A DNA stretch of 57,824 nucleotides from Pararhodobacter sp. (GTDB taxonomy: Bacteria > Pseudomonadota > Alphaproteobacteria > Rhodobacterales > Rhodobacteraceae). A model generated the notes under the pieces. The model saw only the letters and a program-made list of their open reading frames with translations. It was not told the origin of the DNA and did no database searches. The translations under genes and the position numbers were made by a program. Shown here piece by piece: positions 1 to 57,824 of this stretch. The DNA lies in the NCBI GenBank assembly GCA_020832665.1, contig JAFIEG010000021.1, positions 1 through 57,824 of the forward strand. Reading direction: 5' to 3'. Position 1 is the first letter of the stretch. Each line of letters opens with the position of its first letter.

Positions 1-128
<128 letters not shown>

Positions 129-150
129 GTGCGGGAAACCACGCGATACA

Positions 151-176
151 GGGCCCCGGTTTGCCGGGGCCCTTTT
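151..176 (+). terminator. Rho-independent terminator after ctaD
   Basis: A 9-bp perfect inverted repeat, GGGCCCCGG and CCGGGGCCC, with a 4-base loop is followed by TTTT. It sits 22 bases after the ctaD stop and ends that transcription unit. Confidence 0.9.
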
Positions 177-206
177 CATTCAAGCATTGCCGGCTAAGCT
201 TTCGCC

Positions 207-698
207 ATGCCCTACGAGCTACGCCATTCGGGAAATCGCTGGCAGTTGCGCCTGTGGCCGCATAATGCGCTGGCGCCGCGCGGCTTTGCCACCGTCATCG
301 CGCTCAGCGCGACGGTACTGGCGCTGCCGCTGCTGGCGGTGCTGGGCAATGCCGTGCTGTGGGGTATTTTGCCCTTCGCCGTGCTGGCGCTCTGGGCGCT
401 CTGGTATGCGATCCGGCGCAACTGGCGCGACCGCAGCGTGTTCGAGGAAATGGCGCTTTCACGCCATGAGTTGCATCTGCGCCGGATCGACCCGCGAGGT
501 CCGGTGCAGGAATGGCGCGCCGATCCGCATTGGGTGGCGTTGCGTCTGAGCGCAAGCGGCGGCCCGGTCGAGCAGTATCTCACCCTCACCGGCGGCGGGC
601 GCGAGGTCGAACTGGGCGCCTTTCTGACCCCCGGCGAACGCGTGAAACTGCATGACGAACTGGCCGATCTGCTGATCAGGCTGAAAAGCTATGCCTGA
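207..698 (+). CDS. DUF2244 family membrane protein
   Basis: The 163-residue protein has a short cytoplasmic N-terminus (YELRHSGNRWQLRLWPHNAL), two hydrophobic segments at about residues 29-46 and 49-68, and a soluble C-terminal part with the VEEM/R-x-E-L type strands seen in DUF2244 proteins. These are small inner-membrane proteins of unknown role that commonly lie beside cytochrome oxidase genes in alphaproteobacteria, as here. No clear Shine-Dalgarno precedes the ATG. The last 10 bases overlap the end of the convergent GatB/YqeY gene. The family call is fairly secure; the function is unknown. Confidence 0.75.
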   Translation: MPYELRHSGNRWQLRLWPHNALAPRGFATVIALSATVLALPLLAVLGNAVLWGILPFAVLALWALWYAIRRNWRDRSVFEEMALSRHELHLRRIDPRGPVQEWRADPHWVALRLSASGGPVEQYLTLTGGGREVELGAFLTPGERVKLHDELADLLIRLKSYA

Positions 699-1162
699 GT
701 TCCCTGCGCCAGCCGCGCCTTGACCAACGGGCCAACCTTGCCGAAATCCATCTGCCCGGCATGACGGGCCTTCAGCCGGTTGATGACCCCACCCATATCG
801 CGAATCGAAGCGGCCCCGGTTTCTGCGATCACCACCTCGATCGCCTCGGCGATCTCGTCCTCGCCAAGCTGGCGCGGCAGGTAATCCTCGATGACGTCGA
901 TCTCGGCATTCTCGCGCTCGACCAACTCCAGCCGGCCGCCCTCTTCATAAGCGCGGGCGCTGTCCTGACGCTGCTTCACCATCCGGGTTAGGATCGCCAC
1001 GATCTCGGCTTCGCTCAACTGCCTGTCCTCGCCCTCGCCCCGCAAGGCGATGTCGCGATCCTTGATCGCGGCGCTGATCAGCCGCAACGTGGACAGGCGC
1101 GTGGCATCCTTGTCCTTCATCGCCTGTTTCAAATCTGCCGAAATACGCTCGCGCAGCGACAT
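689..1162 (-). CDS. GatB/YqeY domain-containing protein
   Basis: The 157-residue protein begins MSLRERISADLKQAMKDKD and continues with the TLRLISAAIKDRDIA stretch typical of YqeY-type proteins, then a helical domain ending in GPLVKARL. The fold corresponds to the tail domain of GatB, which binds tRNA during transamidation, but free-standing YqeY proteins have no proven enzymatic role. The length is normal for the family (about 150). It is convergent with the DUF2244 gene and shares 10 bp with it. Confidence 0.88.
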   Translation of the reverse strand: MSLRERISADLKQAMKDKDATRLSTLRLISAAIKDRDIALRGEGEDRQLSEAEIVAILTRMVKQRQDSARAYEEGGRLELVERENAEIDVIEDYLPRQLGEDEIAEAIEVVIAETGAASIRDMGGVINRLKARHAGQMDFGKVGPLVKARLAQGTQA

Positions 1163-1317
1163 GCCGGAAATCCGCCTTCAATTGACCAAGCCCGCACCAT
1201 ATCCCGCCGCAGCATGCCACGCAACGCCTGCGGCCACGCGCCCTGACGGGCGGTGGTAGAGTCCCCTATCTGGCCCTTGACAGGCCCCCGTGAATACCCC
1301 TATTTGCGCCGCACAGT

Positions 1318-1393
<76 letters not shown>

Positions 1394-1689
1394 GAAAAAT
1401 CCAGTCTGAAACGCCTCGGCAACCGGTGAAGAAGCTACTGCTTTTTTTAGGTGTTGGCGCAAGGGGCTGCGACAGTGAGCACCCTTGTTGGCAAAGGCGG
1501 ATATCAGCGACTTGCCAATCGCGTGACGATGGCAGAATGGATTCGTTGAGCAATCCGGGGATCCGCCCGGCGTTACAGGATACTGCGAACGCGTTGATTT
1601 CATGCCTGAAAACGGATTAACCTTTCGAGCCCTCCTTGATCTGTCCCTTGATCATCCATGAATTGCGCCCAGAGGATACCCCTCGCGGG
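1394..1689. other. Non-coding stretch after tRNA-Ala
   Basis: I see no convincing gene in these roughly 300 bases. Both strands lack an open frame with recognisable motifs, and no integrase or att-like repeat of the tRNA 3' end was seen. It leads into the PLP-enzyme fragment and is probably degraded DNA. Confidence 0.4.
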
Positions 1690-1821
1690 CGTTTTCGTTT
1701 CGCGGCCTCGGGCATGGAGGCGGTCACCTCAACGCTGTGAACCTTCTTTCAGGCGGGCGGTGAGGTGATCCACGACAACACGTTCTATGGCTGCACCTTT
1801 GCCTTCCTGACCCATCGGTGA
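1690..1821 (+). pseudogene. Fragment of a Cys/Met-metabolism PLP enzyme (methionine gamma-lyase type)
   Basis: One frame reads RFRFAASGMEAVTSTL, stop, TFFQAGGEVIHDNTFYGCTF, AFLTHR, stop. This matches the ASGM-A(I/V) and GDEV-HD-TYGCTF region that binds the PLP cofactor in the trans-sulfuration enzyme family (methionine gamma-lyase, O-acylhomoserine sulfhydrylase). Two in-frame TGA codons and the absence of the rest of the about 400-residue protein show that it is a relic. The homology is only about 40 residues long, but the order of motifs is diagnostic. Confidence 0.7.
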
Positions 1822-1880
1822 AAGCGGCACGAACCGCTGTCGCAACGCATCGAAGGAAAGTGCGGCGCGCGCTGCTCGGC

Positions 1881-2051
1881 TCATCCGGGCAATCCGAATA
1901 GCGCGATGCGCAGGCACAGGGTGCTCAATCCGATCGCAAGGATCAGGATCGCAAGCCCCACCGGCGAGCCAAACCCATACCAATTCATCGCCTGTTGCGC
2001 GCGAGCGTCATGTTGGGCCGCATCATCCCGCCGGCTGAGGTCGGTGTCCAT
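1881..2051 (-). CDS. Small single-span membrane protein, 56 aa
   Basis: An ATG at 2051 opens a 56-residue frame: a charged N-terminus (MDTDLSRRDDAAQHDARAQQ) and then one long hydrophobic segment at about residues 30-50. A good ribosome-binding site, AAGGAGACGG, lies about 8 bases upstream. The protein is too short for ordinary gene finding. It is divergent from the MarR gene at 2135, an arrangement often used by MarR-type regulators for their targets. I do not recognise the family, and the function is unknown. Confidence 0.55.
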   Translation of the reverse strand: MDTDLSRRDDAAQHDARAQQAMNWYGFGSPVGLAILILAIGLSTLCLRIALFGLPG

Positions 2052-2134
2052 GTTCCGTCTCCTTCACTGTTGCGCGGTCAACCCGTGGCCGCTATTATGA
2101 TTCTATAAGTGAACTATTTGATGGTTGAATTATC

Positions 2135-2620
2135 ATGTCAAGCCCGGATCGCCAGGCGCTGGAGGCACGGCTCGCCCATGCGATCATGCAGTGGCAAGAC
2201 GCCACCCAACGGTTCGACGAGGCTGCCGGGCGGCGGCTCGACCTCAACCCGGCCGAGCGGCGCTGCCTGGCGATGCTGGTCCAGGGCAGCCAGCAACCCA
2301 GCGTGCTGGCGGCCGGGGTTGGACTGACCCGCTCGGCGATGACAGCGCTGGTGGACCGGCTGCGCGGGCGCGGTTTAGTGGAACGACGGCGGAGCGAGCA
2401 GGACCGCCGCCAGATTCTGATAGAAGTCACGGAACTTGCGCGGTCCGAGGTCATGGCGCTCTATCGCCCGCTGGCCGAGGGCAGTGCCGCCCTGCTGGCA
2501 AAGCGCAACCCGTCGGAACTCGAGACGATCCTCGGTTTTGTCGAGGAAGTGTTGGCGCTGCAGGCCCAGGCGACCGACGCGCTCGAGGCACGGCAGCAAA
2601 CAGCGCACGAAACGGATTGA
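2135..2620 (+). CDS. MarR family transcriptional regulator
   Basis: The 161-residue protein shows the winged-helix core of MarR proteins: a helix bundle start (QALEARLAHAIMQWQ), the recognition region GVGLTRSAMTALVDRLRGRG at about residues 66-85, and the wing LVERRRSEQDRRQILIEVTE. MarR dimers usually repress a neighbouring gene and are released by small aromatic or phenolic ligands. Divergent transcription from the small membrane gene (1881-2051) makes that gene a plausible target; the hydrolase at 2704 is convergent. The upstream DNA is AT-rich with a weak ribosome-binding site, so the start is moderately certain. Confidence 0.85.
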   Translation: MSSPDRQALEARLAHAIMQWQDATQRFDEAAGRRLDLNPAERRCLAMLVQGSQQPSVLAAGVGLTRSAMTALVDRLRGRGLVERRRSEQDRRQILIEVTELARSEVMALYRPLAEGSAALLAKRNPSELETILGFVEEVLALQAQATDALEARQQTAHETD

Positions 2621-2703
2621 CCGCCGGATCGCCAAGCGCCAACCCATCAGGCTGGTCCAGCAGCGCGCAGAACCCTGCCCCGAAACCTGCAAGGCGCGAT
2701 ATC

Positions 2704-3624
2704 TCAGTCTTCATCGGCCGACAGAAATGAATCAAGCAGCGGCATCAGCAGATCGACGCGGTAGAGAATTTCGTAATGCGTCACGCCGGGCAGCACGGCG
2801 AATTGCCGGTCGGGGTTTACCTGCGGCCCCATAGGCCCCTCCGACGATGTTCCACCTAACAACTGAAACAGCTCCAGCACCTTTGCCGGCTGGACGATGT
2901 CGGTATCGCCCACAATCAGCAGCGTGGGCGCGTCGATGGCGCGGATCTCGTCCTCCTCCCACCCCATGCCGGCAAGCATGGCGTCGCGCATCTTGTCCAC
3001 CAGCACCCCGAAACGTCCTGGCTCAGGGGCGACGGCCATATAGGCCGCTTCCATTGGCGTGCCAGCCAGCAGTTCGGCATTCAGCTGCGGCCAACCTGCG
3101 CGGACCGATTCATAGATCGAATCCGTCTGATGAGAGGCCGAGATCACCGCAAGCCGGTTGACGGCCGCGGGATGATGCGCTGCCAGGCCCAGCGCGGTGG
3201 CGCCGCCCATCGAGAAGCCCACGACATCGGCCGGAGCCAGCCCCCGCTGGATGATGAAACCGGCGACATCATCGGCGAACTGGCGCAGCGACAACGGGCG
3301 GTCGAGATCGCGGGTCCGGCCATGACCTTCCAGTTCGACGGCATAGACCGTTCGTGTCTCGGCCAATGCGGGCAGGAGCGGGCCAAGCGTTTCGATCGTC
3401 ATCAGCCCGCCATGGAGCAGGATCAGTGGCGCGCCGACCTCGCCATGGACCTGATAAAACATCTCAAGGCCATTGACCGTCTCATAACCCGACTCGACAG
3501 GCTCCGGCATGGCCTCGAAGGCCGTTACCGGATCGATCCCGTCAAGATCCTGGGCGACAGCCGGGGCACTGGCAGTCGTTGACATGAACGCCAGGGCGAT
3601 GGGAGCGAAAACTGTGTTTCTCAT
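2704..3624 (-). CDS. Secreted alpha/beta hydrolase
   Basis: The 306-residue protein starts with a signal peptide (MRNTVFAPIALAFMSTTASA, cleavage near AVAQ at residues 22-25). The alpha/beta-hydrolase fold follows: oxyanion HGG at 71-73, nucleophile elbow GFSMG with Ser138, a likely acid Asp in IVGDTDIV, and a His in PGVTHYE. The enzyme should therefore hydrolyse an ester or similar bond in the periplasm; the substrate cannot be read from the sequence. It stands alone, convergent with the MarR gene and separated by 60 bp from the AlkD-like gene. Confidence 0.85.
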   Translation of the reverse strand: MRNTVFAPIALAFMSTTASAPAVAQDLDGIDPVTAFEAMPEPVESGYETVNGLEMFYQVHGEVGAPLILLHGGLMTIETLGPLLPALAETRTVYAVELEGHGRTRDLDRPLSLRQFADDVAGFIIQRGLAPADVVGFSMGGATALGLAAHHPAAVNRLAVISASHQTDSIYESVRAGWPQLNAELLAGTPMEAAYMAVAPEPGRFGVLVDKMRDAMLAGMGWEEDEIRAIDAPTLLIVGDTDIVQPAKVLELFQLLGGTSSEGPMGPQVNPDRQFAVLPGVTHYEILYRVDLLMPLLDSFLSADED

Positions 3625-3684
3625 GGTATGGGTCCTCGTTTATTGGGTTCGGCAGTCGATCAATCAACCAGGCTGCGACGCTTT

Positions 3685-4362
3685 TCAGCCGAGTGCGCGC
3701 CGCACCTCGCGGGCGAGCCGCGCCTCGGGCTTGCCGCGCAACTCGATGCGGCCGGCCCAGCCCAGCGCGGCGCTACACAATGCGCCATTGCGCTTGCCGG
3801 TGGCGCGAACCGCCATCGAGATCGCCTTGCTCACATGCGGTCGCCCATCGCCGGCATGCGCCTCGGCCAGGGCCAGTGCATCCAGAAACGGCTGATCCCC
3901 GGCCCGTTTGTCATGCACCGACAACCCCCAGACCAGCGCGAATGCCGCCCGCCTTGTGTAGAGCCGCTCGGACGCGGCCCAGCGCGGCACGGCCTCCCAG
4001 GCCGCGGGCGCCTTGTCGAACAGGCGGAAGCAGGCGGTGTCGCAGGTCGCCCAATTGTCAAACTCAGCGACCATGGCATCCATACGCGCCAGCGTCAGCG
4101 TGGCGGGATCGTCGATCAGCACTGCCAGCGTGCGCATCTCGTAGCCGCCATCGGCCCAGAGCGCGGCGGCAAGCGCCGGATCTTTCAGGCGTTTGCGGGT
4201 GAAGGCGAGCATCTGGCCCATGGCAACACCGATGGCGCACTCGTTCGGGATGCCGTAGCCCAGCAGCTTCTGCCGCTCGGTTTCCGAGGCGTTGGCGGCC
4301 AGCCAGTCCTTCACTTCCGCCAGGGTCAGCCACGCCGTATCTGAACGGGCCGTCCCGCTCAT
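3685..4362 (-). CDS. DNA alkylation repair (AlkD-like HEAT) family protein
   Basis: The 225-residue protein has the all-helical repeat pattern of AlkD-type DNA glycosylases, with YGIPNECAIGVAMGQM (residues about 36-51), LWADGGYEMRTLA and DNWATCDTAC. The motifs W-x-GGYE-R and DNWA-CD are typical of the family, in which such residues bind the DNA backbone and excise alkylated purines. The ATG at 4362 overlaps the stop of the VOC gene by four bases, so it is translated as the last gene of the operon. Assignment to the family is good; repair activity is inferred. Confidence 0.82.
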   Translation of the reverse strand: MSGTARSDTAWLTLAEVKDWLAANASETERQKLLGYGIPNECAIGVAMGQMLAFTRKRLKDPALAAALWADGGYEMRTLAVLIDDPATLTLARMDAMVAEFDNWATCDTACFRLFDKAPAAWEAVPRWAASERLYTRRAAFALVWGLSVHDKRAGDQPFLDALALAEAHAGDGRPHVSKAISMAVRATGKRNGALCSAALGWAGRIELRGKPEARLAREVRRALG

Positions 4363-5252
4363 TTCGCCGCGCGTTCGAGGGCCGCAATGTCGATCTTTCC
4401 CATCTCCAGGAAGGTCTCGATGACCTTCGGGTCGGGTGACGAGAGCAATTCGGGCAGGTTCCGTGGCAGGATCTGCCAGGACAGGCCGAAACGGTCCTTC
4501 AGCCATCCGCAGCGCTCGGCATCGGGCAGGGCGGACAATGCGTGCCAGTAATGGTCGATCTCGGCCTGATCTTTGCATAACACGACAAAGGAATTGGCCT
4601 CGGTAAAGGTGAAATCATGCGCCAGCGCACTGTCGCCGGCCATAAAGGTCTGCCCTGCCAGCCGGAACTGCGCATGCATGACCGTATCGGCCGGATCAGC
4701 GCCCGACCCGTCATGGCGCAGGACGCCCTCGATGCCGGAATCGGGAAAAAGCCCCGTGTAATGCGCCAGCGCCGCCTCGGCCTGCCCGGCCTGCGCGCCG
4801 GTAAACAGCAGCATGGGCGTTATCGCCTGCCCCCCGGTCTGTGCAAGCTGGCCAAGCGAAAGCTGCCAGGACACGCCCCAGCGATCATCGACCCAGCCAT
4901 AGCGCGGGCTCCACGGGTAGGTATCGAGCGGCATGCGGACCTGACCGCCCTCGCCCAGCGCCTGCCAGGCGCGATCGAGCGCTGCGCGGTCGTCGAGATT
5001 CAGGAAATACGACACTGCCGGGGTTGGGCGAAAGTGCGGCCCGCCATTGAGCGCCAGCATAGGCTGCCCGCCCAGATGGAACTCGACATTCATGGCAGAG
5101 CCTTCGGGCTGGCCATGCACCTCGAACCCCGCCTTGCCATAGCGGCTGACTGTGCCGATGCCCGAGCCGGGCAATAACGACGTATAGAGCCCGGCCGAGT
5201 CTTCTGCCGCACCGTCGAACCACAGATGCGGGATGATCTTCTGCTTGGTCAT
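4359..5252 (-). CDS. VOC family protein, two PhnB/glyoxalase-like domains
   Basis: The 297-residue protein (start at 5252, with AAGGAGG upstream) contains two copies of the PhnB-type fold. The first is KIIPHLWFDGAAEDSAGLYT to WGVSWQLSLG and the second QAITPMLLFTGAQAGQAEAAL to FGLSWQILPRNLPELL. Each ends with a D-(R/W)-(W/F)-G-(V/L)-SWQ motif. Such proteins are often labelled 3-demethylubiquinone methyltransferase-like, but that name is misleading; members bind metal or small molecules and their substrate is unknown. It is coupled to the AlkD-like gene downstream and follows a GST relic upstream. Confidence 0.82.
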   Translation of the reverse strand: MTKQKIIPHLWFDGAAEDSAGLYTSLLPGSGIGTVSRYGKAGFEVHGQPEGSAMNVEFHLGGQPMLALNGGPHFRPTPAVSYFLNLDDRAALDRAWQALGEGGQVRMPLDTYPWSPRYGWVDDRWGVSWQLSLGQLAQTGGQAITPMLLFTGAQAGQAEAALAHYTGLFPDSGIEGVLRHDGSGADPADTVMHAQFRLAGQTFMAGDSALAHDFTFTEANSFVVLCKDQAEIDHYWHALSALPDAERCGWLKDRFGLSWQILPRNLPELLSSPDPKVIETFLEMGKIDIAALERAAK

Positions 5253-5305
5253 TTCATACCTCCTTGACCGGAACACGGCTGCCAAAGACTGTCAATTGCG
5301 CGCCG

Positions 5306-5475
5306 TCCGAAAGGATGAAGCGCGCGATGTGCGGGTTCCTTCATCACATTGAACGAAAGCGGCCGATCGTCGCAGGGCTGGCCCACTTCGTCGAGAACCC
5401 AGCGAACGCGCATGTCACGCGACAACCCGTGCCGCCATCCGGCGACTGTTCGAATGCGGTGATGGTGGCGGTCAT
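5306..5475 (-). pseudogene. Truncated, frameshifted glutathione S-transferase remnant
   Basis: From an ATG at 5475 the frame reads MTATITAFEQSPDGGT; after one frameshift it continues LSRDMRVRWVLDEVGQP, then CDDRPLSFNVMKEPAHRALH and PFG. This is the N-terminal thioredoxin-like domain of a GST, close in pattern to the intact GST at 8515-9264. The remaining two thirds, including the QIP-x-(L/F)-DG motif, are missing. The ATG overlaps the amidase stop (ATGA), so it was once an operon member. Another frame over 5253-5305 (FILSDGAQLTVFGSRVPVKE) may be the tail of a second lost gene. Confidence 0.75.
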
Positions 5476-6698
5476 CGGTATCCTACATTGCGCGCCACAC
5501 TCATCTCGCCCCGGCTGGGGAGTGGCAGGTCGTCGGCGAGCATCGGCGGAAAAAGCTGCTGAACCCGCCTGGCAAACGCGATGACCGTCGCATCCGAGCC
5601 GCGCGGGCCGATGATCTGCAGCCCGACGGGCGCTCGTCCACGATCAAAGCCCACTGGTATCGAGATCGCGGGCAGTCCGAAGTAATTTGCGAGAAACGTG
5701 TTGGCCGGAGATACGGCCTGATCCCCTTGCTCCCGCGCCTCGGCGATGGTCAGAACCGGGTTGGCCAGCGTCGGCAGCGCGATCAGGTCGACATCGGCAA
5801 AGAGGCGGGCATTTATTCCCGCCCGCTCCTCGTCGATCCCGGCGGCGTCGAACCGGGCTTCCGCGAAGGGCAGGTCCACCGGATGCCAGGACGGCGCGAG
5901 GGCCGAGATGCGGGCCAGCACCGCGCCAAATGCCGCCTTCGCCGCCTCGTCCGCGCTGAAGTTTGTCGCCACGCCCAGACGCGGTGCGTGCATCCCCGGT
6001 GCCATAGGGGCGTCGAAAAGGACCGGGAGAAGTAGTTCCACATCCGCAGCGCAGCGCGCCTGAATGGCGGCGTGGCTCAGTTTAATAATGGCAGGGTCCG
6101 GCGTAATCCCATCGAGGATGCCCGCTTGCGAGAGAACACCGGAGGTGGGCTTGAAGCCCGTCACCGCGCAGCATGCAGCGGTCAGCCGGGCCGAGCCGAT
6201 GGCATCGGTATCGACCGTGGCAAAGCAGATTCCGCTGGCGATGGCCGCAGCCGATCCGCCCGACGATCCACCTGCAACAAGGTCCGCGCGCCAGGGGTTC
6301 CCGACCGGCCCGAAATGACTGTCAAGCGAGGTCGTGCCCATGCCCAGGGCATGCATGTTGGTTTTTACGACGATCATTGCGCCGGCCGCTTTCAGTCTGC
6401 GGACAAGCTCGGCATCCTCGACGGGAATCCGATCGGCGAATGCGTGGTGTCCCGCCGTGGTCCGGACGCCTTGGGTGTCGAAGAAATCCTTTATGCCGAT
6501 GGGAACGCCAGCAAGCGGTAGCGACATGTCGACATCGTCGCCGTCATCCAGCATCGGGGTGATGATGGCATTGAGGCCCCTGTGCTTGTCCATTTGCTCG
6601 GCGACGGCCTGCCGGATGTCGGCTGCCGTGATCGCACCGTCATGTAAGAGACGGCGCAAATCGCGGATGGTTGGGACGCGGTGGTTTTTCTTGATCAT
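5472..6698 (-). CDS. Amidase-signature family hydrolase
   Basis: The 408-residue protein belongs to the amidase signature family, which uses a Ser-cisSer-Lys triad to cleave amides. Lys70 lies in GVPIGIKDFF, the glycine/serine loop GGSSGGS is at 143-149 (cis-Ser146), and the nucleophile is most likely Ser169 in DTDAIGSAR, where the family usually has GTDTGGS. The C-terminal half is somewhat shorter than in typical 450-500-residue members. The start codon shares one base with the stop of the DUF1428 gene, and GTGGAGG lies upstream. The substrate is unknown. Confidence 0.87.
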   Translation of the reverse strand: MIKKNHRVPTIRDLRRLLHDGAITAADIRQAVAEQMDKHRGLNAIITPMLDDGDDVDMSLPLAGVPIGIKDFFDTQGVRTTAGHHAFADRIPVEDAELVRRLKAAGAMIVVKTNMHALGMGTTSLDSHFGPVGNPWRADLVAGGSSGGSAAAIASGICFATVDTDAIGSARLTAACCAVTGFKPTSGVLSQAGILDGITPDPAIIKLSHAAIQARCAADVELLLPVLFDAPMAPGMHAPRLGVATNFSADEAAKAAFGAVLARISALAPSWHPVDLPFAEARFDAAGIDEERAGINARLFADVDLIALPTLANPVLTIAEAREQGDQAVSPANTFLANYFGLPAISIPVGFDRGRAPVGLQIIGPRGSDATVIAFARRVQQLFPPMLADDLPLPSRGEMSVARNVGYR

Positions 6699-7411
6699 CA
6701 GACCTCCACAACCGGCACAAAGCCGCCGAAGATCAGTCGCTTACCATCAAAGGGCATGCTTTTGTCGGCAAGGCGCGGGTCGTTCATGATCTTCTCGTTG
6801 CCCGCATCGCGCGCGGCGCGGTCGGGCCATTGCACCCAGGAAAAGACCACCTCTTCATCCGGGCCCGCCTGCACCGCGCGGCGAAAGTCGGTCAGCTTGC
6901 CCTCGGGCACATCGATGCCCCAGGCCTCGATGATCCAGCTTGCACCGTGTTCGATGAAGACCGGGTCGCAGTCCCGGGCGAACTGGGTGAACACCTCGCG
7001 CTTGTCCCGGGGCACGGCAACGACGAAGCCATCAACATAGCCGCCCTTGCGCGGCTCGCCCAGCTCAAGCACCGGCTCGAAGGCACCGAAAATCACGCGC
7101 TTGCCGTCGAAGGGCATCGGGTTTGTCTCGGGGCCGAGGCGCGGATCTGCGATCGCCGCCAGCATGCCCGCGTCATGTGCGGTTTTCGAGGGCCAGACAT
7201 ACCAGGAAAACACGACCGTCTCGTCGGGCCCGGCCTGCACCGCCAGCGGAAACGAGGTGACTTCACCGCCCGGCACATCGTCGCCCCAGCATTCCACCGC
7301 CGCCACAAGCCCGTGATCGCGAAAACCATGCGCCGCGCGCGCCGCATGCTCAATGAAGTCCGCGCGGTTCGCCGTCGGCACCGCGCAAATGAAACCCTGA
7401 ATGCAGGTCAT
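6698..7411 (-). CDS. Tandem DUF1428 (YbaA-like) protein
   Basis: The 237-residue protein is an internal duplication. Residues about 1-118 and 123-237 each contain G-F-(I/V)-x-AVP, W-G-(D/I)-DVP-x-G, (S/D)F-x-x-AVQAGPDE-x-VVFSW and MPFDGKR-(V/L)-IFG-x-F-x-PV. Single-domain DUF1428 proteins of about 115 residues have a dimeric ferredoxin-like (Dabb) fold, so this version is probably a built-in dimer. The biochemical role is unknown. It ends one base into the amidase start codon, showing translational coupling. Confidence 0.85.
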   Translation of the reverse strand: MTCIQGFICAVPTANRADFIEHAARAAHGFRDHGLVAAVECWGDDVPGGEVTSFPLAVQAGPDETVVFSWYVWPSKTAHDAGMLAAIADPRLGPETNPMPFDGKRVIFGAFEPVLELGEPRKGGYVDGFVVAVPRDKREVFTQFARDCDPVFIEHGASWIIEAWGIDVPEGKLTDFRRAVQAGPDEEVVFSWVQWPDRAARDAGNEKIMNDPRLADKSMPFDGKRLIFGGFVPVVEV

Positions 7412-7426
7412 GATCTTTCCCTTCTG

Positions 7427-8014
7427 CTAATTTCCCTTTGTTTCCGCCAAGCCCGCCGCCTTTTCCGAATGTTCAACCCGGTAATCGAGGCTGACGAGTC
7501 CGTTGCGAAATGGCCGCACTGCTTCGCGCTCGAGCCTCACCTCTCGCCCGATTGCGCCGAAGAGCGGCCGACCGCGGCCCAGCAGGATTGGCACCAGAGT
7601 CAGCGTGATGCGGCCGATAAGCCCCTCGGCCAGGAAGGAACGGATCACCTCGCCGCCATCGACATAGGCCGAACGCCAGCCCTCGGCCCGCAGCGCGTGC
7701 ACGATATCGGCGGGCGCATCTGCCGTTATGCGCACCCGCTGGCGCAGGTGTTGCGGAACATCTGCGGCGCCGAGCGTCCGGCTCATCACGACAACGGGCT
7801 TGGCATAGGGCCAGTCGCCGAATCCCAGCACCGTCTCGTAGGTCGCGCGCCCCATGACGAGGCCATCGACGCCCGCGATGAACGCGTCGTAGCCGTGGTC
7901 CTCGCCTTCTGCATTGAAGGGCAGGAGCCAGTCGATGGCTCCGTCCGCGCGCGCAATGAAGCCGTCAAGTGAAGCAGCGATGAAGACTTTTCCGAACGAC
8001 ACGTCTTTCCTCAC
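7427..8014 (-). CDS. Dihydrofolate reductase-like (RibD C-terminal) protein
   Basis: The 195-residue protein begins GKVFIAASLDGFIARADGAIDWL, continues with G-x-D-G-L-VMGRATYETVLGFGDWPY and ends with the LVPILLGRGRPLF motif. This order is typical of the RibD C-terminal/YyaP-YwjB branch of the DHFR superfamily, which binds NADPH. Most members have no proven substrate and often sit in stress or detoxification operons. It lies 15 bases upstream of the DUF1428 gene in the same operon. Confidence 0.85.
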   Translation of the reverse strand: MRKDVSFGKVFIAASLDGFIARADGAIDWLLPFNAEGEDHGYDAFIAGVDGLVMGRATYETVLGFGDWPYAKPVVVMSRTLGAADVPQHLRQRVRITADAPADIVHALRAEGWRSAYVDGGEVIRSFLAEGLIGRITLTLVPILLGRGRPLFGAIGREVRLEREAVRPFRNGLVSLDYRVEHSEKAAGLAETKGN

Positions 8015-8075
8015 AATTGTTCGTGCCCAAGGGGGCGCAAGCCGATCGGGGCAGCGGCCCGGTTACTTCGTTCCC

Positions 8076-8513
8076 CTAGTCGCTCATACCGGGCCCGGGC
8101 TGCAGGACTGCCCACTGGATTCCGAAGGGATCTTCGAGCAGACCCCAGTCATCGCCCCAGAACTGTCGCTCATAGGGCATGACGACGGTGCAGCCCGCCG
8201 CGATTGCGCGGTCCCACCACATGGGCCCGTCCTCGACAATGAGCTGCATATGGGCGCGGCCCAGCGGCCCCGGGTCGGTCACCTCCTCGCAGCCCATGTC
8301 GGTCAGCATCAGCGATCCGCCGTTGATACCGAGCTGGGCATGCATCAGCCGGGCGGGGCTATCCGGGTTGGGCATGCGCCCGAAATCCTTCGCTCCAAAG
8401 GCCTTTGCATAGAAATCCGCTGCCTCGTTGGCGCGGCCGCCATAGCCGATATAGGGGATCACCCCCTTCATCACCGAGGCGTCGGGGCGGGTGGCTGTTG
8501 TGGTGTCGGTCAT
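8076..8513 (-). CDS. VOC family protein (PhnB-like), single domain
   Basis: The 145-residue protein has one glyoxalase/PhnB-type domain: VIPYIGYGGRANEAADFYAK, then MHAQLGINGGSLMLTDM, and the closing GDDWGLLEDPFGIQWAVLQP. The D-P-F-G-x-x-W motif is typical for the family. The start at 8513 is preceded by GGGAGAG and lies one base after the GST stop, indicating coupling. The ligand is unknown. Confidence 0.83.
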   Translation of the reverse strand: MTDTTTATRPDASVMKGVIPYIGYGGRANEAADFYAKAFGAKDFGRMPNPDSPARLMHAQLGINGGSLMLTDMGCEEVTDPGPLGRAHMQLIVEDGPMWWDRAIAAGCTVVMPYERQFWGDDWGLLEDPFGIQWAVLQPGPGMSD

Positions 8514-8514
8514 G

Positions 8515-9264
8515 TCATCTCTCCCTTTCGATGGTGGTCGTCGTTGACGCGCCTTGCGCTGCGTCTGGGTCTGGATTCTCGGCGGCACGGGGCGTTGTCG
8601 TCGTCGTGCCGCGCTGCCCGCTCATCGCGTCCGCCGCCGCGAAATGCGCCAACTGGTCGTCCAGCGCCTTGACGAAAGCCGGGCGGTTGGTGGCGCGGTG
8701 AACATAGGCGCGGCAGGCCGGATACCCGGCCAGATCACCGAACCGGTCGACAAGGCGCAGAGCGTCAGCCATCGCAATGTCGGCGACCGAGAAATCGCCC
8801 GCCAGCCAGTCGCGGCCCGCGAGCACCTGCTCCATGTGCCCGAGGCGCGACTGCAAAAGGGCGTCAAGGCGCTGGCGCCCGGGCGTCTGCCCGGTGTCGC
8901 CGGAGAAGATGAAGAGCGACCAGGGCACAATGGCCGGCTCAACCGAATTGAGCGCCGCGAAGAGCCAGCTGACCGCCGCGCCGCGCTGCGCCGGTTTGGC
9001 CGGAAGGAGCGCCTCGCTGCGCGCGCCCAGATGCAGAAGGATCGCACCGCTCTCGAAGATCGAGAGTTCGCCATCCGTCAACCACGGCACTTGCCCGAAG
9101 GGTTGATGCGCGAAATGCGCTTCATTGCGCGCGTGGAACGGGACCGTTTCGATACGGTAGGGCAGCCCGGCTTCTTCCATGGCCCAACGCAGCCGCAGAT
9201 CGCGGACATAGCCCCGAGGGGGTTCGGGCACCCAGTCAAAAGTCGTCAGCGTCAGTTCGGTCAT
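8515..9264 (-). CDS. Glutathione S-transferase family protein
   Basis: The 249-residue protein has the GST thioredoxin-like N-terminal domain (RDLRLRWAMEEAGLPYRIET, then PFGQVPWLTDGELSIFESGAI, the QVPxL-DG and E-S glutathione-binding motifs) and a helical C-terminal domain with GDFSVADIAMADAL. The last about 30 residues are a Thr- and Pro-rich low-complexity tail not usual for the family. It is followed after one base by the VOC gene. A truncated relative lies at 5306-5475, so the operon once carried two GSTs. Confidence 0.87.
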   Translation of the reverse strand: MTELTLTTFDWVPEPPRGYVRDLRLRWAMEEAGLPYRIETVPFHARNEAHFAHQPFGQVPWLTDGELSIFESGAILLHLGARSEALLPAKPAQRGAAVSWLFAALNSVEPAIVPWSLFIFSGDTGQTPGRQRLDALLQSRLGHMEQVLAGRDWLAGDFSVADIAMADALRLVDRFGDLAGYPACRAYVHRATNRPAFVKALDDQLAHFAAADAMSGQRGTTTTTPRAAENPDPDAAQGASTTTTIERER

Positions 9265-9314
9265 CCTATTCACCCTGCCTGTTGGGGTTTTCGATATCGA
9301 AAGGCGCCGCCTCT

Positions 9315-10586
9315 TCAGGCTTCGCCAAGGGCGGCTGCCAGGAAGTGGTCGGGCAGCGCGGTATCGTCGGCGCCGGCCATCATGCGCTGGGTGAAGAGAA
9401 GCGCGACCGTATCCGTCGCCGGGTCGCACCAGAAACTGGTGCCGAAGCCACCCCACCAGCCAAAGCGCCCCCGCACTGGCTCAGGCTCGGTGCGCAAGGC
9501 CAGACCGAGCCCCCAACCATGCGTTTCCCAGAAATCTTCGGGGAACCAAGGGGATGCCGCCTTCTGCTCGGGCGTGATCTGGTCGGTCAGCATCTCGGCA
9601 ACCAGTTCTTCTGAAAGCAGGCGCCGCCCTCCGGTCACGCCGCCATCGAGCAGGAAGCGCCCGAAAGCGTGGAAGTCATCCACCGTGGAGACATGCCCGC
9701 CGCCACCGGCTTCAAAAGGTGGCTCCTCGGCGAAACCGGCACCCGATGCCGGGTTCCAGACCACCAGTGTGCCGGTTTCCGGGTCGCGCAAATAGATCGT
9801 GGCAAGCCGGCCGGAAGGGCCCAGGAAACCGGTATCTGTCATGCCAAGCGGTGCAAAGATCCGTTCGCGCTGGAACGCCCCCAGTGTCATGCCGCTTGCG
9901 CGTTCGATCAGCACACCTGCCACGTCAACCCCGGTGTGATAGAGCCAGCGTTCCCCCGGTTGATGCGCCAGCGGCAGCGAGCCCAGCCGCGCCATGAAGG
10001 TGTCGGCATCCTCGCCAAAGATCCGCGGCCCCGGCGCGACTCCCAGTTCCTGCATCCTTGCCGCGATCAGGGTTTCGGCCGGATCGGCAAGAACGAAGCC
10101 CAGCCCCATCCGCATGCTCAGCAGATCGCGCAGGGTGATGGCGCGTTCGGCCGGAACCGTATCTTCCAGATCGGCATTGAGGGTGCGGAGCACCTGACGC
10201 TCAGCAAGTTCCGGCAAAAAGGGATCGACCGGATCGTCGAGCCCGATCACGCCATCTTCAACCAGCATCAGCGCGGCGACCGCCGTGATCGGCTTGCCGA
10301 TCGAAGCCACTGCGAAGATCGTATCGCGGGTCATGGGCACGCCGCCTTGAAGATCCCGCACCCCGGCGGCATGGGCCCAGACTTCCAGCCCGCGCCCCGC
10401 CAGGGCGACGAGGCCGGGCACGTCACCTGCCTCCACCGCCTGATCAAGACGGTAGCGCAGCGCATCGAAGGGCTGCGCGGTTGCGCGCGCAGGCAGGGCG
10501 GGCGCAACCGCGGCAGCGACGCCGAGCATCAGGGCGCGGCGCCGCGAGATCGTGGTTGTGCGCATCGGGAAACCGGCCTGACGCAT
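9315..10586 (-). CDS. Tat-exported serine hydrolase of the beta-lactamase/PBP4 family
   Basis: The 423-residue protein starts with a twin-arginine signal (SRRRALMLGVAAAVAPALPA), so it should be exported folded. The catalytic S-x-x-K motif is in VASIGKPIT and the second motif Y-x-x in WLYHTGVDVAG; WWGGFGTSFW forms the C-terminal G-G region. This is the class C beta-lactamase/esterase fold (EstB-like), more often esterase or peptidase than antibiotic-resistance enzyme. The start at 10586 was chosen for GGGAGGG five bases upstream. It is divergent from the MarR gene at 10758, with a palindromic operator between them, and heads the operon running down to 3685. Confidence 0.85.
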   Translation of the reverse strand: MRQAGFPMRTTTISRRRALMLGVAAAVAPALPARATAQPFDALRYRLDQAVEAGDVPGLVALAGRGLEVWAHAAGVRDLQGGVPMTRDTIFAVASIGKPITAVAALMLVEDGVIGLDDPVDPFLPELAERQVLRTLNADLEDTVPAERAITLRDLLSMRMGLGFVLADPAETLIAARMQELGVAPGPRIFGEDADTFMARLGSLPLAHQPGERWLYHTGVDVAGVLIERASGMTLGAFQRERIFAPLGMTDTGFLGPSGRLATIYLRDPETGTLVVWNPASGAGFAEEPPFEAGGGGHVSTVDDFHAFGRFLLDGGVTGGRRLLSEELVAEMLTDQITPEQKAASPWFPEDFWETHGWGLGLALRTEPEPVRGRFGWWGGFGTSFWCDPATDTVALLFTQRMMAGADDTALPDHFLAAALGEA

Positions 10587-10632
10587 CTTTCCCTCCCGGT
10601 GAATCACATTCCGGATTCGCATAACAGACATT

Positions 10633-10648
10633 ACTTGTAGATACAAGT
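10633..10648. promoter_or_regulatory. Palindromic operator, probably MarR-bound
   Basis: ACTTGTAGATACAAGT is a perfect 7-bp inverted repeat (ACTTGTA/TACAAGT) with a 2-base centre. It lies between the divergent serine hydrolase and MarR genes, 47 bases upstream of the hydrolase start. MarR dimers bind palindromes of this size, so it is the likely operator for both genes. Confidence 0.7.
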
Positions 10649-10757
10649 TTAGATGCCATATAAGATAAAAACCGAAAAAACCTTCCCCGCTGGCCCCATG
10701 GGCGCCGCGCCAAAGTGCCGCTTTCGACTTGCGGGGAATACATCTAGAAGGAGCGCC

Positions 10758-11264
10758 ATGGATCATCTCGATGCCGCACGGATCATGGCCGCGGACTGCC
10801 TGTGCTTTCGCGCGCGCCGCGCCGCGAGGGCGATCACGCGCGCCTATGACTCGGCCCTGCGCCCCACCGGGCTGCAGGCCACTCAGGTAACGATGATGAA
10901 CGCCATCGCGCTTGGCCCCGAGGGGGCGCAGCCCATGGGGCGGCTTTCCGAGATCCTCGCGCTTGAGATATCGACCCTCACCCGCAACCTGCGCGCGCTT
11001 GAAAAGGCCGGTCTTGTCGAGATCGGACGCTGCAAGACAGATCGGCGCGTGCGCGTCGTGCGGCTGAGCGAGGCCGGCAAGACGCGACTGGCCGAGGCGC
11101 TGCCCATGTGGAAACAGGCGCATGGCAAGATCGTCGCTGCGCTGGGTGGTGAGACTGCCGCCGCCCTTCACACTGCGCTCGATGCCACCGCACTTGCGAT
11201 GGCGGCTGCCGGGCCGGAGCACGAAAGGGATGACACCGGCACGGGCCCAGACAATCCGGCATGA
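10758..11264 (+). CDS. MarR family transcriptional regulator
   Basis: The 168-residue protein (start chosen for AAGGAG 5 bases upstream) shows a MarR winged helix: CLCFRARRAARAITRAYDSA, LQATQVTMMNAIA, the recognition helix EILALEISTLTRNLRALEKAG and the wing RCKTDRRVRVVRLSEAG. The CxxF/C-x-C-F start resembles the sub-branch that senses electrophiles or oxidants through a cysteine near the N-terminus. It is divergent from the serine-hydrolase operon and should control it through the palindrome at 10633-10648. Confidence 0.87.
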   Translation: MDHLDAARIMAADCLCFRARRAARAITRAYDSALRPTGLQATQVTMMNAIALGPEGAQPMGRLSEILALEISTLTRNLRALEKAGLVEIGRCKTDRRVRVVRLSEAGKTRLAEALPMWKQAHGKIVAALGGETAAALHTALDATALAMAAAGPEHERDDTGTGPDNPA

Positions 11265-11355
11265 CCGGCTCGCACATGCGCCGAAAACGAAGGGGTCGGC
11301 CTTTAGCCCGCATCAGCCTTTGTCGACCACGGCCGATGACCTCGCGGCGCTTGTG

Positions 11356-11430
11356 CGCCACATCATTGCTCACCATCGCCCGGTTGAATTTCTCTTCCGC
11401 CACCTCCAGCGCGATCTCGTCTTCCGTCAT
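11356..11430 (-). pseudogene. N-terminal remnant of an NTF2/SnoaL-like protein
   Basis: An ATG at 11430 opens MTEDEIALEVAEEKFNRAMV and then SNDVA, the start typical of small SnoaL-like (NTF2-fold) proteins, after which the frame reads unrelated basic residues. Only about 25 codons are recognisable. The ATG overlaps the end of the VOC remnant (ATGA), so the two were once coupled genes. Confidence 0.45.
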
Positions 11431-11578
11431 GCGCCGGTCTCCACGTTCCAGCGCGCCTGCATCTCTTCGGGGTCGCCTCCTCGATCTACTGCGACAGCAT
11501 CCAGCGTTGGCAGAACGGATCGAGCAGCATGGGGTTACGCTCGCCGAAGCTCTGACCGGAGGGCGGAAAGGCTTCTGG
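11427..11578 (-). pseudogene. C-terminal remnant of a VOC (PhnB-like) protein
   Basis: The frame reads SGQSFGERNPMLLDPFCQRW, MLSQ, then a TAG; after a one-base shift it continues EEMQARWNVETGA to a TGA at 11427-11429. FGER-x-x-x-x-DPF-x-x-RWML and the terminal (S/T)PEEMQ-R-W are the characteristic ending of PhnB-like VOC proteins. The in-frame stop, the frameshift and the missing N-terminus show decay. It follows the same pattern as the GST relic at 5306-5475. Confidence 0.65.
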
Positions 11579-11881
11579 TGGGCGTGGGTGGGGGGAACCT
11601 GATGCATTCCGGTCGGCTGACGCACAGAGTGACGCAAACGAGGCGGCGCCCATCACCGTCGGCGACCAGCCGCACAGCAATGCCTGTTACATAGGGCGCT
11701 TTCCGGCGGCCACCGCCAATACCTGCCGACCAGTTGGTGAAGTGAGTGCCAAAAAGGAGGCGGGCCCGGATTTTCCGATCATGGCCGAATGTGCCCGAAA
11801 ACCCTCGCAACAACGAGTCCTTGATCAACGGGTGACTTGACGCGATCCTGCCTTCGGGCGAATAGACGATGAGTCTTTGGA
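11579..11881. other. Intergenic region without recognisable gene
   Basis: About 300 bases between the VOC relic and the DUF2799 gene. Both strands contain open frames, but none shows a motif, a ribosome-binding site or plausible composition. It may hold the eroded N-terminal part of the VOC gene. Confidence 0.4.
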
Positions 11882-12466
11882 ATGAAACCTCTGTCCGCAG
11901 CGATGATTGCAGGGTTGGTGTTCCTCCTTGCGGCTTGCGCCTCGATCTCGCGCGAGGAATGCCTGCAAGGCAACTGGCATGACATCGGCATGCGCGACGG
12001 GCAGGCAGGCCATGTCGCGCAAAGCCGTTTCGCCCGCCATGTCGATTCCTGCGCCAGGGTCGATGTTGCGCCCGATCAAACCGAATGGGAGCGCGGCTAC
12101 CGGCAGGGCCTGCAGCGCTATTGCACGCCGCAATCGGGGTTGCGAGAGGGGCGCGCCGGGCGTGCCTATCGCAGTGTTTGCCCGGCCAGCGCCGAGCCGC
12201 GCTTCATGCAGGGCCACAGCCTGGGGATGGCCGAGCATCGCCAGAGTGAGCGCATTCGCGAAGTCGAACGCGAGATCAGGCGGATCATCGAAGAGAACCG
12301 GTACTTGCAAGCGCGCATCGGCGACGGCAACGGCGAGCGCGAATTGCGCCGCCAACTGCATGCCAATCGCGCCGAGTTGAGCTGGCTGCAGATGGAATTG
12401 CACCACGCCCGCTTTGCGCTGGCCGCAGCCGAGCGCGAAAGCAGGGCCTTTCTGGCTGGTCTGTGA
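11882..12466 (+). CDS. DUF2799 family lipoprotein
   Basis: The 194-residue protein has a lipoprotein signal with lipobox LAAC (Cys19), then the DUF2799 pattern: C-x-x-G-x-W-x-D-I-G-x-x-D-G at 28-42, H-x-x-x-C and W-x-x-G-Y-x-x-G-L-x-x-YC, followed by G-x-x-G-x-x-Y. A charged helical region follows (REVEREIRRIIEENRYLQAR), likely a coiled coil. It should be anchored to a membrane in the envelope; no function is known for the family. It stands alone, and the DNA on both sides is non-coding. Confidence 0.8.
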   Translation: MKPLSAAMIAGLVFLLAACASISREECLQGNWHDIGMRDGQAGHVAQSRFARHVDSCARVDVAPDQTEWERGYRQGLQRYCTPQSGLREGRAGRAYRSVCPASAEPRFMQGHSLGMAEHRQSERIREVEREIRRIIEENRYLQARIGDGNGERELRRQLHANRAELSWLQMELHHARFALAAAERESRAFLAGL

Positions 12467-12637
12467 TCCATACCGCGATAGGAGAAAGAGACCGCCTGCG
12501 GGCCATGACTGGGTGGCGGCTGGCGCTGCGTCATGACCCGACCCGGCTTCACCTCTTCTGTTCTTTCCTGTCGGCTGATCTCGTTTGCCTGACGACGATA
12601 GCGGCTGCTAGGAATGGCGCGACAACAGGAGAATGCC

Positions 12638-13846
12638 ATGTTCAACCTACCCGACGAGATGGCGCGCTTTCGCCACGAGGTTCGTGCCTTTGCCGAGGCC
12701 GAGATTGCCCCGCACGCTGCCGAGACCGACCGGACCGAGGCCTATCCATGGCATTTGATCGAAAAGATGCGCGATTTCGGCCTGTTCGGCATGACGATTC
12801 CGAAATCGCTGGGCGGGCAGGGGCGCAGCTATCTGGAAGCCGCGCTGGCGATCGAAGAGATCGCTCGGGCCTGCGCCACTTGTGGGCGCATCTGCGTCGA
12901 AACCAATATGGGCGCCATCTCGGCAGTAATGGAATACGGCACGCCGGCGCAGAAAACGCTGGCCGCCAGCCTGGTGCTGGCCGGCGACAAGCCCGCCATC
13001 TGCATCACCGAGCCCGAGGCTGGCAGCGCCGCAACCGAAATGACGACCCGTGCCGACAAGCGCGGCGAGCGCTATGTGCTGAACGGAACCAAGCACTGGA
13101 TCACCGGCGGCGGGGTGTCGAAGCTGCACCTGATCTTTGCCCGCGTCTTTGACGAAGCGGGCGAAGAACAGGGTATCGGCGGCTTCATCGCCGTGCTGGG
13201 CGAAAGTGACGGGCTGGTGATCGGCCAGCGCCAGCACGCCATGGGGGTGCGCGGCCTGCCCGAGACGTTGGTGCATTTCAACGATCTCGAAGTGCCCGAC
13301 AGCCATGTTCTGGCCCCGCCGGGCGGCTTTGCGCGCGGTTTCGGGCAGTTGATGAACGCCTATAACAGCCAGCGGGTGGGTGCGGGCACGGTGGCGCTGG
13401 GCGTCGCCGCGGCGGCGAACGCGGCGGCGCTGGCCTATGCCCAGGAGCGCGAGCAATTCGGCCGCCCGATCTGCGAGTTTCAGGGGCTGCAATGGATGCT
13501 GGCGGATATGGACATGGAGGTCGAGGTTGCCCGAACCATGCTGTGGCATGCCGCCGCCACGGCGGTGCCCGGCAGCGACCGGCCCTTCCCCGACCCGGTC
13601 GCGGCGGCGCGGGCCAAGGTCATCGCCTCGGAAATGGCGGTACGGGTGACCAACATGGCGCTGCAAATCCACGGGGCGAAGGGCTATGGCCGCGACTGTG
13701 CAATGGAGCGGCATGTGCGCGACGCGCGGATGTTCACCATCGCCGGCGGCACCGCGCAGATCCTGCGCACGCTGATCGCCTCGCGGTTGCTCAGGCGCAA
13801 GCTGCCGCAGCGCAGAGCGGCCCCGCTGCGCCAAGTCGCGCAATGA
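12638..13846 (+). CDS. Acyl-CoA dehydrogenase-fold protein, candidate 3-sulfinopropanoyl-CoA desulfinase
   Basis: The 402-residue protein (start at 12638 after AGGAG) has the full acyl-CoA dehydrogenase fold: FAD/substrate motif CITEPEAGSAATEMTTRA at about 122-139, W-I-T-G-G, and REQFGRPICEFQGLQWMLAD. Near the C-terminus, where dehydrogenases carry the catalytic Glu in (I)YEGT, this protein reads FTIAGGTAQILR, so that base is absent; the alternative helix-G position has Gln245 (YNSQR), not Glu. An Arg is present at position 84 (TCGR). Loss of the base with Arg84 and Gln near 246 is what I recall for the desulfinase Acd of Advenella. The downstream class III CoA-transferase fits. A dehydrogenase using another residue remains possible. 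Confidence 0.7.
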   Translation: MFNLPDEMARFRHEVRAFAEAEIAPHAAETDRTEAYPWHLIEKMRDFGLFGMTIPKSLGGQGRSYLEAALAIEEIARACATCGRICVETNMGAISAVMEYGTPAQKTLAASLVLAGDKPAICITEPEAGSAATEMTTRADKRGERYVLNGTKHWITGGGVSKLHLIFARVFDEAGEEQGIGGFIAVLGESDGLVIGQRQHAMGVRGLPETLVHFNDLEVPDSHVLAPPGGFARGFGQLMNAYNSQRVGAGTVALGVAAAANAAALAYAQEREQFGRPICEFQGLQWMLADMDMEVEVARTMLWHAAATAVPGSDRPFPDPVAAARAKVIASEMAVRVTNMALQIHGAKGYGRDCAMERHVRDARMFTIAGGTAQILRTLIASRLLRRKLPQRRAAPLRQVAQ

Positions 13847-13862
13847 CAGGGAAGGGAACACG

Positions 13863-15080
13863 ATGTGGGAACCAGCGCCTGCGGGCGAGAGCGGCACACC
13901 CGGCCCGCTGTCGGGGGTGCGCATTGTCGATCTGAGCCGCATTCTGGCCGGGCCCAGCTGCACCCAGCTGCTGGGTGATCTGGGCGCCGACGTGATCAAG
14001 ATCGAGGCGACGGGCCGGGGTGACGACACGCGCGGCTGGGGCCCACCCTTCCTGCCCGACAGCACCGGCGGCGACAGCGACCGCAGCGCCTATTTCATCT
14101 GCGCCAACCGCAACAAGCGCTCGGTGACGCTGGATCTGGGCGATGCCGGGGACCGCGTAGTGCTGGAAGAGCTGATCGCCGGCGCCGATCTCCTCGTCGA
14201 GAATTTTCGCCCCGGCGGGCTGGAAAAATTCGACCTGTCCTGGCCACAACTGTCGGCGCGTCACCCCGGTCTGATCTATTGCTCGATCTCGGGCTTCGGG
14301 CAGACCGGGCCGCGCCGGACCGAGGCTGGCTATGATTTCCTCGCGCAGGCCATGGGTGGGCTGATGAGCCTGACCGGCGCGCCGGAAGGCGAGCCGATGA
14401 AGGTGGGGGTGGGCATCACCGACCTGATGTGCGGGATGTATGCCGCCGTCGCGATCCTGGCCGCGCTGCACGAGCGCGGGCGCAGCGGGCAGGGGCAGCA
14501 CATCGATGTGTCGCTGTTTGACGTGCAACTGGCCAGCCTGGTCAACGAAGCGAACAACTTCCTGCTCAGCGGCACCGATCCGGTGCGGCGAGGCAACGAG
14601 CATCCCAATATCGTGCCCTACCGGGCCTTTCGCGCCACCGACAAGCATATCGTGCTGACCATCGGCAATGACGGCCAGTTCGCCAAATGGTGCGAGGCCG
14701 CCGGCATGGCCGAGCTTGCCGCCGATCCGCGTTTTGCCACCAATGCCGCGCGGGTGCGCAACCGCGACGCGCTGCACGAGGTGTGGGCCGCCGCCAGCGC
14801 CGCGCCCCGGGCCGCGGAGTGGGGCGCAGCGTGGGCGGCGCGCGGCGTGCCCTGCGGGCCGGTCAATTCGGTGGCCGAGGCGCTGGACGACCCACAGGCG
14901 CGAGCGCGCGGCATGCTGGTAACAATCCCCGACCCCGACGGCGGCACCGCAGGGCTGACCGTGCTGGCCAACCCGCTGCAGTTTTCCCGCACGCCGGTCA
15001 GCTATCGCCGCGCGCCACCAAAACTGGGACAACATGACGCCGAGTTGCGGGCAAAGCAGGGGGAACCGCGGAGATTTTGA
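13863..15080 (+). CDS. Class III CoA-transferase (CaiB/BaiF), likely succinyl-CoA:dicarboxylate or sulfinopropanoate type
   Basis: The 405-residue protein is a family III CoA-transferase. It has the N-terminal LSGVRIVDLSRILAGPSCTQ motif, GADVIKIE, NRNKRSVTLDL, ENFRPGGLEKF, SGFGQTGP and the catalytic Asp187 in GITDLMCGMYA, which forms the acyl-aspartyl anhydride. It starts 16 bases after the acyl-CoA dehydrogenase-fold gene and is clearly in the same operon. Its role would be to activate the acid used by that enzyme with CoA from a donor such as succinyl-CoA. The alternative pairing, glutarate activation plus glutaryl-CoA dehydrogenase, is less likely because the partner lacks the catalytic Glu. 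Confidence 0.85.
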   Translation: MWEPAPAGESGTPGPLSGVRIVDLSRILAGPSCTQLLGDLGADVIKIEATGRGDDTRGWGPPFLPDSTGGDSDRSAYFICANRNKRSVTLDLGDAGDRVVLEELIAGADLLVENFRPGGLEKFDLSWPQLSARHPGLIYCSISGFGQTGPRRTEAGYDFLAQAMGGLMSLTGAPEGEPMKVGVGITDLMCGMYAAVAILAALHERGRSGQGQHIDVSLFDVQLASLVNEANNFLLSGTDPVRRGNEHPNIVPYRAFRATDKHIVLTIGNDGQFAKWCEAAGMAELAADPRFATNAARVRNRDALHEVWAAASAAPRAAEWGAAWAARGVPCGPVNSVAEALDDPQARARGMLVTIPDPDGGTAGLTVLANPLQFSRTPVSYRRAPPKLGQHDAELRAKQGEPRRF

Positions 15081-15207
15081 CCAGACGTTTGATCTCGCCC
15101 CGCGAGTTCATCGCAGCTCAAACCGCAACCGCCTCACTGTCCGGTGAAACGGGGGCAAGATCAGAGTGGCGCTTCTGCTGTGCCTGAAGGCGATGCCCCC
15201 GGCTTTT

Positions 15208-15909
15208 TCAATGGCCAAGATAAGCCTCGCGCACCCGCGGGTTCTCGACCAGTTCGCCAGCCGGGCCGGAAAAAGCGACACGCCCGGTTTCCATCACATA
15301 GCCCCGATCGGCGATACTGAGCGCGCCGAAGGCATTTTGTTCAACCAGTAGAACAGTTACATCAAGGGATTTCAGGTGCCGCACCACTTCCAGAATCTGG
15401 TCTACCAATATGGGGGCCAGCCCCATCGACGGCTCATCCAGCAACAGGCAAGAAGGGCGCGCCATCAGGGAACGAGCAATGGCGAGCATCTGCTGCTGCC
15501 CACCGGAAAGCCCGCCAGCAATCAGGTTGCGTTTCTGCCTGAGCACGGGAAACATCGTGAAGGCGTCTTCCATGTCCTTGGCGACACGGTTATCGGAAAA
15601 GAGATAGGCGCCAAGGCGCAGGTTTTCCTCGACGGTCAGGTTGGTAAAGATCTGCCGGCCTTCGGGGCTTTGCGCGAGCCCGCGCTGCACACGCCGATGC
15701 GCCGGGAGCTTGCCGATATTCTCGCCGCGAAAGGTTATGGTTCCGTCGCTTGCCGGCTGAACACCTGAAAGGCACTTCAAAAGCGTGGTCTTGCCGGCCC
15801 CGTTGGCGCCAAGGATGCAGACGATTTCGCCAGACCCCACCTCGAAGCTCACCCCGTGCAGAACTTCGATTCGTCCGTAGCGCGAGCGCAAACTTTCAAC
15901 CGTCAGCAT
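15208..15909 (-). CDS. livF: Branched-chain amino acid-type ABC transporter ATPase (LivF family)
   Basis: The 233-residue ATPase has Walker A GANGAGKTT at 34-42, the LSGGQQQMLAIARSLM signature, Walker B CLLLDEPSMGLAP and the H-loop region of LivF proteins; it ends VREAYLGH, the normal LivF C-terminus. It powers import through the LivH/LivM channel. The ATG at 15909 lies 14 bases inside the upstream livG gene. Although named for leucine transport, such systems next to CoA-ligase and dioxygenase genes usually import aromatic or short carboxylic acids, which is the likely job here. Confidence 0.9.
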   Translation of the reverse strand: MLTVESLRSRYGRIEVLHGVSFEVGSGEIVCILGANGAGKTTLLKCLSGVQPASDGTITFRGENIGKLPAHRRVQRGLAQSPEGRQIFTNLTVEENLRLGAYLFSDNRVAKDMEDAFTMFPVLRQKRNLIAGGLSGGQQQMLAIARSLMARPSCLLLDEPSMGLAPILVDQILEVVRHLKSLDVTVLLVEQNAFGALSIADRGYVMETGRVAFSGPAGELVENPRVREAYLGH

Positions 15910-16687
15910 GAAGAACCTGCTCCTGCCCTTTCTGGCCCAGATAGGCGGCAATCACATCCGGGTTGGCTGCGACGTCCCCGGGATTGCCCTCGGCAATCTT
16001 GCGGCCATGATCGAGGGCGATGATGTGCGACGATATTTTCATCACCAGCTTCATGTCGTGCTCAACCAGCAGAATCGCCACGCCGGAGCTGGCGATTTCA
16101 GTAATCAGTTGATCGATCTCCTCGGTTTCCACTGCGTTGCAGCCGGCCGCAGGTTCGTCGAGCAAAAGGATCTTTGGACGGAGCGCCAGGGCACGAGCAA
16201 TTTCAAGCCGCTTCAACGCGCCGTAAGACATGGTGAGTGCCTCGCGAAATGCCGCCTTCTCAAGCCCGACACGAGCCAGCAGCGACAAAGCGCTTTCTGC
16301 GGTCGCGCGGGTCTTGCGCCGCGATGAGGGCAAGCCGAACAGGTCTGGCAGCGTTGCCCCCGCTTCCTGCAGATGATGGCCAACCATCACATTTTCCAGC
16401 AGCGTCATCGACGGAAAGACCTGAAGATTCTGGAAGGTCCGTGCCAGCCCCCGCCGCGCCAGCAAATGCGGCTCGGCCGAAGTAACATCGGCGCCGACCA
16501 ACCTGACCGAGCCTTGCGTGGGGCGGTAGAGCCCCGAGATCATGTTGAAAAGTGTGGTCTTGCCTGCCCCGTTTGGCCCAATCACCGAAACGATCTGACC
16601 AGGCCGCACCTCAAACGAGACATCATCGACTGCGCGCAGGCCGCCAAATGCGATGCTGAGATTCGCTACTTCCAGAAGTGGGGTCAT
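15896..16687 (-). CDS. livG: Branched-chain amino acid-type ABC transporter ATPase (LivG family)
   Basis: The 263-residue ATPase has Walker A GPNGAGKTT at 37-45, the LivG-specific GLARTFQNLQVFPSMTLLENV, and a Walker B LLLDEPAAGCNAVETEEI. The signature loop is unusual: MSYGALKRLEIARALA instead of the common LSYGQQRRLEIARAL. The start at 16687 overlaps the livM stop in an ATGA. It forms the ATPase dimer with LivF on the cytoplasmic face. Confidence 0.9.
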   Translation of the reverse strand: MTPLLEVANLSIAFGGLRAVDDVSFEVRPGQIVSVIGPNGAGKTTLFNMISGLYRPTQGSVRLVGADVTSAEPHLLARRGLARTFQNLQVFPSMTLLENVMVGHHLQEAGATLPDLFGLPSSRRKTRATAESALSLLARVGLEKAAFREALTMSYGALKRLEIARALALRPKILLLDEPAAGCNAVETEEIDQLITEIASSGVAILLVEHDMKLVMKISSHIIALDHGRKIAEGNPGDVAANPDVIAAYLGQKGQEQVLHADG

Positions 16688-17643
16688 TTTCCCGCCCTCC
16701 CACGGAAGCGTTTCAACAGGCTGGGCAGCAACCCATCGGGCATGAAGATCATTACAAGGATCATCACCAAACCCAGCACCATGTGCTCGTACTGGTGAAA
16801 TACGGTCAGCACCTGCGGCAGCGCGGTCAGGATCGTTGCCCCGAAGATGGCGCCGAGCACCGATCCGACACCCCCCAGAACGGTCATGGTGACCAGATGC
16901 ACCGAATGCATGAACCCGGCGACATCTGGTGTGACCAGCCGGTTCATGAGCGCCAGAAGCGAGCCGGAGACCGAGGCATACACAGCGGAAATGACGAATG
17001 CGTGGAGCTTGTGGCGGGGAACATCTATGCCCATGGTCCGTGCGGCCACATCCGAGCCGTGCAGGGCACGCAAGGCGCGGCCTGTGGGGCTGTCGAAAAG
17101 GTTGAGTGCGAGCCATGCCCCTGCAATCAACACCGCACCGGCCAGCCAGTACCAGAGTTCGCCCGCACTGACCCGAAAGCCCCAATCGCGCAAAAGGCCG
17201 CGCAGCCCCAGATCGGGCACGGCGATTCCGTCTGGTCCACCAGTCCACTGAGCCTCGTTGGCAAGAACCATCGAGATCAGTATGCCCAGACCAAGGGTTG
17301 CAACCCCCAGGTAATATCCGTGCAGCTTCAGTATCGGCCGCCCGACGATCCAGGCCAGACCGGCCGAAAGGGCGGCCCCGAGCGCTATGGCAAAGACGGG
17401 CGAAATGCCCAGATGAACGGGCGCCAGCGCACAGGAATACGCCCCAATGCCCACGAAACCCGCATGCCCGAGGCTGATCTGCCCGGCATAGCCGATCAGG
17501 ATCACCAACCCGGTGACAGCGATCGCATTGATGAAGATCAGGGCACCCACGCGATAGTAGAAGCCCGAAGGAAAGAACAGCGGCGCCATCACAATCAGGA
17601 CGAATAGCACCAGCAACGAGATATGCTTGGGTTTCAGCCGCAT
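16684..17643 (-). CDS. livM: Branched-chain amino acid-type ABC permease (LivM family)
   Basis: The 319-residue inner-membrane protein has eight to ten hydrophobic segments and the LivM signature GYAGQISLGHAGFVGIGAY near residues 51-69, RALRALHGSDVAARTMGIDV (the cytoplasmic loop that contacts the ATPases) and GGVGSVLGAIFGA. It pairs with LivH. It lies 3 bases after livH and overlaps livG. Confidence 0.9.
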   Translation of the reverse strand: MRLKPKHISLLVLFVLIVMAPLFFPSGFYYRVGALIFINAIAVTGLVILIGYAGQISLGHAGFVGIGAYSCALAPVHLGISPVFAIALGAALSAGLAWIVGRPILKLHGYYLGVATLGLGILISMVLANEAQWTGGPDGIAVPDLGLRGLLRDWGFRVSAGELWYWLAGAVLIAGAWLALNLFDSPTGRALRALHGSDVAARTMGIDVPRHKLHAFVISAVYASVSGSLLALMNRLVTPDVAGFMHSVHLVTMTVLGGVGSVLGAIFGATILTALPQVLTVFHQYEHMVLGLVMILVMIFMPDGLLPSLLKRFRGRAGK

Positions 17644-17646
17644 CGG

Positions 17647-18519
17647 TTACACCCGTTCGGCATGCTTGCTGCCAAACAGGCCCTGCGGCATGAAGAACAG
17701 CAATAGAATGATCAGGATAAACGCAACGGCATCCTTGTATTGCGAACTGATGTAACCGGCCGTCAGGGCCTCGAGGATACCGAGGAGCAGACCGCCAACC
17801 AATGCGCCGACCGGATTGCCCAGCCCGCCAAGCATTGCCGCTGCGAAGCCAGACAGCGCAAGGCCGATACCGACATTGTAGGCGGTCATGGTGATAGGAG
17901 TGACAAGCACGCCGGCAAATGCCCCGATTGCCGCCGACAAGCCAAAGGACAGCGTCATGATGTAGCGCGTGTTGATTCCGACAAGCGCCGCCGCCAAACG
18001 GTTGTTCGATGTTGCAAGCATGGCCTTGCCCGTCAGGCTGCGGGTGAAGAACACCCAAAGGGCGACGAAGATCATGGCCGCGCCGGACATCACCCAAAGG
18101 CTTTGCGGCAAAAGCGTTGCGCCGCCGAAATGAAGGGCGCGCTCGCCGGAGAAGCCGGGATAACGGTGAATCTGCTTGTCGAAGAGAACTGACGCCGCGC
18201 CCTGGATAAAGATCGCCGCGCCAATCGTGATGATGATGACAGATACAACGGGCGCACCGCGCGCCGGCTCGATCGCGAGTTTGTTCAGGGCCACCCCGAG
18301 AAAGGCGGTTCCCATTATCGCCGCTAGCGCGGCCAAAGGCACCGGCAAACCTGCGGCAATTCCGAACACGGTTCCCATGCCGCCCAGCATCACGAACTCG
18401 CCTTGTGCGAAGTTAACCACATCGGAAGCGTTGAAAATGATGGTGAAGCCAAGGGCCAGCAGCGCGTAAACGGCGCCGACAGTCAGCCCGGAAAACAGGA
18501 ATTGAAGAAGATCGGACAT
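17647..18519 (-). CDS. livH: Branched-chain amino acid-type ABC permease (LivH family)
   Basis: The 290-residue inner-membrane protein opens with LLQFLFSGLTVGAVYALLAL and GFTIIFNASDVVNFAQGEFV, the LivH signature, and has LGIDTR-like LVGINTRYIMTLSFGLSAAI in the coupling loop. About eight membrane spans are visible. It forms the channel with LivM. The gene follows the binding-protein gene after 64 bases, in the usual order J-H-M-G-F. Confidence 0.9.
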   Translation of the reverse strand: MSDLLQFLFSGLTVGAVYALLALGFTIIFNASDVVNFAQGEFVMLGGMGTVFGIAAGLPVPLAALAAIMGTAFLGVALNKLAIEPARGAPVVSVIIITIGAAIFIQGAASVLFDKQIHRYPGFSGERALHFGGATLLPQSLWVMSGAAMIFVALWVFFTRSLTGKAMLATSNNRLAAALVGINTRYIMTLSFGLSAAIGAFAGVLVTPITMTAYNVGIGLALSGFAAAMLGGLGNPVGALVGGLLLGILEALTAGYISSQYKDAVAFILIILLLFFMPQGLFGSKHAERV

Positions 18520-18583
18520 GTATGGGCTCCCGCTCTGGACCGATCAGGTGACGCCGCGCTTGCTGCGGGCGTCACCTGGTTAA

Positions 18584-19738
18584 TCAGGGCTGTTCAACCT
18601 CGACCCAGATACCGTCGCGGATCTCCAGAAGGCGGAAGGCGGACAGATCAAGCCCGAGGTGATCGCTGTCGGAGAATGTGTAGGTGCCCGTCGTGCCCAC
18701 CAGACCCGATGTCGCCTCGATGGCATCGCGCAGATCCCGCGGATCTGGGTTTGGGTCACCGTTGCGGATAATGGCATCCACCAGAATTGCCATGGCGTCA
18801 TGGGCATATCCGCCGAAGGTCGAAACCGGTTCGTTGAAACGGCCGACATAGGCATCGCGATAGGCGATGACGACATCGCGCTGGGGGTCGTCGTCGGCAA
18901 GCCTGTCTGCAACCAGCAGCGCGGTTCCCGGCACGCGCACGCCCTCGGCATTCTCGGCACCCGAAAGGTCGATATAGGACTGCCCGGCAACGCCGTGCGA
19001 CTGATAGAACGGCAGTTCGATGCCAAGCTGACGATAGTTGCGTGTCACGATAGCCGGCCCAGAGCCGAAACCGGGATTCAGAACGGCTTCGAGACCGGCA
19101 GTGTTCCGAATATTCGTCAGCTGCGGCACCATATCGGCGTCGCCCGGCGCATAGCGTTCGTCGGCAACGATTTCGATTCCGAAATCGCCGGCAACACCCA
19201 GGCACTGATTGCGCATCGAAGCGCCAAAGCCGTCGGTGCCCGAGATCATCCCGACACGGCTGATACCGCGCTCCTGCATGTCCTCGAAAATCTTCTGGCA
19301 GGCCATGTGGTCGGTGTGCGGCGTCTTGAAGGTGAAGGGGCGCACCGGGTCGATGATCTCGATTCCGCCGGCTACCGAAATGAAGGGAATCTCTTCCTCT
19401 TCCGCGACGGCCAGGATTGCCATCGAGGTGCCGGTCGTGGTGCCGCCGATGATCGCCACAACCCCGTCATGCTCGACCAGGCGGGTTGCGAATGTGCGCG
19501 CGTTGTTCGGGTCACCACCATCGTCGTAGAGGACAAGCTGGATCTGCTCGCCCAGAATTCCGCCGTCCTGATTGATCTGTTCGACCATGAGCCGCAAGGT
19601 CTTTGCCTCCGGGTCGCCAAGGGCGCCGGCGGGCCCCGTTTCGGCTAGCGACGCACCGATTCGGATCTGCGCATTCGCGTCCATCGCAGCCAGCCCGAAC
19701 ATGGCCAGCGTGGCGGCTAGGATTGTCTTCGTTTTCAT
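18584..19738 (-). CDS. Periplasmic binding protein of the LIV-type ABC transporter
   Basis: The 384-residue protein starts at 19738 (GGAGG upstream) with a signal peptide MKTKTILAATLAMFGLAAMD-ANAQ and then the type I periplasmic-binding fold: IRIGASLAETGPAGALGDPE, LVLYDDGGDPNNARTFATRL, IIGGTTTGTSMAILAVAEEE. It captures the substrate for the LivHMGF channel. The ligand cannot be read, but its promoter carries the same operator motif as the dioxygenase and CoA-ligase genes, so it probably binds the aromatic acid degraded by this island. Confidence 0.88.
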   Translation of the reverse strand: MKTKTILAATLAMFGLAAMDANAQIRIGASLAETGPAGALGDPEAKTLRLMVEQINQDGGILGEQIQLVLYDDGGDPNNARTFATRLVEHDGVVAIIGGTTTGTSMAILAVAEEEEIPFISVAGGIEIIDPVRPFTFKTPHTDHMACQKIFEDMQERGISRVGMISGTDGFGASMRNQCLGVAGDFGIEIVADERYAPGDADMVPQLTNIRNTAGLEAVLNPGFGSGPAIVTRNYRQLGIELPFYQSHGVAGQSYIDLSGAENAEGVRVPGTALLVADRLADDDPQRDVVIAYRDAYVGRFNEPVSTFGGYAHDAMAILVDAIIRNGDPNPDPRDLRDAIEATSGLVGTTGTYTFSDSDHLGLDLSAFRLLEIRDGIWVEVEQP

Positions 19739-19796
19739 AAGGGTTCCTCCCTGACCGAGTTTTTCGCGATCAGCTCTGCCCAACCCCTTTGTCAGT

Positions 19797-19812
19797 CTGA
19801 TCGTTCGTTTTA
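19797..19812. promoter_or_regulatory. TetR-type operator A, transporter promoter
   Basis: GATCGTTCGTT (19799-19809) reads AACGAACGATC on the minus strand, matching the motif at 25955-25966. It lies about 60 bases upstream of the binding-protein start, in its promoter region. Confidence 0.55.
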
Positions 19813-19993
19813 TTTAAGGCATCTAACCTGCATACGCAACTGGCATTTTTAGCCAGCGCTTCGGCCAGCAAAGCTTCATTTTATCAAGCATTTACAAGAT
19901 TTTCATGGCAACTTGCCGCGCCGAAGTGCGGAAGTTTTCGGACATGCCTCGCGGATCAGGTCTTGACAGCCCGGGCACAAGATACCAAAACCA

Positions 19994-20005
19994 GAACGAT
20001 CGTTC
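19994..20005. promoter_or_regulatory. TetR-type operator B, dioxygenase promoter
   Basis: GAACGATCGTTC is a perfect 12-bp palindrome 45 bases upstream of the Rieske alpha start. It is the best copy of a motif repeated at 19797, 25955 and 27939. The AACG-NN-CGTT core resembles the sites I recall for TetR-family PaaR repressors of aryl-CoA catabolism. The TetR gene at 26102 is the likely binder. Confidence 0.65.
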
Positions 20006-20049
20006 GATTATTATTTCGTGAAAGACCGCGCTTTTTTGGAGCCCACGCC

Positions 20050-21306
20050 ATGATCCAGACGGACGCCCCCGCAGGCATCGAAGGGTTGATCGAACCCACT
20101 CGCGTTCACAGCCGCCTCTACTATGACCGCGACATCTACCAAGAAGAGTTGAGGAAGATCTGGTATCGAAGCTGGGTCTATGTCGGCCATGTAAGCGAAA
20201 TACCGCAGCCGAACGACTATGTGACCAAGTCCATAGGACCGACACCCGTCCTGATGGTTCGTGACCGCAATGGCGAGATACGCCTTCTGCTGAACAAATG
20301 CCCTCATCGGGGCAACCAGCTTTGCGCCTATCGCCAGGGAAACCGCGCCACTTTCACCTGCCCCTATCACTCGTGGACCTTTTCGAACACCGGTGAGTTG
20401 ATCGGCTATGCGCTTGCCGATGGATATGAGGGCGAATCGAAAGTCGGGGTCGGGCTGGGAACGGTTCCCCGGATCGGCATCTATCGCGGTTTCGTTTTTG
20501 GCTCGATGGCTGAAGACGGTGAATCGCTCATGGATTACCTGGGTGGTGCCAAGGCGGCTATCGATCAGCTTTGCGACAACTCGCCCACGGGCGAGGTTGA
20601 GCTGACGGCCGGGTTCCTGCAGCACCGGACAAAGGCAAACTGGAAGTTTCTGCTGGAAAACGAAACCGACGGCTATCACCCGGGCTTTGTCCACGGCTCG
20701 ATCTTTCAGGTCACCAAGAGCGGAATCGCAAATCTCTATGGCACTGAGTCTACCGCGCTGACCCGCGATTACGGCAATGGTCATACCGAATTCGACCTGA
20801 GGCCCGAATGGCGGCGACTGGGCGAGCCGCTGAAATGGTTCGGCACGAATGAACAGCGGCTTCCCGACTATGTGGCGCAGATGAACGCCACCTATGGGCC
20901 AGAGCGCGCGCGGCAAATCATGATCGATGGTTCGCCGCACACGATGATCTTTCCCAATCTTTTCATCGCAGAAATCCAGATATTCGTCCTGCAGCCGGTC
21001 GCGGTGGACGAAACGATCCAACATGTCACCGCCGTTCAGTTCAAGGGCGCGCCTGATATCAACCGCCGCTTGCGGCAGCAGACCATGGGCTCTGTCGGCC
21101 CGGCCGGACTGCTTCTGGCGGATGATACTGAAATGTATGAGCGCAATCATCGGGGGGCGCTCATACAAGACCCAGAGTGGTTGATCTTGAGTCGTGGGCT
21201 TCATCGGGAACGAATCGACGAGAACGGTTATCGTATCGCTCATTCCACCGATGAAGTGCCACAGCGAGGAATCTGGAAACACTATCTAAAGTTAATGCAG
21301 GAGTAA
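20050..21306 (+). CDS. Rieske non-heme iron ring-hydroxylating dioxygenase, alpha subunit
   Basis: The 418-residue protein has a Rieske [2Fe-2S] site, Cys84-x-His86 (CPHRGNQLC) and Cys104-x2-His107 (CPYHSWTF), and the mononuclear iron ligands of the catalytic domain, with Asp207 in the bridge and His210/His215 in DGYHPGFVH. It adds both atoms of O2 to an aromatic ring, giving a cis-diol, with electrons from a ferredoxin (23394) and reductase (26704). The start follows GGAG at 9 bases. The beta-subunit gene begins 5 bases later. Given the CoA ligase and thiolase in the island, an aryl-CoA is a reasonable substrate, as in ibuprofen degradation. Confidence 0.88.
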   Translation: MIQTDAPAGIEGLIEPTRVHSRLYYDRDIYQEELRKIWYRSWVYVGHVSEIPQPNDYVTKSIGPTPVLMVRDRNGEIRLLLNKCPHRGNQLCAYRQGNRATFTCPYHSWTFSNTGELIGYALADGYEGESKVGVGLGTVPRIGIYRGFVFGSMAEDGESLMDYLGGAKAAIDQLCDNSPTGEVELTAGFLQHRTKANWKFLLENETDGYHPGFVHGSIFQVTKSGIANLYGTESTALTRDYGNGHTEFDLRPEWRRLGEPLKWFGTNEQRLPDYVAQMNATYGPERARQIMIDGSPHTMIFPNLFIAEIQIFVLQPVAVDETIQHVTAVQFKGAPDINRRLRQQTMGSVGPAGLLLADDTEMYERNHRGALIQDPEWLILSRGLHRERIDENGYRIAHSTDEVPQRGIWKHYLKLMQE

Positions 21307-21311
21307 CCGGA

Positions 21312-21839
21312 ATGCCCCTGAAAACCGCACCAATTCATCCGAGTGACGATCTTGCCGCACTTTCCGCCGCCGAATTGCATCACCATGTTTCGCAGTTTCT
21401 TTATCACGAAGCGAGGCTTCAAGACACCCACGCTTACGATGATTGGGAGCAGCTATGGGAAGAGGATGCAATTTACTGGATTCCGGCCAATGGCCACGAC
21501 ACAGACCCGGAAACCCAGATGTCCATCCTTTATGACAACCGCTCACGCATTCGGGTGCGTGTCGAACAGTTGAAAACCGGGCGCCGCCACACGCAAACGC
21601 CCCGATCCGAACTCGCACGGCTGATTTCGAATATCGAAATCACTTTGATCGAGGGAAATGAAGTTTCGGTGCGGGCAAATGTTCTGATCCATGAAGACAA
21701 TCTGCGCGGTGAAACCCTGTGGGCGGCGCGCAACGAATACCGTTTGCGCCAGGTTAACGGGCAATTCCGCCTTGTGCGCAAGAAAGTGGGGCTGGTGAAC
21801 AACGCCAAGCCCGTCTTCACCCTGTCCTTCCTTGTCTGA
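21312..21839 (+). CDS. Ring-hydroxylating dioxygenase, beta subunit
   Basis: The 175-residue protein has the SnoaL/NTF2-like fold of dioxygenase beta subunits: VSQFLYHEARLQDTHAYDDW with WEEDAIYWIPA, then Y-D-N-R-S-R-I-R-V-R, HTQTPRSELARLISNIEI and a final FRLVRKKVGLVNNAKPVFTL. It gives the alpha3-beta3 hexamer its structure and carries no metal. It is directly downstream of the alpha gene and 10 bases ahead of the enoyl-CoA hydratase. Confidence 0.87.
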   Translation: MPLKTAPIHPSDDLAALSAAELHHHVSQFLYHEARLQDTHAYDDWEQLWEEDAIYWIPANGHDTDPETQMSILYDNRSRIRVRVEQLKTGRRHTQTPRSELARLISNIEITLIEGNEVSVRANVLIHEDNLRGETLWAARNEYRLRQVNGQFRLVRKKVGLVNNAKPVFTLSFLV

Positions 21840-21849
21840 GGCCCAAAGC

Positions 21850-22659
21850 ATGAGCACGAACAAACAGAGCTGGATTGCCGATGGCCCGGTCCTTCTGGAC
21901 TTTGCCGACGGGATTGCAACGATCACCCTGAACCGGCCCGCAGCCGCGAATGGCATGAACATCGCCCTCATGCAGGCGCTTCATGGAGCGGTCATGCGCT
22001 GCCACCGCGAGCCTGATGTTAGAGTTGTCCACTTGCGCGGCGCAGGCCGGAACTTCTGCGCGGGCGGGGATGTGCGTGAATTCGCCGCTATGGGAGAGGG
22101 CCTTGGCGATTTCCTGCGCGAGGTCACGGCCTGGCTGCAAATGGCAATTGGCTCATTGATCCGTCTGGATGCGATTGTCGTGACCGAAGTGCAGGGTTAT
22201 GCGGCCGGCGGCGGCGGGCTGGGCCTGGTCTGCGCCTCGGATATCGTGCTTGCGGGCGAAGACGCCAAGTTCATGGCGGGCGCCACGCGGGTCGGCATGG
22301 CGCCCGATGGCGGAGCCTCGGTGATCCTGCCGCATCTGGTCGGCTTCCGTCGAGCAACCGAAATCGTGCTGTCGAACCGGATCGTCGGTGCTGCAGAGGC
22401 CGAGCGCATCGGACTGATAACCCGCATGGTGGCGGATGCGGACCTTGCCGACGAGGCCGCGAAAACCGCGGCATCTTATGCGCAAGGCGCGCCGCTTGCG
22501 CAGGCCGCGGCAAAACGGCTGCTTTGGAACGCGCTGGAGGTCGAGCGCTGCTTGCCGGAAGAGGGCAGAACGGTCGCCAGCCTTTCGGCCAGTGCCGACA
22601 GCCGCGAAGGTCTGGCCGCCGTCATCGAAAAGCGCACCCCGCGCTTTACTGGCCGCTGA
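21850..22659 (+). CDS. Enoyl-CoA hydratase/isomerase family protein
   Basis: The 269-residue crotonase-fold protein shows the CoA-binding and oxyanion-hole motifs GRNFCAGGDVREFA (about 62-75) and EVQGYAAGGGGLGLVCASDI. At the position of the second catalytic acid it reads VGMAPDGGASVILP, the D-G-G-A-S form seen in isomerase-like members rather than the classical hydratase Glu. It may act on the acyl-CoA side chain or on the ring-derived acyl-CoA. The start at 21850 was preferred to an upstream TTG. It overlaps the SDR by one base. Confidence 0.85.
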   Translation: MSTNKQSWIADGPVLLDFADGIATITLNRPAAANGMNIALMQALHGAVMRCHREPDVRVVHLRGAGRNFCAGGDVREFAAMGEGLGDFLREVTAWLQMAIGSLIRLDAIVVTEVQGYAAGGGGLGLVCASDIVLAGEDAKFMAGATRVGMAPDGGASVILPHLVGFRRATEIVLSNRIVGAAEAERIGLITRMVADADLADEAAKTAASYAQGAPLAQAAAKRLLWNALEVERCLPEEGRTVASLSASADSREGLAAVIEKRTPRFTGR

Positions 22660-23375
22660 TGGCACAGGCACTTGTCACCGGCGGCGCTTCGGGCATCGGT
22701 GCGGCCACTGTCCGCCGGTTGGTGCGCGATGGGCATGCCGTCACCTTTGTCGACCTGGATGAAAAGGCCGGGGCCACGCTGGCGACCGAAACGGGCGCTC
22801 GTTTCATGCTGGCAGACGGCACGAACCAGGCGCAGGTCAACCAGGTCCTGACCCGCAGCGAGTTTGAGATTCTGGTCAACAATATAGGCGCCGATCAGCA
22901 CGCATTCTTCACCTCAACCAGTCCTGACGAATGGCGCCGCCTGCTGGCCGTCAATCTGGAAACGGCGTTTCTGTTCTGCCATGGCGTGCTGCCATCCATG
23001 CAGCAACGGGGCTGGGGCCGGATCGTGATGGTTGCTTCCGAGGCGGGCCGCCTGGGCTCGAAAGGAGGCTCGGTCTATGCCGCAGCCAAGGCCGGACTTG
23101 TGGGCTTTGCCCGCTCGCTGGCCCGTGAAAATGCGCGATATGCCATCACCGTGAACGCGGTTCTGCCCGGCCCGGTTCGTACCCCCATGGTGGAACGCGC
23201 CGTGAATGAATTCGGCGGGAAGATACTTGATGACATGGCGGGCCTGACCCTGATGCGCCGCCTTGGCGAGCCTGATGAAATCGCTGCGGCGATCGCCTTT
23301 TTCTGTTCGACAGAGGCCGGCTTCATTACCGGCGAGGCGCTTGGCGTTTCTGGCGGGATGGGCTGCGGTGCCTGA
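22659..23375 (+). CDS. Short-chain dehydrogenase/reductase
   Basis: The 238-residue protein has the NAD(P)-binding TGGASGIG at 7-14, NNIG at 74-77 and the catalytic Ser127, Tyr140 and Lys144 (YAAAK). Asp32 (FVDLDE) after the second strand favours NAD. It could oxidise the cis-diol made by the dioxygenase or a 3-hydroxyacyl-CoA made by the hydratase. It shares one base with the hydratase stop and is followed by the ferredoxin gene after 18 bases. Confidence 0.86.
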   Translation: MAQALVTGGASGIGAATVRRLVRDGHAVTFVDLDEKAGATLATETGARFMLADGTNQAQVNQVLTRSEFEILVNNIGADQHAFFTSTSPDEWRRLLAVNLETAFLFCHGVLPSMQQRGWGRIVMVASEAGRLGSKGGSVYAAAKAGLVGFARSLARENARYAITVNAVLPGPVRTPMVERAVNEFGGKILDDMAGLTLMRRLGEPDEIAAAIAFFCSTEAGFITGEALGVSGGMGCGA

Positions 23376-23393
23376 CAAGAGGGAGTTCGAACC

Positions 23394-23705
23394 ATGCCAT
23401 GCCTGACCTTCGTTTGCCCCGATGGTCGCGCGATACCGGTATCCGCCCAATCCGGCATGAGCGCGATGGAGGCCGCACGGGGCGCGAATGTCCCCGGCAT
23501 CATCGCTGAATGCGGCGGGGCTTGCTCATGTGCGACCTGTCACGTTCTGGTCGATCCGGAATGGGCCAGTGCGGTCGGTTCGCCCAATGAAATCGAGCGC
23601 GACATGCTGGAATTTGCCGAAAACCCCTGCGAAAACTCGCGGCTGTGTTGCCAGATCACGCTGAACGACACGCTGGACGGGTTGGTGCTGCACCTTCCCG
23701 GCTGA
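23394..23705 (+). CDS. [2Fe-2S] ferredoxin
   Basis: The 103-residue protein has the plant/adrenodoxin-type cluster ligands Cys40-x5-Cys46-x2-Cys49 (ECGGACSCATCH) and Cys86 in SRLCCQI. Extra cysteines at 44 and 85 are not ligands in the usual pattern. It is the obvious electron carrier between the FAD reductase (26704-27917) and the Rieske dioxygenase, and is last in the plus-strand operon 20050-23705. GAGGGAG precedes the ATG. Confidence 0.9.
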   Translation: MPCLTFVCPDGRAIPVSAQSGMSAMEAARGANVPGIIAECGGACSCATCHVLVDPEWASAVGSPNEIERDMLEFAENPCENSRLCCQITLNDTLDGLVLHLPG

Positions 23706-23707
23706 AA

Positions 23708-24577
23708 TCAACGCTTGCGCCACCAGCCACCGATGGCTGCAAGCGAGTCAGCAGTTTGATGCAGGGCCTCGAACATCTGAAAATGGTGACACATCATCGG
23801 ATACTCGACCAGCGTGACCGCCGCACCCCAAAGTGCTTTCAATGCGCGCGCATCATCCAGCGTGATGTCATGTCCCCCGGCATGGATAAGGACAGGCGGC
23901 AACCCTTCGAGGCTGGAAAACAGCGGCGAAACCTCGGGGCTGCCCGGGGGCGGCCCGTCACGGCCAAGATAGGTGCGCGCCATCGCCTGCAATTGCGCTG
24001 GCTTCGAGAACGGGTCAAGCCCGGCCAGCCGCGCGTAGCTGTCGCCACTGAGCGACAGATCAAGCCAAGGCGAGAGAAGGATCACTGCATCCGGCATTCG
24101 CAATGCGCGATCTCTTGCCCGCTTTGCACAGAGCAGTGCCAGCGCACCGCCAGCAGAGTCACCCATGACCGCAACCGGCGGCGCACCACGCTCTATCATG
24201 GCTTCATAAACACCGAAGGCGTCATTGATGGCAGCCGGAAAGCGGTGTTCGGGTGCGAGGCGATATTCAGGAAGAAACAGCCGCAGGCCCGTGGTTTCGG
24301 CCAGTCGCGCGGCAAGTCCGGCATGCGAGTCGGTGCCACCAATCTGGAACCCCCCGCCGTGGAGATACAGCGCAGCTGGTGCTTGCGTTGCGCCTACCCA
24401 CGCGCCAGGAACACCTGCGAACTCTTCCCTGCACGGGTTGGCCTGGGCAAAACCCGCGGGGCCTACTTCCGCCATGAAGGCGGCGAAATCGGAACGGATG
24501 GCGGCGAGATCCATACCCGCCCAACTGGCAATTCGCGCGGCCAGAACCGCGCGGATCGGCTTCAGCGGGTCGGTCAT
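23708..24577 (-). CDS. Alpha/beta hydrolase of the hormone-sensitive-lipase type
   Basis: The 289-residue protein has the HSL family oxyanion motif HGGG at 73-76, nucleophile elbow GDSAG with Ser141, R-L-A-P-E-H-x-F-P-A-A, an Asp in HAGGHDITLDDA and a His in YPMMCHHFQMF. It should cleave an ester or perhaps a thioester. It is coupled by ATGA to the upstream CoA-ligase gene, so it may release the acid to be activated (from an ester) or recycle CoA. It is convergent with the ferredoxin gene, with a 2-base gap. Confidence 0.87.
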   Translation of the reverse strand: MTDPLKPIRAVLAARIASWAGMDLAAIRSDFAAFMAEVGPAGFAQANPCREEFAGVPGAWVGATQAPAALYLHGGGFQIGGTDSHAGLAARLAETTGLRLFLPEYRLAPEHRFPAAINDAFGVYEAMIERGAPPVAVMGDSAGGALALLCAKRARDRALRMPDAVILLSPWLDLSLSGDSYARLAGLDPFSKPAQLQAMARTYLGRDGPPPGSPEVSPLFSSLEGLPPVLIHAGGHDITLDDARALKALWGAAVTLVEYPMMCHHFQMFEALHQTADSLAAIGGWWRKR

Positions 24578-25893
24578 GCTTCCGGCCGGTGAAGGACGCG
24601 GACCGCCTTGGCCTCATAACGTGGAAGGGTTCCTTCCGGGTGGCATTCGACCTTGATCGCCATGCCCAACCGCGCCCGCACTTCTCGGCAGATCTCATTG
24701 ACGATCTGTTCGGACGGCCGATTGTCCTGTCGAGTTGCTTCGACAGCAACGGTGAGTGTGCCGATGGTCACTCGCTCCTTGTCGATATAGATTTGCCACG
24801 CCTCTTTCACCACGCCGGCAACCCCGGCGATCACATCCTCGATCTGCGAGGGAAAGACCATAACCCCCTTGAACTTGATCATGTCATCCGAACGCCCGAT
24901 GATGCGACCGATCTTTCGCATCCCACGCCGCCCCGACGGGCAGTCATAGGGCCGTGGCGACAAGCGCACCAGGTCGCGCGTGCGCCAGCGCACCACTGGC
25001 GAGGCCTGTTTGGCAATGGTGGTTATGACAATTTCGCCCACCTCGCCTTCGGACACCGGCTGCATCGTGACCGGGTCAAGGATTTCGGTGATGATCGTAT
25101 CTTCATTGAGAAGGTGAAGCTCGTCATCGGCATGGGTGAAAGGCGTCGAGATAGCCAGAACCGGCCCGCCTGCCTCGGTTGTGCCGTAGATGTTCTGGCT
25201 CATGAAGCCCTCGGGCATCTCGGCTTCAAGCTGTGCGCGAAACTGCGACGAGACCGATTGCCCGCCCAGAATGGCCGTCTTCAGTGCCCAGTCCCTGCGC
25301 GGGTCGATGCCCTGCTCCCTGGCGGCCTGCACCAGCGTCATCAGCCACAATGGCGACATCGACGCCACCTCATAGGCATGGTCCTTCAACCATCGCGCCG
25401 CCAGATCGCCCCGGCCCGGCCCGATGGGAAAATTGGTGCAGCCCAGTGCCCGGAAACCCTGATCCAGCGCCGGGCCTCCAATCCAGAGGCCATAGCCATA
25501 ACCTTGATAAGCCCGCGCGCCGGGCTGCACACCGGCGGCGGTCAGCAGGCGGGCCATCTGATAAGGTAGAAGCTCTTCGAAATCGGCGCGTGTCATGCCG
25601 AACAGCACGGGCAGCCCGGTTGTGCCTGAAGTGGCAACAAAACGCATCACTGATTCCATCTCCACCGTCAGGAAAGGGAAAGGGTAGTGATCGCGAAGAA
25701 CGGATTTTTCGAGAAACGGCGCGTTCTGCAGGCCGTCAGGCGATGCCAGATCCTCGGGCTTCATACCCGCAGAAGCAAAGTGCCCGCGCCACATGGCGCA
25801 GCGCCCAAGATGCTGCCCGAACTCGGCCAGTCGCTTGCGCTGCAACGCAAGAATGCCGTCACGGTCCAGGCTTTCAATCTCGGGGTGTTGCAT
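24574..25893 (-). CDS. Phenylacetate-CoA ligase-like aryl/acyl-CoA ligase
   Basis: The 439-residue AMP-forming ligase has the family P-loop SGTTGLP at 89-95, the YGTTEAGGPVLA adenine-binding motif, RTRDLVRLSPRPYDC (usually RTRD-L) and the C-terminal FKGVMVFPSQIEDV. It should join an aryl-acetic or related acid to CoA with ATP. The start at 25893 follows GGAGG. Operator C lies about 60 bases upstream and the TetR gene is divergent. IpfF of ibuprofen degraders belongs to the same family. It differs from true PaaK in lacking paa neighbours. Confidence 0.87.
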   Translation of the reverse strand: MQHPEIESLDRDGILALQRKRLAEFGQHLGRCAMWRGHFASAGMKPEDLASPDGLQNAPFLEKSVLRDHYPFPFLTVEMESVMRFVATSGTTGLPVLFGMTRADFEELLPYQMARLLTAAGVQPGARAYQGYGYGLWIGGPALDQGFRALGCTNFPIGPGRGDLAARWLKDHAYEVASMSPLWLMTLVQAAREQGIDPRRDWALKTAILGGQSVSSQFRAQLEAEMPEGFMSQNIYGTTEAGGPVLAISTPFTHADDELHLLNEDTIITEILDPVTMQPVSEGEVGEIVITTIAKQASPVVRWRTRDLVRLSPRPYDCPSGRRGMRKIGRIIGRSDDMIKFKGVMVFPSQIEDVIAGVAGVVKEAWQIYIDKERVTIGTLTVAVEATRQDNRPSEQIVNEICREVRARLGMAIKVECHPEGTLPRYEAKAVRVLHRPEA

Positions 25894-25954
25894 CTGACGT
25901 CCTCCTGTTGTCGCTGCCTCGCAAGCTTGCCGGCGATGCACTCACTATTAAATA

Positions 25955-25966
25955 GAACGAACGATT
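25955..25966. promoter_or_regulatory. TetR-type operator C, ligase/TetR intergenic region
   Basis: GAACGAACGATT lies 62 bases upstream of the CoA-ligase start, in the 208-bp region divergent to the TetR gene. Its left half is identical to operator B and the whole is nearly identical to operator A. Confidence 0.58.
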
Positions 25967-26101
25967 GGTCTTTTCAAATGAAGAATTACGTCAGATTCAA
26001 CTTTGGCACCGGCTTGCGGCGGTTGGCATGTTTCCCGCCACAGACTATACTCCGAACGGGTAGACTGATTATATTGCCCCGCATTTGCTGGAGGTCACAA
26101 C

Positions 26102-26707
26102 TTGGCGCGAACACGATCTGCGGAATACGACAACATTCAGGATACGATCGTTGCTCGTGCGGCATCGGTCTTTGCCCGTCGTGGCTTTGCAGCCACTTCG
26201 ATCGGCGATATCGCCGAAGCCTGTGAATGCTCGAAATCGCGGCTCTATCACTACTTCGATGGAAAAGAAGCGATATTGCGTGAAATCCTGACAACACATG
26301 TGGACAACCTGCTCAACCGGCTGCGCACCGTCCTTTTCCGAGCCAGCGACCCGCGCGAGCGCTTCACGGAAATGGTCAAGCTTTTTCTCGAGATCTACGC
26401 CGTCTCGCGCGATCGCCATGTTGTTTTACTGACCTGCCTGGATGCCCTGTCACCAGAACACCGCAACGTGCTGATCACCAAACAGCGCGAACTGATCGCC
26501 CATGTACGCGAAGCACTGCTGCAACTCCGTCCTGATCTGGCCGATGACAGGGTGAAGTCGCAGATCGATACAATGCTGTTCTTCGGCATGATCAACTGGA
26601 CCTACACATGGTATCGCTCGGATGGGCCGGTTTCGCATGACGAACTGGCAGAGCGCACGGTCGAGCTGTTTCTCGATGGCTACCTGGCCACCCCGGAGCC
26701 TGGCTAG
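26102..26707 (+). CDS. TetR family transcriptional regulator
   Basis: The 201-residue protein starts with TTG at 26102, supported by GGAGG 7 bases upstream; no ATG fits. The N-terminal helix-turn-helix is typical: ARAASVFARRGFAATSIGDI, AEACECSKSRLYHYFDGKEA. The ligand domain is variable, as expected. TetR repressors of this kind in aromatic-acid clusters usually sense an acyl- or aryl-CoA. Four copies of a GAACGA-type motif in the island's promoters make it the local regulator. Its stop overlaps the restored end of the convergent reductase gene by three bases. Confidence 0.88.
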   Translation: MARTRSAEYDNIQDTIVARAASVFARRGFAATSIGDIAEACECSKSRLYHYFDGKEAILREILTTHVDNLLNRLRTVLFRASDPRERFTEMVKLFLEIYAVSRDRHVVLLTCLDALSPEHRNVLITKQRELIAHVREALLQLRPDLADDRVKSQIDTMLFFGMINWTYTWYRSDGPVSHDELAERTVELFLDGYLATPEPG

Positions 26708-27917
26708 CATCCAGCCTTAAGCAGGTGGACAGGGTCGAAACCTGCAACTTTGAGGTGAGAGGGATGAACCATCTTCCTCCCTTCAAGGAGTTTTTTTCCT
26801 CCATGAAGGCGCGGGCATCGTTCAGCGCATCCACCGCAATCAATTGGTTCCGGCGGAAATACCAAAATGATTTGCCTCTGCTCGAGCTGCGGGCGATGAC
26901 ATGATCAAACCCCCGGCTCAACCCCGCAATCTGCAACTTTGTATCGAACTGGTCAGACCAGAACCAGGGAACCGGCCTGTAAGCGCGCGGCGCGCCCAGG
27001 ATCGCATCGGCGACGGATTCGGCCTGATCGATAGCATTCTGAACGCTTTCCAGCCGGGTGGGCTGGCCATCGAAATCGAAATTGGCGCAATCGCCGGCAG
27101 CCCAGATGCCCGAGCTTGAAGTCCGGCCAAGGAAATCAACCCTTATGCCATTGCTGCAAACCACCCCGGCGCGTTCTGCCAGTTCGGAACGAGGCAACAC
27201 CCCGATGCCGACGACTGCAAGGTCCAGCGGGATTCGGGCACCATTGTCCAGGTGCACAGCGGTCAGCGCGGTTTCGCCCTCGGTTCGGGTGACCGCCCGC
27301 CCCTCCATAATACGCACCCCTTGCTTTTCATGAAGGGCGCGGATTTCGGCTGCGGTTTGTGCGCAGGCAACCCGCGCGAGCAGTCGCGGTGCGCGCTCTA
27401 CAACCGTGACCGAAAAGCCGGCGCTTGCCGCTACGGCGGCGGTTTCCAGCCCGATATAGCCACCACCCAGAACCAGCATATGCAGTCCAGTGCGAAAATA
27501 TGGGCGCAAGGCATCCACATCTCGGATGGTGCGCAAATCAAAGACGTTGTTGCGGCCCCCGAAGCCCTGTGGTCGCGGCCGCGGTCGGGCGCCGGTCGTC
27601 AGCACCAGTTGATCAGAGAAAATTCGTCCCTGTTCTGTTTCAAGGCTTTTCTGTGCCGGGTCGATGGCAAGAACCTTGCTTGCGACACACACATCAATGC
27701 CGGCTTCGCGCCAGAAGGCGGCCGGATGCAGAAGCAGGCGCTCGGCCTCCCAGTCACCACTCGGGTATTTCTTTGAAAGCGGCGGGCGCTGATAGGGAAG
27801 GCGCGACTCTTCGGCAAACATGGTGATGGTGCCATCGAACCCCCCTGCCCGCAGGCGCGCGGCAAGCGCCGCCCCCGCCTGACCGCCGCCCACTATTGCG
27901 ACCGTTGCCCGCTTCAT
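26704..27917 (-). CDS. FAD-dependent ferredoxin reductase; frame changes at an A_AAA_AAC heptamer
   Basis: The protein has two dinucleotide folds, VAIVGGGQAGAALAARLRAG at the N-terminus (FAD) and MLVLGGGYIGLETAAVAASA near 145 (NAD(P)H), plus GIWAAGDCANF. This is the rubredoxin/ferredoxin reductase type that feeds Rieske dioxygenases. In frame 0 the protein runs on through foreign-looking sequence to 26592, inside the TetR gene. At the seven-A run (26791-26797) the codons are GAA AAA AAC; a -1 slip there gives KKLLEGRKMVHPSHLKVAGF, then DPVHLLKAGC, and a stop at 26704, the normal length of about 404 residues. This is either a lost A, or a real frameshift or slippage site. Operator D lies in its promoter. 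Confidence 0.8.
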
Positions 27918-27938
27918 CGCCGTCGCAGAAAATTAGTT

Positions 27939-27950
27939 GAATGGTCGTTC
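27939..27950. promoter_or_regulatory. TetR-type operator D, reductase/thiolase-fold promoter
   Basis: GAATGGTCGTTC is an imperfect palindrome matching operator B in 10 of 12 positions. It lies in the 97-bp region between the divergent reductase and HMG-CoA-synthase-like genes and could control both. Confidence 0.55.
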
Positions 27951-28014
27951 TGTCTATTATAGTGCTGAAATCTGGATCGCAACCAGATCTTTTCGAACGG
28001 CGGAGGCATAGCAG

Positions 28015-29409
28015 GTGAGCAGCATCAAGAGCATCGGCGCGTATCTTCCGCAATTGCGGCTGGAACGCAGCGCCATCGGGCAGGCGCTGGGCTGGCTGAC
28101 TACAGGAACGGGGCGCGGTCTGCGCACCCTGGCCTTTTGGGATGAAGACAGTGTCACCATGGCGGTCGCCGCAGCGCGCAACCTGCCGGCAAAGGATCTG
28201 CAAGCCATCGAAACCCTGACCCTTGCAACCACCACGCCCCCATTTGCCGAGCCGCAGAACGCCGCACTGACCCATGCCGCGCTTCGCTTGCCACGTTATT
28301 GTTGCACGCAAGATGCCACCGGCACGCCACGCGCCACACTTCTTGCATTGCATGCGGCGCTCGAAAATGGCCGGAACGCCTTGATCGTAGCGGCCGACAA
28401 ACCCGTTGCAAAGGCAGGGAGCGCGGCAGAATCCCGCGCGGGCGATGCCGGGGCGGCGGTGCTTGCCGGCGCCGGCGACGGGCTTTTGAACTATCTTGCG
28501 GGTGCCAGCCTTTCGGCGCCCTTTATCCATCGAAGCCGTGCCACCGGGGCAACCTTTCCGCTGGATTGGGAAGACCGCTGGATCCGCGAGGAGGGTTATC
28601 TGAAGCTACTGCCCGAGGCGATCAAAACCGCCCTCGAACGCGCCGGCCTTGCGCCCGACGCCATCAATCACCTGATCCTGCCCTGCGCGATGGCGGGCGC
28701 GGCTGCATCAGTGGTACGCGCTGCAGGGCTGACGAATGCACGACCGGCCCCCGATCTCAACGATCAGGTAGGCGACACCGGAACGGCTCATGCGCTGCTT
28801 ATGCTTTGCGCCGTCGCACCGCAGATTGCACCCGGAGAAACCGTTGTGCTGGCACAGTTTGGCCAGGGCGCCACAGCGCTGGTGTTCGCCGCCGGAGAGG
28901 GGCTGCAGCAACTTGGCGGATTGAAAGAGCAGATTGATGGCGGTCGGGTCGAGACCTGCTATGCCAAGCTTCTGGCATTTAGCGATCAACTGGACTGGGA
29001 TCGCGGTTTGCGAGGCCGCTACATCGTGCCCGAGTCGCAATCAACCGCCTATCGCAACGCCGAAGCAATCTTCGGCTTCGTGGCCAGCCGAGACCCCCAT
29101 ACCGGGCAGGTTATCTTTCCGCCAACTGCCGGGGGCGGGCTAGAGCCCTGGCCACTGGCCGACCGGGGCGGAACGGTAGCAACAATGACCAGCGATCTGC
29201 TCGCCTTCTCAAGGCATCCGCCCAATTGTTACGGGCTGGTCGATTTCAATGGCGGTGGCCGGCTGATGATGGATTTCACTGACCCGGACGCCCCGGACCT
29301 GGCGCCGGGTGATCCGGTCCGATTCGTGTTCAGGGTAAAGGATATCGACGCACATAGCGGCTATCGCCGCTACTTCTGGAAGGCCGTGCGTGACGCGGCG
29401 CCAGCCTGA
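28015..29409 (+). CDS. HMG-CoA-synthase-like thiolase-fold protein fused to a DUF35 OB-fold domain
   Basis: The 464-residue protein starts with GTG at 28015 (GGAGG 8 bases upstream). Residues 1 to about 330 have the thiolase fold of the HMG-CoA synthase branch (IKSIGAYLPQLRL, ALERAGLAPDAINHLILP, GDTGTAHALLML). Where family members have the nucleophilic Cys in D-x-T-G-S-C-R, this one reads DATGTPR (Pro105), so it is probably not catalytic. Residues about 335-464 are a DUF35 OB-fold, IFGFVASRDPHTGQVIFPPT onward, without the zinc-ribbon cysteines. DUF35 proteins act as obligate partners of thiolase-like enzymes; the thiolase gene is 23 bases downstream. Confidence 0.8.
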   Translation: MSSIKSIGAYLPQLRLERSAIGQALGWLTTGTGRGLRTLAFWDEDSVTMAVAAARNLPAKDLQAIETLTLATTTPPFAEPQNAALTHAALRLPRYCCTQDATGTPRATLLALHAALENGRNALIVAADKPVAKAGSAAESRAGDAGAAVLAGAGDGLLNYLAGASLSAPFIHRSRATGATFPLDWEDRWIREEGYLKLLPEAIKTALERAGLAPDAINHLILPCAMAGAAASVVRAAGLTNARPAPDLNDQVGDTGTAHALLMLCAVAPQIAPGETVVLAQFGQGATALVFAAGEGLQQLGGLKEQIDGGRVETCYAKLLAFSDQLDWDRGLRGRYIVPESQSTAYRNAEAIFGFVASRDPHTGQVIFPPTAGGGLEPWPLADRGGTVATMTSDLLAFSRHPPNCYGLVDFNGGGRLMMDFTDPDAPDLAPGDPVRFVFRVKDIDAHSGYRRYFWKAVRDAAPA

Positions 29410-29432
29410 TAATCAAGCTTGAGGAGCACGTC

Positions 29433-30626
29433 ATGGCCACGGGACTCAAGGACAAGGTCGCCATTCTGTCAATGGGTTGCTCGCGCTTCGGGGAACGCTG
29501 GGACATGGGGCAGGAAGACCTGATGCGCGAAGCATTTTATGAAGCACTGCAGCGCGCAGGTATCGGCGCCGAGGACATAGGTGCGGCCTGGTACTCTGCG
29601 CATTATGACGACATCGGGGCCGGCAAATCGGGTGTCCCCATGGCCATGGCGCTGAGCCTTCCGGGGATCGGGGTAACGAGGGTGGAGAACTTCTGCGCCG
29701 GCGGCACCGAGGCGTTTCGAGGTGCGGTCATGGCGGTGGCGTCCGGTGCAGTGGATATTGCACTGGCGATGGGTGCCGAAAAGCTGAAGGACACAGGCTT
29801 TGCCGGTTTGCCGCCAGCCTCGCGCGGAACGCTGGCGCCAATGTATATGCCCACCCATACGAATCCCGGCAACTTTGCTCAGCTTGCTCGCGCCTATGAG
29901 GCAGTGCACGGCCTGAGCCGGGGTGACCTGAAGCACGCGATGGCGCACACCTCCATGAAAAGCCATGCCAATGCCGCAAAGAACGAAAAGGCCCATTTGC
30001 GCCGCCCGATCACCATCGAGCAGGCACTTCAGGCCCCTATCGTCGCCGACCCGCTGGGCTTGTTCGACTGCTGCCCGGTATCGGACGGCGCCGCCTGCGC
30101 CCTGCTCACCACCCCCGAAATTGCCAGGAGTCTGTTGAACATCGATCCTGTTCTTGTGAAGGCTGCCCAGCTTGTCACATCCAACGGATGGGAAGCGCAG
30201 CAATCGGAATGGAACGGCGCCTATGTGCACACGACACGCCTTGCAGCACGCGCGGCCTATGCCGAAGCCGGCATCAACGATCCGCGACGTCAGATCAGCA
30301 TGACCGAATTGCACGATTGCTTTTCCATCACCGAGCTTGTCACGCTGGAAGATCTTGGGCTTGCCGATTCCGGCACTGCCTGGCGCGCCATGCTGGATGG
30401 TCGCTTTGATGGTGACGGGGTGCAGCCGTGCCAAATTGATGGCGGTCTGAAGTGTTTTGGCCATCCGGTCGGGGCTTCGGGTTTGCGGATGCTCTACGAA
30501 GCCTGGCTGCAACTCACCGGACAGGCAGGTACCCGTCAGCTGCGCTTGCCCAGTCTCGCGCTCACACACAATCTCGGCGGTGCACCAGCCCAGAACGTCT
30601 CATCGGTAACTATCGTGGGGCTTTAG
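29433..30626 (+). CDS. Thiolase (SCP-x/non-specific lipid-transfer type)
   Basis: The 397-residue protein has the thiolase nucleophile Cys88 in ENFCAGGTEAFRGA, the ELHDCFSITELV motif of the SCP-x branch, and GGLKCFGHPVGASG with the catalytic His. This branch includes IpfD-like enzymes that cleave carbon-carbon bonds together with an OB-fold partner. Here the partner would be the fusion protein encoded just upstream. In the proposed pathway it would remove the acyl-CoA side chain after ring ipso-dioxygenation. GAGGAG precedes the ATG. No terminator is obvious downstream. Confidence 0.87.
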   Translation: MATGLKDKVAILSMGCSRFGERWDMGQEDLMREAFYEALQRAGIGAEDIGAAWYSAHYDDIGAGKSGVPMAMALSLPGIGVTRVENFCAGGTEAFRGAVMAVASGAVDIALAMGAEKLKDTGFAGLPPASRGTLAPMYMPTHTNPGNFAQLARAYEAVHGLSRGDLKHAMAHTSMKSHANAAKNEKAHLRRPITIEQALQAPIVADPLGLFDCCPVSDGAACALLTTPEIARSLLNIDPVLVKAAQLVTSNGWEAQQSEWNGAYVHTTRLAARAAYAEAGINDPRRQISMTELHDCFSITELVTLEDLGLADSGTAWRAMLDGRFDGDGVQPCQIDGGLKCFGHPVGASGLRMLYEAWLQLTGQAGTRQLRLPSLALTHNLGGAPAQNVSSVTIVGL

Positions 30627-30681
30627 CTGGGAAGGTGAGCTACAGGTATTTCGGATACTCATCCGAAAATCCCTTGATACG

Positions 30682-30867
30682 CTACTCAGCAAAGCGCCGC
30701 CGCCACTTGCCAACCGTATGTTCGCAATGGCCAGGCTTGGCCGCGATTTCCTGCTGGAGAGACCATCTGCGCAACTGTGCTCCGAAGAATGCTCGCCGCC
30801 CCACGCTCAACTCGGTTGCAACAAATGTTCGTCCACGCATCGTTGTCGGCCGAATTACCTCAAACAA
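30682..30867 (-). pseudogene. IS630-type transposase N-terminal remnant
   Basis: The frame reads SVGRRAFFGAQLRRWSLQQE, IAAKPGHCEHTVGKWRRRFA, E, stop, RIKGFSDEYPKYL, stop. Q-E-I-A-x-x-x-x-(V/H)-x-x-H-TV-G-K-WRRRFAE-x-RI-x-G is the helix-turn-helix segment of IS630-family transposases. Only this N-terminal part remains, with in-frame stops, so it is a dead trace of an insertion next to the catabolic island's right end. Confidence 0.65.
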
Positions 30868-30990
30868 ATGATGGCAAATTTAGCTTCGGGTGGCAGCAAT
30901 TTGTGCTCTATGCTCTTGTTTTTTTAGATCAAGAACACCAAAGGCGACAAAAATAACGTAATTCTCATGACTGAATGATCGAATACATAA

Positions 30991-31509
30991 TCAACTCTCT
31001 TCCAACTCGTTGATGATTGGCTCATCCCAAGGCTTGCGCTCAAGCCGCGATACAACCCTGTTCATGGCGGCACGAATTGTTTCTCGATCTCCGTCCGATA
31101 CATCAGCAAATATATAATTATAGAAATTCGAAACCAGCGCCCATGCGTCATGAAAAATATGGTCGCCTTTATCGGTCAGCCCCAGCGCCCGGCGCCGATT
31201 GTCGCCCTTTTCCCATGTGCGCTCGACCAAACCTTCTTCCTCAAGCCGCTTGACGCTTCGACTAAGTGTCGAAATCTCGACAACCGTCAGCTCTGCCACC
31301 TCGGACAAGGTACATTTGCCTCGTGATTTCAGTATCGCAATGATCCGCCAGTGTGTCAGGGGCAGGTTGATTGCGCGCAATTCCTGGCCAAGGCGTTCAT
31401 TGACGGCCCTCAGCGTGAGATTGAGAACCTGCGGCAAATGCTCGCCGGATGAAAAATCAGGCACATTGATTGGATTTTGTCTTTTCACATTGGGCTGATT
31501 CTTATTCAT
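30991..31509 (-). CDS. MarR family transcriptional regulator
   Basis: The 172-residue protein has a MarR winged helix: LPLTHWRIIAILKSRGKCTL, SEVAELTVVEISTLSRSVKR, and the wing WEKGDNRRRALGLTDKG. Its start lies eight bases inside the end of the upstream TRAP permease gene, so it is the last gene of the transporter operon 35337-30991. It probably controls that operon; the palindromic site at 35434-35451 is a candidate operator. Confidence 0.87.
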   Translation of the reverse strand: MNKNQPNVKRQNPINVPDFSSGEHLPQVLNLTLRAVNERLGQELRAINLPLTHWRIIAILKSRGKCTLSEVAELTVVEISTLSRSVKRLEEEGLVERTWEKGDNRRRALGLTDKGDHIFHDAWALVSNFYNYIFADVSDGDRETIRAAMNRVVSRLERKPWDEPIINELEES

Positions 31510-33400
31510 TTCCCGCCTTTCCAGGAGTTTGACGTTGATTGCGCATACCCAGCCAGGAGGAGATCAGGAATGCCACGCCCCCCGCCGCCGCAACGATCTG
31601 CACCTCGCCCCAGACAACGACGAGGCCCAGCGCGCATAGCAGCCGCAGAGCCTTTCCCCATATCGAAAGCGGCCCTGAATCATAGCCCGAAAGCGCTGTC
31701 GATATCAGCCATATCGCAAGAAGCAAGCGCACGCTTATCAGTATGACATCCACCGGGCCGTCAGAGTAGATCATCAGTAACTCTGGCTGCGTCACGAAAA
31801 CATAGGGGATCAGGAAACCCGGCAATGACAGGCGAATCGCCGCGAGGGAAATGCGCAACGGGTCGGCTCCGACTATCGGTGCTGCGGCAAAGGCAGCAAG
31901 CGCAACGGGTGGCGTTATCGCCGAGAACACGCTGAAATACATGACAAAGAGATGGGCCGCGACCAGTGGAACGCCAAGTTGTTCCAGAGCAGGGCCGATC
32001 AGGATCACGATGATCAGATATGCGGGCAGGGTCGGCAGCCCCATACCCAGTACGAGGCTGGCAATCATCGTTACCAGCAGCGAGGGTAGCAACATCCCAC
32101 CACCAAGCGAGATGATGGCCTCTGAAAGCCGCATCCCCAACCCGGTCAGGTTCAGAACGCCTATCAGTATCCCGATGGCACCGACGGCGATTGTTATCTT
32201 GGCGCCGGCAATTCCGCCATTGGCCAGGGCGGTAGCGATCCGCCAGGGTTCCTTGCGAAGTTGCGGGTTCAGCAACAAGCCGATCACAATGGCACAGATA
32301 ATCGCGGCGAACGCGGCATAGGCCGGTGAGCGACCCATGATCAGTGCCCCGATCACGGTCACGATGGGCAAAACGAAGAGCAGCGATTGCACCATGTCCC
32401 GCAGATTGAGACGGTCGGCTTGCGTTCGGGGGGTTGGCTTCATCCCGAGCTTGCGCGCCTCGACCGACACCGCGATGAACAGGCCGGCAAAGAAGATGAG
32501 GGCGGGCAAGAGCGCGGCGGTGGCAATTGTAAGGTAACTCACACCGACCAGTTCAGCCATCAGGAATGCTGCGGCCCCCATCACTGGCGGAAGAAACTGG
32601 CCGGCGGATGAAGCCGACGCCTCGACGCCGCCAGAAAAGGCCGGCGAAAACCCCCGCCTTTTCATCATCGACATTGTGAAAACACCGGTTCCCACCACAT
32701 TGGCGGTGACGCTGCCCGATATCGTTCCGAACAGCGCACTCGCGCCGACCGCCGCGTGTGCCGGGCCACCAGCCAGCCGACCGGTGGCTCCCGTCGCGAC
32801 CCGCAACATCATGTTTCCCGCGCCGGTGCCCTCCAGAATGGCGCCGAACACGATGTAGATGAACACCAGCGTCACCATCACCGAGGCCGCAACCCCGAAG
32901 ACGCCATTCAGGCTGAACCAGACTGTCTGGGCGATTGCCCGATCGCTATAACCTGCATGGCGAAAAACGCCCGGAAGATCGGCGCCGGCATAGGCATATA
33001 CGAGCCCTGCCGCCGCCAGAACCGCCAGCGGCCAGCCAAAGGACCGGCGGGTCAGTTCAAGCAATGACGCAAGCCCCATGGCTGCGAACAGGACATCCGT
33101 CGGTGAGAGGATGTATAGCCCGCTCCACAGCCGGTCGTTCAGCACCAGCACCCAGCACACACCCGCAGCAAATGCAGCCATGATCACCAGATCCGCCCCG
33201 ACCGCCAACATGCGTGCCATGCCAACGCGTCCTTTGGCCAAGGGCAAGCTGATGATCACGGCAACCCCGGCAAGCAGCATCACGCCCGCACGGTGCCAGT
33301 ATTCAGAGATGGAGCCGATGCCGGCAGAGTAGAGCGCAATTCCGGTTAGCGAAGCACCCAGGAGTAACGTCAATATTCGAATTGCTGCCGGCACCGACAT
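31502..33400 (-). CDS. TRAP transporter fused permease (DctQM-type, TAXI class)
   Basis: The 632-residue inner-membrane protein has an N-terminal four-span part followed by the 12-span large permease. The signature region GTISGSVTANVVGTGVFTMS at about 230 and GGVEASASSAGQFLPPVMGA at about 257, and LGMGLPTLPAYLI and FVMYFSVFSAITPPVALAAF further on, are typical of the TRAP fused permeases that work with TAXI binding proteins. Uptake is driven by an ion gradient. It lies 12 bases after the metallo-hydrolase gene and overlaps the MarR gene. Confidence 0.9.
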   Translation of the reverse strand: MSVPAAIRILTLLLGASLTGIALYSAGIGSISEYWHRAGVMLLAGVAVIISLPLAKGRVGMARMLAVGADLVIMAAFAAGVCWVLVLNDRLWSGLYILSPTDVLFAAMGLASLLELTRRSFGWPLAVLAAAGLVYAYAGADLPGVFRHAGYSDRAIAQTVWFSLNGVFGVAASVMVTLVFIYIVFGAILEGTGAGNMMLRVATGATGRLAGGPAHAAVGASALFGTISGSVTANVVGTGVFTMSMMKRRGFSPAFSGGVEASASSAGQFLPPVMGAAAFLMAELVGVSYLTIATAALLPALIFFAGLFIAVSVEARKLGMKPTPRTQADRLNLRDMVQSLLFVLPIVTVIGALIMGRSPAYAAFAAIICAIVIGLLLNPQLRKEPWRIATALANGGIAGAKITIAVGAIGILIGVLNLTGLGMRLSEAIISLGGGMLLPSLLVTMIASLVLGMGLPTLPAYLIIVILIGPALEQLGVPLVAAHLFVMYFSVFSAITPPVALAAFAAAPIVGADPLRISLAAIRLSLPGFLIPYVFVTQPELLMIYSDGPVDVILISVRLLLAIWLISTALSGYDSGPLSIWGKALRLLCALGLVVVWGEVQIVAAAGGVAFLISSWLGMRNQRQTPGKAGNE

Positions 33401-33411
33401 TCCGGGTCCTC

Positions 33412-34302
33412 TTAAAGATCGAACCGCAGCCCATCACGCGCAAGGTGCACCGGGCCGTCATAGCTTTTGCGGATATCTTCGATGACTTCTTCAAGCAGGT
33501 CGGGGCCGACATGTTCGATTGGCATATGGCCGGCGAGATGCTTTCGAAGCACCGGGTTCGTCGCATCGAAATGGCCGAAATGGTAGGGGACCAGCGCCTT
33601 GACACCCGCACGTTGAGCGAGTGCGCCCAGATCGAAAGGGCTGGTATGCGCCGAGGTGCCGACACCGACCTTGTCGCGAAATTCCAGTGCCGTACGCGGG
33701 AAGGTGCAGTCGTGGACCAGAAGATCCGCGCCCCGGGCCAGTTCCTCAACCGCAGCGACAGGGCGGGTGTCCGAACTGTAGACGAAGGATTTGCCATCAG
33801 CCTCGAAGCGCAACGCGAAGCAATCGCAGATTTCCGGCGGGATGTGATCGACGGTCGCGGCTGTCACCCGGACCCGCTCATCCTCGAAGATCACCCCGGG
33901 CTCGATCAGCCGAACTTCCGGCTTCAGAACGTGACGGTTTTTCTTTCGAAGCGGATACTGGGCTCGTGCGCGGATGTCGGCATCATAAACCCCGCCTTCA
34001 AGCAGATGGCCAAAAGCCTCGGCGGTTCCTCCTGGCCCATAAACGGTAGGCGCCACCTGGCGCGAACACATCCATGTCGAGATCATGAAGAAACCCAGAT
34101 CCGCAATGTGATCGTAATGCAGATGCGTAAGGAAGATATTGTTCACGGCGACAGGATCGATGTTTTGACGCATCATCTGAAGCGTGGCCCCATGGCCGGC
34201 ATCGATCATGTAGTGGTGGCCTGCGACGGTAACGATGATCGAGGTGTGGTTTCGAGTGGGATCGGGGAGCGCCGCCCCCGATCCGAGCAAGTCGATGCGC
34301 AT
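33412..34302 (-). CDS. Metallo-beta-lactamase-fold hydrolase
   Basis: The 296-residue protein has the metal-binding THLHYDH at 59-65 (His60, His62, Asp64, His65), a later His in TVDHIPPEI, Asp in VYSSDTRP and HDCTFP, and YHFGHF near the end. The pattern is that of the RNase Z/arylsulfatase-like branch, whose members also hydrolyse esters or phosphodiesters. It sits between the TAXI binding-protein gene (21 bases upstream) and the permease gene, so it probably acts on the transported compound rather than on RNA. There is no signal peptide, so it acts in the cytoplasm. Confidence 0.85.
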   Translation of the reverse strand: MRIDLLGSGAALPDPTRNHTSIIVTVAGHHYMIDAGHGATLQMMRQNIDPVAVNNIFLTHLHYDHIADLGFFMISTWMCSRQVAPTVYGPGGTAEAFGHLLEGGVYDADIRARAQYPLRKKNRHVLKPEVRLIEPGVIFEDERVRVTAATVDHIPPEICDCFALRFEADGKSFVYSSDTRPVAAVEELARGADLLVHDCTFPRTALEFRDKVGVGTSAHTSPFDLGALAQRAGVKALVPYHFGHFDATNPVLRKHLAGHMPIEHVGPDLLEEVIEDIRKSYDGPVHLARDGLRFDL

Positions 34303-34323
34303 TGCGGCGCTCCTTTTTTTCGA

Positions 34324-35337
34324 TCAGTTTTCGCGAGCGATTTCGGGGATTTCGACCCCCTGCTCTTCGTAATAACGCAGTGCGCCAGCATGAAGCGGCA
34401 TGTTGAATGCGCTCAGCGCAGTGTCGAGCGTGATCGATCCGAACGCCGGCCCCTGCGCGTGCAGATCGGCGATATTGTCCCAAAATGCAGCGGTGGCCGC
34501 ATAGACAAGCTCATCGGGCAGATCGGTGCGGACGCCGACACCGATCCAGGCGCCCACGCTAAGCACCGGCTCGTCATTGACGAGATTCCCGCCATACAGG
34601 GCAGGGTCGATCAGTTCGCGAGTGCGACCGGGAACGCCCATGGCCGCCTGAACGCCAGGCTTGTCGAAATCAGCATCTTCCAGCGAAATCAGCCTCAGCT
34701 CGTTGGTCAGCGCCATCTGTTGAACGAAGGCACCGGGAACGAGTGAAGGGAAAATCAACACATCGATGCGCCGATCCTGAAAACCCTGCTGTGCTGCCTC
34801 GAACCCCATATTGGCCACTGAGAAGTCTTCTCCAGCCGTGAAGCCCGTCGCGCCTTCGACGATTGCTCGGGTAAATTCCGTTGCGCCACCGGATGGCGGC
34901 CCGAGAAACACTGTTCTTCCGGCAATGTCATCAAAGGATTCGATGCCTGAATCCGCATAGACCAGCGCATGCCAGGCCCCCACGGGAAAATTGAAGATGC
35001 CACGCAGGCGCTCGGCCAGTTCGGGGGCATCCGGCACCGTGGCGTACATCGCCGTGCCCTGGGTCATGTGGTGATAGAGGATCGTGGACATCATGAAGAA
35101 GTCGGTCTCGCCCATTGCCGCCGAAAGCATATGCTGCGCGGCCGATCCTGTGGCGTTCACCTGGACTTCAACGTCCGGGACATGCCGGTTGATCGCCTGT
35201 GCGAAGCCCGAGGTGATCGTGTAGATCGTTCCACCTGGTTCGAGCGTTCCCATCCTGTAGAAATCTTGCGCATTCGCTGCGATTGGCGAGCCGACGACAA
35301 CGGCGGCGGCAATGGCGCATTTGAGTCTGTATAGCAT
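34324..35337 (-). CDS. TAXI family TRAP transporter solute-binding protein
   Basis: The 337-residue protein starts with a signal peptide (MLYRLKCAIAAAVVVGSPIA, cleavage after ANA) and has the TAXI fold: YRMGTLEPGGTIYTITSGFA, VQVNATGSAAQHMLSAAMGE, GRTVFLGPPSGGATEFTRAI. It captures a small, probably acidic, solute in the periplasm for the permease at 31502. It is the first gene of the operon. Ligands of TAXI proteins are mostly unknown. Confidence 0.88.
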   Translation of the reverse strand: MLYRLKCAIAAAVVVGSPIAANAQDFYRMGTLEPGGTIYTITSGFAQAINRHVPDVEVQVNATGSAAQHMLSAAMGETDFFMMSTILYHHMTQGTAMYATVPDAPELAERLRGIFNFPVGAWHALVYADSGIESFDDIAGRTVFLGPPSGGATEFTRAIVEGATGFTAGEDFSVANMGFEAAQQGFQDRRIDVLIFPSLVPGAFVQQMALTNELRLISLEDADFDKPGVQAAMGVPGRTRELIDPALYGGNLVNDEPVLSVGAWIGVGVRTDLPDELVYAATAAFWDNIADLHAQGPAFGSITLDTALSAFNMPLHAGALRYYEEQGVEIPEIAREN

Positions 35338-35433
35338 TTCCTTACTCCCTGCTGTCGGTCTGGTGGGGCTTCAGCCCTCATCGACTTCGCCGAGTTCCGT
35401 GCTCAATGCTCGGCCCTCTAATCATGCATCTTT

Positions 35434-35451
35434 CATTTGCATTTGCAAATG
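35434..35451. promoter_or_regulatory. CATTTG repeat/palindrome upstream of TAXI-TRAP operon
   Basis: CATTTG (35434-35439) is followed directly by the 12-bp palindrome CATTTGCAAATG. It lies about 100 bases upstream of the binding-protein start and is a candidate operator for the operon's own MarR regulator. Confidence 0.45.
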
Positions 35452-35764
35452 TTTTTTCAAGTTTTTGCAATCGTGACCGAGCCGGAACCTCAGGCATTGC
35501 CTGAAAGGCAGCCCCGCTCTCGCGTCTGGCACTGTCGAACCGCGCCTGTCTTGACCACATCGCCCGCCTTGCTGGCCTTGCGCCACGGCTGATCGTGATG
35601 GGCAGGGGGGCTCTACAACCCCTGGTCGGCTGGCAGGCTCTGGGCCGCGCCATGGGGCACGATCTCGGGCCGGGAAATGCCCGGCCGCCTGCCAGCGCAA
35701 GCCGAAGCTGTGCTGCGGGTAGTGTTCATCCCGAAGCCACCCCCAAACACAGCGAAATGAGATA
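35452..35764. other. Intergenic region without recognisable gene
   Basis: About 310 bases separate the TAXI operator region from the YtoQ gene. Short open frames exist on both strands but none carries a recognisable motif or a ribosome-binding site. I see no repeats here. Confidence 0.4.
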
Positions 35765-36211
35765 TCAGGGCAGCGCGCCGGTCAAAACATACCGCAAGAT
35801 CTGGACTACCTGTTCCGGGCGTTCCGCAACAGCAAGGGCCGCCGCATCAATCTCTTTCAGAGCATGCTGATGCTCAGGTCCGTGCAGCACGATCAGCGAT
35901 TTTCCCAATGCGGATGCGGCACCGGCATCAAAGGCGGCATTCCATTGCCGGTATTTCTCGCCAAAGCGGACAACCACCACATCGGCCTGGCTGATACCGC
36001 GCCGAGTTCGGATTGCATTGAGCTTGGCGCCCTTGTGGTCGTGCCAGAACTTGTTGTCTTCTTGTCCAAGGATCGCCACACCACAATCGTCGCTTGCATC
36101 GTGATCGGTTTCCGGGCCGTCAAAGCTGACATCCAGATCGCGTGCACCATCGATGATCTGGACACGCCAATCGGTATGAATCTCGCCAGAGAGATAGACC
36201 TTCAACGTCAT
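35765..36211 (-). CDS. YtoQ family protein
   Basis: The 148-residue protein begins MTLKVYLSGEIHTDWRVQI, then FDGPETDHDASDDCGVAILG and the block KGAKLNAIRTRRGISQADVV, RFGEKYRQWNAAFDAGAASA. These are hallmarks of YtoQ, related in fold to nucleoside 2-deoxyribosyltransferases. E-K-Y-R-Q-W-N-A-A-F-D-A-G is the most conserved stretch. The function is not known. It stands alone between intergenic regions. Confidence 0.85.
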   Translation of the reverse strand: MTLKVYLSGEIHTDWRVQIIDGARDLDVSFDGPETDHDASDDCGVAILGQEDNKFWHDHKGAKLNAIRTRRGISQADVVVVRFGEKYRQWNAAFDAGAASALGKSLIVLHGPEHQHALKEIDAAALAVAERPEQVVQILRYVLTGALP

Positions 36212-36481
36212 GTCGGCTTTCCTTGTGGATCCGGTTTCGCGGATATGACTACTGCGGCGCGCCATGGACATGCAACCGCCCGGAGAGGCCGGCGGTGCCG
36301 CTGCATCAAGCAGGAAGCCATGACTTTCCGGCAGGATCCGCCGCCCGCAAGCCATCAACTTCTGCAAGCCCCTCGGCACCGGCAACTCCTTGACCAGGAA
36401 ATGCCCTCAGATGCACAACTTGTCGCTCATGCGCAGACGTTGCCCACCATTTGCAACCGCACCGGTTCCGATCGGGCAAGC
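36212..36481. other. Intergenic region without recognisable gene
   Basis: About 270 bases between the YtoQ gene and the terminator of the following operon (36482-36536). I see no gene or repeat in it. Confidence 0.4.
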
Positions 36482-36536
36482 GGGCCGGGCAATGCGCGCG
36501 CTTTGGCCTCCGGGGTCCAATGCGCTTGCCCGGCCC
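36482..36536 (-). terminator. Inverted repeat after the seven-gene operon
   Basis: GGGCCGGGCAA (36482-36492) and TTGCCCGGCCC (36526-36536) are a perfect 11-bp inverted repeat with a 33-base loop, 7 bases after the stop of the last gene. A run of T is lacking, so it may act as an mRNA-stabilising or Rho-linked hairpin. Confidence 0.5.
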
Positions 36537-36543
36537 CTGCGTT

Positions 36544-37290
36544 TCAGTGGTGGCTAAGCAGTGAACCGAATCCCTGAATCTTGTCATCGATCCCGTTTTG
36601 GCGCAGCGCCCACCAATAAGTCGCCGTGTTGATCGCGATCACGGGCTTGTCGAGCCAGAATTCGGCAATGCCGGCGACGCGCGCCATCGCCAGATTCGTA
36701 CCGACCTGCACGATCGCCTCGACTGATGGGTCGTTCAACTCGATGATCGCGTCGCGCAAGGTCTGCTCGGATTCATGCGCGATCAGCATGGGGCTTTGGC
36801 ATTTCAGCCCCTTGATCGCCGCCACTTCGAAACCGCAATCGGTGAAGAATCGATTCACCTGGGCGTCGCCCACGGGCATGTAGGGCGTGATCACCGCGAT
36901 GCGCTTGATGTCGCCGAACTTGCGCAAGGCGGCCTGGCACGCGTCCGACCCCATCGCCACCTTGACACCGGCACGCGCTTCCACGCGTTTTTCCAGCTCG
37001 ACCGAACCTTCCAACCCGTCCCAGAAGGTCTCGGCCGACATGCCCATGACAAGGTAGTCGGGGCTGCAGGTCATGACGCTGTCGACCGACTCCATCAGGC
37101 TTTCGCGGATGTCGTCCATCAGCTTGTTGAAATCCTCGTCGCTGTGGACGGGATTGTCCGGGATCCGGATGCGCGAGAAATGGTTGGTCACGCCGACGGG
37201 ACGCATCGCGTCGAACTCGGGCTGAACCGAGGTATTCGTGGATGGGGCAATGACCCCGAATTTCCTGCGATAGCCAAGTGAATCGGTCAT
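36544..37290 (-). CDS. Maleate isomerase/arylmalonate decarboxylase-family protein lacking both active-site cysteines
   Basis: The 248-residue protein belongs to the Asp/Glu racemase superfamily: FGVIAPSTNTSVQPEFDAMR, VITPYMPVGDAQVNRFFTDC, and the closing W-L-D-K-P-V-IAINTATYWWALRQNG. In maleate isomerases two Cys face each other in the site. Here the first position lies in LVMGMSAETF (Ser) and the second in IVQVGTNLAMAR (Val/Gly), so neither is present, unlike the paralogue at 40044. It may be a decarboxylase-like or non-catalytic member, or use another chemistry. It is coupled by ATGA to the hydrolase upstream. Confidence 0.78.
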   Translation of the reverse strand: MTDSLGYRRKFGVIAPSTNTSVQPEFDAMRPVGVTNHFSRIRIPDNPVHSDEDFNKLMDDIRESLMESVDSVMTCSPDYLVMGMSAETFWDGLEGSVELEKRVEARAGVKVAMGSDACQAALRKFGDIKRIAVITPYMPVGDAQVNRFFTDCGFEVAAIKGLKCQSPMLIAHESEQTLRDAIIELNDPSVEAIVQVGTNLAMARVAGIAEFWLDKPVIAINTATYWWALRQNGIDDKIQGFGSLLSHH

Positions 37291-37928
37291 TGGAACCTCC
37301 TATTTTGCGCAAGTTCTTCCGTCGCGGCGAGGAATTCGTCGCGCGTCATCAGGTCGGCGTATTTCTGCCCCATGTCGAATAGATTGGCCTCATGCGGCCC
37401 GCTCGCGCGGTCACCCACACAATCGGTGACCACGATGGTTCGCAGGTTGTGGCTCACCCCGTCGACCACGGTGGCGCGCACGCATCCGGATGTGGTGCAT
37501 CCCGCGACAACAAGTGTGTCGACCTGGTGCCAGGTCAGCCAACTCATCAGTTCGGTTTCGAAAAAGGCCGAAGCCTGGGTCTTTCGAATCACCAGTTCGC
37601 CCTTGCGCGGGGTGAGCGGCGCCAGGATCTGACTGATCGGCGCGTTCTCGGTCAAGGTCAGCAGGCGCGGGCATTTACGTGCAAAGGCCCCGGCATCCGA
37701 ACCGTCTTCGCCATAGACCACGCGGGTATGGGCGATCGGCCAGCGGCGTTCACGAAAGGCCGTGAGCAACGGCAGACTGGCATCGGCCGCGTTGCGAATA
37801 TTGCCGCCCCCGAAATGGGCCGGGTCCACAAACCCTTCGACAAAATCGACCAGGATCAGCGCCGGGTGCTTTCCCAGGCCGACATCGCCAGCAAATCCCT
37901 GCCGTTCATAGATATCCAGTTCATTCAT
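37287..37928 (-). CDS. Cysteine hydrolase (isochorismatase family), maleamate amidase/N-carbamoylsarcosine amidase-like
   Basis: The 213-residue protein has the triad of the family: Asp28 (LILVDF), Lys116 (VIRKTQASAFF) and Cys149 in CTTSGCVRATVVD. The CTTSGCVRAT form is that of N-carbamoylsarcosine amidase and the maleamate amidase NicF rather than of isochorismatase. It should release ammonia from an amide such as a maleamate. It overlaps its neighbours on both sides by 4 bases. A paralogue lies at 52933-53562. Confidence 0.85.
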   Translation of the reverse strand: MNELDIYERQGFAGDVGLGKHPALILVDFVEGFVDPAHFGGGNIRNAADASLPLLTAFRERRWPIAHTRVVYGEDGSDAGAFARKCPRLLTLTENAPISQILAPLTPRKGELVIRKTQASAFFETELMSWLTWHQVDTLVVAGCTTSGCVRATVVDGVSHNLRTIVVTDCVGDRASGPHEANLFDMGQKYADLMTRDEFLAATEELAQNRRFQ

Positions 37929-39121
37929 TCCACACCTTCGAGATCGCGCAGCGACTGGATGAGCGACGAACGCATCACATAGGCCCTGTGCTTTTCGGGG
38001 TCTGCCACGGTGGCGCGCAACTCGTCATGATAGACCCGGCGCGCCTCGGGGTCGCGTTCGTTCAGGATGGACCGGTTGCGCAAGGCCTGGGCCTGCACCG
38101 TTTCCACCGCGACCTTGCGGCGCTGGCGTTCGTAGCGGCCCATCAGCGACAAGGGTGCGCCGCGCCATACCTGGGTCAGTTTCTCGGCCAGGTTCATGGC
38201 ATCGTGAATCCCGCCATTCATGCCCATGCCGCCCAGCGGGTTGTTCAGATGGGCGGCATCCCCGGCCAGAAATACACGGCCGACGACATATTGTTCCGCC
38301 ACCTTTTCATGAACGCGGTAATCGACACAATGCACCACCTCATAGGGTTCTGCCTTTGGAAACACTGCCTGAAGCCGCTCTTCGACACGCGCCGGAGCCT
38401 TCATCTGTTCGGGGGTCTCATTCGGGTCGGTCGGCAGCAGAACGCGCCATAGCGAGGGCGTGCGCAGCAGCACCACCCATTCCTCGGGATCGCTGATATA
38501 GGCGATGTTCGACAGATCCTCGAACGCATCCTGAAAGGGAAAGGTGGTGGACATCGACAGGAATATCTCGGGAATGGTCATGCCCTCGAACGTGATGCCA
38601 AGCGCCTTGCGGATGTTGCTGCGCGCACCGTCGGCGCTGATCAAGTAGCGGCCCCGCATCTGCTCTCGTGAACCGTCTTCGCGCTCGACGGTCAGGGTGA
38701 CGCCGCTGTCGTCTTGCGCCACATCCACCGCGCGCGCGCCGAAAACCACATCAGCATCGGGATGCGCCCTGAGCCAGTCGCGCAGCAACAGCGAAAGTTT
38801 CCATTGTTCGCACTGCAGCCGGTAGGGGTGGTTGGTTTCGTCCTTCAGCAGCGAAAGGTCAAAGGTGGCGATGACCCCCTCGCGCCGGTCGCGAAACTGC
38901 CACTGCGGGCAGATCAGGCCCTGTTCCACGCATTTCCGGCCGATCCCGAAGCGATCGAGCATGTCCAGCGTCGGTGGATGAAAGGTCGAGGCGCGCAGAT
39001 CGGTCGGCACGTCCTTGTGTGCATCGATGATGGTGACGGGGATGCCCTCATCCGCCAGATAGGCGGCGGCGGTCATGCCCACGGGCCCCGCCCCCACGAT
39101 CAGAACTCGCGCCTCGGTCAT
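37925..39121 (-). CDS. FAD-dependent monooxygenase (aromatic hydroxylase type)
   Basis: The 398-residue protein has GxGxxG in VLIVGAGPVGMTAAAYLADE, the middle DG motif YLISADGARSNIRKALG, and the FAD-binding GD motif RVFLAGDAAHLNNPLGGMGM followed by NGGIHDAMNLAEKL. This is the flavin aromatic hydroxylase family (PHBH, MhpA, PheA). It would use NAD(P)H and O2 to hydroxylate or open a ring. The start at 39121 was chosen because AGGAG lies about 10 bases upstream. With maleamate-amidase and isomerase neighbours it may act on an N-heterocycle, as NicC does. Confidence 0.83.
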   Translation of the reverse strand: MTEARVLIVGAGPVGMTAAAYLADEGIPVTIIDAHKDVPTDLRASTFHPPTLDMLDRFGIGRKCVEQGLICPQWQFRDRREGVIATFDLSLLKDETNHPYRLQCEQWKLSLLLRDWLRAHPDADVVFGARAVDVAQDDSGVTLTVEREDGSREQMRGRYLISADGARSNIRKALGITFEGMTIPEIFLSMSTTFPFQDAFEDLSNIAYISDPEEWVVLLRTPSLWRVLLPTDPNETPEQMKAPARVEERLQAVFPKAEPYEVVHCVDYRVHEKVAEQYVVGRVFLAGDAAHLNNPLGGMGMNGGIHDAMNLAEKLTQVWRGAPLSLMGRYERQRRKVAVETVQAQALRNRSILNERDPEARRVYHDELRATVADPEKHRAYVMRSSLIQSLRDLEGVE

Positions 39122-39210
39122 AACCTTCGTTCTCCTGTCATTCTTTTCGTTCAAGACCATCGACGCCAGCGCGGCTGGCCCCTGACGGGTGCGATTGCGT
39201 CCGGTGCCGG

Positions 39211-40047
39211 CTACATGATCGCCGGTTTGTCCACGGAAGGGCTTTTCGCCTTTTCTGCGGCTTCGCCCGGCGGCAGGTTTTCATCCCACAGGCGGGCAAT
39301 AAAGCGGCCGCCGCTCGAACCGTTCGATTCATCGGCGCAAAGCCAGCGGATGGCGCGGCGCATCACCGCGGCGGGCAGCAGGCCGCCATCGGCGCCGCGC
39401 TTGTTCACGCTGTCGGGCAGCAGCGCCGTATCGGCTGCGCCGCCGGGCAGATAGACCAGAATGTCAACTCCGGTCCCGGCCAGATCCTGCGCCCAGACGC
39501 GCGAGGCCGCCTCAAGCCCCGCCTTGGACGGGCCATAGGGCGCATAGCCGCGCCGCACCATGGTCTGGTCGCTGGTCGAGATATTGATGATCTTGCCAAA
39601 ACCGCGCCCGATCATCCCCGGCGTGACCGCCGCGGCCATGTTGAAGGCGCCGTTGAGGTTGATGTCGACGATCTCTCGCCAGATCGCCGGGTCAGTTTCC
39701 CAGAACTTCGTGGGCTCGGTATTGAAGGTCTCGGACACAAGGCGCATGCCACGCCCGGCATTGTTCACCAGCACATCCACCGCGCCGAAGGCAGCCTCGG
39801 CCTCAGCGACGACGCGGGCGCAATCGGCGGGATCGCGCACATCCGCCTGAACGGCGATGGCCCGGTCATTGCCCGACAGCTTCTTGGCCTCGGCCAGCGT
39901 CTGGTCCAGCTCATCGCTGGCGCGCGCGCCGGTAATAACCACGCAGGCGCCGGCAGCGGCCAGTTCAAGCGCCATCTCCCGGCCCAGCCCACGGCCGCCG
40001 CCGGTAATGACCACCACCCTGCCCTGCAACGAAGGAAAATCGCTCAT
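39211..40047 (-). CDS. Short-chain dehydrogenase/reductase
   Basis: The 278-residue protein has TGGGRGLG near residue 15 for cofactor binding, VLVNNAGRGM, and the catalytic Ser and Tyr-x3-Lys in NISTSDQTMVRRGYAPYGPSK. Cofactor preference is not clear. The start (40047) overlaps the stop of the isomerase-like gene by four bases. It should interconvert an alcohol and a ketone or aldehyde in the operon's pathway, together with the ALDH. Confidence 0.86.
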   Translation of the reverse strand: MSDFPSLQGRVVVITGGGRGLGREMALELAAAGACVVITGARASDELDQTLAEAKKLSGNDRAIAVQADVRDPADCARVVAEAEAAFGAVDVLVNNAGRGMRLVSETFNTEPTKFWETDPAIWREIVDINLNGAFNMAAAVTPGMIGRGFGKIINISTSDQTMVRRGYAPYGPSKAGLEAASRVWAQDLAGTGVDILVYLPGGAADTALLPDSVNKRGADGGLLPAAVMRRAIRWLCADESNGSSGGRFIARLWDENLPPGEAAEKAKSPSVDKPAIM

Positions 40048-40802
40048 GCCGTCACCGCCTTTCCCGCCCTGAACAACCGCCCGCCGCCGGGCACCGCATC
40101 GGCAATGCCCGCCCGCCGCATCGCGTGCCACAGCGTTGCCGTGTTCGACGAGATCACCGGCAACCCGGTTTCCTTTTCCAGCGTGTCGATCAACGGCAGC
40201 GAGGGAAAATCAGTGCAAGTGATCAAGAGCGCCTGCTCGTCACCGCCCAGAACGCTTTTTGCGTGTTCGCACACGCGCTCAAGCGGGGTTTCGGCGATGC
40301 GCGGAAAATCCTGCGGCCCGGCTGCACCGATGCCCAGGCCACTGATCGCGCTCACCCGGATGCCGTGGGCCAGCAGGAACTCGGCCTCGTGATCGTTGAG
40401 TGCCTGGTGATAGGGCGTCGCCACGGCGACGCGGCTCACATCCAGCGCCTTGAGCGCTGCGATGATCGCGGCTGCGGTGGTCACGCAATCCACCCCGCTG
40501 CGCGCGCTCATCTGCTCGGGTATGCTGGCGGCGGGAATGGCAATCGACCCGGCGGTGCAGGCATAGGCCACGACATCGGGGCGGGCCGGCGCCAGAAGCG
40601 CGATCGCCTGATCCAGATCAGCCCAGAGCCGCGCGCGCCCCTCGGGCGACGTGGTATCGGAATGAAGCACCATGCGCGTGGTGTGAAAGCTCACCCCGTC
40701 GGGCATCAGGCGCGCCCATTCACTTTCGTTTACCGTGTTGGTCGGCGGCACGATCAGCCCCAGCCGGGCACGGGGGCCATAGCTTGACAGATGGCGCGTC
40801 AT
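40044..40802 (-). CDS. Maleate cis-trans isomerase-like protein (Asp/Glu racemase superfamily)
   Basis: The 252-residue protein begins GLIVPPTNTVNESEWARLMP, as in maleate isomerases, and carries both catalytic cysteines: VAYACTAGSIA and LLITCTDFPSLPLID. NTATLWHAMRRAG closes the fold. It could isomerise maleate or a substituted maleate to the fumarate form, or racemise a small acid. It is coupled by ATGA to the SDR downstream and ALDH upstream. The paralogue at 36544 has lost both cysteines. Confidence 0.82.
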   Translation of the reverse strand: MTRHLSSYGPRARLGLIVPPTNTVNESEWARLMPDGVSFHTTRMVLHSDTTSPEGRARLWADLDQAIALLAPARPDVVAYACTAGSIAIPAASIPEQMSARSGVDCVTTAAAIIAALKALDVSRVAVATPYHQALNDHEAEFLLAHGIRVSAISGLGIGAAGPQDFPRIAETPLERVCEHAKSVLGGDEQALLITCTDFPSLPLIDTLEKETGLPVISSNTATLWHAMRRAGIADAVPGGGRLFRAGKAVTA

Positions 40803-42304
40803 GACAATCTCCCCAATGCCGGGATCGGGCGCTCTTCCAGCGGCAGAATCACTGTCTTCTGTTCGGTATACATGGCCTCGCAGCCGCGCCCGCCCTCGCG
40901 GCCCAGGCCCGATTCCCTGTAGCCGCCGAAAGCCGAGCGCAGATCGCGCACCATCGGGGTGTTGATCCAGACCGTACCGGTGCGCATCGCCCCTGCAACC
41001 CGGTGGGCGCGGCCCAGGTTCCCGGTCCAGATATAACCGGCCAGCCCGAAGCGGCTGTCATTGGCCAGCGCAACGACCTCTTCCTCGCTGTCGAAAACCT
41101 GCAATGTGGCGAAGGGGGCAAAGATCTCTTCCTGGCAAAGCCGGGCGGCATTGTCGTTCACCAGCATGGCGGTGGGTTCGACAAAATTGCCCGCATCGAA
41201 GCCGGGATGCGGTTTGCCGCCGGCTAGAAGCCGCGCGCCCTCTTCCTGACCCACGGCAACATAATGCGCAATCCGCTCGCTCTGGGCGGCGTTGATCATG
41301 GGGCCCAGCTCGGTTTGCGGGTCCAGCGGATCACCAACGCGAATGGCGCAGGTGCGGGCGGTGAAGGCATCAATGAAACGCTCGGCGATGCCGCGCTGGA
41401 CAAATATCCGCGCGCCGGCAAGGCACATCTGGCCGTTATTGGCATAGACCCCCATCAGGGCACCATCCAGCGCGCGGTCGAAATCGCAATCGTCGAAAAT
41501 GATGTTCGCGGACTTGCCGCCAAGCTCCATCGCGCCGCCCTTGATGCCCCCTGCCAGCGCGCCCAGGATCGCGGCGCCCGTCTCGGTGCCGCCGGTGAAG
41601 GAAACCATATCGATCTGGGGATGCCCGCTCAACGCCGCGCCGGTGACATGGCCACGCCCGTTGACCAGGTTCACCTGCCCCGGTGGCAAGCCGCAACCCT
41701 GCATGATCTCGAACAAACGCGCCACCGTCAGCGGTGTCAGCTCGGATGGCTTGACCACGCAGCTGTTGCCAAAGGCCAGCGCCGACGCCAGCTTCATCGA
41801 AGTCAGCCCCAGCGGCACGTTCCACGGCCCGATCAGGGCGCAGACCCCCAGCGGCTCGCGCAGGACCATGGTCAGATAGCCGGGCTCCTGCGTGTAGACC
41901 TCGCCGGCGCTCTGGCCGATATACTCGGCGAAGAACCGAAAATTGTAGGCCGCGCGCGGAACATGCATGCCCCGCGTCTGGCGTATCGGAATGCCGGTGT
42001 TAATGGATTCCATCTCGGCAAGCTCATCGGCATGGGCCAGGATCGCATCGTGAATGCGCATCAGGACACGCTGGCGCTCGTCAACCGTGGCCTTGCGCCA
42101 CGGGCCGGTGTCGAAAGCGCGGCGCGCGGACATGACGGCGGCATCCACCTCAGCGGCGTCGGATTCGTGCAGCTGTGCAATGATCTCGCCCGTCGCCGGG
42201 TCGCGCACATCCAGAACCGCGCCACGCGGCGGCTCGAAGGCATCGTCAACGAAGCCCGAGACCACCCTCGGCTTGCCGGTCAGCGTGTCGCGAAGCGACC
42301 TCAT
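40799..42304 (-). CDS. Aldehyde dehydrogenase
   Basis: The 501-residue enzyme shows the NAD(P)-dependent ALDH pattern: PLGVCALIGPWNVPLGLTSM, VSFTGGTETGAAI, catalytic Glu in MELGGKSANIIF and catalytic Cys in NNGQMCLAGARIFV, with EEIFAPFATLQVF near the end. It would oxidise a semialdehyde to an acid. It is of normal length and overlaps both neighbours by four bases. The exact substrate is unknown; HpaE- and betaine-aldehyde-type enzymes share these motifs. Confidence 0.9.
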   Translation of the reverse strand: MRSLRDTLTGKPRVVSGFVDDAFEPPRGAVLDVRDPATGEIIAQLHESDAAEVDAAVMSARRAFDTGPWRKATVDERQRVLMRIHDAILAHADELAEMESINTGIPIRQTRGMHVPRAAYNFRFFAEYIGQSAGEVYTQEPGYLTMVLREPLGVCALIGPWNVPLGLTSMKLASALAFGNSCVVKPSELTPLTVARLFEIMQGCGLPPGQVNLVNGRGHVTGAALSGHPQIDMVSFTGGTETGAAILGALAGGIKGGAMELGGKSANIIFDDCDFDRALDGALMGVYANNGQMCLAGARIFVQRGIAERFIDAFTARTCAIRVGDPLDPQTELGPMINAAQSERIAHYVAVGQEEGARLLAGGKPHPGFDAGNFVEPTAMLVNDNAARLCQEEIFAPFATLQVFDSEEEVVALANDSRFGLAGYIWTGNLGRAHRVAGAMRTGTVWINTPMVRDLRSAFGGYRESGLGREGGRGCEAMYTEQKTVILPLEERPIPALGRLS

Positions 42305-43563
42305 GCGGCCTGCCCCCCCGCCTTGCCGATCACGCCACTGGCTTCGAGCGTGGAAAGCACCGATTCGGGCATGCCCAGCAGCCCGGAGAATATCTCGCTA
42401 TTGTGCTCGCCCAGATCGGGGCCGGGGCGGTTGACCCGGCCCGGCGTTGCCGAAAGCTTCGGCGCCACGTTCTGCATGTGCATCGGGCCAAAAGTCGGAT
42501 GCATGACCTTGACGATGGCCTCGCGCGCCTTGAAATGAGCGTCCTTCAGCATCTCGGGGGCACGATAGATATCGCCAAAGGGTACACCGGCATCTTCAAG
42601 CACGTTGCAAAGTGTCTCGGTATCCATACTGCGGGTCCAGTCGGCGATAAGGTCATCCAGCTCCTGCTGGTGCCCGCCGCGCGCCGAATGGGTTGAATAG
42701 CGGTCGTCCTGGGCCAGTTCGGGCCGCCCCATGCAGGCCGCCAGGCGGGCGAACACCGTGTCCTGGTTCGCCGCGATCAGAACGAAACGCTCATCCGAGG
42801 TGGGATAGACATTCGACGGCGCCACATTGGGCAGGATCGCGCCGGTCCGTTCCCGGATATAGCCGGCCTGGTCGTATTCGGTGATCAGCGATTCCATGAC
42901 ATTGAGCACCGCCTCGTAGATGGCGCTGTCAACGACCTGTCCCTGCCCGGTTCGGTTGACGACATGAAGCGCCATCATCGCGCCGAGGCAGGCAAAGGTC
43001 GCGGCCAGGGTGTCGCCGATGGAGATGCCCATCCTGCTGGGAGGGGTGGACGGGTCTCCCACGACATAGCGCAGGCCGCCCATCGCCTCGCCAATTGCGC
43101 CGTATCCCGCCCGTTTGGAATAGGGGCCGGTCTGGCCATAGCCCGACACCCGAACCATGATCAGCCGCGGATTGATTCGCGAAAGCTCGTCATAGCCCAG
43201 CCCCCAGCGCTCCATGGTGCCCGGGCGGAAGTTCTCGATCAGGATATCGGCCTTGGCAACCAGTGCGCGAACGATGTCGGCGCCCTCTTTCTCGCGGGCA
43301 TTGACCTCGATGGATTTCTTGTTGCGGGCAATGACAGGCCACCACAGCGATTTGCCATGCGCCTTTTCGCGCCCCCATTGGCGCATCGGATCGCCCAGCC
43401 CGGGCTGTTCGATCTTGATTACCTCGGCGCCGAAATCGGCCATGAGCTGCCCGCAGAACGGCCCGGCCAGCAGCTGGCCCATCTCGATCACCCGCAGCCC
43501 GGCCAGCGGGCCGTTCGAGGCATCTTCGACAGCTGAGGTGGCGTCAGCGGAAGGGTTGTTCAT
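42301..43563 (-). CDS. Class III CoA-transferase (CaiB/BaiF)
   Basis: The 420-residue protein has LAGLRVIEMGQLLAGPFCGQ, GAEVIKIEQPGLGDPMR, ARNKKSIEVN, ENFRPGTMERWGLG, SGYGQTGP and the catalytic Asp in GISIGDTLAATFA. It transfers CoA to a carboxylic acid. It heads the operon and is divergent from the HMG-CoA-lyase-type gene, with an operator at 43575-43590. Together they could make and cleave a 3-hydroxyacyl-CoA such as citramalyl- or HMG-CoA. Confidence 0.87.
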   Translation of the reverse strand: MNNPSADATSAVEDASNGPLAGLRVIEMGQLLAGPFCGQLMADFGAEVIKIEQPGLGDPMRQWGREKAHGKSLWWPVIARNKKSIEVNAREKEGADIVRALVAKADILIENFRPGTMERWGLGYDELSRINPRLIMVRVSGYGQTGPYSKRAGYGAIGEAMGGLRYVVGDPSTPPSRMGISIGDTLAATFACLGAMMALHVVNRTGQGQVVDSAIYEAVLNVMESLITEYDQAGYIRERTGAILPNVAPSNVYPTSDERFVLIAANQDTVFARLAACMGRPELAQDDRYSTHSARGGHQQELDDLIADWTRSMDTETLCNVLEDAGVPFGDIYRAPEMLKDAHFKAREAIVKVMHPTFGPMHMQNVAPKLSATPGRVNRPGPDLGEHNSEIFSGLLGMPESVLSTLEASGVIGKAGGQAA

Positions 43564-43574
43564 ATGATTTCCAG

Positions 43575-43590
43575 ACTTGTCCAGACAACT
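43575..43590. promoter_or_regulatory. GntR-type operator 1 (CoA-transferase/lyase promoter)
   Basis: ACTTGTCCAGACAACT lies 11 bases before the CoA-transferase start and in the promoter region of the divergent lyase. The reverse complement of the site at 46299-46314, ACTTGTACGGACAACT, differs only at two central bases, so one regulator probably binds both. GT...AC half-sites fit GntR proteins; a GntR gene is at 49687. Confidence 0.65.
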
Positions 43591-43660
43591 TTTTCTGATA
43601 AAACCGCAACAGGCCACGTTTTGCAAGTGGCTACGACCGCCCAAAACGTGAAAGGACGCC

Positions 43661-44566
43661 ATGGCCCAGGTCGATGTAGAGATCATCGAAGTCTCACCCA
43701 GGGACGGCCTGCAAAACGAAAAGGCCCTTCTCGCCACCGCCGACAAGGCCGAACTGGTCAATCGCGCGCTGGCCGCAGGGTTGCGGCGGCTGGAGGTGAC
43801 AAGCTTCGTCAACCCCAAGCGCGTACCGCAAATGGCCGATGCCGAGGCGCTGATGGCCAAACTCGAGCGCCCCGAGAACGTCGGATTCATCGGCCTGGCG
43901 CTGAACCAGCGCGGCGTCGATCGCGCAATCACGGCCGGCTGCAACGAGCTTAATTTCGTCGTCGTCGCAACGGAAACGTTCAACCAGCGCAACCAGGGCG
44001 TGCCGGTCGCCGAGACCCTCAGCACGTGGGCCGCGATCAGCGAACAGGCGCGCGCGGCGGGGCTGCGCATTTCGGTAACCATCGGCGCAAGCTTTGGCTG
44101 CCCTTTCGAGGGCGAGGTACCGGCCAGCCGCGTCTTGCAGATTGTCGAGGCGCTTCTGGCCCACCCCCCCGATGAACTTGCTTTTGCCGACACCATCGGA
44201 TGCGGGGTGCCGACTCAGGTGAAAACCCTTCTGGCCGGTGCGGCCGCGCTTGCGCCGGATATGCGCCTGCGCTGCCATTTTCACGATACGCGCGGCACCG
44301 GGCTGGCCAATGTCGCCGCGGCGATCGATGCCGGGGTTCACGCGATCGACGCCAGTATCGGCGGCATCGGGGGCTGCCCCTTTGCCCCCAATGCAACCGG
44401 CAACGTCGCTACCGAAAACGTGGTCTACATGCTCGAACGCATGGGGCTGCGCACCGGCGTGAATCTTGACGAGGTGATCGCCGCCGCGCACTGGATCGCC
44501 GGCCCGCTAGGCAAGCCGGCGGCCTCGGCGCTCAGCCGCGCCAGGGGCTTTCCGCCCGCAGCCTAG
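43661..44566 (+). CDS. HMG-CoA lyase-family enzyme
   Basis: The 301-residue TIM-barrel protein has EVSPRDGLQNE at 10-20 (catalytic Arg and metal-binding Asp), TIGASFGCPFEGEV, metal-binding HFHDTRGTGLANV and the active-site cysteine loop GIGGCPFAPNATGN. These define hydroxymethylglutaryl-CoA lyases, which split HMG-CoA into acetyl-CoA and acetoacetate; relatives may cleave citramalyl-type CoA esters. The divergent CoA-transferase would supply the CoA ester. It is convergent with the ThDP enzyme, with an 8-base gap. Confidence 0.88.
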   Translation: MAQVDVEIIEVSPRDGLQNEKALLATADKAELVNRALAAGLRRLEVTSFVNPKRVPQMADAEALMAKLERPENVGFIGLALNQRGVDRAITAGCNELNFVVVATETFNQRNQGVPVAETLSTWAAISEQARAAGLRISVTIGASFGCPFEGEVPASRVLQIVEALLAHPPDELAFADTIGCGVPTQVKTLLAGAAALAPDMRLRCHFHDTRGTGLANVAAAIDAGVHAIDASIGGIGGCPFAPNATGNVATENVVYMLERMGLRTGVNLDEVIAAAHWIAGPLGKPAASALSRARGFPPAA

Positions 44567-44574
44567 TACGCTGC

Positions 44575-46281
44575 TTAATAGTCGCACAGCACGTTGATCA
44601 GGGTTTGTTGGCCATTGGCCACGGCCTTCAGCCCCTGTTCGAGTGCCGCATCGAGTTCGCTCACCGACGTGGCGCGCAGCCCAAGGCCGCGATGCGCCTC
44701 GATGACCTTTTCGTAATCCGGTTGCGGGCGCAGATCGGCCAGCAAGCGCCCGCCGCCCGCCGCTGCCGCTCCCTGGCCGTGCATCGCCAGGGTCGAGTTG
44801 CGCACCGCCCCCCAGCACCCGTTGTTGAAAATCACCGCCAGAACCGGAAGTTCGTTCGCCTCGGCCACGAAATGGCAGGCGGTGGGGTTGTTGAACATAT
44901 AGGCCCCGTCGCCAAGAACCGACACAACGGTGCGGTCCGGCATCGCCTTCTTAACCCCCAGAGCGGCGCCGAGCCCCCAGCCCAGACCGCCCACAGGGCT
45001 GAGGCCGAAATAGCTGCCAGGCGAGGCGGGCGGGCATTGTTCGGGGCGCAACGGATATTCGTTGGTTATGATGGCATCCTTGGGCAGCGCACGATGCAGG
45101 GCCGCGCTGGCACTTGCCGGGGTCAACTCTGCCACCGCGCCATCAGCGGCCCATCGTGCCCTGTCGCGCTTGCGCTGCGCTGCCAGCCGCTCTCGGCGCG
45201 CCGTGACCAGGGCTTGAGCCGCGTTGTCCGGCACGCCCAGCTCTGCGCCCAGCGCCGTCAGCGCTAGTTTGCTGTCCGCGGTTAGGCTCAACACCGCGGG
45301 ATAGCTGCGCATCGGATAGCCCTCGGCCAACGGATCCATCCCGATCTGCACAAGGTTTGCCGCCGCCTTGGGAATGATCATCGCTGGCATCCACGGAACC
45401 TCGCAATCAAGCGCGATGATCAGATCGGCCTCGGCATATTGCCCGTCGGGGCTGAACCCCAGATGCATCGGGTGATCGCCAGGCAGAAAGGCGCGACGCG
45501 CGCTGTTGCCCACAACCGGCAGTGCCCATCGCTCGGCCAGCTCCGCCAGCACCGGCACGGCGGCGGGGTCGGCGCCGAAATGCGACGTCACGATAACCGG
45601 ATGGCGCGCACTGCGAATCATCGCCGCGATTTGCGCAATGGCGGCAGGGTCGGCGCCGGGGCGCGATAGCGTGCCCATGGGCGGCAATTCGCCCGGATCG
45701 GGGGCCTGCATGCCCAGAACTTCGCGCGGAAGCGACAGATAGACGGGGCCGGCAGGGGCGGCATGCGCCACCTCCATCGCCCGGCGAACGGCGTCGACCG
45801 ACTGCTCGGGGAAGCGCAGTTCGTAGTCCCATTTGACCGCCTCGCGCAGCATGGCCGCCTGATCGAACATTTCCTGCGCCCAATGCGGATGGCGCGAGCG
45901 GGTGCCGTGGCGCCCCTTCTCGGTCACCGGGGTTCTTCCGGCGCTGAGCAGCATAGGCACATAATCGCGGCTGGCATTCAGCGCACCGCAAACGGTATTC
46001 GCCGTGCCGACACTGACATGCACCATCACCGCCTGGGCGCGCCCGGTCACCATGGCATGACCATGCGCCATCGAGGCCGCCAGGTTCTCATGCGGCACGG
46101 TTACCGGCTCCGGCATGTCCGCCGCCGTGCCGCCTGATGCCGAGAAGGCTTCGACTATCGAGGGAAAGTCGGTGCCGGCAACACCGTAGAACGCATCGAC
46201 TCCGTAATGCTTGAGCGCGCGCAGATAACTCGCCGCAGCAAGCGCGGTTTCCTGACCATCTCGTTCCGCTGGACCAGACAT
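44575..46281 (-). CDS. Thiamine diphosphate-dependent enzyme (acetolactate synthase/decarboxylase fold)
   Basis: The 568-residue protein has the three domains of the ThDP decarboxylase family. The catalytic Glu65 is in VPHENLAASMAHGHAMVTGR, the middle domain contains VLAELAERWALPVVGNSA, and the cofactor motif is GDGAYMFNNPTACHFVAE with NGCWGAVRNSTLAMHGQGAA downstream. The sequence differs from true acetolactate synthase and resembles orphan ThDP enzymes found with TRAP transporters. It may decarboxylate or ligate a 2-oxo acid. It is divergent from the TAXI gene and shares the operator at 46299-46314. Confidence 0.85.
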   Translation of the reverse strand: MSGPAERDGQETALAAASYLRALKHYGVDAFYGVAGTDFPSIVEAFSASGGTAADMPEPVTVPHENLAASMAHGHAMVTGRAQAVMVHVSVGTANTVCGALNASRDYVPMLLSAGRTPVTEKGRHGTRSRHPHWAQEMFDQAAMLREAVKWDYELRFPEQSVDAVRRAMEVAHAAPAGPVYLSLPREVLGMQAPDPGELPPMGTLSRPGADPAAIAQIAAMIRSARHPVIVTSHFGADPAAVPVLAELAERWALPVVGNSARRAFLPGDHPMHLGFSPDGQYAEADLIIALDCEVPWMPAMIIPKAAANLVQIGMDPLAEGYPMRSYPAVLSLTADSKLALTALGAELGVPDNAAQALVTARRERLAAQRKRDRARWAADGAVAELTPASASAALHRALPKDAIITNEYPLRPEQCPPASPGSYFGLSPVGGLGWGLGAALGVKKAMPDRTVVSVLGDGAYMFNNPTACHFVAEANELPVLAVIFNNGCWGAVRNSTLAMHGQGAAAAGGGRLLADLRPQPDYEKVIEAHRGLGLRATSVSELDAALEQGLKAVANGQQTLINVLCDY

Positions 46282-46298
46282 TTTGCATTTCCTGCTAG

Positions 46299-46314
46299 AG
46301 TTGTCCGTACAAGT
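46299..46314. promoter_or_regulatory. GntR-type operator 2 (ThDP enzyme/TAXI promoter)
   Basis: AGTTGTCCGTACAAGT lies 18 bases upstream of the ThDP gene and in the region divergent to the TAXI gene. Its reverse complement differs from operator 1 only at two central bases. Confidence 0.65.
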
Positions 46315-46448
46315 ATGCTTTTATCATCTCCTGACGCAAGCGTTGCGTCGAAAAAGATGGATGCCGTTTGGCAGAAACCGCTGTCGGCAACGGGCAAGAG
46401 ATGCCCCGGCAGCGTTTTCGACGCCGGCCCAACCAGCAGGAGGACGAT

Positions 46449-47399
46449 ATGAACATCAAGACGATCGCATACAGCGCAACCTTTCTGGGGATGATCGGCG
46501 CAGCCTCACCCGCAGCCGCGCAGACGGTTGCCCTGGCGACAACGCAAGGCGGTGCCACCGAGCAGATCGCCAACGCCATCGCCATGGTCGTGACCGAGCA
46601 GACCACGATGCAGATCCGGCCACAGATGTCGGCCAACACCGCGCAGTACATTCCGATGGTTAATGCGGGCCGGCTGGAATTCGGCATCGCCAATTACCCG
46701 CAGACCTTCTATGCCATCCAAGGCACCGGCATGTCCGAAGGCACGCCCAACCCTGATCTGCGCATCGTGGGAACGCTCTTTCCCTTCACGGCCGGGCTTT
46801 TCGTCACCGAAGATTCCGGCATGACGAGCTATACCGATCTCGAGGGGGTGCGCGTGCCGCGCTATCCCGACAACTCGCTTGGCGACTATATCATCCGCGC
46901 CGGGCTGGCCGCCGGTGGCCTGACCTATGATGACGTCGAATCGGTGCCGATCGCGAACTTCCCGCGCCAGTATGACGCGATGCGCCAGCGCCAGATCGAC
47001 GTGGCCATTGCCACCGCCGGCGCGCAGCCGACATTCGACATGGAAGCCAGCCTGGGCGGCATCCGTTTCCTGTCGTTCTCGCCCGACGATGATGAAACGA
47101 TCGCCGAGTTCCTTCCCGGCACCTACACGCGCACTTTGCCCGAAGGGTTTCATTCGTTGCCGGGCCTGTCGGCCGAAAGCCGGCTCTTCGCCTATGACTA
47201 CATGCTGTTCGCACATCGCGATGTCAGCGACGAGATCGTCGCCCAGGTGGTCAATGCGCTCTACAACGGCGCGGACCAACTGCGCGAGACCTCGCCCCTG
47301 TGGCAGGAATACAACCCCGACGATCTTGCCAAGATGACGGATATGCCGTCCCATGAGGGTGCGCTGGCCGTCTATCGTGAACTCGGGCTGATCGACTAA
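46449..47399 (+). CDS. TAXI family TRAP transporter solute-binding protein
   Basis: The 316-residue protein starts at 46449 (GGAGG upstream) with signal peptide MNIKTIAYSATFLGMIGAAS-PAAAQ, then VALATTQGGATEQIANAIAM, RPQMSANTAQYIPMVNAGRL and VRVPRYPDNSLGDYIIRAGL, the TAXI fold. It binds the substrate for the permease at 47510. The ligand is unknown; the neighbouring enzymes suggest a carboxylic acid. A strong hairpin separates it from the permease gene. Confidence 0.86.
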   Translation: MNIKTIAYSATFLGMIGAASPAAAQTVALATTQGGATEQIANAIAMVVTEQTTMQIRPQMSANTAQYIPMVNAGRLEFGIANYPQTFYAIQGTGMSEGTPNPDLRIVGTLFPFTAGLFVTEDSGMTSYTDLEGVRVPRYPDNSLGDYIIRAGLAAGGLTYDDVESVPIANFPRQYDAMRQRQIDVAIATAGAQPTFDMEASLGGIRFLSFSPDDDETIAEFLPGTYTRTLPEGFHSLPGLSAESRLFAYDYMLFAHRDVSDEIVAQVVNALYNGADQLRETSPLWQEYNPDDLAKMTDMPSHEGALAVYRELGLID

Positions 47400-47413
47400 T
47401 CTTGCCTGCAAGT

Positions 47414-47445
47414 GCTGCGGCGCGCACAATGTTGTGCGCCGCAGC
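47414..47445 (+). other. Intercistronic stem-loop between TAXI and permease genes
   Basis: GCTGCGGCGCGCACAA and TTGTGCGCCGCAGC form a long GC stem (about 14 pairs with a 2-base bulge) 14 bases after the binding-protein stop and 64 bases before the permease. It probably protects or partly terminates the transcript so that more binding protein than permease is made. Confidence 0.6.
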
Positions 47446-47509
47446 TTTACTCCAGTAACATGTGCGCCGCTTCGGCAGGCGCTTGACCAACTCGGGAGCC
47501 GTCCAGGAA

Positions 47510-49504
47510 ATGGTGCAGGTGCCGAACGACACGTCAGGCCATTTGTCCAAACGCACTCTTTCGCCCTCCGAGATCGCTGCGAAGACGGCCATGACCGTTC
47601 TTGCGGTGGCCGTGCCCCTTATCACCATCACCTGGGTAACCAATATTCCCGGGCGGCTGGGCTATCTGCTCTACCCCGAGCAGGTTGCGGCGCTGATGCT
47701 CGGCATCGCGGCGGCAGTGATCTTTCTGGGCGAAATCCCCGGCGGCGAGATACGCTGGAAGAAGCTGCGCGATGCGCTTCTTGCGCTTGTGTCCATCGGG
47801 TTCGGCATCCACCTGTTTCTGCGCTTCCCGGTTCTGTCCGAACAAAGCTTCTTCCATCCGACCGAAGCGCTGTTCACCGGGCTGGTCGGTGTCGCCATTG
47901 TACTCGAAGGCGTTCGCCGGCGGATCGGGCTGGCGCTGATCTTCGTTTTCTCCTTCTTCTTTCTCTATGCCATCTTCGGCGATATCGTCCCCGGGCCCCT
48001 GACGGCCAGAACCCAAAGCCCGCTCGATATCCTTCGCTATCTCGGCACCGATTCAAGCGCCATGCTCGGCGCTGCCCTGGCGATTGCCTGTTTCATCGTC
48101 GTCACCTTCGTTCTGATGGGGCAATTGCTGCTGGCAACCGGCGGCACCGAGGTGTTCACCGGCCTTGCCGTGCGCATGGCCGGCCAGGGGCATGGCAACT
48201 CGGCCAAGGTTGCTGTCCTTGCGTCGGGCTTCATGGGCTCGATTTCCGGAAGTGCGGTGTCGAACGTGGTGTCAACCGGCGTCGTCACCATTCCCATGAT
48301 GCGCCGCGCCGGCTACGACGCGCGTTCCGCGGGCGCGATCGAGGCAACAGCTTCGACCGGAGGGCAGCTCATGCCACCCGTCATGGGCGCCGCCGCCTTC
48401 CTGATGGCAGAAAACCTGCGCCTGCCCTACAACGACATCATCGCGGCCGCCCTGCTGCCCGCGATCCTGTTCTATTTCTCGGTCTATCTTCAGATCGATT
48501 TCACGGCGCGCAAGTACCGCCTCAAGGCGCTGTCCGATATCGACACCAGAACCCTGATGCAGGTGCTGCGTCACATCTGGATCATCCTGGTCCCGTTCGG
48601 GATTCTGCTCTATGGACTGTTCAGGCTAAACCAGCCGGCCGAGTTGGCCGCGCTCTACGGTGCCGGTGCGCTGGTGGTGCTGGTGCTTATCTTCGGCGGC
48701 GTCGGCGGGCGGCTGACGCTGGGCCAGTGGGTCGGTATCCTCAAGAACACCGGGCGGATCGTCGGAGAGGTGATCCTGATCACGGCGATCGCCGGTATGA
48801 TCATCGGCCTTCTCGCCACCACGGGGCTGGGCTTTGCCCTGTCGATGGCCCTTCTGGAATTCGGCCGCTCCAGCCTGTTCCTGCTGCTCGTCGTGACGGC
48901 GCTGATCTGCATCATCCTGGGCATGGGGTTGCCCACCACCGGGGTCTACCTGCTGCTGGCGTCGCTAGCCGCTCCGTCGATCGTGCAGCTTGGTGTCGGC
49001 GGCATCGAAGCCCATCTCTTCGTGTTGTATTTCGGTATGCTCTCGATGATCACGCCACCTGTCGGTCTGGCGGCTTTCGCCGCCGCATCGGTGGCGGGCG
49101 GCCCGCCGATCGGAACAGCGGTGAGGGCGCTGCGCTATGGCTGGATCGCCTATTGCCTGCCATTCCTGTTCGTGTACCAGCCGGGATTGCTGATGCAGAC
49201 GAACTGGCTCGACACCCTTTTCATCCTGGCCGCCACCAGCGTTGCCGTTCCCTTGATCACGGCCGCGATTCTGGGTCACGGTTTGCGACCGATCGGATTG
49301 CTCGGCCGGCTGATCGCGCTGGTGATCGGTGGCCTGGCCTTGCTGCCCTCGGGGACACTGGCGGGGGCACCGCAGGTAGAACTGGCGGCGATCGCCGCTG
49401 CAATCGTGCTGATCGTGCTGCATTTCCGCATGGCCGGCAGAACCCCGGATACGCTTGAACTCGTTCCCGCGCGCGCGCTCGACCGCAAACCCCGACCGGA
49501 CTGA
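47510..49504 (+). CDS. TRAP transporter fused permease (DctQM-type, TAXI class)
   Basis: The 664-residue inner-membrane protein has a small four-span part and a 12-span permease. GSISGSAVSNVVSTGVVTIP and GAIEATASTGGQLMPPVMGA, then LGMGLPTTGVYLLLASLAAP and LYFGMLSMITPPVGLAAFAA, are the TRAP motifs, parallel to the permease at 31502. The start at 47510 is uncertain because AGGAA is too close and GGGAG is rather far. It works with the TAXI protein encoded just upstream. Confidence 0.88.
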   Translation: MVQVPNDTSGHLSKRTLSPSEIAAKTAMTVLAVAVPLITITWVTNIPGRLGYLLYPEQVAALMLGIAAAVIFLGEIPGGEIRWKKLRDALLALVSIGFGIHLFLRFPVLSEQSFFHPTEALFTGLVGVAIVLEGVRRRIGLALIFVFSFFFLYAIFGDIVPGPLTARTQSPLDILRYLGTDSSAMLGAALAIACFIVVTFVLMGQLLLATGGTEVFTGLAVRMAGQGHGNSAKVAVLASGFMGSISGSAVSNVVSTGVVTIPMMRRAGYDARSAGAIEATASTGGQLMPPVMGAAAFLMAENLRLPYNDIIAAALLPAILFYFSVYLQIDFTARKYRLKALSDIDTRTLMQVLRHIWIILVPFGILLYGLFRLNQPAELAALYGAGALVVLVLIFGGVGGRLTLGQWVGILKNTGRIVGEVILITAIAGMIIGLLATTGLGFALSMALLEFGRSSLFLLLVVTALICIILGMGLPTTGVYLLLASLAAPSIVQLGVGGIEAHLFVLYFGMLSMITPPVGLAAFAAASVAGGPPIGTAVRALRYGWIAYCLPFLFVYQPGLLMQTNWLDTLFILAATSVAVPLITAAILGHGLRPIGLLGRLIALVIGGLALLPSGTLAGAPQVELAAIAAAIVLIVLHFRMAGRTPDTLELVPARALDRKPRPD

Positions 49505-49686
49505 GCGCGCCTGAGTCTTACCGGATCCGTCTGATCGGTTCCCTGATTCCCTGGCTTTCATCCCCTACAGGTGCACCGCGAGGTGCCCTGGGAGGGTGGG
49601 AGCGCACGCCTTGCGGGCGCTTATCGCCCACCAGTCGCGGGCCGGGCGCCGCCCGTGCGGGCGAAGCGATCAACCGGAGTCAGGTA
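49505..49686. other. Convergent intergenic region
   Basis: These 182 bases lie between the convergent permease and GntR genes. GTGGG...CCCAC and GGGCGCC-rich hairpins around 49597-49660 may terminate transcription from both sides. No coding sequence is seen. Confidence 0.4.
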
Positions 49687-50445
49687 TCAAGACTGGCCCG
49701 AACGTTCGTTTCCGAAATCTTCGCGCTGCAGGCGGATCGTATAGGTGAACCGGTCGGCGGGGTGATGGTTAACCGATGCAACCATCACCTCGCCCGATTG
49801 CGCATGATAGCGCCGCACCAGGCGCAAGGCGATCGGCCAGCCGGGATTGCCGAAGGCCTGACGCACAAGGGCTGGCATTTCAACGGCATTGAAGGTCTGC
49901 GTAGCCTCGGCAATCGGCTCGTTGCCGCGCGATTCCACGAGCGCATAGAACGGCCCTTCGAATGAAAGCAACTCGTCGCGCAACCATGCGAAACGCTTGT
50001 TAACATAGGCAGAGGTATGGCAGATGATGCTTCCGTCTTCAGCCGTGCGCCGTACCCCCGAGATACACAGCCACTCGCTGCCCTCGGGTGCGGCGACAAG
50101 CCCCGCCATGTCCGGCCCCAGCGTTACGGGCTCCACGCGCTCGATCTCGAAATGCGTGTCCAGCGCATACTGGAACAACTCTGACAACGAAAACATCGAC
50201 TGGGTGTAAACCGGCGTCGGATCGTTCGACACGACCCTTGTGCGCGACCCGCGCCGACGCTCGACATAACCGAGTTCCGACAGCTTTCGCAGCGCTTCGC
50301 GAACCGTCTGGCGGCTGACATTGAACTCGTCGCAAAGCTCGGCTTCGGAAGGCGCCCGCGTTCCCACCGGATAAAGGCCCGACCGGATACGTTCGCGCAA
50401 AATGCCGAGAATGCGCAGATACTGCGGTTGCACGCGCTCGGGCAT
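49687..50445 (-). CDS. GntR family regulator with UTRA ligand domain
   Basis: The 252-residue protein has the GntR winged helix LRERIRSGLYPVGTRAPSEA, ELCDEFNVSRQTVREALRKL, then a UTRA/HutC ligand-binding domain ending VNHHPADRFTYTIRLQ. The start is uncertain: ATGs at 50502, 50478, 50469 and 50445 are in frame; 50445 lies closest to the domain and has AAGGAAG upstream. It is the best candidate to bind the paired ACTTGT...ACAACT sites at 43575 and 46299, controlling the CoA-transferase operon, lyase, ThDP enzyme and TAXI-TRAP genes. Confidence 0.85.
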   Translation of the reverse strand: MPERVQPQYLRILGILRERIRSGLYPVGTRAPSEAELCDEFNVSRQTVREALRKLSELGYVERRRGSRTRVVSNDPTPVYTQSMFSLSELFQYALDTHFEIERVEPVTLGPDMAGLVAAPEGSEWLCISGVRRTAEDGSIICHTSAYVNKRFAWLRDELLSFEGPFYALVESRGNEPIAEATQTFNAVEMPALVRQAFGNPGWPIALRLVRRYHAQSGEVMVASVNHHPADRFTYTIRLQREDFGNERSGQS

Positions 50446-50807
50446 GCAGCCGCTTTCTTCCTTGCCCATGTCGCGCATAGCCACGAGGAGACCCTTTCTC
50501 ATCTGCCCCTGCGCATTGCCCGGATCATCCACCGGGTCAACCCCGAGCCCATTGGAAAACGCTTTCGGGCCCGTCGCCGCCCGCCGGCGCAAAGGCAATG
50601 GTTGCAACGCAGCCTAACACAAATGCCGTATTCACCGGGAATTTCGCGCTCGCATATCGTGGCGATCGTGATCAGGGTAGATACGCGCGGGCGTGGCGTG
50701 CCTTGTGTCGCCGATCGAACCCCATACGATAGGCTGTTGCGAGCGGCCGGTGAAAGCGGAATACTTCGGCGAATGTCCGGTCACGGTATTGGAAGGTCTG
50801 GCTACGC
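50446..50807. other. Divergent promoter region between GntR and LacI genes
   Basis: About 360 bases, of which 50446-50502 may code for the N-terminus of the GntR protein if an upstream ATG is used. The rest should contain the two divergent promoters. I see no palindrome matching the operators found elsewhere. Confidence 0.4.
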
Positions 50808-51866
50808 ATGACGATGCCAAAGGAACGAGGGACCAGACGCGCCGGCACCCATGTAACGTCGGTCGACGTCGCCGCGCTGGCCGGAGTTTCGCAAGCGGCC
50901 GTGTCGCGCGCCTTCACGCCGGGGGCGCCGATTGCCGCAGAAACGCGCCGCCGCATCCTCGATGCCGCGCGCAAGCTCAGCTATGTGCCGAATTCCATTG
51001 CCTCCAGCCTGACGACGCGGCGCACCAACATGTTTGCCGTGATCCTGGGAAACATGAACAACCCGTTCTATGTCAAGCTTTTCAAGATCTTGCTGGAACG
51101 GCTGCAATCGCAAGGCCGGCAATTGCTGACCTTCACGGTCGAGCCCGGCGCCAACAGCGACGATGCCCTCATGCGTGTGCTCCGATACCAGGTCGACGGC
51201 ATCATCTTGACCTCGGCGCAGCTTTCCACACGCATGACCGCGCTTTGTCATGACCGGGGCATCCCGATCGTCCTGTTGAACCGATACATACCGGGCTCGG
51301 ACGTATCGGGCGTGCGATGCGACAATATCGGCGGCGGCAGGTTGATCGCGAAAGCCTTCCTGCAGGCCGGGGCCCGTCATTTTGCCGTGATCAAGGGCGA
51401 CCCGCGCGGCTCCACCAGCCAGGACCGACTGCGCGGATTTGCAGAGCAGATTCTGGAAGAGGGGATAGCGCGCAGGAACATCCTGGAACTGGAAGGACAA
51501 TCGATCTACGAGGGTGCGCGACTGGCCGTGCTGCGCGCGTTTCAAGGCAAGGGTCAGCCGGTGCCAGACGCGGTTTTCGGCATCAACGATACGATGGCCA
51601 TGGGCGCGATGGACGCGTTGCGCGGCGAGATGGGGCTGCGCGTGCCCGAAGACGTGATGGTCGCCGGTTTCGATGATATCGACGAGGGCGCGCACTGGCC
51701 CTACCGGCTGACCACTGTCCGCCAGCCGATCGAAGCCATGATTGATGAGGCGCTGGCACTTTTGCAGCCCGATGCGCCGGGCCGCCCGATCGAACCCGGC
51801 ATCGACCGCACCATCCCCGGAGAACTGATATGGCGCGACACGATCCCGCGCCCAAAGCACGGCTGA
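50808..51866 (+). CDS. LacI family transcriptional regulator
   Basis: The 352-residue protein has the LacI helix-turn-helix and hinge at residues about 16-70 (TSVDVAALAGVSQAAVSRAF, LSYVPNSIASSLTTRRT) and a periplasmic-binding-like core (VILGNMNNPFYVKLFKILLE, DAVFGINDTMAMGAMDAL, VAGFDDIDEGAHWPY). It starts ATG ACG ATG, so the second ATG (50814) is an alternative. It is convergent with the LeuCD/hydrolase/lyase operon and is the only specific regulator near it, so it likely controls that operon from a distance. Confidence 0.88.
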   Translation: MTMPKERGTRRAGTHVTSVDVAALAGVSQAAVSRAFTPGAPIAAETRRRILDAARKLSYVPNSIASSLTTRRTNMFAVILGNMNNPFYVKLFKILLERLQSQGRQLLTFTVEPGANSDDALMRVLRYQVDGIILTSAQLSTRMTALCHDRGIPIVLLNRYIPGSDVSGVRCDNIGGGRLIAKAFLQAGARHFAVIKGDPRGSTSQDRLRGFAEQILEEGIARRNILELEGQSIYEGARLAVLRAFQGKGQPVPDAVFGINDTMAMGAMDALRGEMGLRVPEDVMVAGFDDIDEGAHWPYRLTTVRQPIEAMIDEALALLQPDAPGRPIEPGIDRTIPGELIWRDTIPRPKHG

Positions 51867-52060
51867 CACGATGTTCGCATGATCGGTTCGGCTGAAGCAA
51901 AGGCGGGCATGAAAGCCTGGGTATCGGAACCGATCAACTTAGGGCGCATAGCGATCAACCGGACTAAAGCCATCGTCCAGCACTAGCCAGACGGGAAAGG
52001 CGCGTCTGATTGACTGCAACGCGCCATAATCTGGCATTTTACCGCCGCACGGGCAGCGCG

Positions 52061-52936
52061 TCAGCCTTTTGCCTTGTCGCGCGCCCAGCGGCTTTCGAAT
52101 TCCCAGATCTCGGGGAAGCCGATCAATTCGTTGAATTCGTTGAAATCGAACAATTCCTGCGCCGGTGTCTGCGAAGTGCCGTGTTCCTTGAACGCCATCA
52201 GCGAATTCTGCGCGGCATGGGCGGCCGAAAGCGCCGTGGTTGCCGGATAGATCGCCATGGCATAGCCCATTTCCTTCAACTCGGCCGCCGGGCGCACCGG
52301 CGTCTTGCCGCCATCGGCCATGTTCGCCATCATCGGCACACGGATCTTGCGGCAGGCATCACGCATTTCCTGCTCGCTTTCCAGCGCCTCAAGAAACACC
52401 ACGTCGGCGCCCGCCTCGGCAAAGGCGAGGCCACGCTTAAGGGCGCCGTCGAACCCCTCGCCCTGCCGGGAATCGGTGCGCGCGATGATCAGGGTTTCGG
52501 GGCTTTGCCGTGCTTCCAGCGCGACCTTGATCTTGTCAACCATATCGGCCAGCGGCACGACCCGTTTGCCCGGTGTGTGCCCGCATTTCTTGGGAAACTC
52601 CTGATCCTCGATCTGAATGCCCACCACCCCGGCGGCCTCGTATCCGCGCACCGTGTGATGAACGTTCAAAAGCCCGCCATAGCCGGTATCGGCATCGGCG
52701 ATGATGGCTGCATCGCTGACCCGGCACAGCGTCGAGACCCTCTCGAGCATTTGCGTATAGGTGGCGATCCCTGCATCGGGGATGCCATGCGCCGAGGCCG
52801 TGAGCCAGTAACCCGAGGCATAGGCGAAATCCAGCCCGACCTTGTTGGCAATCAGCGCCGAGATCATGTCGTGCAGGCCCGGCGCTGCAACGAACCGACC
52901 CGATTCCAGGGCGGCGCGAAGGCTTGGTTTCGTCAT
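52061..52936 (-). CDS. PEP mutase/isocitrate lyase-family carbon-carbon lyase (methylisocitrate or dimethylmalate lyase type)
   Basis: The 291-residue TIM-barrel protein has the metal-binding IIADADTGYGG, the catalytic loop EDQEFPKKCGHTPGKRVV with the family KKCGH motif, and IARTDSRQGEGFDGALKRGL. Family members cleave 2-methylisocitrate, 2,3-dimethylmalate or related malates into pyruvate or glyoxylate plus an acid. The first gene of the operon encodes an aconitase-type hydratase, so a substituted malate is the most likely substrate, as in the dimethylmaleate pathway of Eubacterium barkeri. It is coupled to the hydrolase gene by ATGA. Confidence 0.85.
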   Translation of the reverse strand: MTKPSLRAALESGRFVAAPGLHDMISALIANKVGLDFAYASGYWLTASAHGIPDAGIATYTQMLERVSTLCRVSDAAIIADADTGYGGLLNVHHTVRGYEAAGVVGIQIEDQEFPKKCGHTPGKRVVPLADMVDKIKVALEARQSPETLIIARTDSRQGEGFDGALKRGLAFAEAGADVVFLEALESEQEMRDACRKIRVPMMANMADGGKTPVRPAAELKEMGYAMAIYPATTALSAAHAAQNSLMAFKEHGTSQTPAQELFDFNEFNELIGFPEIWEFESRWARDKAKG

Positions 52937-53562
52937 TTTTCAAATCCCTTCAGATAGGCAAGCGTTTCTTCCTCCGAAACCACGTCGCCGTATTTCGCGT
53001 TCATGTCGAACAGGTTGGCCTCGTGCGGGTCGGGGTGGCGATCGCCCACCGCCTCTCGCGGGATAATCGGAATGAAACCGTGGCTGTTGGCATCAACGCA
53101 AGAGGCGCGCACGCAGCCCGAAGTGGAAACCCCGGTCAGGATCACGGTGTCCACGCCCCAGCTGGTCAGCGTCGAGGCAAGCGAGGTGCCGAAGAACACG
53201 CTGGCATACTGCTTTGACACCACCAACTCGTCCTCGCGCGGCTCGATCCCCGGCGCCCATTCGCCCCATTTGCTGCCGCGAAGGAAGTGGCGCAATGGCA
53301 AGGCCTTCTGAAAGAAGCGTCCGCCATCGAGTGCCTTGGGGTGATAGACGACATTGGTGTAGATCACAGGTACTCCCGCAGCGCGCGCGCCATCGCGCAG
53401 CCGAATGGCCGAGGCCAGCGCATGGTCGCAATCGGCCCACAGATCGCAATCGCTGTCGAAATAGGCCAGCACCAGATCGATCAGGATCAGGGCCGGTTTG
53501 TGGCCAAAGCCAAGCCGGCCACCATAGGCCCGCGCATAGTTCTCGGAACGGTCTTCGCTCAT
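52933..53562 (-). CDS. Cysteine hydrolase (isochorismatase family), maleamate-amidase-like
   Basis: The 209-residue protein has Asp29 (LILIDL), Lys117 (VVSKQYASVFF) and Cys150 in VSTSGCVRASCVDANSHGF, the amidase-type triad. It is a paralogue of the protein at 37287 (shared N-S-H/GD-R-x-x-x-PHEANLFDM-x-KY ending). Ammonia release from a maleamate-type amide is the likely role. It overlaps genes on both sides by four bases, between the leuD-type and lyase genes. Confidence 0.85.
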   Translation of the reverse strand: MSEDRSENYARAYGGRLGFGHKPALILIDLVLAYFDSDCDLWADCDHALASAIRLRDGARAAGVPVIYTNVVYHPKALDGGRFFQKALPLRHFLRGSKWGEWAPGIEPREDELVVSKQYASVFFGTSLASTLTSWGVDTVILTGVSTSGCVRASCVDANSHGFIPIIPREAVGDRHPDPHEANLFDMNAKYGDVVSEEETLAYLKGFEK

Positions 53563-54194
53563 GGTTTATCCCCGATATCATCGAAACAGGCCAGCTGGCC
53601 GTCATCCAGGAACAGCCACGGATTGGCGCGGCGGTGGCGGGCCTCGAAAGCCTCGATGGCGGCCAACTCGTCTTTCAGGATCACGCCGATCTCGTCCAGC
53701 CCCTCGACCAATGCTCGCTTGCGATGCGGTTCAATGTCAAAGGTGATCTCGCTGCCATCGGACAGCCGGATATGTTGCGCAGGCAGATCGATGGTCACGG
53801 CGCGCGCTCCTTCAGCCTCGGCCTGCACGCGGGCTAGGGGGGCGCCAGCCAGAATGATCGGCAGGATTCCGTTGCGAAAGCAGTTGGCGTGAAAGATCTC
53901 GCCAATGCCGGGGCCGATCACGCAGCGGATGCCGAAATCGGCCAGGGCCCAGACCGCGTTCTCGCGCGACGACCCGGTGCCGAAATCAGGCCCTGTAACC
54001 ATAATTTGTGCCTTGTCCCAGGGCGGTGTATCCAGCACGAAGCCGCCCTGCGCGCGGCGTTCACTGAACAGCTTGCTACCCAGCCCGGCCTTGCCGGGCA
54101 ACAGAAGAAAGCGGGCGGGAAAGATGACGTCGGTATCGATCTGCGCTTCAGGCAAGGAGGCGGCCAAGGCGGTCAGGGTGGTGAAGGAGTTCAT
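53559..54194 (-). CDS. Aconitase-superfamily hydratase, small (LeuD-type) subunit
   Basis: The 211-residue protein has the swivelling domain of Leu[35 protein letters not shown] with the S-R substrate loop, and [14 protein letters not shown]. In leucine synthesis it forms isopropylmalate isomerase with LeuC, but here it lies in a hydrolase/lyase operon under a LacI regulator. Maleate hydratase (HbzIJ) and dimethylmaleate hydratase (DmdAB) have the same architecture. It starts at 54194, overlapping the large-subunit stop. Confidence 0.87.
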
Positions 54195-55627
54195 CGCATC
54201 ATCTCCCGCACATCGGTCATGCGGCCGGTGATTGCAGCGGCGGCGGCCATCTCGGGGCTCATCAGATGCGTGCGTCCGCCCTGCCCTTGCCGCCCCTCGA
54301 AATTGCGGTTCGAGGTCGAGGCGCATCGCTCGCCCGGCTTCAGGCTGTCGCCATTCATGGCCACACACATCGAACAGCCCGCCGCGCGCCATTCGAAACC
54401 GGCCTCGGTGAAAACCCGGTGCAGCCCCTCGGCCTCGGCAGCCAGGCGCACGCTTGCCGAACCGGGCACGACGATGGCCGACACCCCCGGGGCGACCCGC
54501 CGCCCCTCGACTATCCTTGCCGCGCCGCGCAGATCGTCGAGCCGCCCGTTGGTGCACGATCCGATGAAGACATGGTCGATTGCGATATCACGCAGCGCCA
54601 TGCCGGGCCGCAGACCCATATAGGCCAGGCTGCTGGCCATGCGGGCGCGCCGCACCGGATCGCTTTCCGACGCAGGGTCAGGGATGGTGGCGGTTACGGG
54701 CAGGGTTTCCGCTGGGGTGGTGCCCCAACTGACCTGCGGCGCGATTTCCGAAGCGTCCAGAGTCACCTCGCGATCGAACACGGCATCAGCATCGCTCGCA
54801 AGGGCGCGCCAGGCATAGCGCGCGGCGGCCTCGTTGTCGCCTTGCGGCGCCAAGGGGCGGGCGAACACCCAGTCATACGTCACCTTGTCAGGGGCAATCA
54901 TTCCGACGCGCGCGCCGGCCTCGATGGCCATGTTGCACAAGGTCATGCGCCCTTCCATGGCCATGGCGGAAATGGCCGGCCCGGCGAACTCGATTGCATG
55001 GCCGACACCCCCGCCGACCCCGATTCGGGCGATCAGCGCCAGCATCACATCCTTGACAGCCACGCCGGGCTTCAACGCGCCCTTCACTGTCACGCGCATC
55101 CGCTTTTGCCGGCGCAGGCGCAGGGTCTGGGTTGCGAATACGCATTCACACTCGCTGGAGCCAATGCCGAATGCGAGCGCGCCGAACGCGCCATGCGTGC
55201 TGGTGTGGCTGTCGCCGCAAACCAGCGTGGCCCCCGGCAGGGTAAAGCCCAGCTCGGGCCCGATCACATGAACGATCCCGTGGCGCGGATCGTTCATGGG
55301 GATGTATCGAATACCGTGCTTTCTTGTATTGCCGATCAGTCGCTCGACCTGACGGGCGGCCTGCCCCGGCGGCAACGGAAGATGACGCGAATGCGTCGGT
55401 ACCGCGTGATCGGCAACCGCCAGATGCGCGTTCGGGCGGCGCAACGGGCGGTCTGCCATGTCGAGCCCGGAAAACGCCTGCGGCGATGAAATCTCATGCA
55501 CCAAGTGGCGGTCTATATAGATCAGGTCGGTCCCATCGTCATACGACCTGACAACATGAGCGTCCCAAACCTTGTCGTAAAGGGTGCGCCCGCCTTGATT
55601 CGCACGTCGAGAAGCGTCCTGGCCCAT
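54191..55627 (-). CDS. Aconitase-superfamily hydratase, large (LeuC-type) subunit
   Basis: The 478-residue protein binds a [4Fe-4S] cluster through cysteines in GSCTNGRL and GCSMCVAMN, and has [20 protein letters not shown], the LeuC signature. The start at 55627 follows GGAGG. It is the first gene of the operon 55627-52061. With the small subunit it should add or remove water on a maleate- or malate-type acid; leucine synthesis is less likely given the neighbours and the absence of leuB or leuA. Confidence 0.88.
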
Positions 55628-55647
55628 GAGTTCCTCCGATGGCGGAG

Positions 55648-55661
55648 CTTGCACCAGCAAG
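55648..55661. promoter_or_regulatory. Possible operator upstream of the LeuC-type gene
   Basis: CTTGCACCAGCAAG is an inverted repeat with 5-bp arms 21 bases before the start of the operon. It lacks the central CG common in LacI-family sites, so assignment to the LacI regulator is weak. Confidence 0.25.
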
Positions 55662-55838
55662 GTTAGCGGGGCTTGCAACCGTATTCAATAGCCGAAGGCG
55701 CGCCTCCCGGAATGCAATATTTTTTCCATGCCCGGCGGCTCCTCCCTTCATCCGGTTGGGGCTGCACCAGCAGGCGATGAAAAGAACCAGCACCCGCGTC
55801 GCTTCGGCCACCGAAGCGATACCGACGCGCTCGTCGAA

Positions 55839-56275
55839 GCCACGGATAACGACGCGCTGCGGCTGCTCGACGGGCTGGTGCAGCTGTCGGTCCTGGACCG
55901 CAATCTTACCGCGCCCCCTGGTTCACCCGCCGATGGTGATCGCTACATCGTGGCGAGCGGTGGCACCGATAATTGGGCGGGGGTGGGATCTGAACGTCGC
56001 ACTCTGGACCGATGGCGCCTGGATGCGCCTGCCGCCCCGGACGGGTTGGCGGGCGTGGGTCGAAGACGAGGGGCTGCTGCTGGTCTTTGACGGCGCCGCT
56101 TGGGTCGGCACCACGCCTGATGAATTGCAGAACATGGTGCTGCTCGGGCTGGGCGCGTCAGCGGATGCGTCGAACCCGTTCGCGGCGAAGCTGAATGCCG
56201 CGCTCTGGACGGCGCGGACCGTCGGTGAGGGTGGCACCGGCGATCTCTTCTACACCATGAACAAGGAGAGGCGTT
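55839..56275 (+). pseudogene. DUF2793 phage/GTA tail-type protein, broken by a frameshift
   Basis: The first frame reads ATDNDALRLLDGLVQLSVLD, RNLTAPPGSPADGDRYIVAS, GGTDNWAG; after a shift near the G-run at about 55977-55987 the other frame continues DLNVALWTDGAWMRLPPRTG, WRAWVEDEGLLLVFDGAAWV and GTGDLFYTMNKE. This is the DUF2793 domain found in Rhodobacterales gene-transfer-agent and prophage tail proteins. The usual VQAAQAQKHVT start and everything after MNKE are missing. It ends where the Cas9 fragment begins. Confidence 0.75.
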
Positions 56276-56665
56276 GTTCCCGAAAAACGATAGCGAGGGC
56301 AAGCGGCGCAGCCATGTCTGGGTCCTGCCCGGTCGCATGACCGCAATGCTGAGGCACCGCCGGGGCCTGAACCTTGGCGATCATAACCGCAAGTCGCGGG
56401 ACGACCACCGCCATCATGCGATTGACGCCGCCGTGGTGGGTGTGATCGACCGACGGATGGTGCAGGTCTTGCAGACCCATGCCCGGAACATGGGCGTGGA
56501 GCGGCTGGACCGTGTGTTGCCTGCCCCACCGGAACCTTTCGGAGGCTTCCGCGACGCCGTGCTTGCCGCCGTCGAAAAGGTCAACGTCAGCCATCGCGCG
56601 CAGCACGGCAGCATCGATCCCAAAGACCCGTCGCAGACTAGCGGCAGGCTGCATGAGGATATGGG
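56274..56665 (+). pseudogene. cas9: Cas9 (type II-C) C-terminal fragment
   Basis: The frame contains HVWVLPGRMTAMLRHRRGLN, then RDDHRHHAIDAAVVGVIDRR, whose HHAIDA (56412-56429) is the RuvC-III motif with catalytic His and Asp. It continues with DRVLPAPPEPFGGFRDAVLA, KVNVSHRAQHGS and SGRLHED, the stretch that leads into the PAM-interacting part of compact type II-C Cas9s. The N-terminal about 700 residues (RuvC-I, REC, HNH) and the PAM-interacting domain are missing. The reading frame stops making sense where cas2 starts at 56653. The fragment is certainly non-functional as a nuclease. Confidence 0.82.
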
Positions 56666-56961
56666 TGCTTTTCGATCTGCCGGTTCTGACCAGCGTCGAA
56701 CGCAAGAGGGCCACGCGGTTTCGCAACGACCTCTTGGACCTCGGCTTTGAAATGGTTCAATTTTCGGTCTATCTTCGGCACGCGTGGAGCAAGGAAAAGG
56801 CCGAGAACTATGCAAGACAGGTTGGCGACCTCGTCCCGGACCCTGGCCATGTGCAGGTGCTGTTCTTCACGGACAAGCAATATGCCCTCAGTCAGGTTTT
56901 CCACGGCAAGCGAAGATCGAAGGCCCCAGCAGAAAAACCGGCTCAACTCGTGCTGTTTTGA
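56653..56961 (+). CDS. cas2: CRISPR-associated endoribonuclease/adaptation protein Cas2
   Basis: The 102-residue protein begins MRIWVLFDLPVLTSVERKRA, with the conserved Asp8 in the FDLP motif, then FRNDLLDLGFEMVQFSVYLR, a typical Cas2 second strand, and VQVLFFTDKQYA. It is complete. Cas2 works as a dimer with Cas1 in spacer acquisition, but cas1 is absent and the Cas9 fragment ends within the cas2 start, so this is an orphan. No repeat-spacer array is visible downstream. Confidence 0.88.
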   Translation: MRIWVLFDLPVLTSVERKRATRFRNDLLDLGFEMVQFSVYLRHAWSKEKAENYARQVGDLVPDPGHVQVLFFTDKQYALSQVFHGKRRSKAPAEKPAQLVLF

Positions 56962-57003
56962 GCAGGCAGGGGACATTTTTCTGCGGCGCAACCTAGAAAA
57001 AAG

Positions 57004-57034
57004 CCCCGCGCAACAAGAGGTTGCGCGGGGTTTA
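57004..57034 (+). terminator. Rho-independent terminator after cas2
   Basis: CCCCGCGCAAC and GTTGCGCGGGG form a perfect 11-bp stem with loop AAGAG, preceded by an A-run and followed by TTTAT. It ends transcription of cas2, or could be the tail of a lost tracrRNA-like transcript. Confidence 0.8.
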
Positions 57035-57229
57035 TCCTAGCAGAAGGAGCGGCGCGGCCAAGCCCGAACAATAGCGTGAAGGTGGCCAAGCGTCAGTCGA
57101 TCCTAGCTAGCAAGGTCGTGTTCCACACTGCTGCACCGTCGACCGACCACACCAGCATAGGGCCTGCCACTTGGGTCGTCTTCCCCTTACCGGTGGCGCA
57201 CGAGTGGCGCACGGGGGCTTGAATGCAAG

Positions 57230-57253
57230 AAAGCCCGGCGATTGCCGGGCTTT
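57230..57253 (+). terminator. Rho-independent terminator-like hairpin
   Basis: AAAGCCCGGC and GCCGGGCTTT form a 10-bp stem with loop GATT followed by TG. Being symmetric it could terminate on either strand, for instance for a gene lost during rearrangement. Confidence 0.65.
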
Positions 57254-57282
57254 GTAATCATTTGATATATTTATTACTTTTT

Positions 57283-57295
57283 TGGTTGCGGGGGC
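57283..57295 (-). other. tRNA-Met 3'-end-like sequence, possible attachment-site scar
   Basis: TGGTTGCGGGGGC reads GCCCCCGCAACCA on the minus strand, the usual 3' end (acceptor stem plus CCA) of alphaproteobacterial initiator or elongator tRNA-Met. The adjoining bases do not fold into the rest of a tRNA. Integrated elements leave such partial tRNA copies at one end, which would fit the phage and CRISPR fragments beside it. Confidence 0.35.
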
Positions 57296-57516
57296 TCGAT
57301 CTGGACTTGATTTGCAGGGAGATGACGGCTCTGCCGAGCATACAAAGCTGGCGGCGGGAGGACGCCTTGGAATTCCTTTGCCTTTTGCAACTTACGGCCT
57401 GCGCTACAGCGATCTACATTGATGAAGGCCAAACTCTATTTCAAGGGTGACGTCCCAGAACTCAGGGAACAGTTTTTTATAGGCTGACCAGCGGGTTGGA
57501 TGCGCATTTTCCGAAT

Positions 57517-57803
57517 TCAGTCGAGACTTAGCCATTCCATGAAATCCTGCCGCTGCTCAAAGACGCACTTCAAGGCATCTTTCAACGGAGATGTGCGTGC
57601 GGAGAGATTGATGACTAGTGTGTCCATGGCACGGGTTAGCGGAATCATCATCCATTGTGCGGCGAATGCTGCGGCCAGGTCTTCCTGTGTGTCAAACAGC
57701 CCGCCCAGTTCCTGCGGCGCATTCATCCATTGCCGGTATTTATAGTCATAGAAATCGTCGAAGGCGTAGTTGAACCGCCCCGGGTTTCCGAGAGGCTTCT
57801 TTG
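57517..57803 (-). pseudogene. C-terminal fragment of a DNA helicase-like protein
   Basis: The frame reads NPGRFNYAFDDFYDYKYRQW, MNAPQELGGLFDTQEDLAAA, FAAQWMMIPLTRAMDTLVIN, then SPLKDALKCVFEQRQDFMEW to a stop at 57517. W-M-M-I-P-L-TRA-(I/M)-DTLVI resembles the end of UvrD-type and other superfamily I helicases. A TGA closes the frame upstream at about 57804-57806, so unless a frameshift lies there, only this tail survives. The rest may lie beyond the window edge. Confidence 0.5.
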
Positions 57804-57824
57804 TTCAAAACCTACGCGGCTTTT

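Follow-up and report, generated by a model that had tools for sequence, protein, structure and literature searches.

The DNA between positions 15208 and 30626 of the window, meaning the whole 57,824-nucleotide stretch of Pararhodobacter sp. that was analysed, may well encode a catabolic island of two modules through which a carboxylic acid, probably an aromatic one, would be degraded as its CoA thioester, a reading that we put forward tentatively. The analysis established the gene content, the kinship of the oxygenase, active-site residues of thiolase and isomerase type, a catalytically dead HMG-CoA-synthase (HMGCS)-like domain, and the co-occurrence of the two modules. The island belongs to a Rieske cluster family of Proteobacteria and Actinomycetota that is near the ibuprofen enzymes in sequence but appears to have a different carbon–carbon cleavage machinery; annotation by resemblance would label the family ibuprofen-type deacylation, and the active sites disagree with that label. 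This gene set, found in other bacteria too, has apparently not yet been described, as no earlier description of the cluster was found in the titles and abstracts searched, a coverage that leaves most subscription journals outside. If the oxygenase takes CoA thioesters, nature would have in this family a stock of aryl-CoA oxygenases, and possibly the source setting for the assembly of drug-degrading pathways. It also raises the testable question of whether the Rieske product is degraded via an isomerase, a dehydrogenase, and a thiolase instead of via catechol.

Gene content and proposed pathway

All the genes named in an earlier, sequence-only reading of this stretch were open frames with the expected domains, and only minor corrections were needed (Table 1). 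The reductase is present as described, but its frame ends at 26592 instead of 26704 and overlaps the 3′ end of the TetR frame by 116 bases; it is 40% and 37% identical to the reductases of two of the loci compared (L002 and L003, respectively). The regulators nearest to the TetR protein in NCBIfam sense acyl-CoA.

Module I (the Liv-type importer, a LivFGMHK-type transporter spanning 15208–19738 on the minus strand, with the Rieske alpha and beta subunits, crotonase, SDR, and ferredoxin) would serve import and oxygenation, and module II (hydrolase, PaaK-type ligase, TetR, reductase, HMGCS/OB fusion, and thiolase) would serve activation and cleavage. In the order of steps that we infer, the acid would be taken up and ligated to CoA, and the acyl-CoA would then be oxygenated by the Rieske enzyme with electrons passing via the FAD reductase and ferredoxin; the PaaG-like crotonase would subsequently shift the double bond, the SDR would oxidise the product to a beta-ketoacyl-CoA, and thiolysis would follow, with the fused dead-HMGCS/OB protein serving as scaffold for the thiolase in the manner of the archaeal thiolase/HMGCS/DUF35 and PhlACB complexes. 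The substrate and ring chemistry are likewise predicted. Such a route would have in common with paa a PaaK-type ligase, a PaaG-type isomerase, and a thiolase, and some relatives add PaaH-like and hydratase genes, whereas a Rieske oxygenase replaces PaaABCDE and no PaaZ was noticed in the island. It seems quite improbable that the ring of an aryl-CoA is opened here without a ring-cleaving dioxygenase, in which case the SDR would turn the cis-diol CoA left by the Rieske enzyme into a cyclic beta-ketoacyl-CoA, a ring carbon–carbon bond of which would be cleaved by either the thiolase complex or the PaaG-like crotonase, and beta-oxidation would finish the chain; if true, this would add to paa and box a third aerobic strategy that depends on CoA.

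Table 1. Features of the island, with positions in the window and the basis of each assignment
Feature	Positions	Strand	Basis
LivF-type ABC ATPase (uptake)	15208..15909	-	ABC_tran PF00005; 78% in congeners
LivG-type ABC ATPase	15896..16687	-	PF00005 + PF12399
LivM-type permease	16684..17643	-	PF02653; 87% in congeners
LivH-type permease	17647..18519	-	PF02653; 82-83% in congeners
Solute-binding protein	18584..19738	-	PF13458; 40% identical to the ipfF neighbour of this type on pIBU218
Rieske oxygenase alpha subunit	20050..21306	+	PF00355/PF00848; tree
Rieske oxygenase beta subunit	21312..21839	+	PF00866; 40% to IpfB
Crotonase with PaaG-type Asp159 and no hydratase glutamates	21832..22659	+	domain + residues
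SDR dehydrogenase	about 22659..23375	+	best NCBIfam BadH, far below cut-off
2Fe-2S ferredoxin (electron carrier)	23394..23705	+	PF00111; TIGR02007 below cut-off
Alpha/beta hydrolase (Abhydrolase_3 / HSL type)	23708..24577	-	PF07859
PaaK-type CoA ligase	24574..25893	-	275.8 bits vs PaaK equivalog cut-off 646.3; PDB 2y4o
TetR regulator	26102..26707	+	nearest in NCBIfam: SACE_7040, FasR, Bacillus FadR, all below cut-off
FAD-dependent ferredoxin reductase type	26592..27917	-	PF07992 + PF14759
Fusion: dead HMG-CoA-synthase/PhlA-like domain + OB fold (DUF35)	28015..29409	+	PF08541 + PF01796
SCP-2 type (SCP-x) thiolase with Cys88, H294-D-C296-F, GHP	29433..30626	+	PRK06157 640 bits vs cut-off 403

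Kinship of the oxygenase and the CoA ligase

The alpha subunit contains both Rieske ligand pairs and D207..H210..H215. Its IpfA-type kinship, claimed earlier, was borne out, IpfA and IpfB being the closest characterised relatives by identity (42% and 40%, respectively) and tree; among the characterised Rieske enzymes compared, alpha is nearest to IpfA at 42–44% identity, and over the same N-terminal stretch it reaches 43% to IpfA, 39% to HcaE and naphthalene dioxygenase (NDO), and 36% to IadD. Window-type alphas form a clade with support of 100/99, and a 100/99 branch unites this clade with the IpfA side, leaving IadD, HcaE, and naphthalene dioxygenase outside. Within it the window alpha sits in its own clade and is not nested with IpfA, nor did it fall with a free-acid dioxygenase. 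Since IpfA and IpfB are the closest characterised oxygenase relatives, it is reasonable to infer that the oxygenase acts on a CoA ester; the Ipf dioxygenase is described as attacking ibuprofen-CoA (PMC9195938).

The best PDB matches of alpha are IadD chains, and together with the PaaK-type ligase they could suggest a second phenylacetate or auxin pathway. We regard this as highly improbable: the window alpha lies outside the IadD branch, the ligase is far below the PaaK cut-off, and the host genome already holds elsewhere two strong PaaA/PaaC-family genes (PF05138), which weaken a plain phenylacetate route, and a separate iad-like operon whose alpha is 59% identical to IadD over 213 residues. 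On the tree and this operon, the auxin identity was rejected. The iad operon of Variovorax has in common with the island a Rieske oxygenase, a CoA ligase, a thiolase-fold protein, a dehydrogenase, and an uptake binding protein; in contrast, the island oxygenase is on a different branch, the IadG-like protein of the host has aldolase-like residues, and neither a crotonase nor an HMGCS/OB fusion appears among the nine genes iadC-K2 as presented in PMC12633357.

The ligase, previously taken as the counterpart of IpfF, is of PaaK type instead, and its match to IpfF is not significant (E = 0.40). Aromatic acids are what PaaK-type ligases and Liv-type importers typically serve, and all the characterised oxygenases in the comparison have aromatic substrates. 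Both points argue against an alicyclic or terpenoid-like acid, for which a Rieske monooxygenase would attack the acyl-CoA at an sp3 or alkene carbon, leaving ordinary beta-oxidation to the remaining genes. This alternative, which we consider unlikely, draws on sub-cut-off matches in related loci to cyclohexanecarboxylate-CoA ligase, cyclohexanecarboxyl-CoA dehydrogenase, and BadH, among which only BadH is a best match (for the window's SDR), and on an M. avium locus adjoining MlaD-family genes, Mce systems being importers of hydrophobic compounds. It also has a precedent in IadDE, according to which Rieske enzymes of such type can be monooxygenases (PMC12633357).

Carbon–carbon cleavage machinery

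The loci compared were the best 80 of a scan plus six plasmid records, which is no census, and their gene families were assigned with an ORF picker of our own making instead of a gene caller. The equivalence proposed earlier between the thiolase and OB-fold pair and IpfDE fails. The island thiolase is no IpfD orthologue, the two aligning at 27% identity over 205 residues only, and IpfD homologues (at least 38% identity) occur, among the matches listed, in none of the 60 window-type loci and in 9 of 15 sister-side loci. True SCP-2 thiolase residues (Cys88, HDCF, GHP) are present in the island thiolase and its 33 homologues (34/34 among the matches listed), whereas IpfD-type proteins have Gly for Cys together with YD(P/A)F (9/9 among the matches listed), a pattern that looks aldolase-like; residue criteria for thiolase versus aldolase type are described in PMC12329534. 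The steroid side-chain aldolases Ltp2/ChsH2 and Sal/Shy have in common with the island the thiolase fold and a DUF35 partner, but carry YDHF/YDCY, with Gly at the nucleophilic Cys in Sal, where the island thiolase has HDCF and Cys. The active sites suggest that the cleavage enzyme differs in kind from that of ibuprofen degradation, and the Ipf-type deacylation half is not supported for the island; thiolytic cleavage would be expected, residue patterns being predictive and not proof.

Compared with ipfABDEF (pIBU218, Rhizorhabdus wittichii MPO218), the island has kindred Rieske subunits, a CoA ligase, a PF01796 OB fold, a thiolase-fold enzyme, and a related solute-binding protein, but no IpfD-type enzyme; its ligase is not of IpfF type, its OB fold is fused, and it has a crotonase, an SDR, a true thiolase, and the HMGCS/OB fusion. 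Because the IpfD equivalence fails, IpfF gave no significant match and IpfE none by BLAST, and the crotonase belongs to the core, an ipso-diol that loses its acyl side chain is not the default reading. We think it doubtful that the aryl-CoA is dioxygenated at the ipso/ortho carbons and loses its side chain to give a catechol, the role of IpfDE being filled by the thiolase complex or by the crotonase acting as a retro-aldol lyase. Such a route would fit IpfA as the nearest characterised oxygenase, the 40% match to the binding protein of the ipf cluster, and PhlC, a relative reported to make and break aryl-acyl bonds with its Cys (PMC6392133). Furthermore, in the Binatota loci nearest IpfA in the tree, an IpfD homologue was found in 0/5 among the matches listed, so that even these loci do not have IpfD as a constant component. 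Against this route stand the thiolase residues and the lack of IpfD homologues in window-type loci, and it would leave the SDR, like the beta-oxidation genes seen in relatives, without a function.

In the fusion, the "thiolase-fold" domain was rightly recognised as to fold, and is more exactly HMGCS/PhlA-like. It is catalytically dead, as had been proposed, the nucleophilic Cys being present in 0/37 among the matches listed, and the OB fold indeed belongs to the Pfam family of IpfE (PF01796), although it forms the C-terminal part of the fusion, is not free-standing, and has no BLAST match to IpfE. The best Foldseek matches of the fusion model (pLDDT 85.9) were 6esq, 9vbo, 9skh, and 5mg5. An HMGCS-like fold and an OB fold are encoded beside a thiolase, as in PhlACB-like complexes, and in a putative complex the fusion may act as a scaffold holding the thiolase. 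The archaeal acetoacetyl-CoA thiolase/HMGCS/DUF35 and PhlACB/MucABC complexes likewise combine a Cys thiolase, an HMGCS-like protein, and a DUF35 OB fold, and PhlA, like the fusion, is without the catalytic Cys, but in the island the HMGCS-like and OB parts are fused and lie within a catabolic island. The island thiolase matches the archaeal thiolase with E = 3.7e-46, versus 5.9e-14 at best for PhlC. Among the matches listed, the fusion adjoins the thiolase gene in 30 of 34 cases. Since the thiolase and the fusion have homologues in only 33/60 and 36/60 window-type loci, respectively (among the matches listed, some absences being contig or flank limits), their role may lie further along the pathway.

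The crotonase had been regarded as an added gene, but after beta it is the most constant partner of the oxygenase (50/60 window-type loci), and where a set holds both genes it shares the strand of alpha and lies no more than 6 kb away in 48 of 51 cases (among the matches listed in each case). Of the ten loci where it is missing, six are contigs of short length, the flanks are complete in L010, L034, and L036, and L046 is cut 2.8 kb downstream and carries a 37% homologue. Its label as an enoyl-CoA hydratase does not hold, as the two catalytic glutamates are missing in 51/51 crotonases among the matches listed; in all 51, Ala occupies the alignment column of hydratase Glu164 and Asp that of PaaG, the catalytic Asp of the PaaG-type isomerase sitting in a PD(G/A)G motif. 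With a PaaG score of 149.8 against a cut-off of 345, it is not an equivalog, and its solved relatives include E. coli PaaG and hydratases too. Some related loci add a PaaH-like dehydrogenase, a hydratase with a QPE motif, and further crotonases.

Distribution and genomic setting

One Azorhizobium locus and two from Xanthobacter show the same gene order, except that a CaiB-like gene separates ferredoxin from hydrolase and that the stretch examined ends within or before the thiolase. Because this order and the alpha–beta–crotonase core, present in tens of actinobacterial and proteobacterial loci among the best 80 matches, recur in other bacteria, the arrangement is more than chance. The island also occurs in Xanthobacter autotrophicus DSM 432 (locus L009), whose thiolase gene is outside the stretch examined. 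Hydrolase homologues were found in 21/60 window-type loci among the matches listed. Modules I and II are both present in the same 3 of 18 congeners (G000, G009, and G016), unlinked in the two sister species G009 and G016; this co-occurrence rests on three genomes that are possibly close kin, and the other 15 congeners, some with incomplete genomes, held neither module at the limits used.

As noted previously, no ring-cleavage dioxygenase was found in the window with seven query proteins (0/7; intradiol, VOC extradiol, and LigB, with gentisate/homogentisate cupins left out). This is weak evidence, because the same search found none near 9 of 10 ipf-type loci, a group defined after gene content was known; for ibuprofen, the required ring-cleavage gene is described as far from ipf on pIBU218 (PMC9195938). 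The host genome has catechol-type intradiol and extradiol-like ring-cleavage enzymes elsewhere, and both observations would suit a catechol route.

Two attempts to derive the substrate from gene context were rejected: the genes surrounding related loci did not agree on any one upstream step, and the fusion/thiolase pairs without annotated Rieske genes (5 of 32 plasmid records matching the fusion) share no common substrate. The neighbours of the Novosphingobium pair are SDRs, fumarylacetoacetate-hydrolase-family genes, and a VOC protein, not beta-oxidation genes.

Layout and linkage of the island

Reading frames and domain searches showed a complete island (15208-30626) with two halves, and the gene coordinates of the sequence-only reading were borne out apart from small points. 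Its GC content is 0.604, that of 1-15000 is 0.650 and that of 30627-57824 is 0.623.

Features of the window and of two other loci
Position	Feature	Content
15208-23705	Module I	Liv-type importer (-); divergent from it, Rieske alpha, beta, crotonase, SDR, ferredoxin
23708-30626	Module II	alpha/beta hydrolase and PaaK-type ligase (-); TetR (+); FAD reductase (-); HMGCS/OB fusion and thiolase (+)
26592-26707	Gene overlap	116 bases shared by 3' ends of convergent FAD reductase and TetR genes
28015-29409	Fusion, zinc-ribbon segment (FVASRDPHTG...)	zero DUF35 zinc-ribbon cysteines; four in 18 of 37 fusions
30991-46281	Second catabolic cluster, right of the island	MarR and isochorismatase-like protein (both assigned by eye only), fused TRAP transporter, MBL hydrolase, EutA/arylmalonate-decarboxylase-like protein, FAD monooxygenase, HpaE-like aldehyde dehydrogenase, CaiB-type CoA-transferase, TPP enzyme
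L067:3160-4077	BphC-like extradiol dioxygenase (41%)	
L110:8893-17489	iad-like operon of the host genome (L110 = G000:C76:20000-39900)	alpha, beta subunit, CoA ligase, thiolase-fold protein, Cyclase-family protein, SDR, TRAP binding protein
L110:12388-13551	IadG-like protein	YDDY and Gly at thiolase HDCF and Cys positions

Among 60 genomes, the genome of origin and 59 relatives, the alpha subunit (E ≤1e-150) was found in three, the ligase (E ≤1e-150) in the same three, and the fusion (E ≤1e-30) in those and in three of other families at 37-41%; within the genus, each occurs in the same three of 18 genomes, although some genomes lacking both modules are incomplete. In the sister species G009 and G016, which may be close kin, hydrolase, ligase, TetR, fusion and thiolase are grouped on a contig other than that of module I, which adjoins housekeeping genes in G016; the FAD reductase had no match in the stretches covered in either genome. 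Since two unlinked loci have been kept together, we argue that the two modules serve one pathway.

Kinship of the oxygenase and its partner genes

Two IadD sequences were the top PDB matches of the window alpha subunit, making auxin degradation the first lead; nearer relatives were found in the plasmid collection at 57-70%, followed by IpfA of the ibuprofen plasmid pIBU218 at 42%. The window beta subunit matches IpfB at 40%, as the solute-binding protein does the one beside ipfF. Over the same N-terminal stretch, alpha identities are bunched together (IpfA 43%, HcaE 39%, naphthalene dioxygenase 39%, IadD 36%), so that the kinship argument is carried by a maximum-likelihood tree of 67 rows (the window, 41 of the 60 window-type loci, IpfA, other loci, one paralogue of the host genome and three typed fragments). 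In this tree, which contains long branches, IpfA's included, the window type forms a single clade (100/99), and a 100/99 branch joins it to 12 rows, which comprise Binatota/Rokubacteria loci and ipf-type loci of actinobacteria as well as IpfA. Outside this branch lie the fragments of HcaE and naphthalene dioxygenase, and IadD stands apart from the window clade, paired with the host paralogue at 100/100. The 12-row side itself is supported at 91/78 only; within it, IpfA sits with the Binatota/Rokubacteria rows (100/99), apart from other IpfD-carrying loci, so that the ipf-type loci, a group drawn after their gene content was seen, are not one clade.

Among the loci listed, the best 80 relatives and six plasmid records, the 60 window-type loci (L001, L002, L004-L058, L065-L067) contained beta in 58, crotonase (at least 45%) in 50, fusion in 36 and thiolase (at least 40%) in 33; six of the ten crotonase-free loci are short contigs (L011, L024, L028, L033, L058, L066). 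BLAST found an IpfD homologue (at least 38%) in none of them, with weaker matches, up to 32%, in 28. The ten ipf-type loci (L003, L063, L068-L075) have an IpfD homologue in all except L074, and crotonase, fusion and thiolase in none. None of these four genes was found in the five Binatota loci (L059-L062, L064), whose alphas are among those nearest IpfA in the tree.

Predicted chemistry of the thiolase, fusion and crotonase

The proposed equivalence of the island's thiolase/OB-fold pair to IpfDE is therefore not supported, IpfD homologues of at least 38% being missing from the 60 window-type loci and the island enzyme having thiolase residues. Cys, HDCF and GHP are present in all 34 thiolases (33 homologues and the window's), whereas the nine IpfD-type proteins, IpfD included, have Gly at the Cys position and YDPF (eight) or YDAF (one), and lack GHP. 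A paper on Sal describes SCP-2 thiolases as carrying HDCF plus a second Cys, the nucleophilic one, and gives YDHF and YDCY for the aldolases Ltp2 and Sal, with Gly in place of that Cys in Sal (PMC12329534, J. Biol. Chem. 2025). By these active-site residues, the aldolase type is predicted for IpfD and the thiolase type for the island enzyme; the ibuprofen paper uses both names for the step, retro-aldolase in the introduction and thiolase in the discussion (PMC9195938).

The N-terminal domain of the fusion matched HMGCS/KAS III and PhlA best, all weakly. None of 37 fusions has a nucleophilic Cys at the catalytic column, as placed from a FabH alignment, in agreement with the catalytically dead thiolase-fold domain proposed earlier. 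The AlphaFold2 model, built on 35 sequences (mean pLDDT 85.9, pTM 0.90), had its best match in the archaeal thiolase/HMGCS complex (one chain of 6esq), followed by MucABC, the resorcinol acyltransferase 9skh and PhlABC. PhlA, too, is without the catalytic Cys, acyl transfer being described as using PhlC residues only (PMC6392133), and we infer that the fusion is a scaffold of the thiolase. The two genes are same-strand neighbours in 30 of the 34 sets holding both, and also in the five plasmid loci examined among 32 matching records, none with annotated Rieske genes, from Azoarcus, Tistrella, Novosphingobium, Sphingomonas and Variovorax, surrounded mostly by SDR, MaoC, acyl-CoA dehydrogenase, crotonase and CoA-transferase genes. 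Thus, the island appears to have taken up a thiolase unit of general use.

The crotonase gene lies within 6 kb of alpha on the same strand in 48 of the 51 sets with both. By the numbering of the rat hydratase, the column of Glu164 is Ala in 51/51 and the stretch of the first Glu reads G(L/M/F)G(L/F), while all 51 keep the Asp found in the PD(G/A)G motif of PaaG-type enzymes. The enzyme, earlier labelled an enoyl-CoA hydratase, is thus more likely an isomerase (or lyase), though the structures that match it best bear the label enoyl-CoA hydratase (6sl9, 6slb and 3hrx, the last being Thermus PaaG), with E. coli PaaG (4fzw) lower down.

Proposed pathway and candidate substrates

Our preferred reading, to which we give slightly less than an even chance, is that CoA ligation would be followed by oxygenation through the Rieske enzyme, processing by the isomerase and the SDR, and thiolysis. 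The operons of some relatives also contain a PaaH-like dehydrogenase, a QPE-motif hydratase, more crotonases, other CoA ligases, acyl-CoA dehydrogenases and CoA-transferases, all below equivalog cut-offs, and two of the added genes exceed the general subfamily models PRK06205 and PRK08268. Seven ring-cleavage queries had no match in the window, as the sequence-only reading had it, and matched nearby in one window-type locus (L067) of 60 and one ipf-type locus (L003) of ten. Ring opening by the thiolase or crotonase is a bolder reading and appears improbable. The ring-cleavage gene required for ibuprofen is reported to sit far from ipf (PMC9195938). Elsewhere, the host genome encodes protocatechuate 3,4-dioxygenase and HpaD (both above cut-off), two catechol/chlorocatechol-1,2-dioxygenase-like enzymes and one catechol-2,3-dioxygenase-like enzyme (below it), and a LigB-family protein, so that the product may be a catechol.

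A plain phenylacetate pathway is unlikely because PaaA/PaaC-family genes occur elsewhere in the host genome, and auxin degradation, favored by the IadD matches, is unlikely for the island because of the separate iad-like operon, L110. Its alpha subunit is 59% identical to IadD over 213 residues, and the operon suggests that the host organism degrades auxin. IadG has been named a ketothiolase (PMC12633357); judging from the residues of the single IadG-like sequence, it may be a retro-aldolase instead.

Actinobacterial ipf-type clusters with an IpfD-type protein (L063, L068-L073, L075; mycobacteria, Frankia, Tomitella, Pseudonocardia) suggest that natural substrates exist for ibuprofen-type chemistry. 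In three mycobacterial loci, the cluster adjoins MlaD-family genes (annotated in L006; L038 and L050 carry the same families upstream), a hint that the substrate in these bacteria may be hydrophobic.
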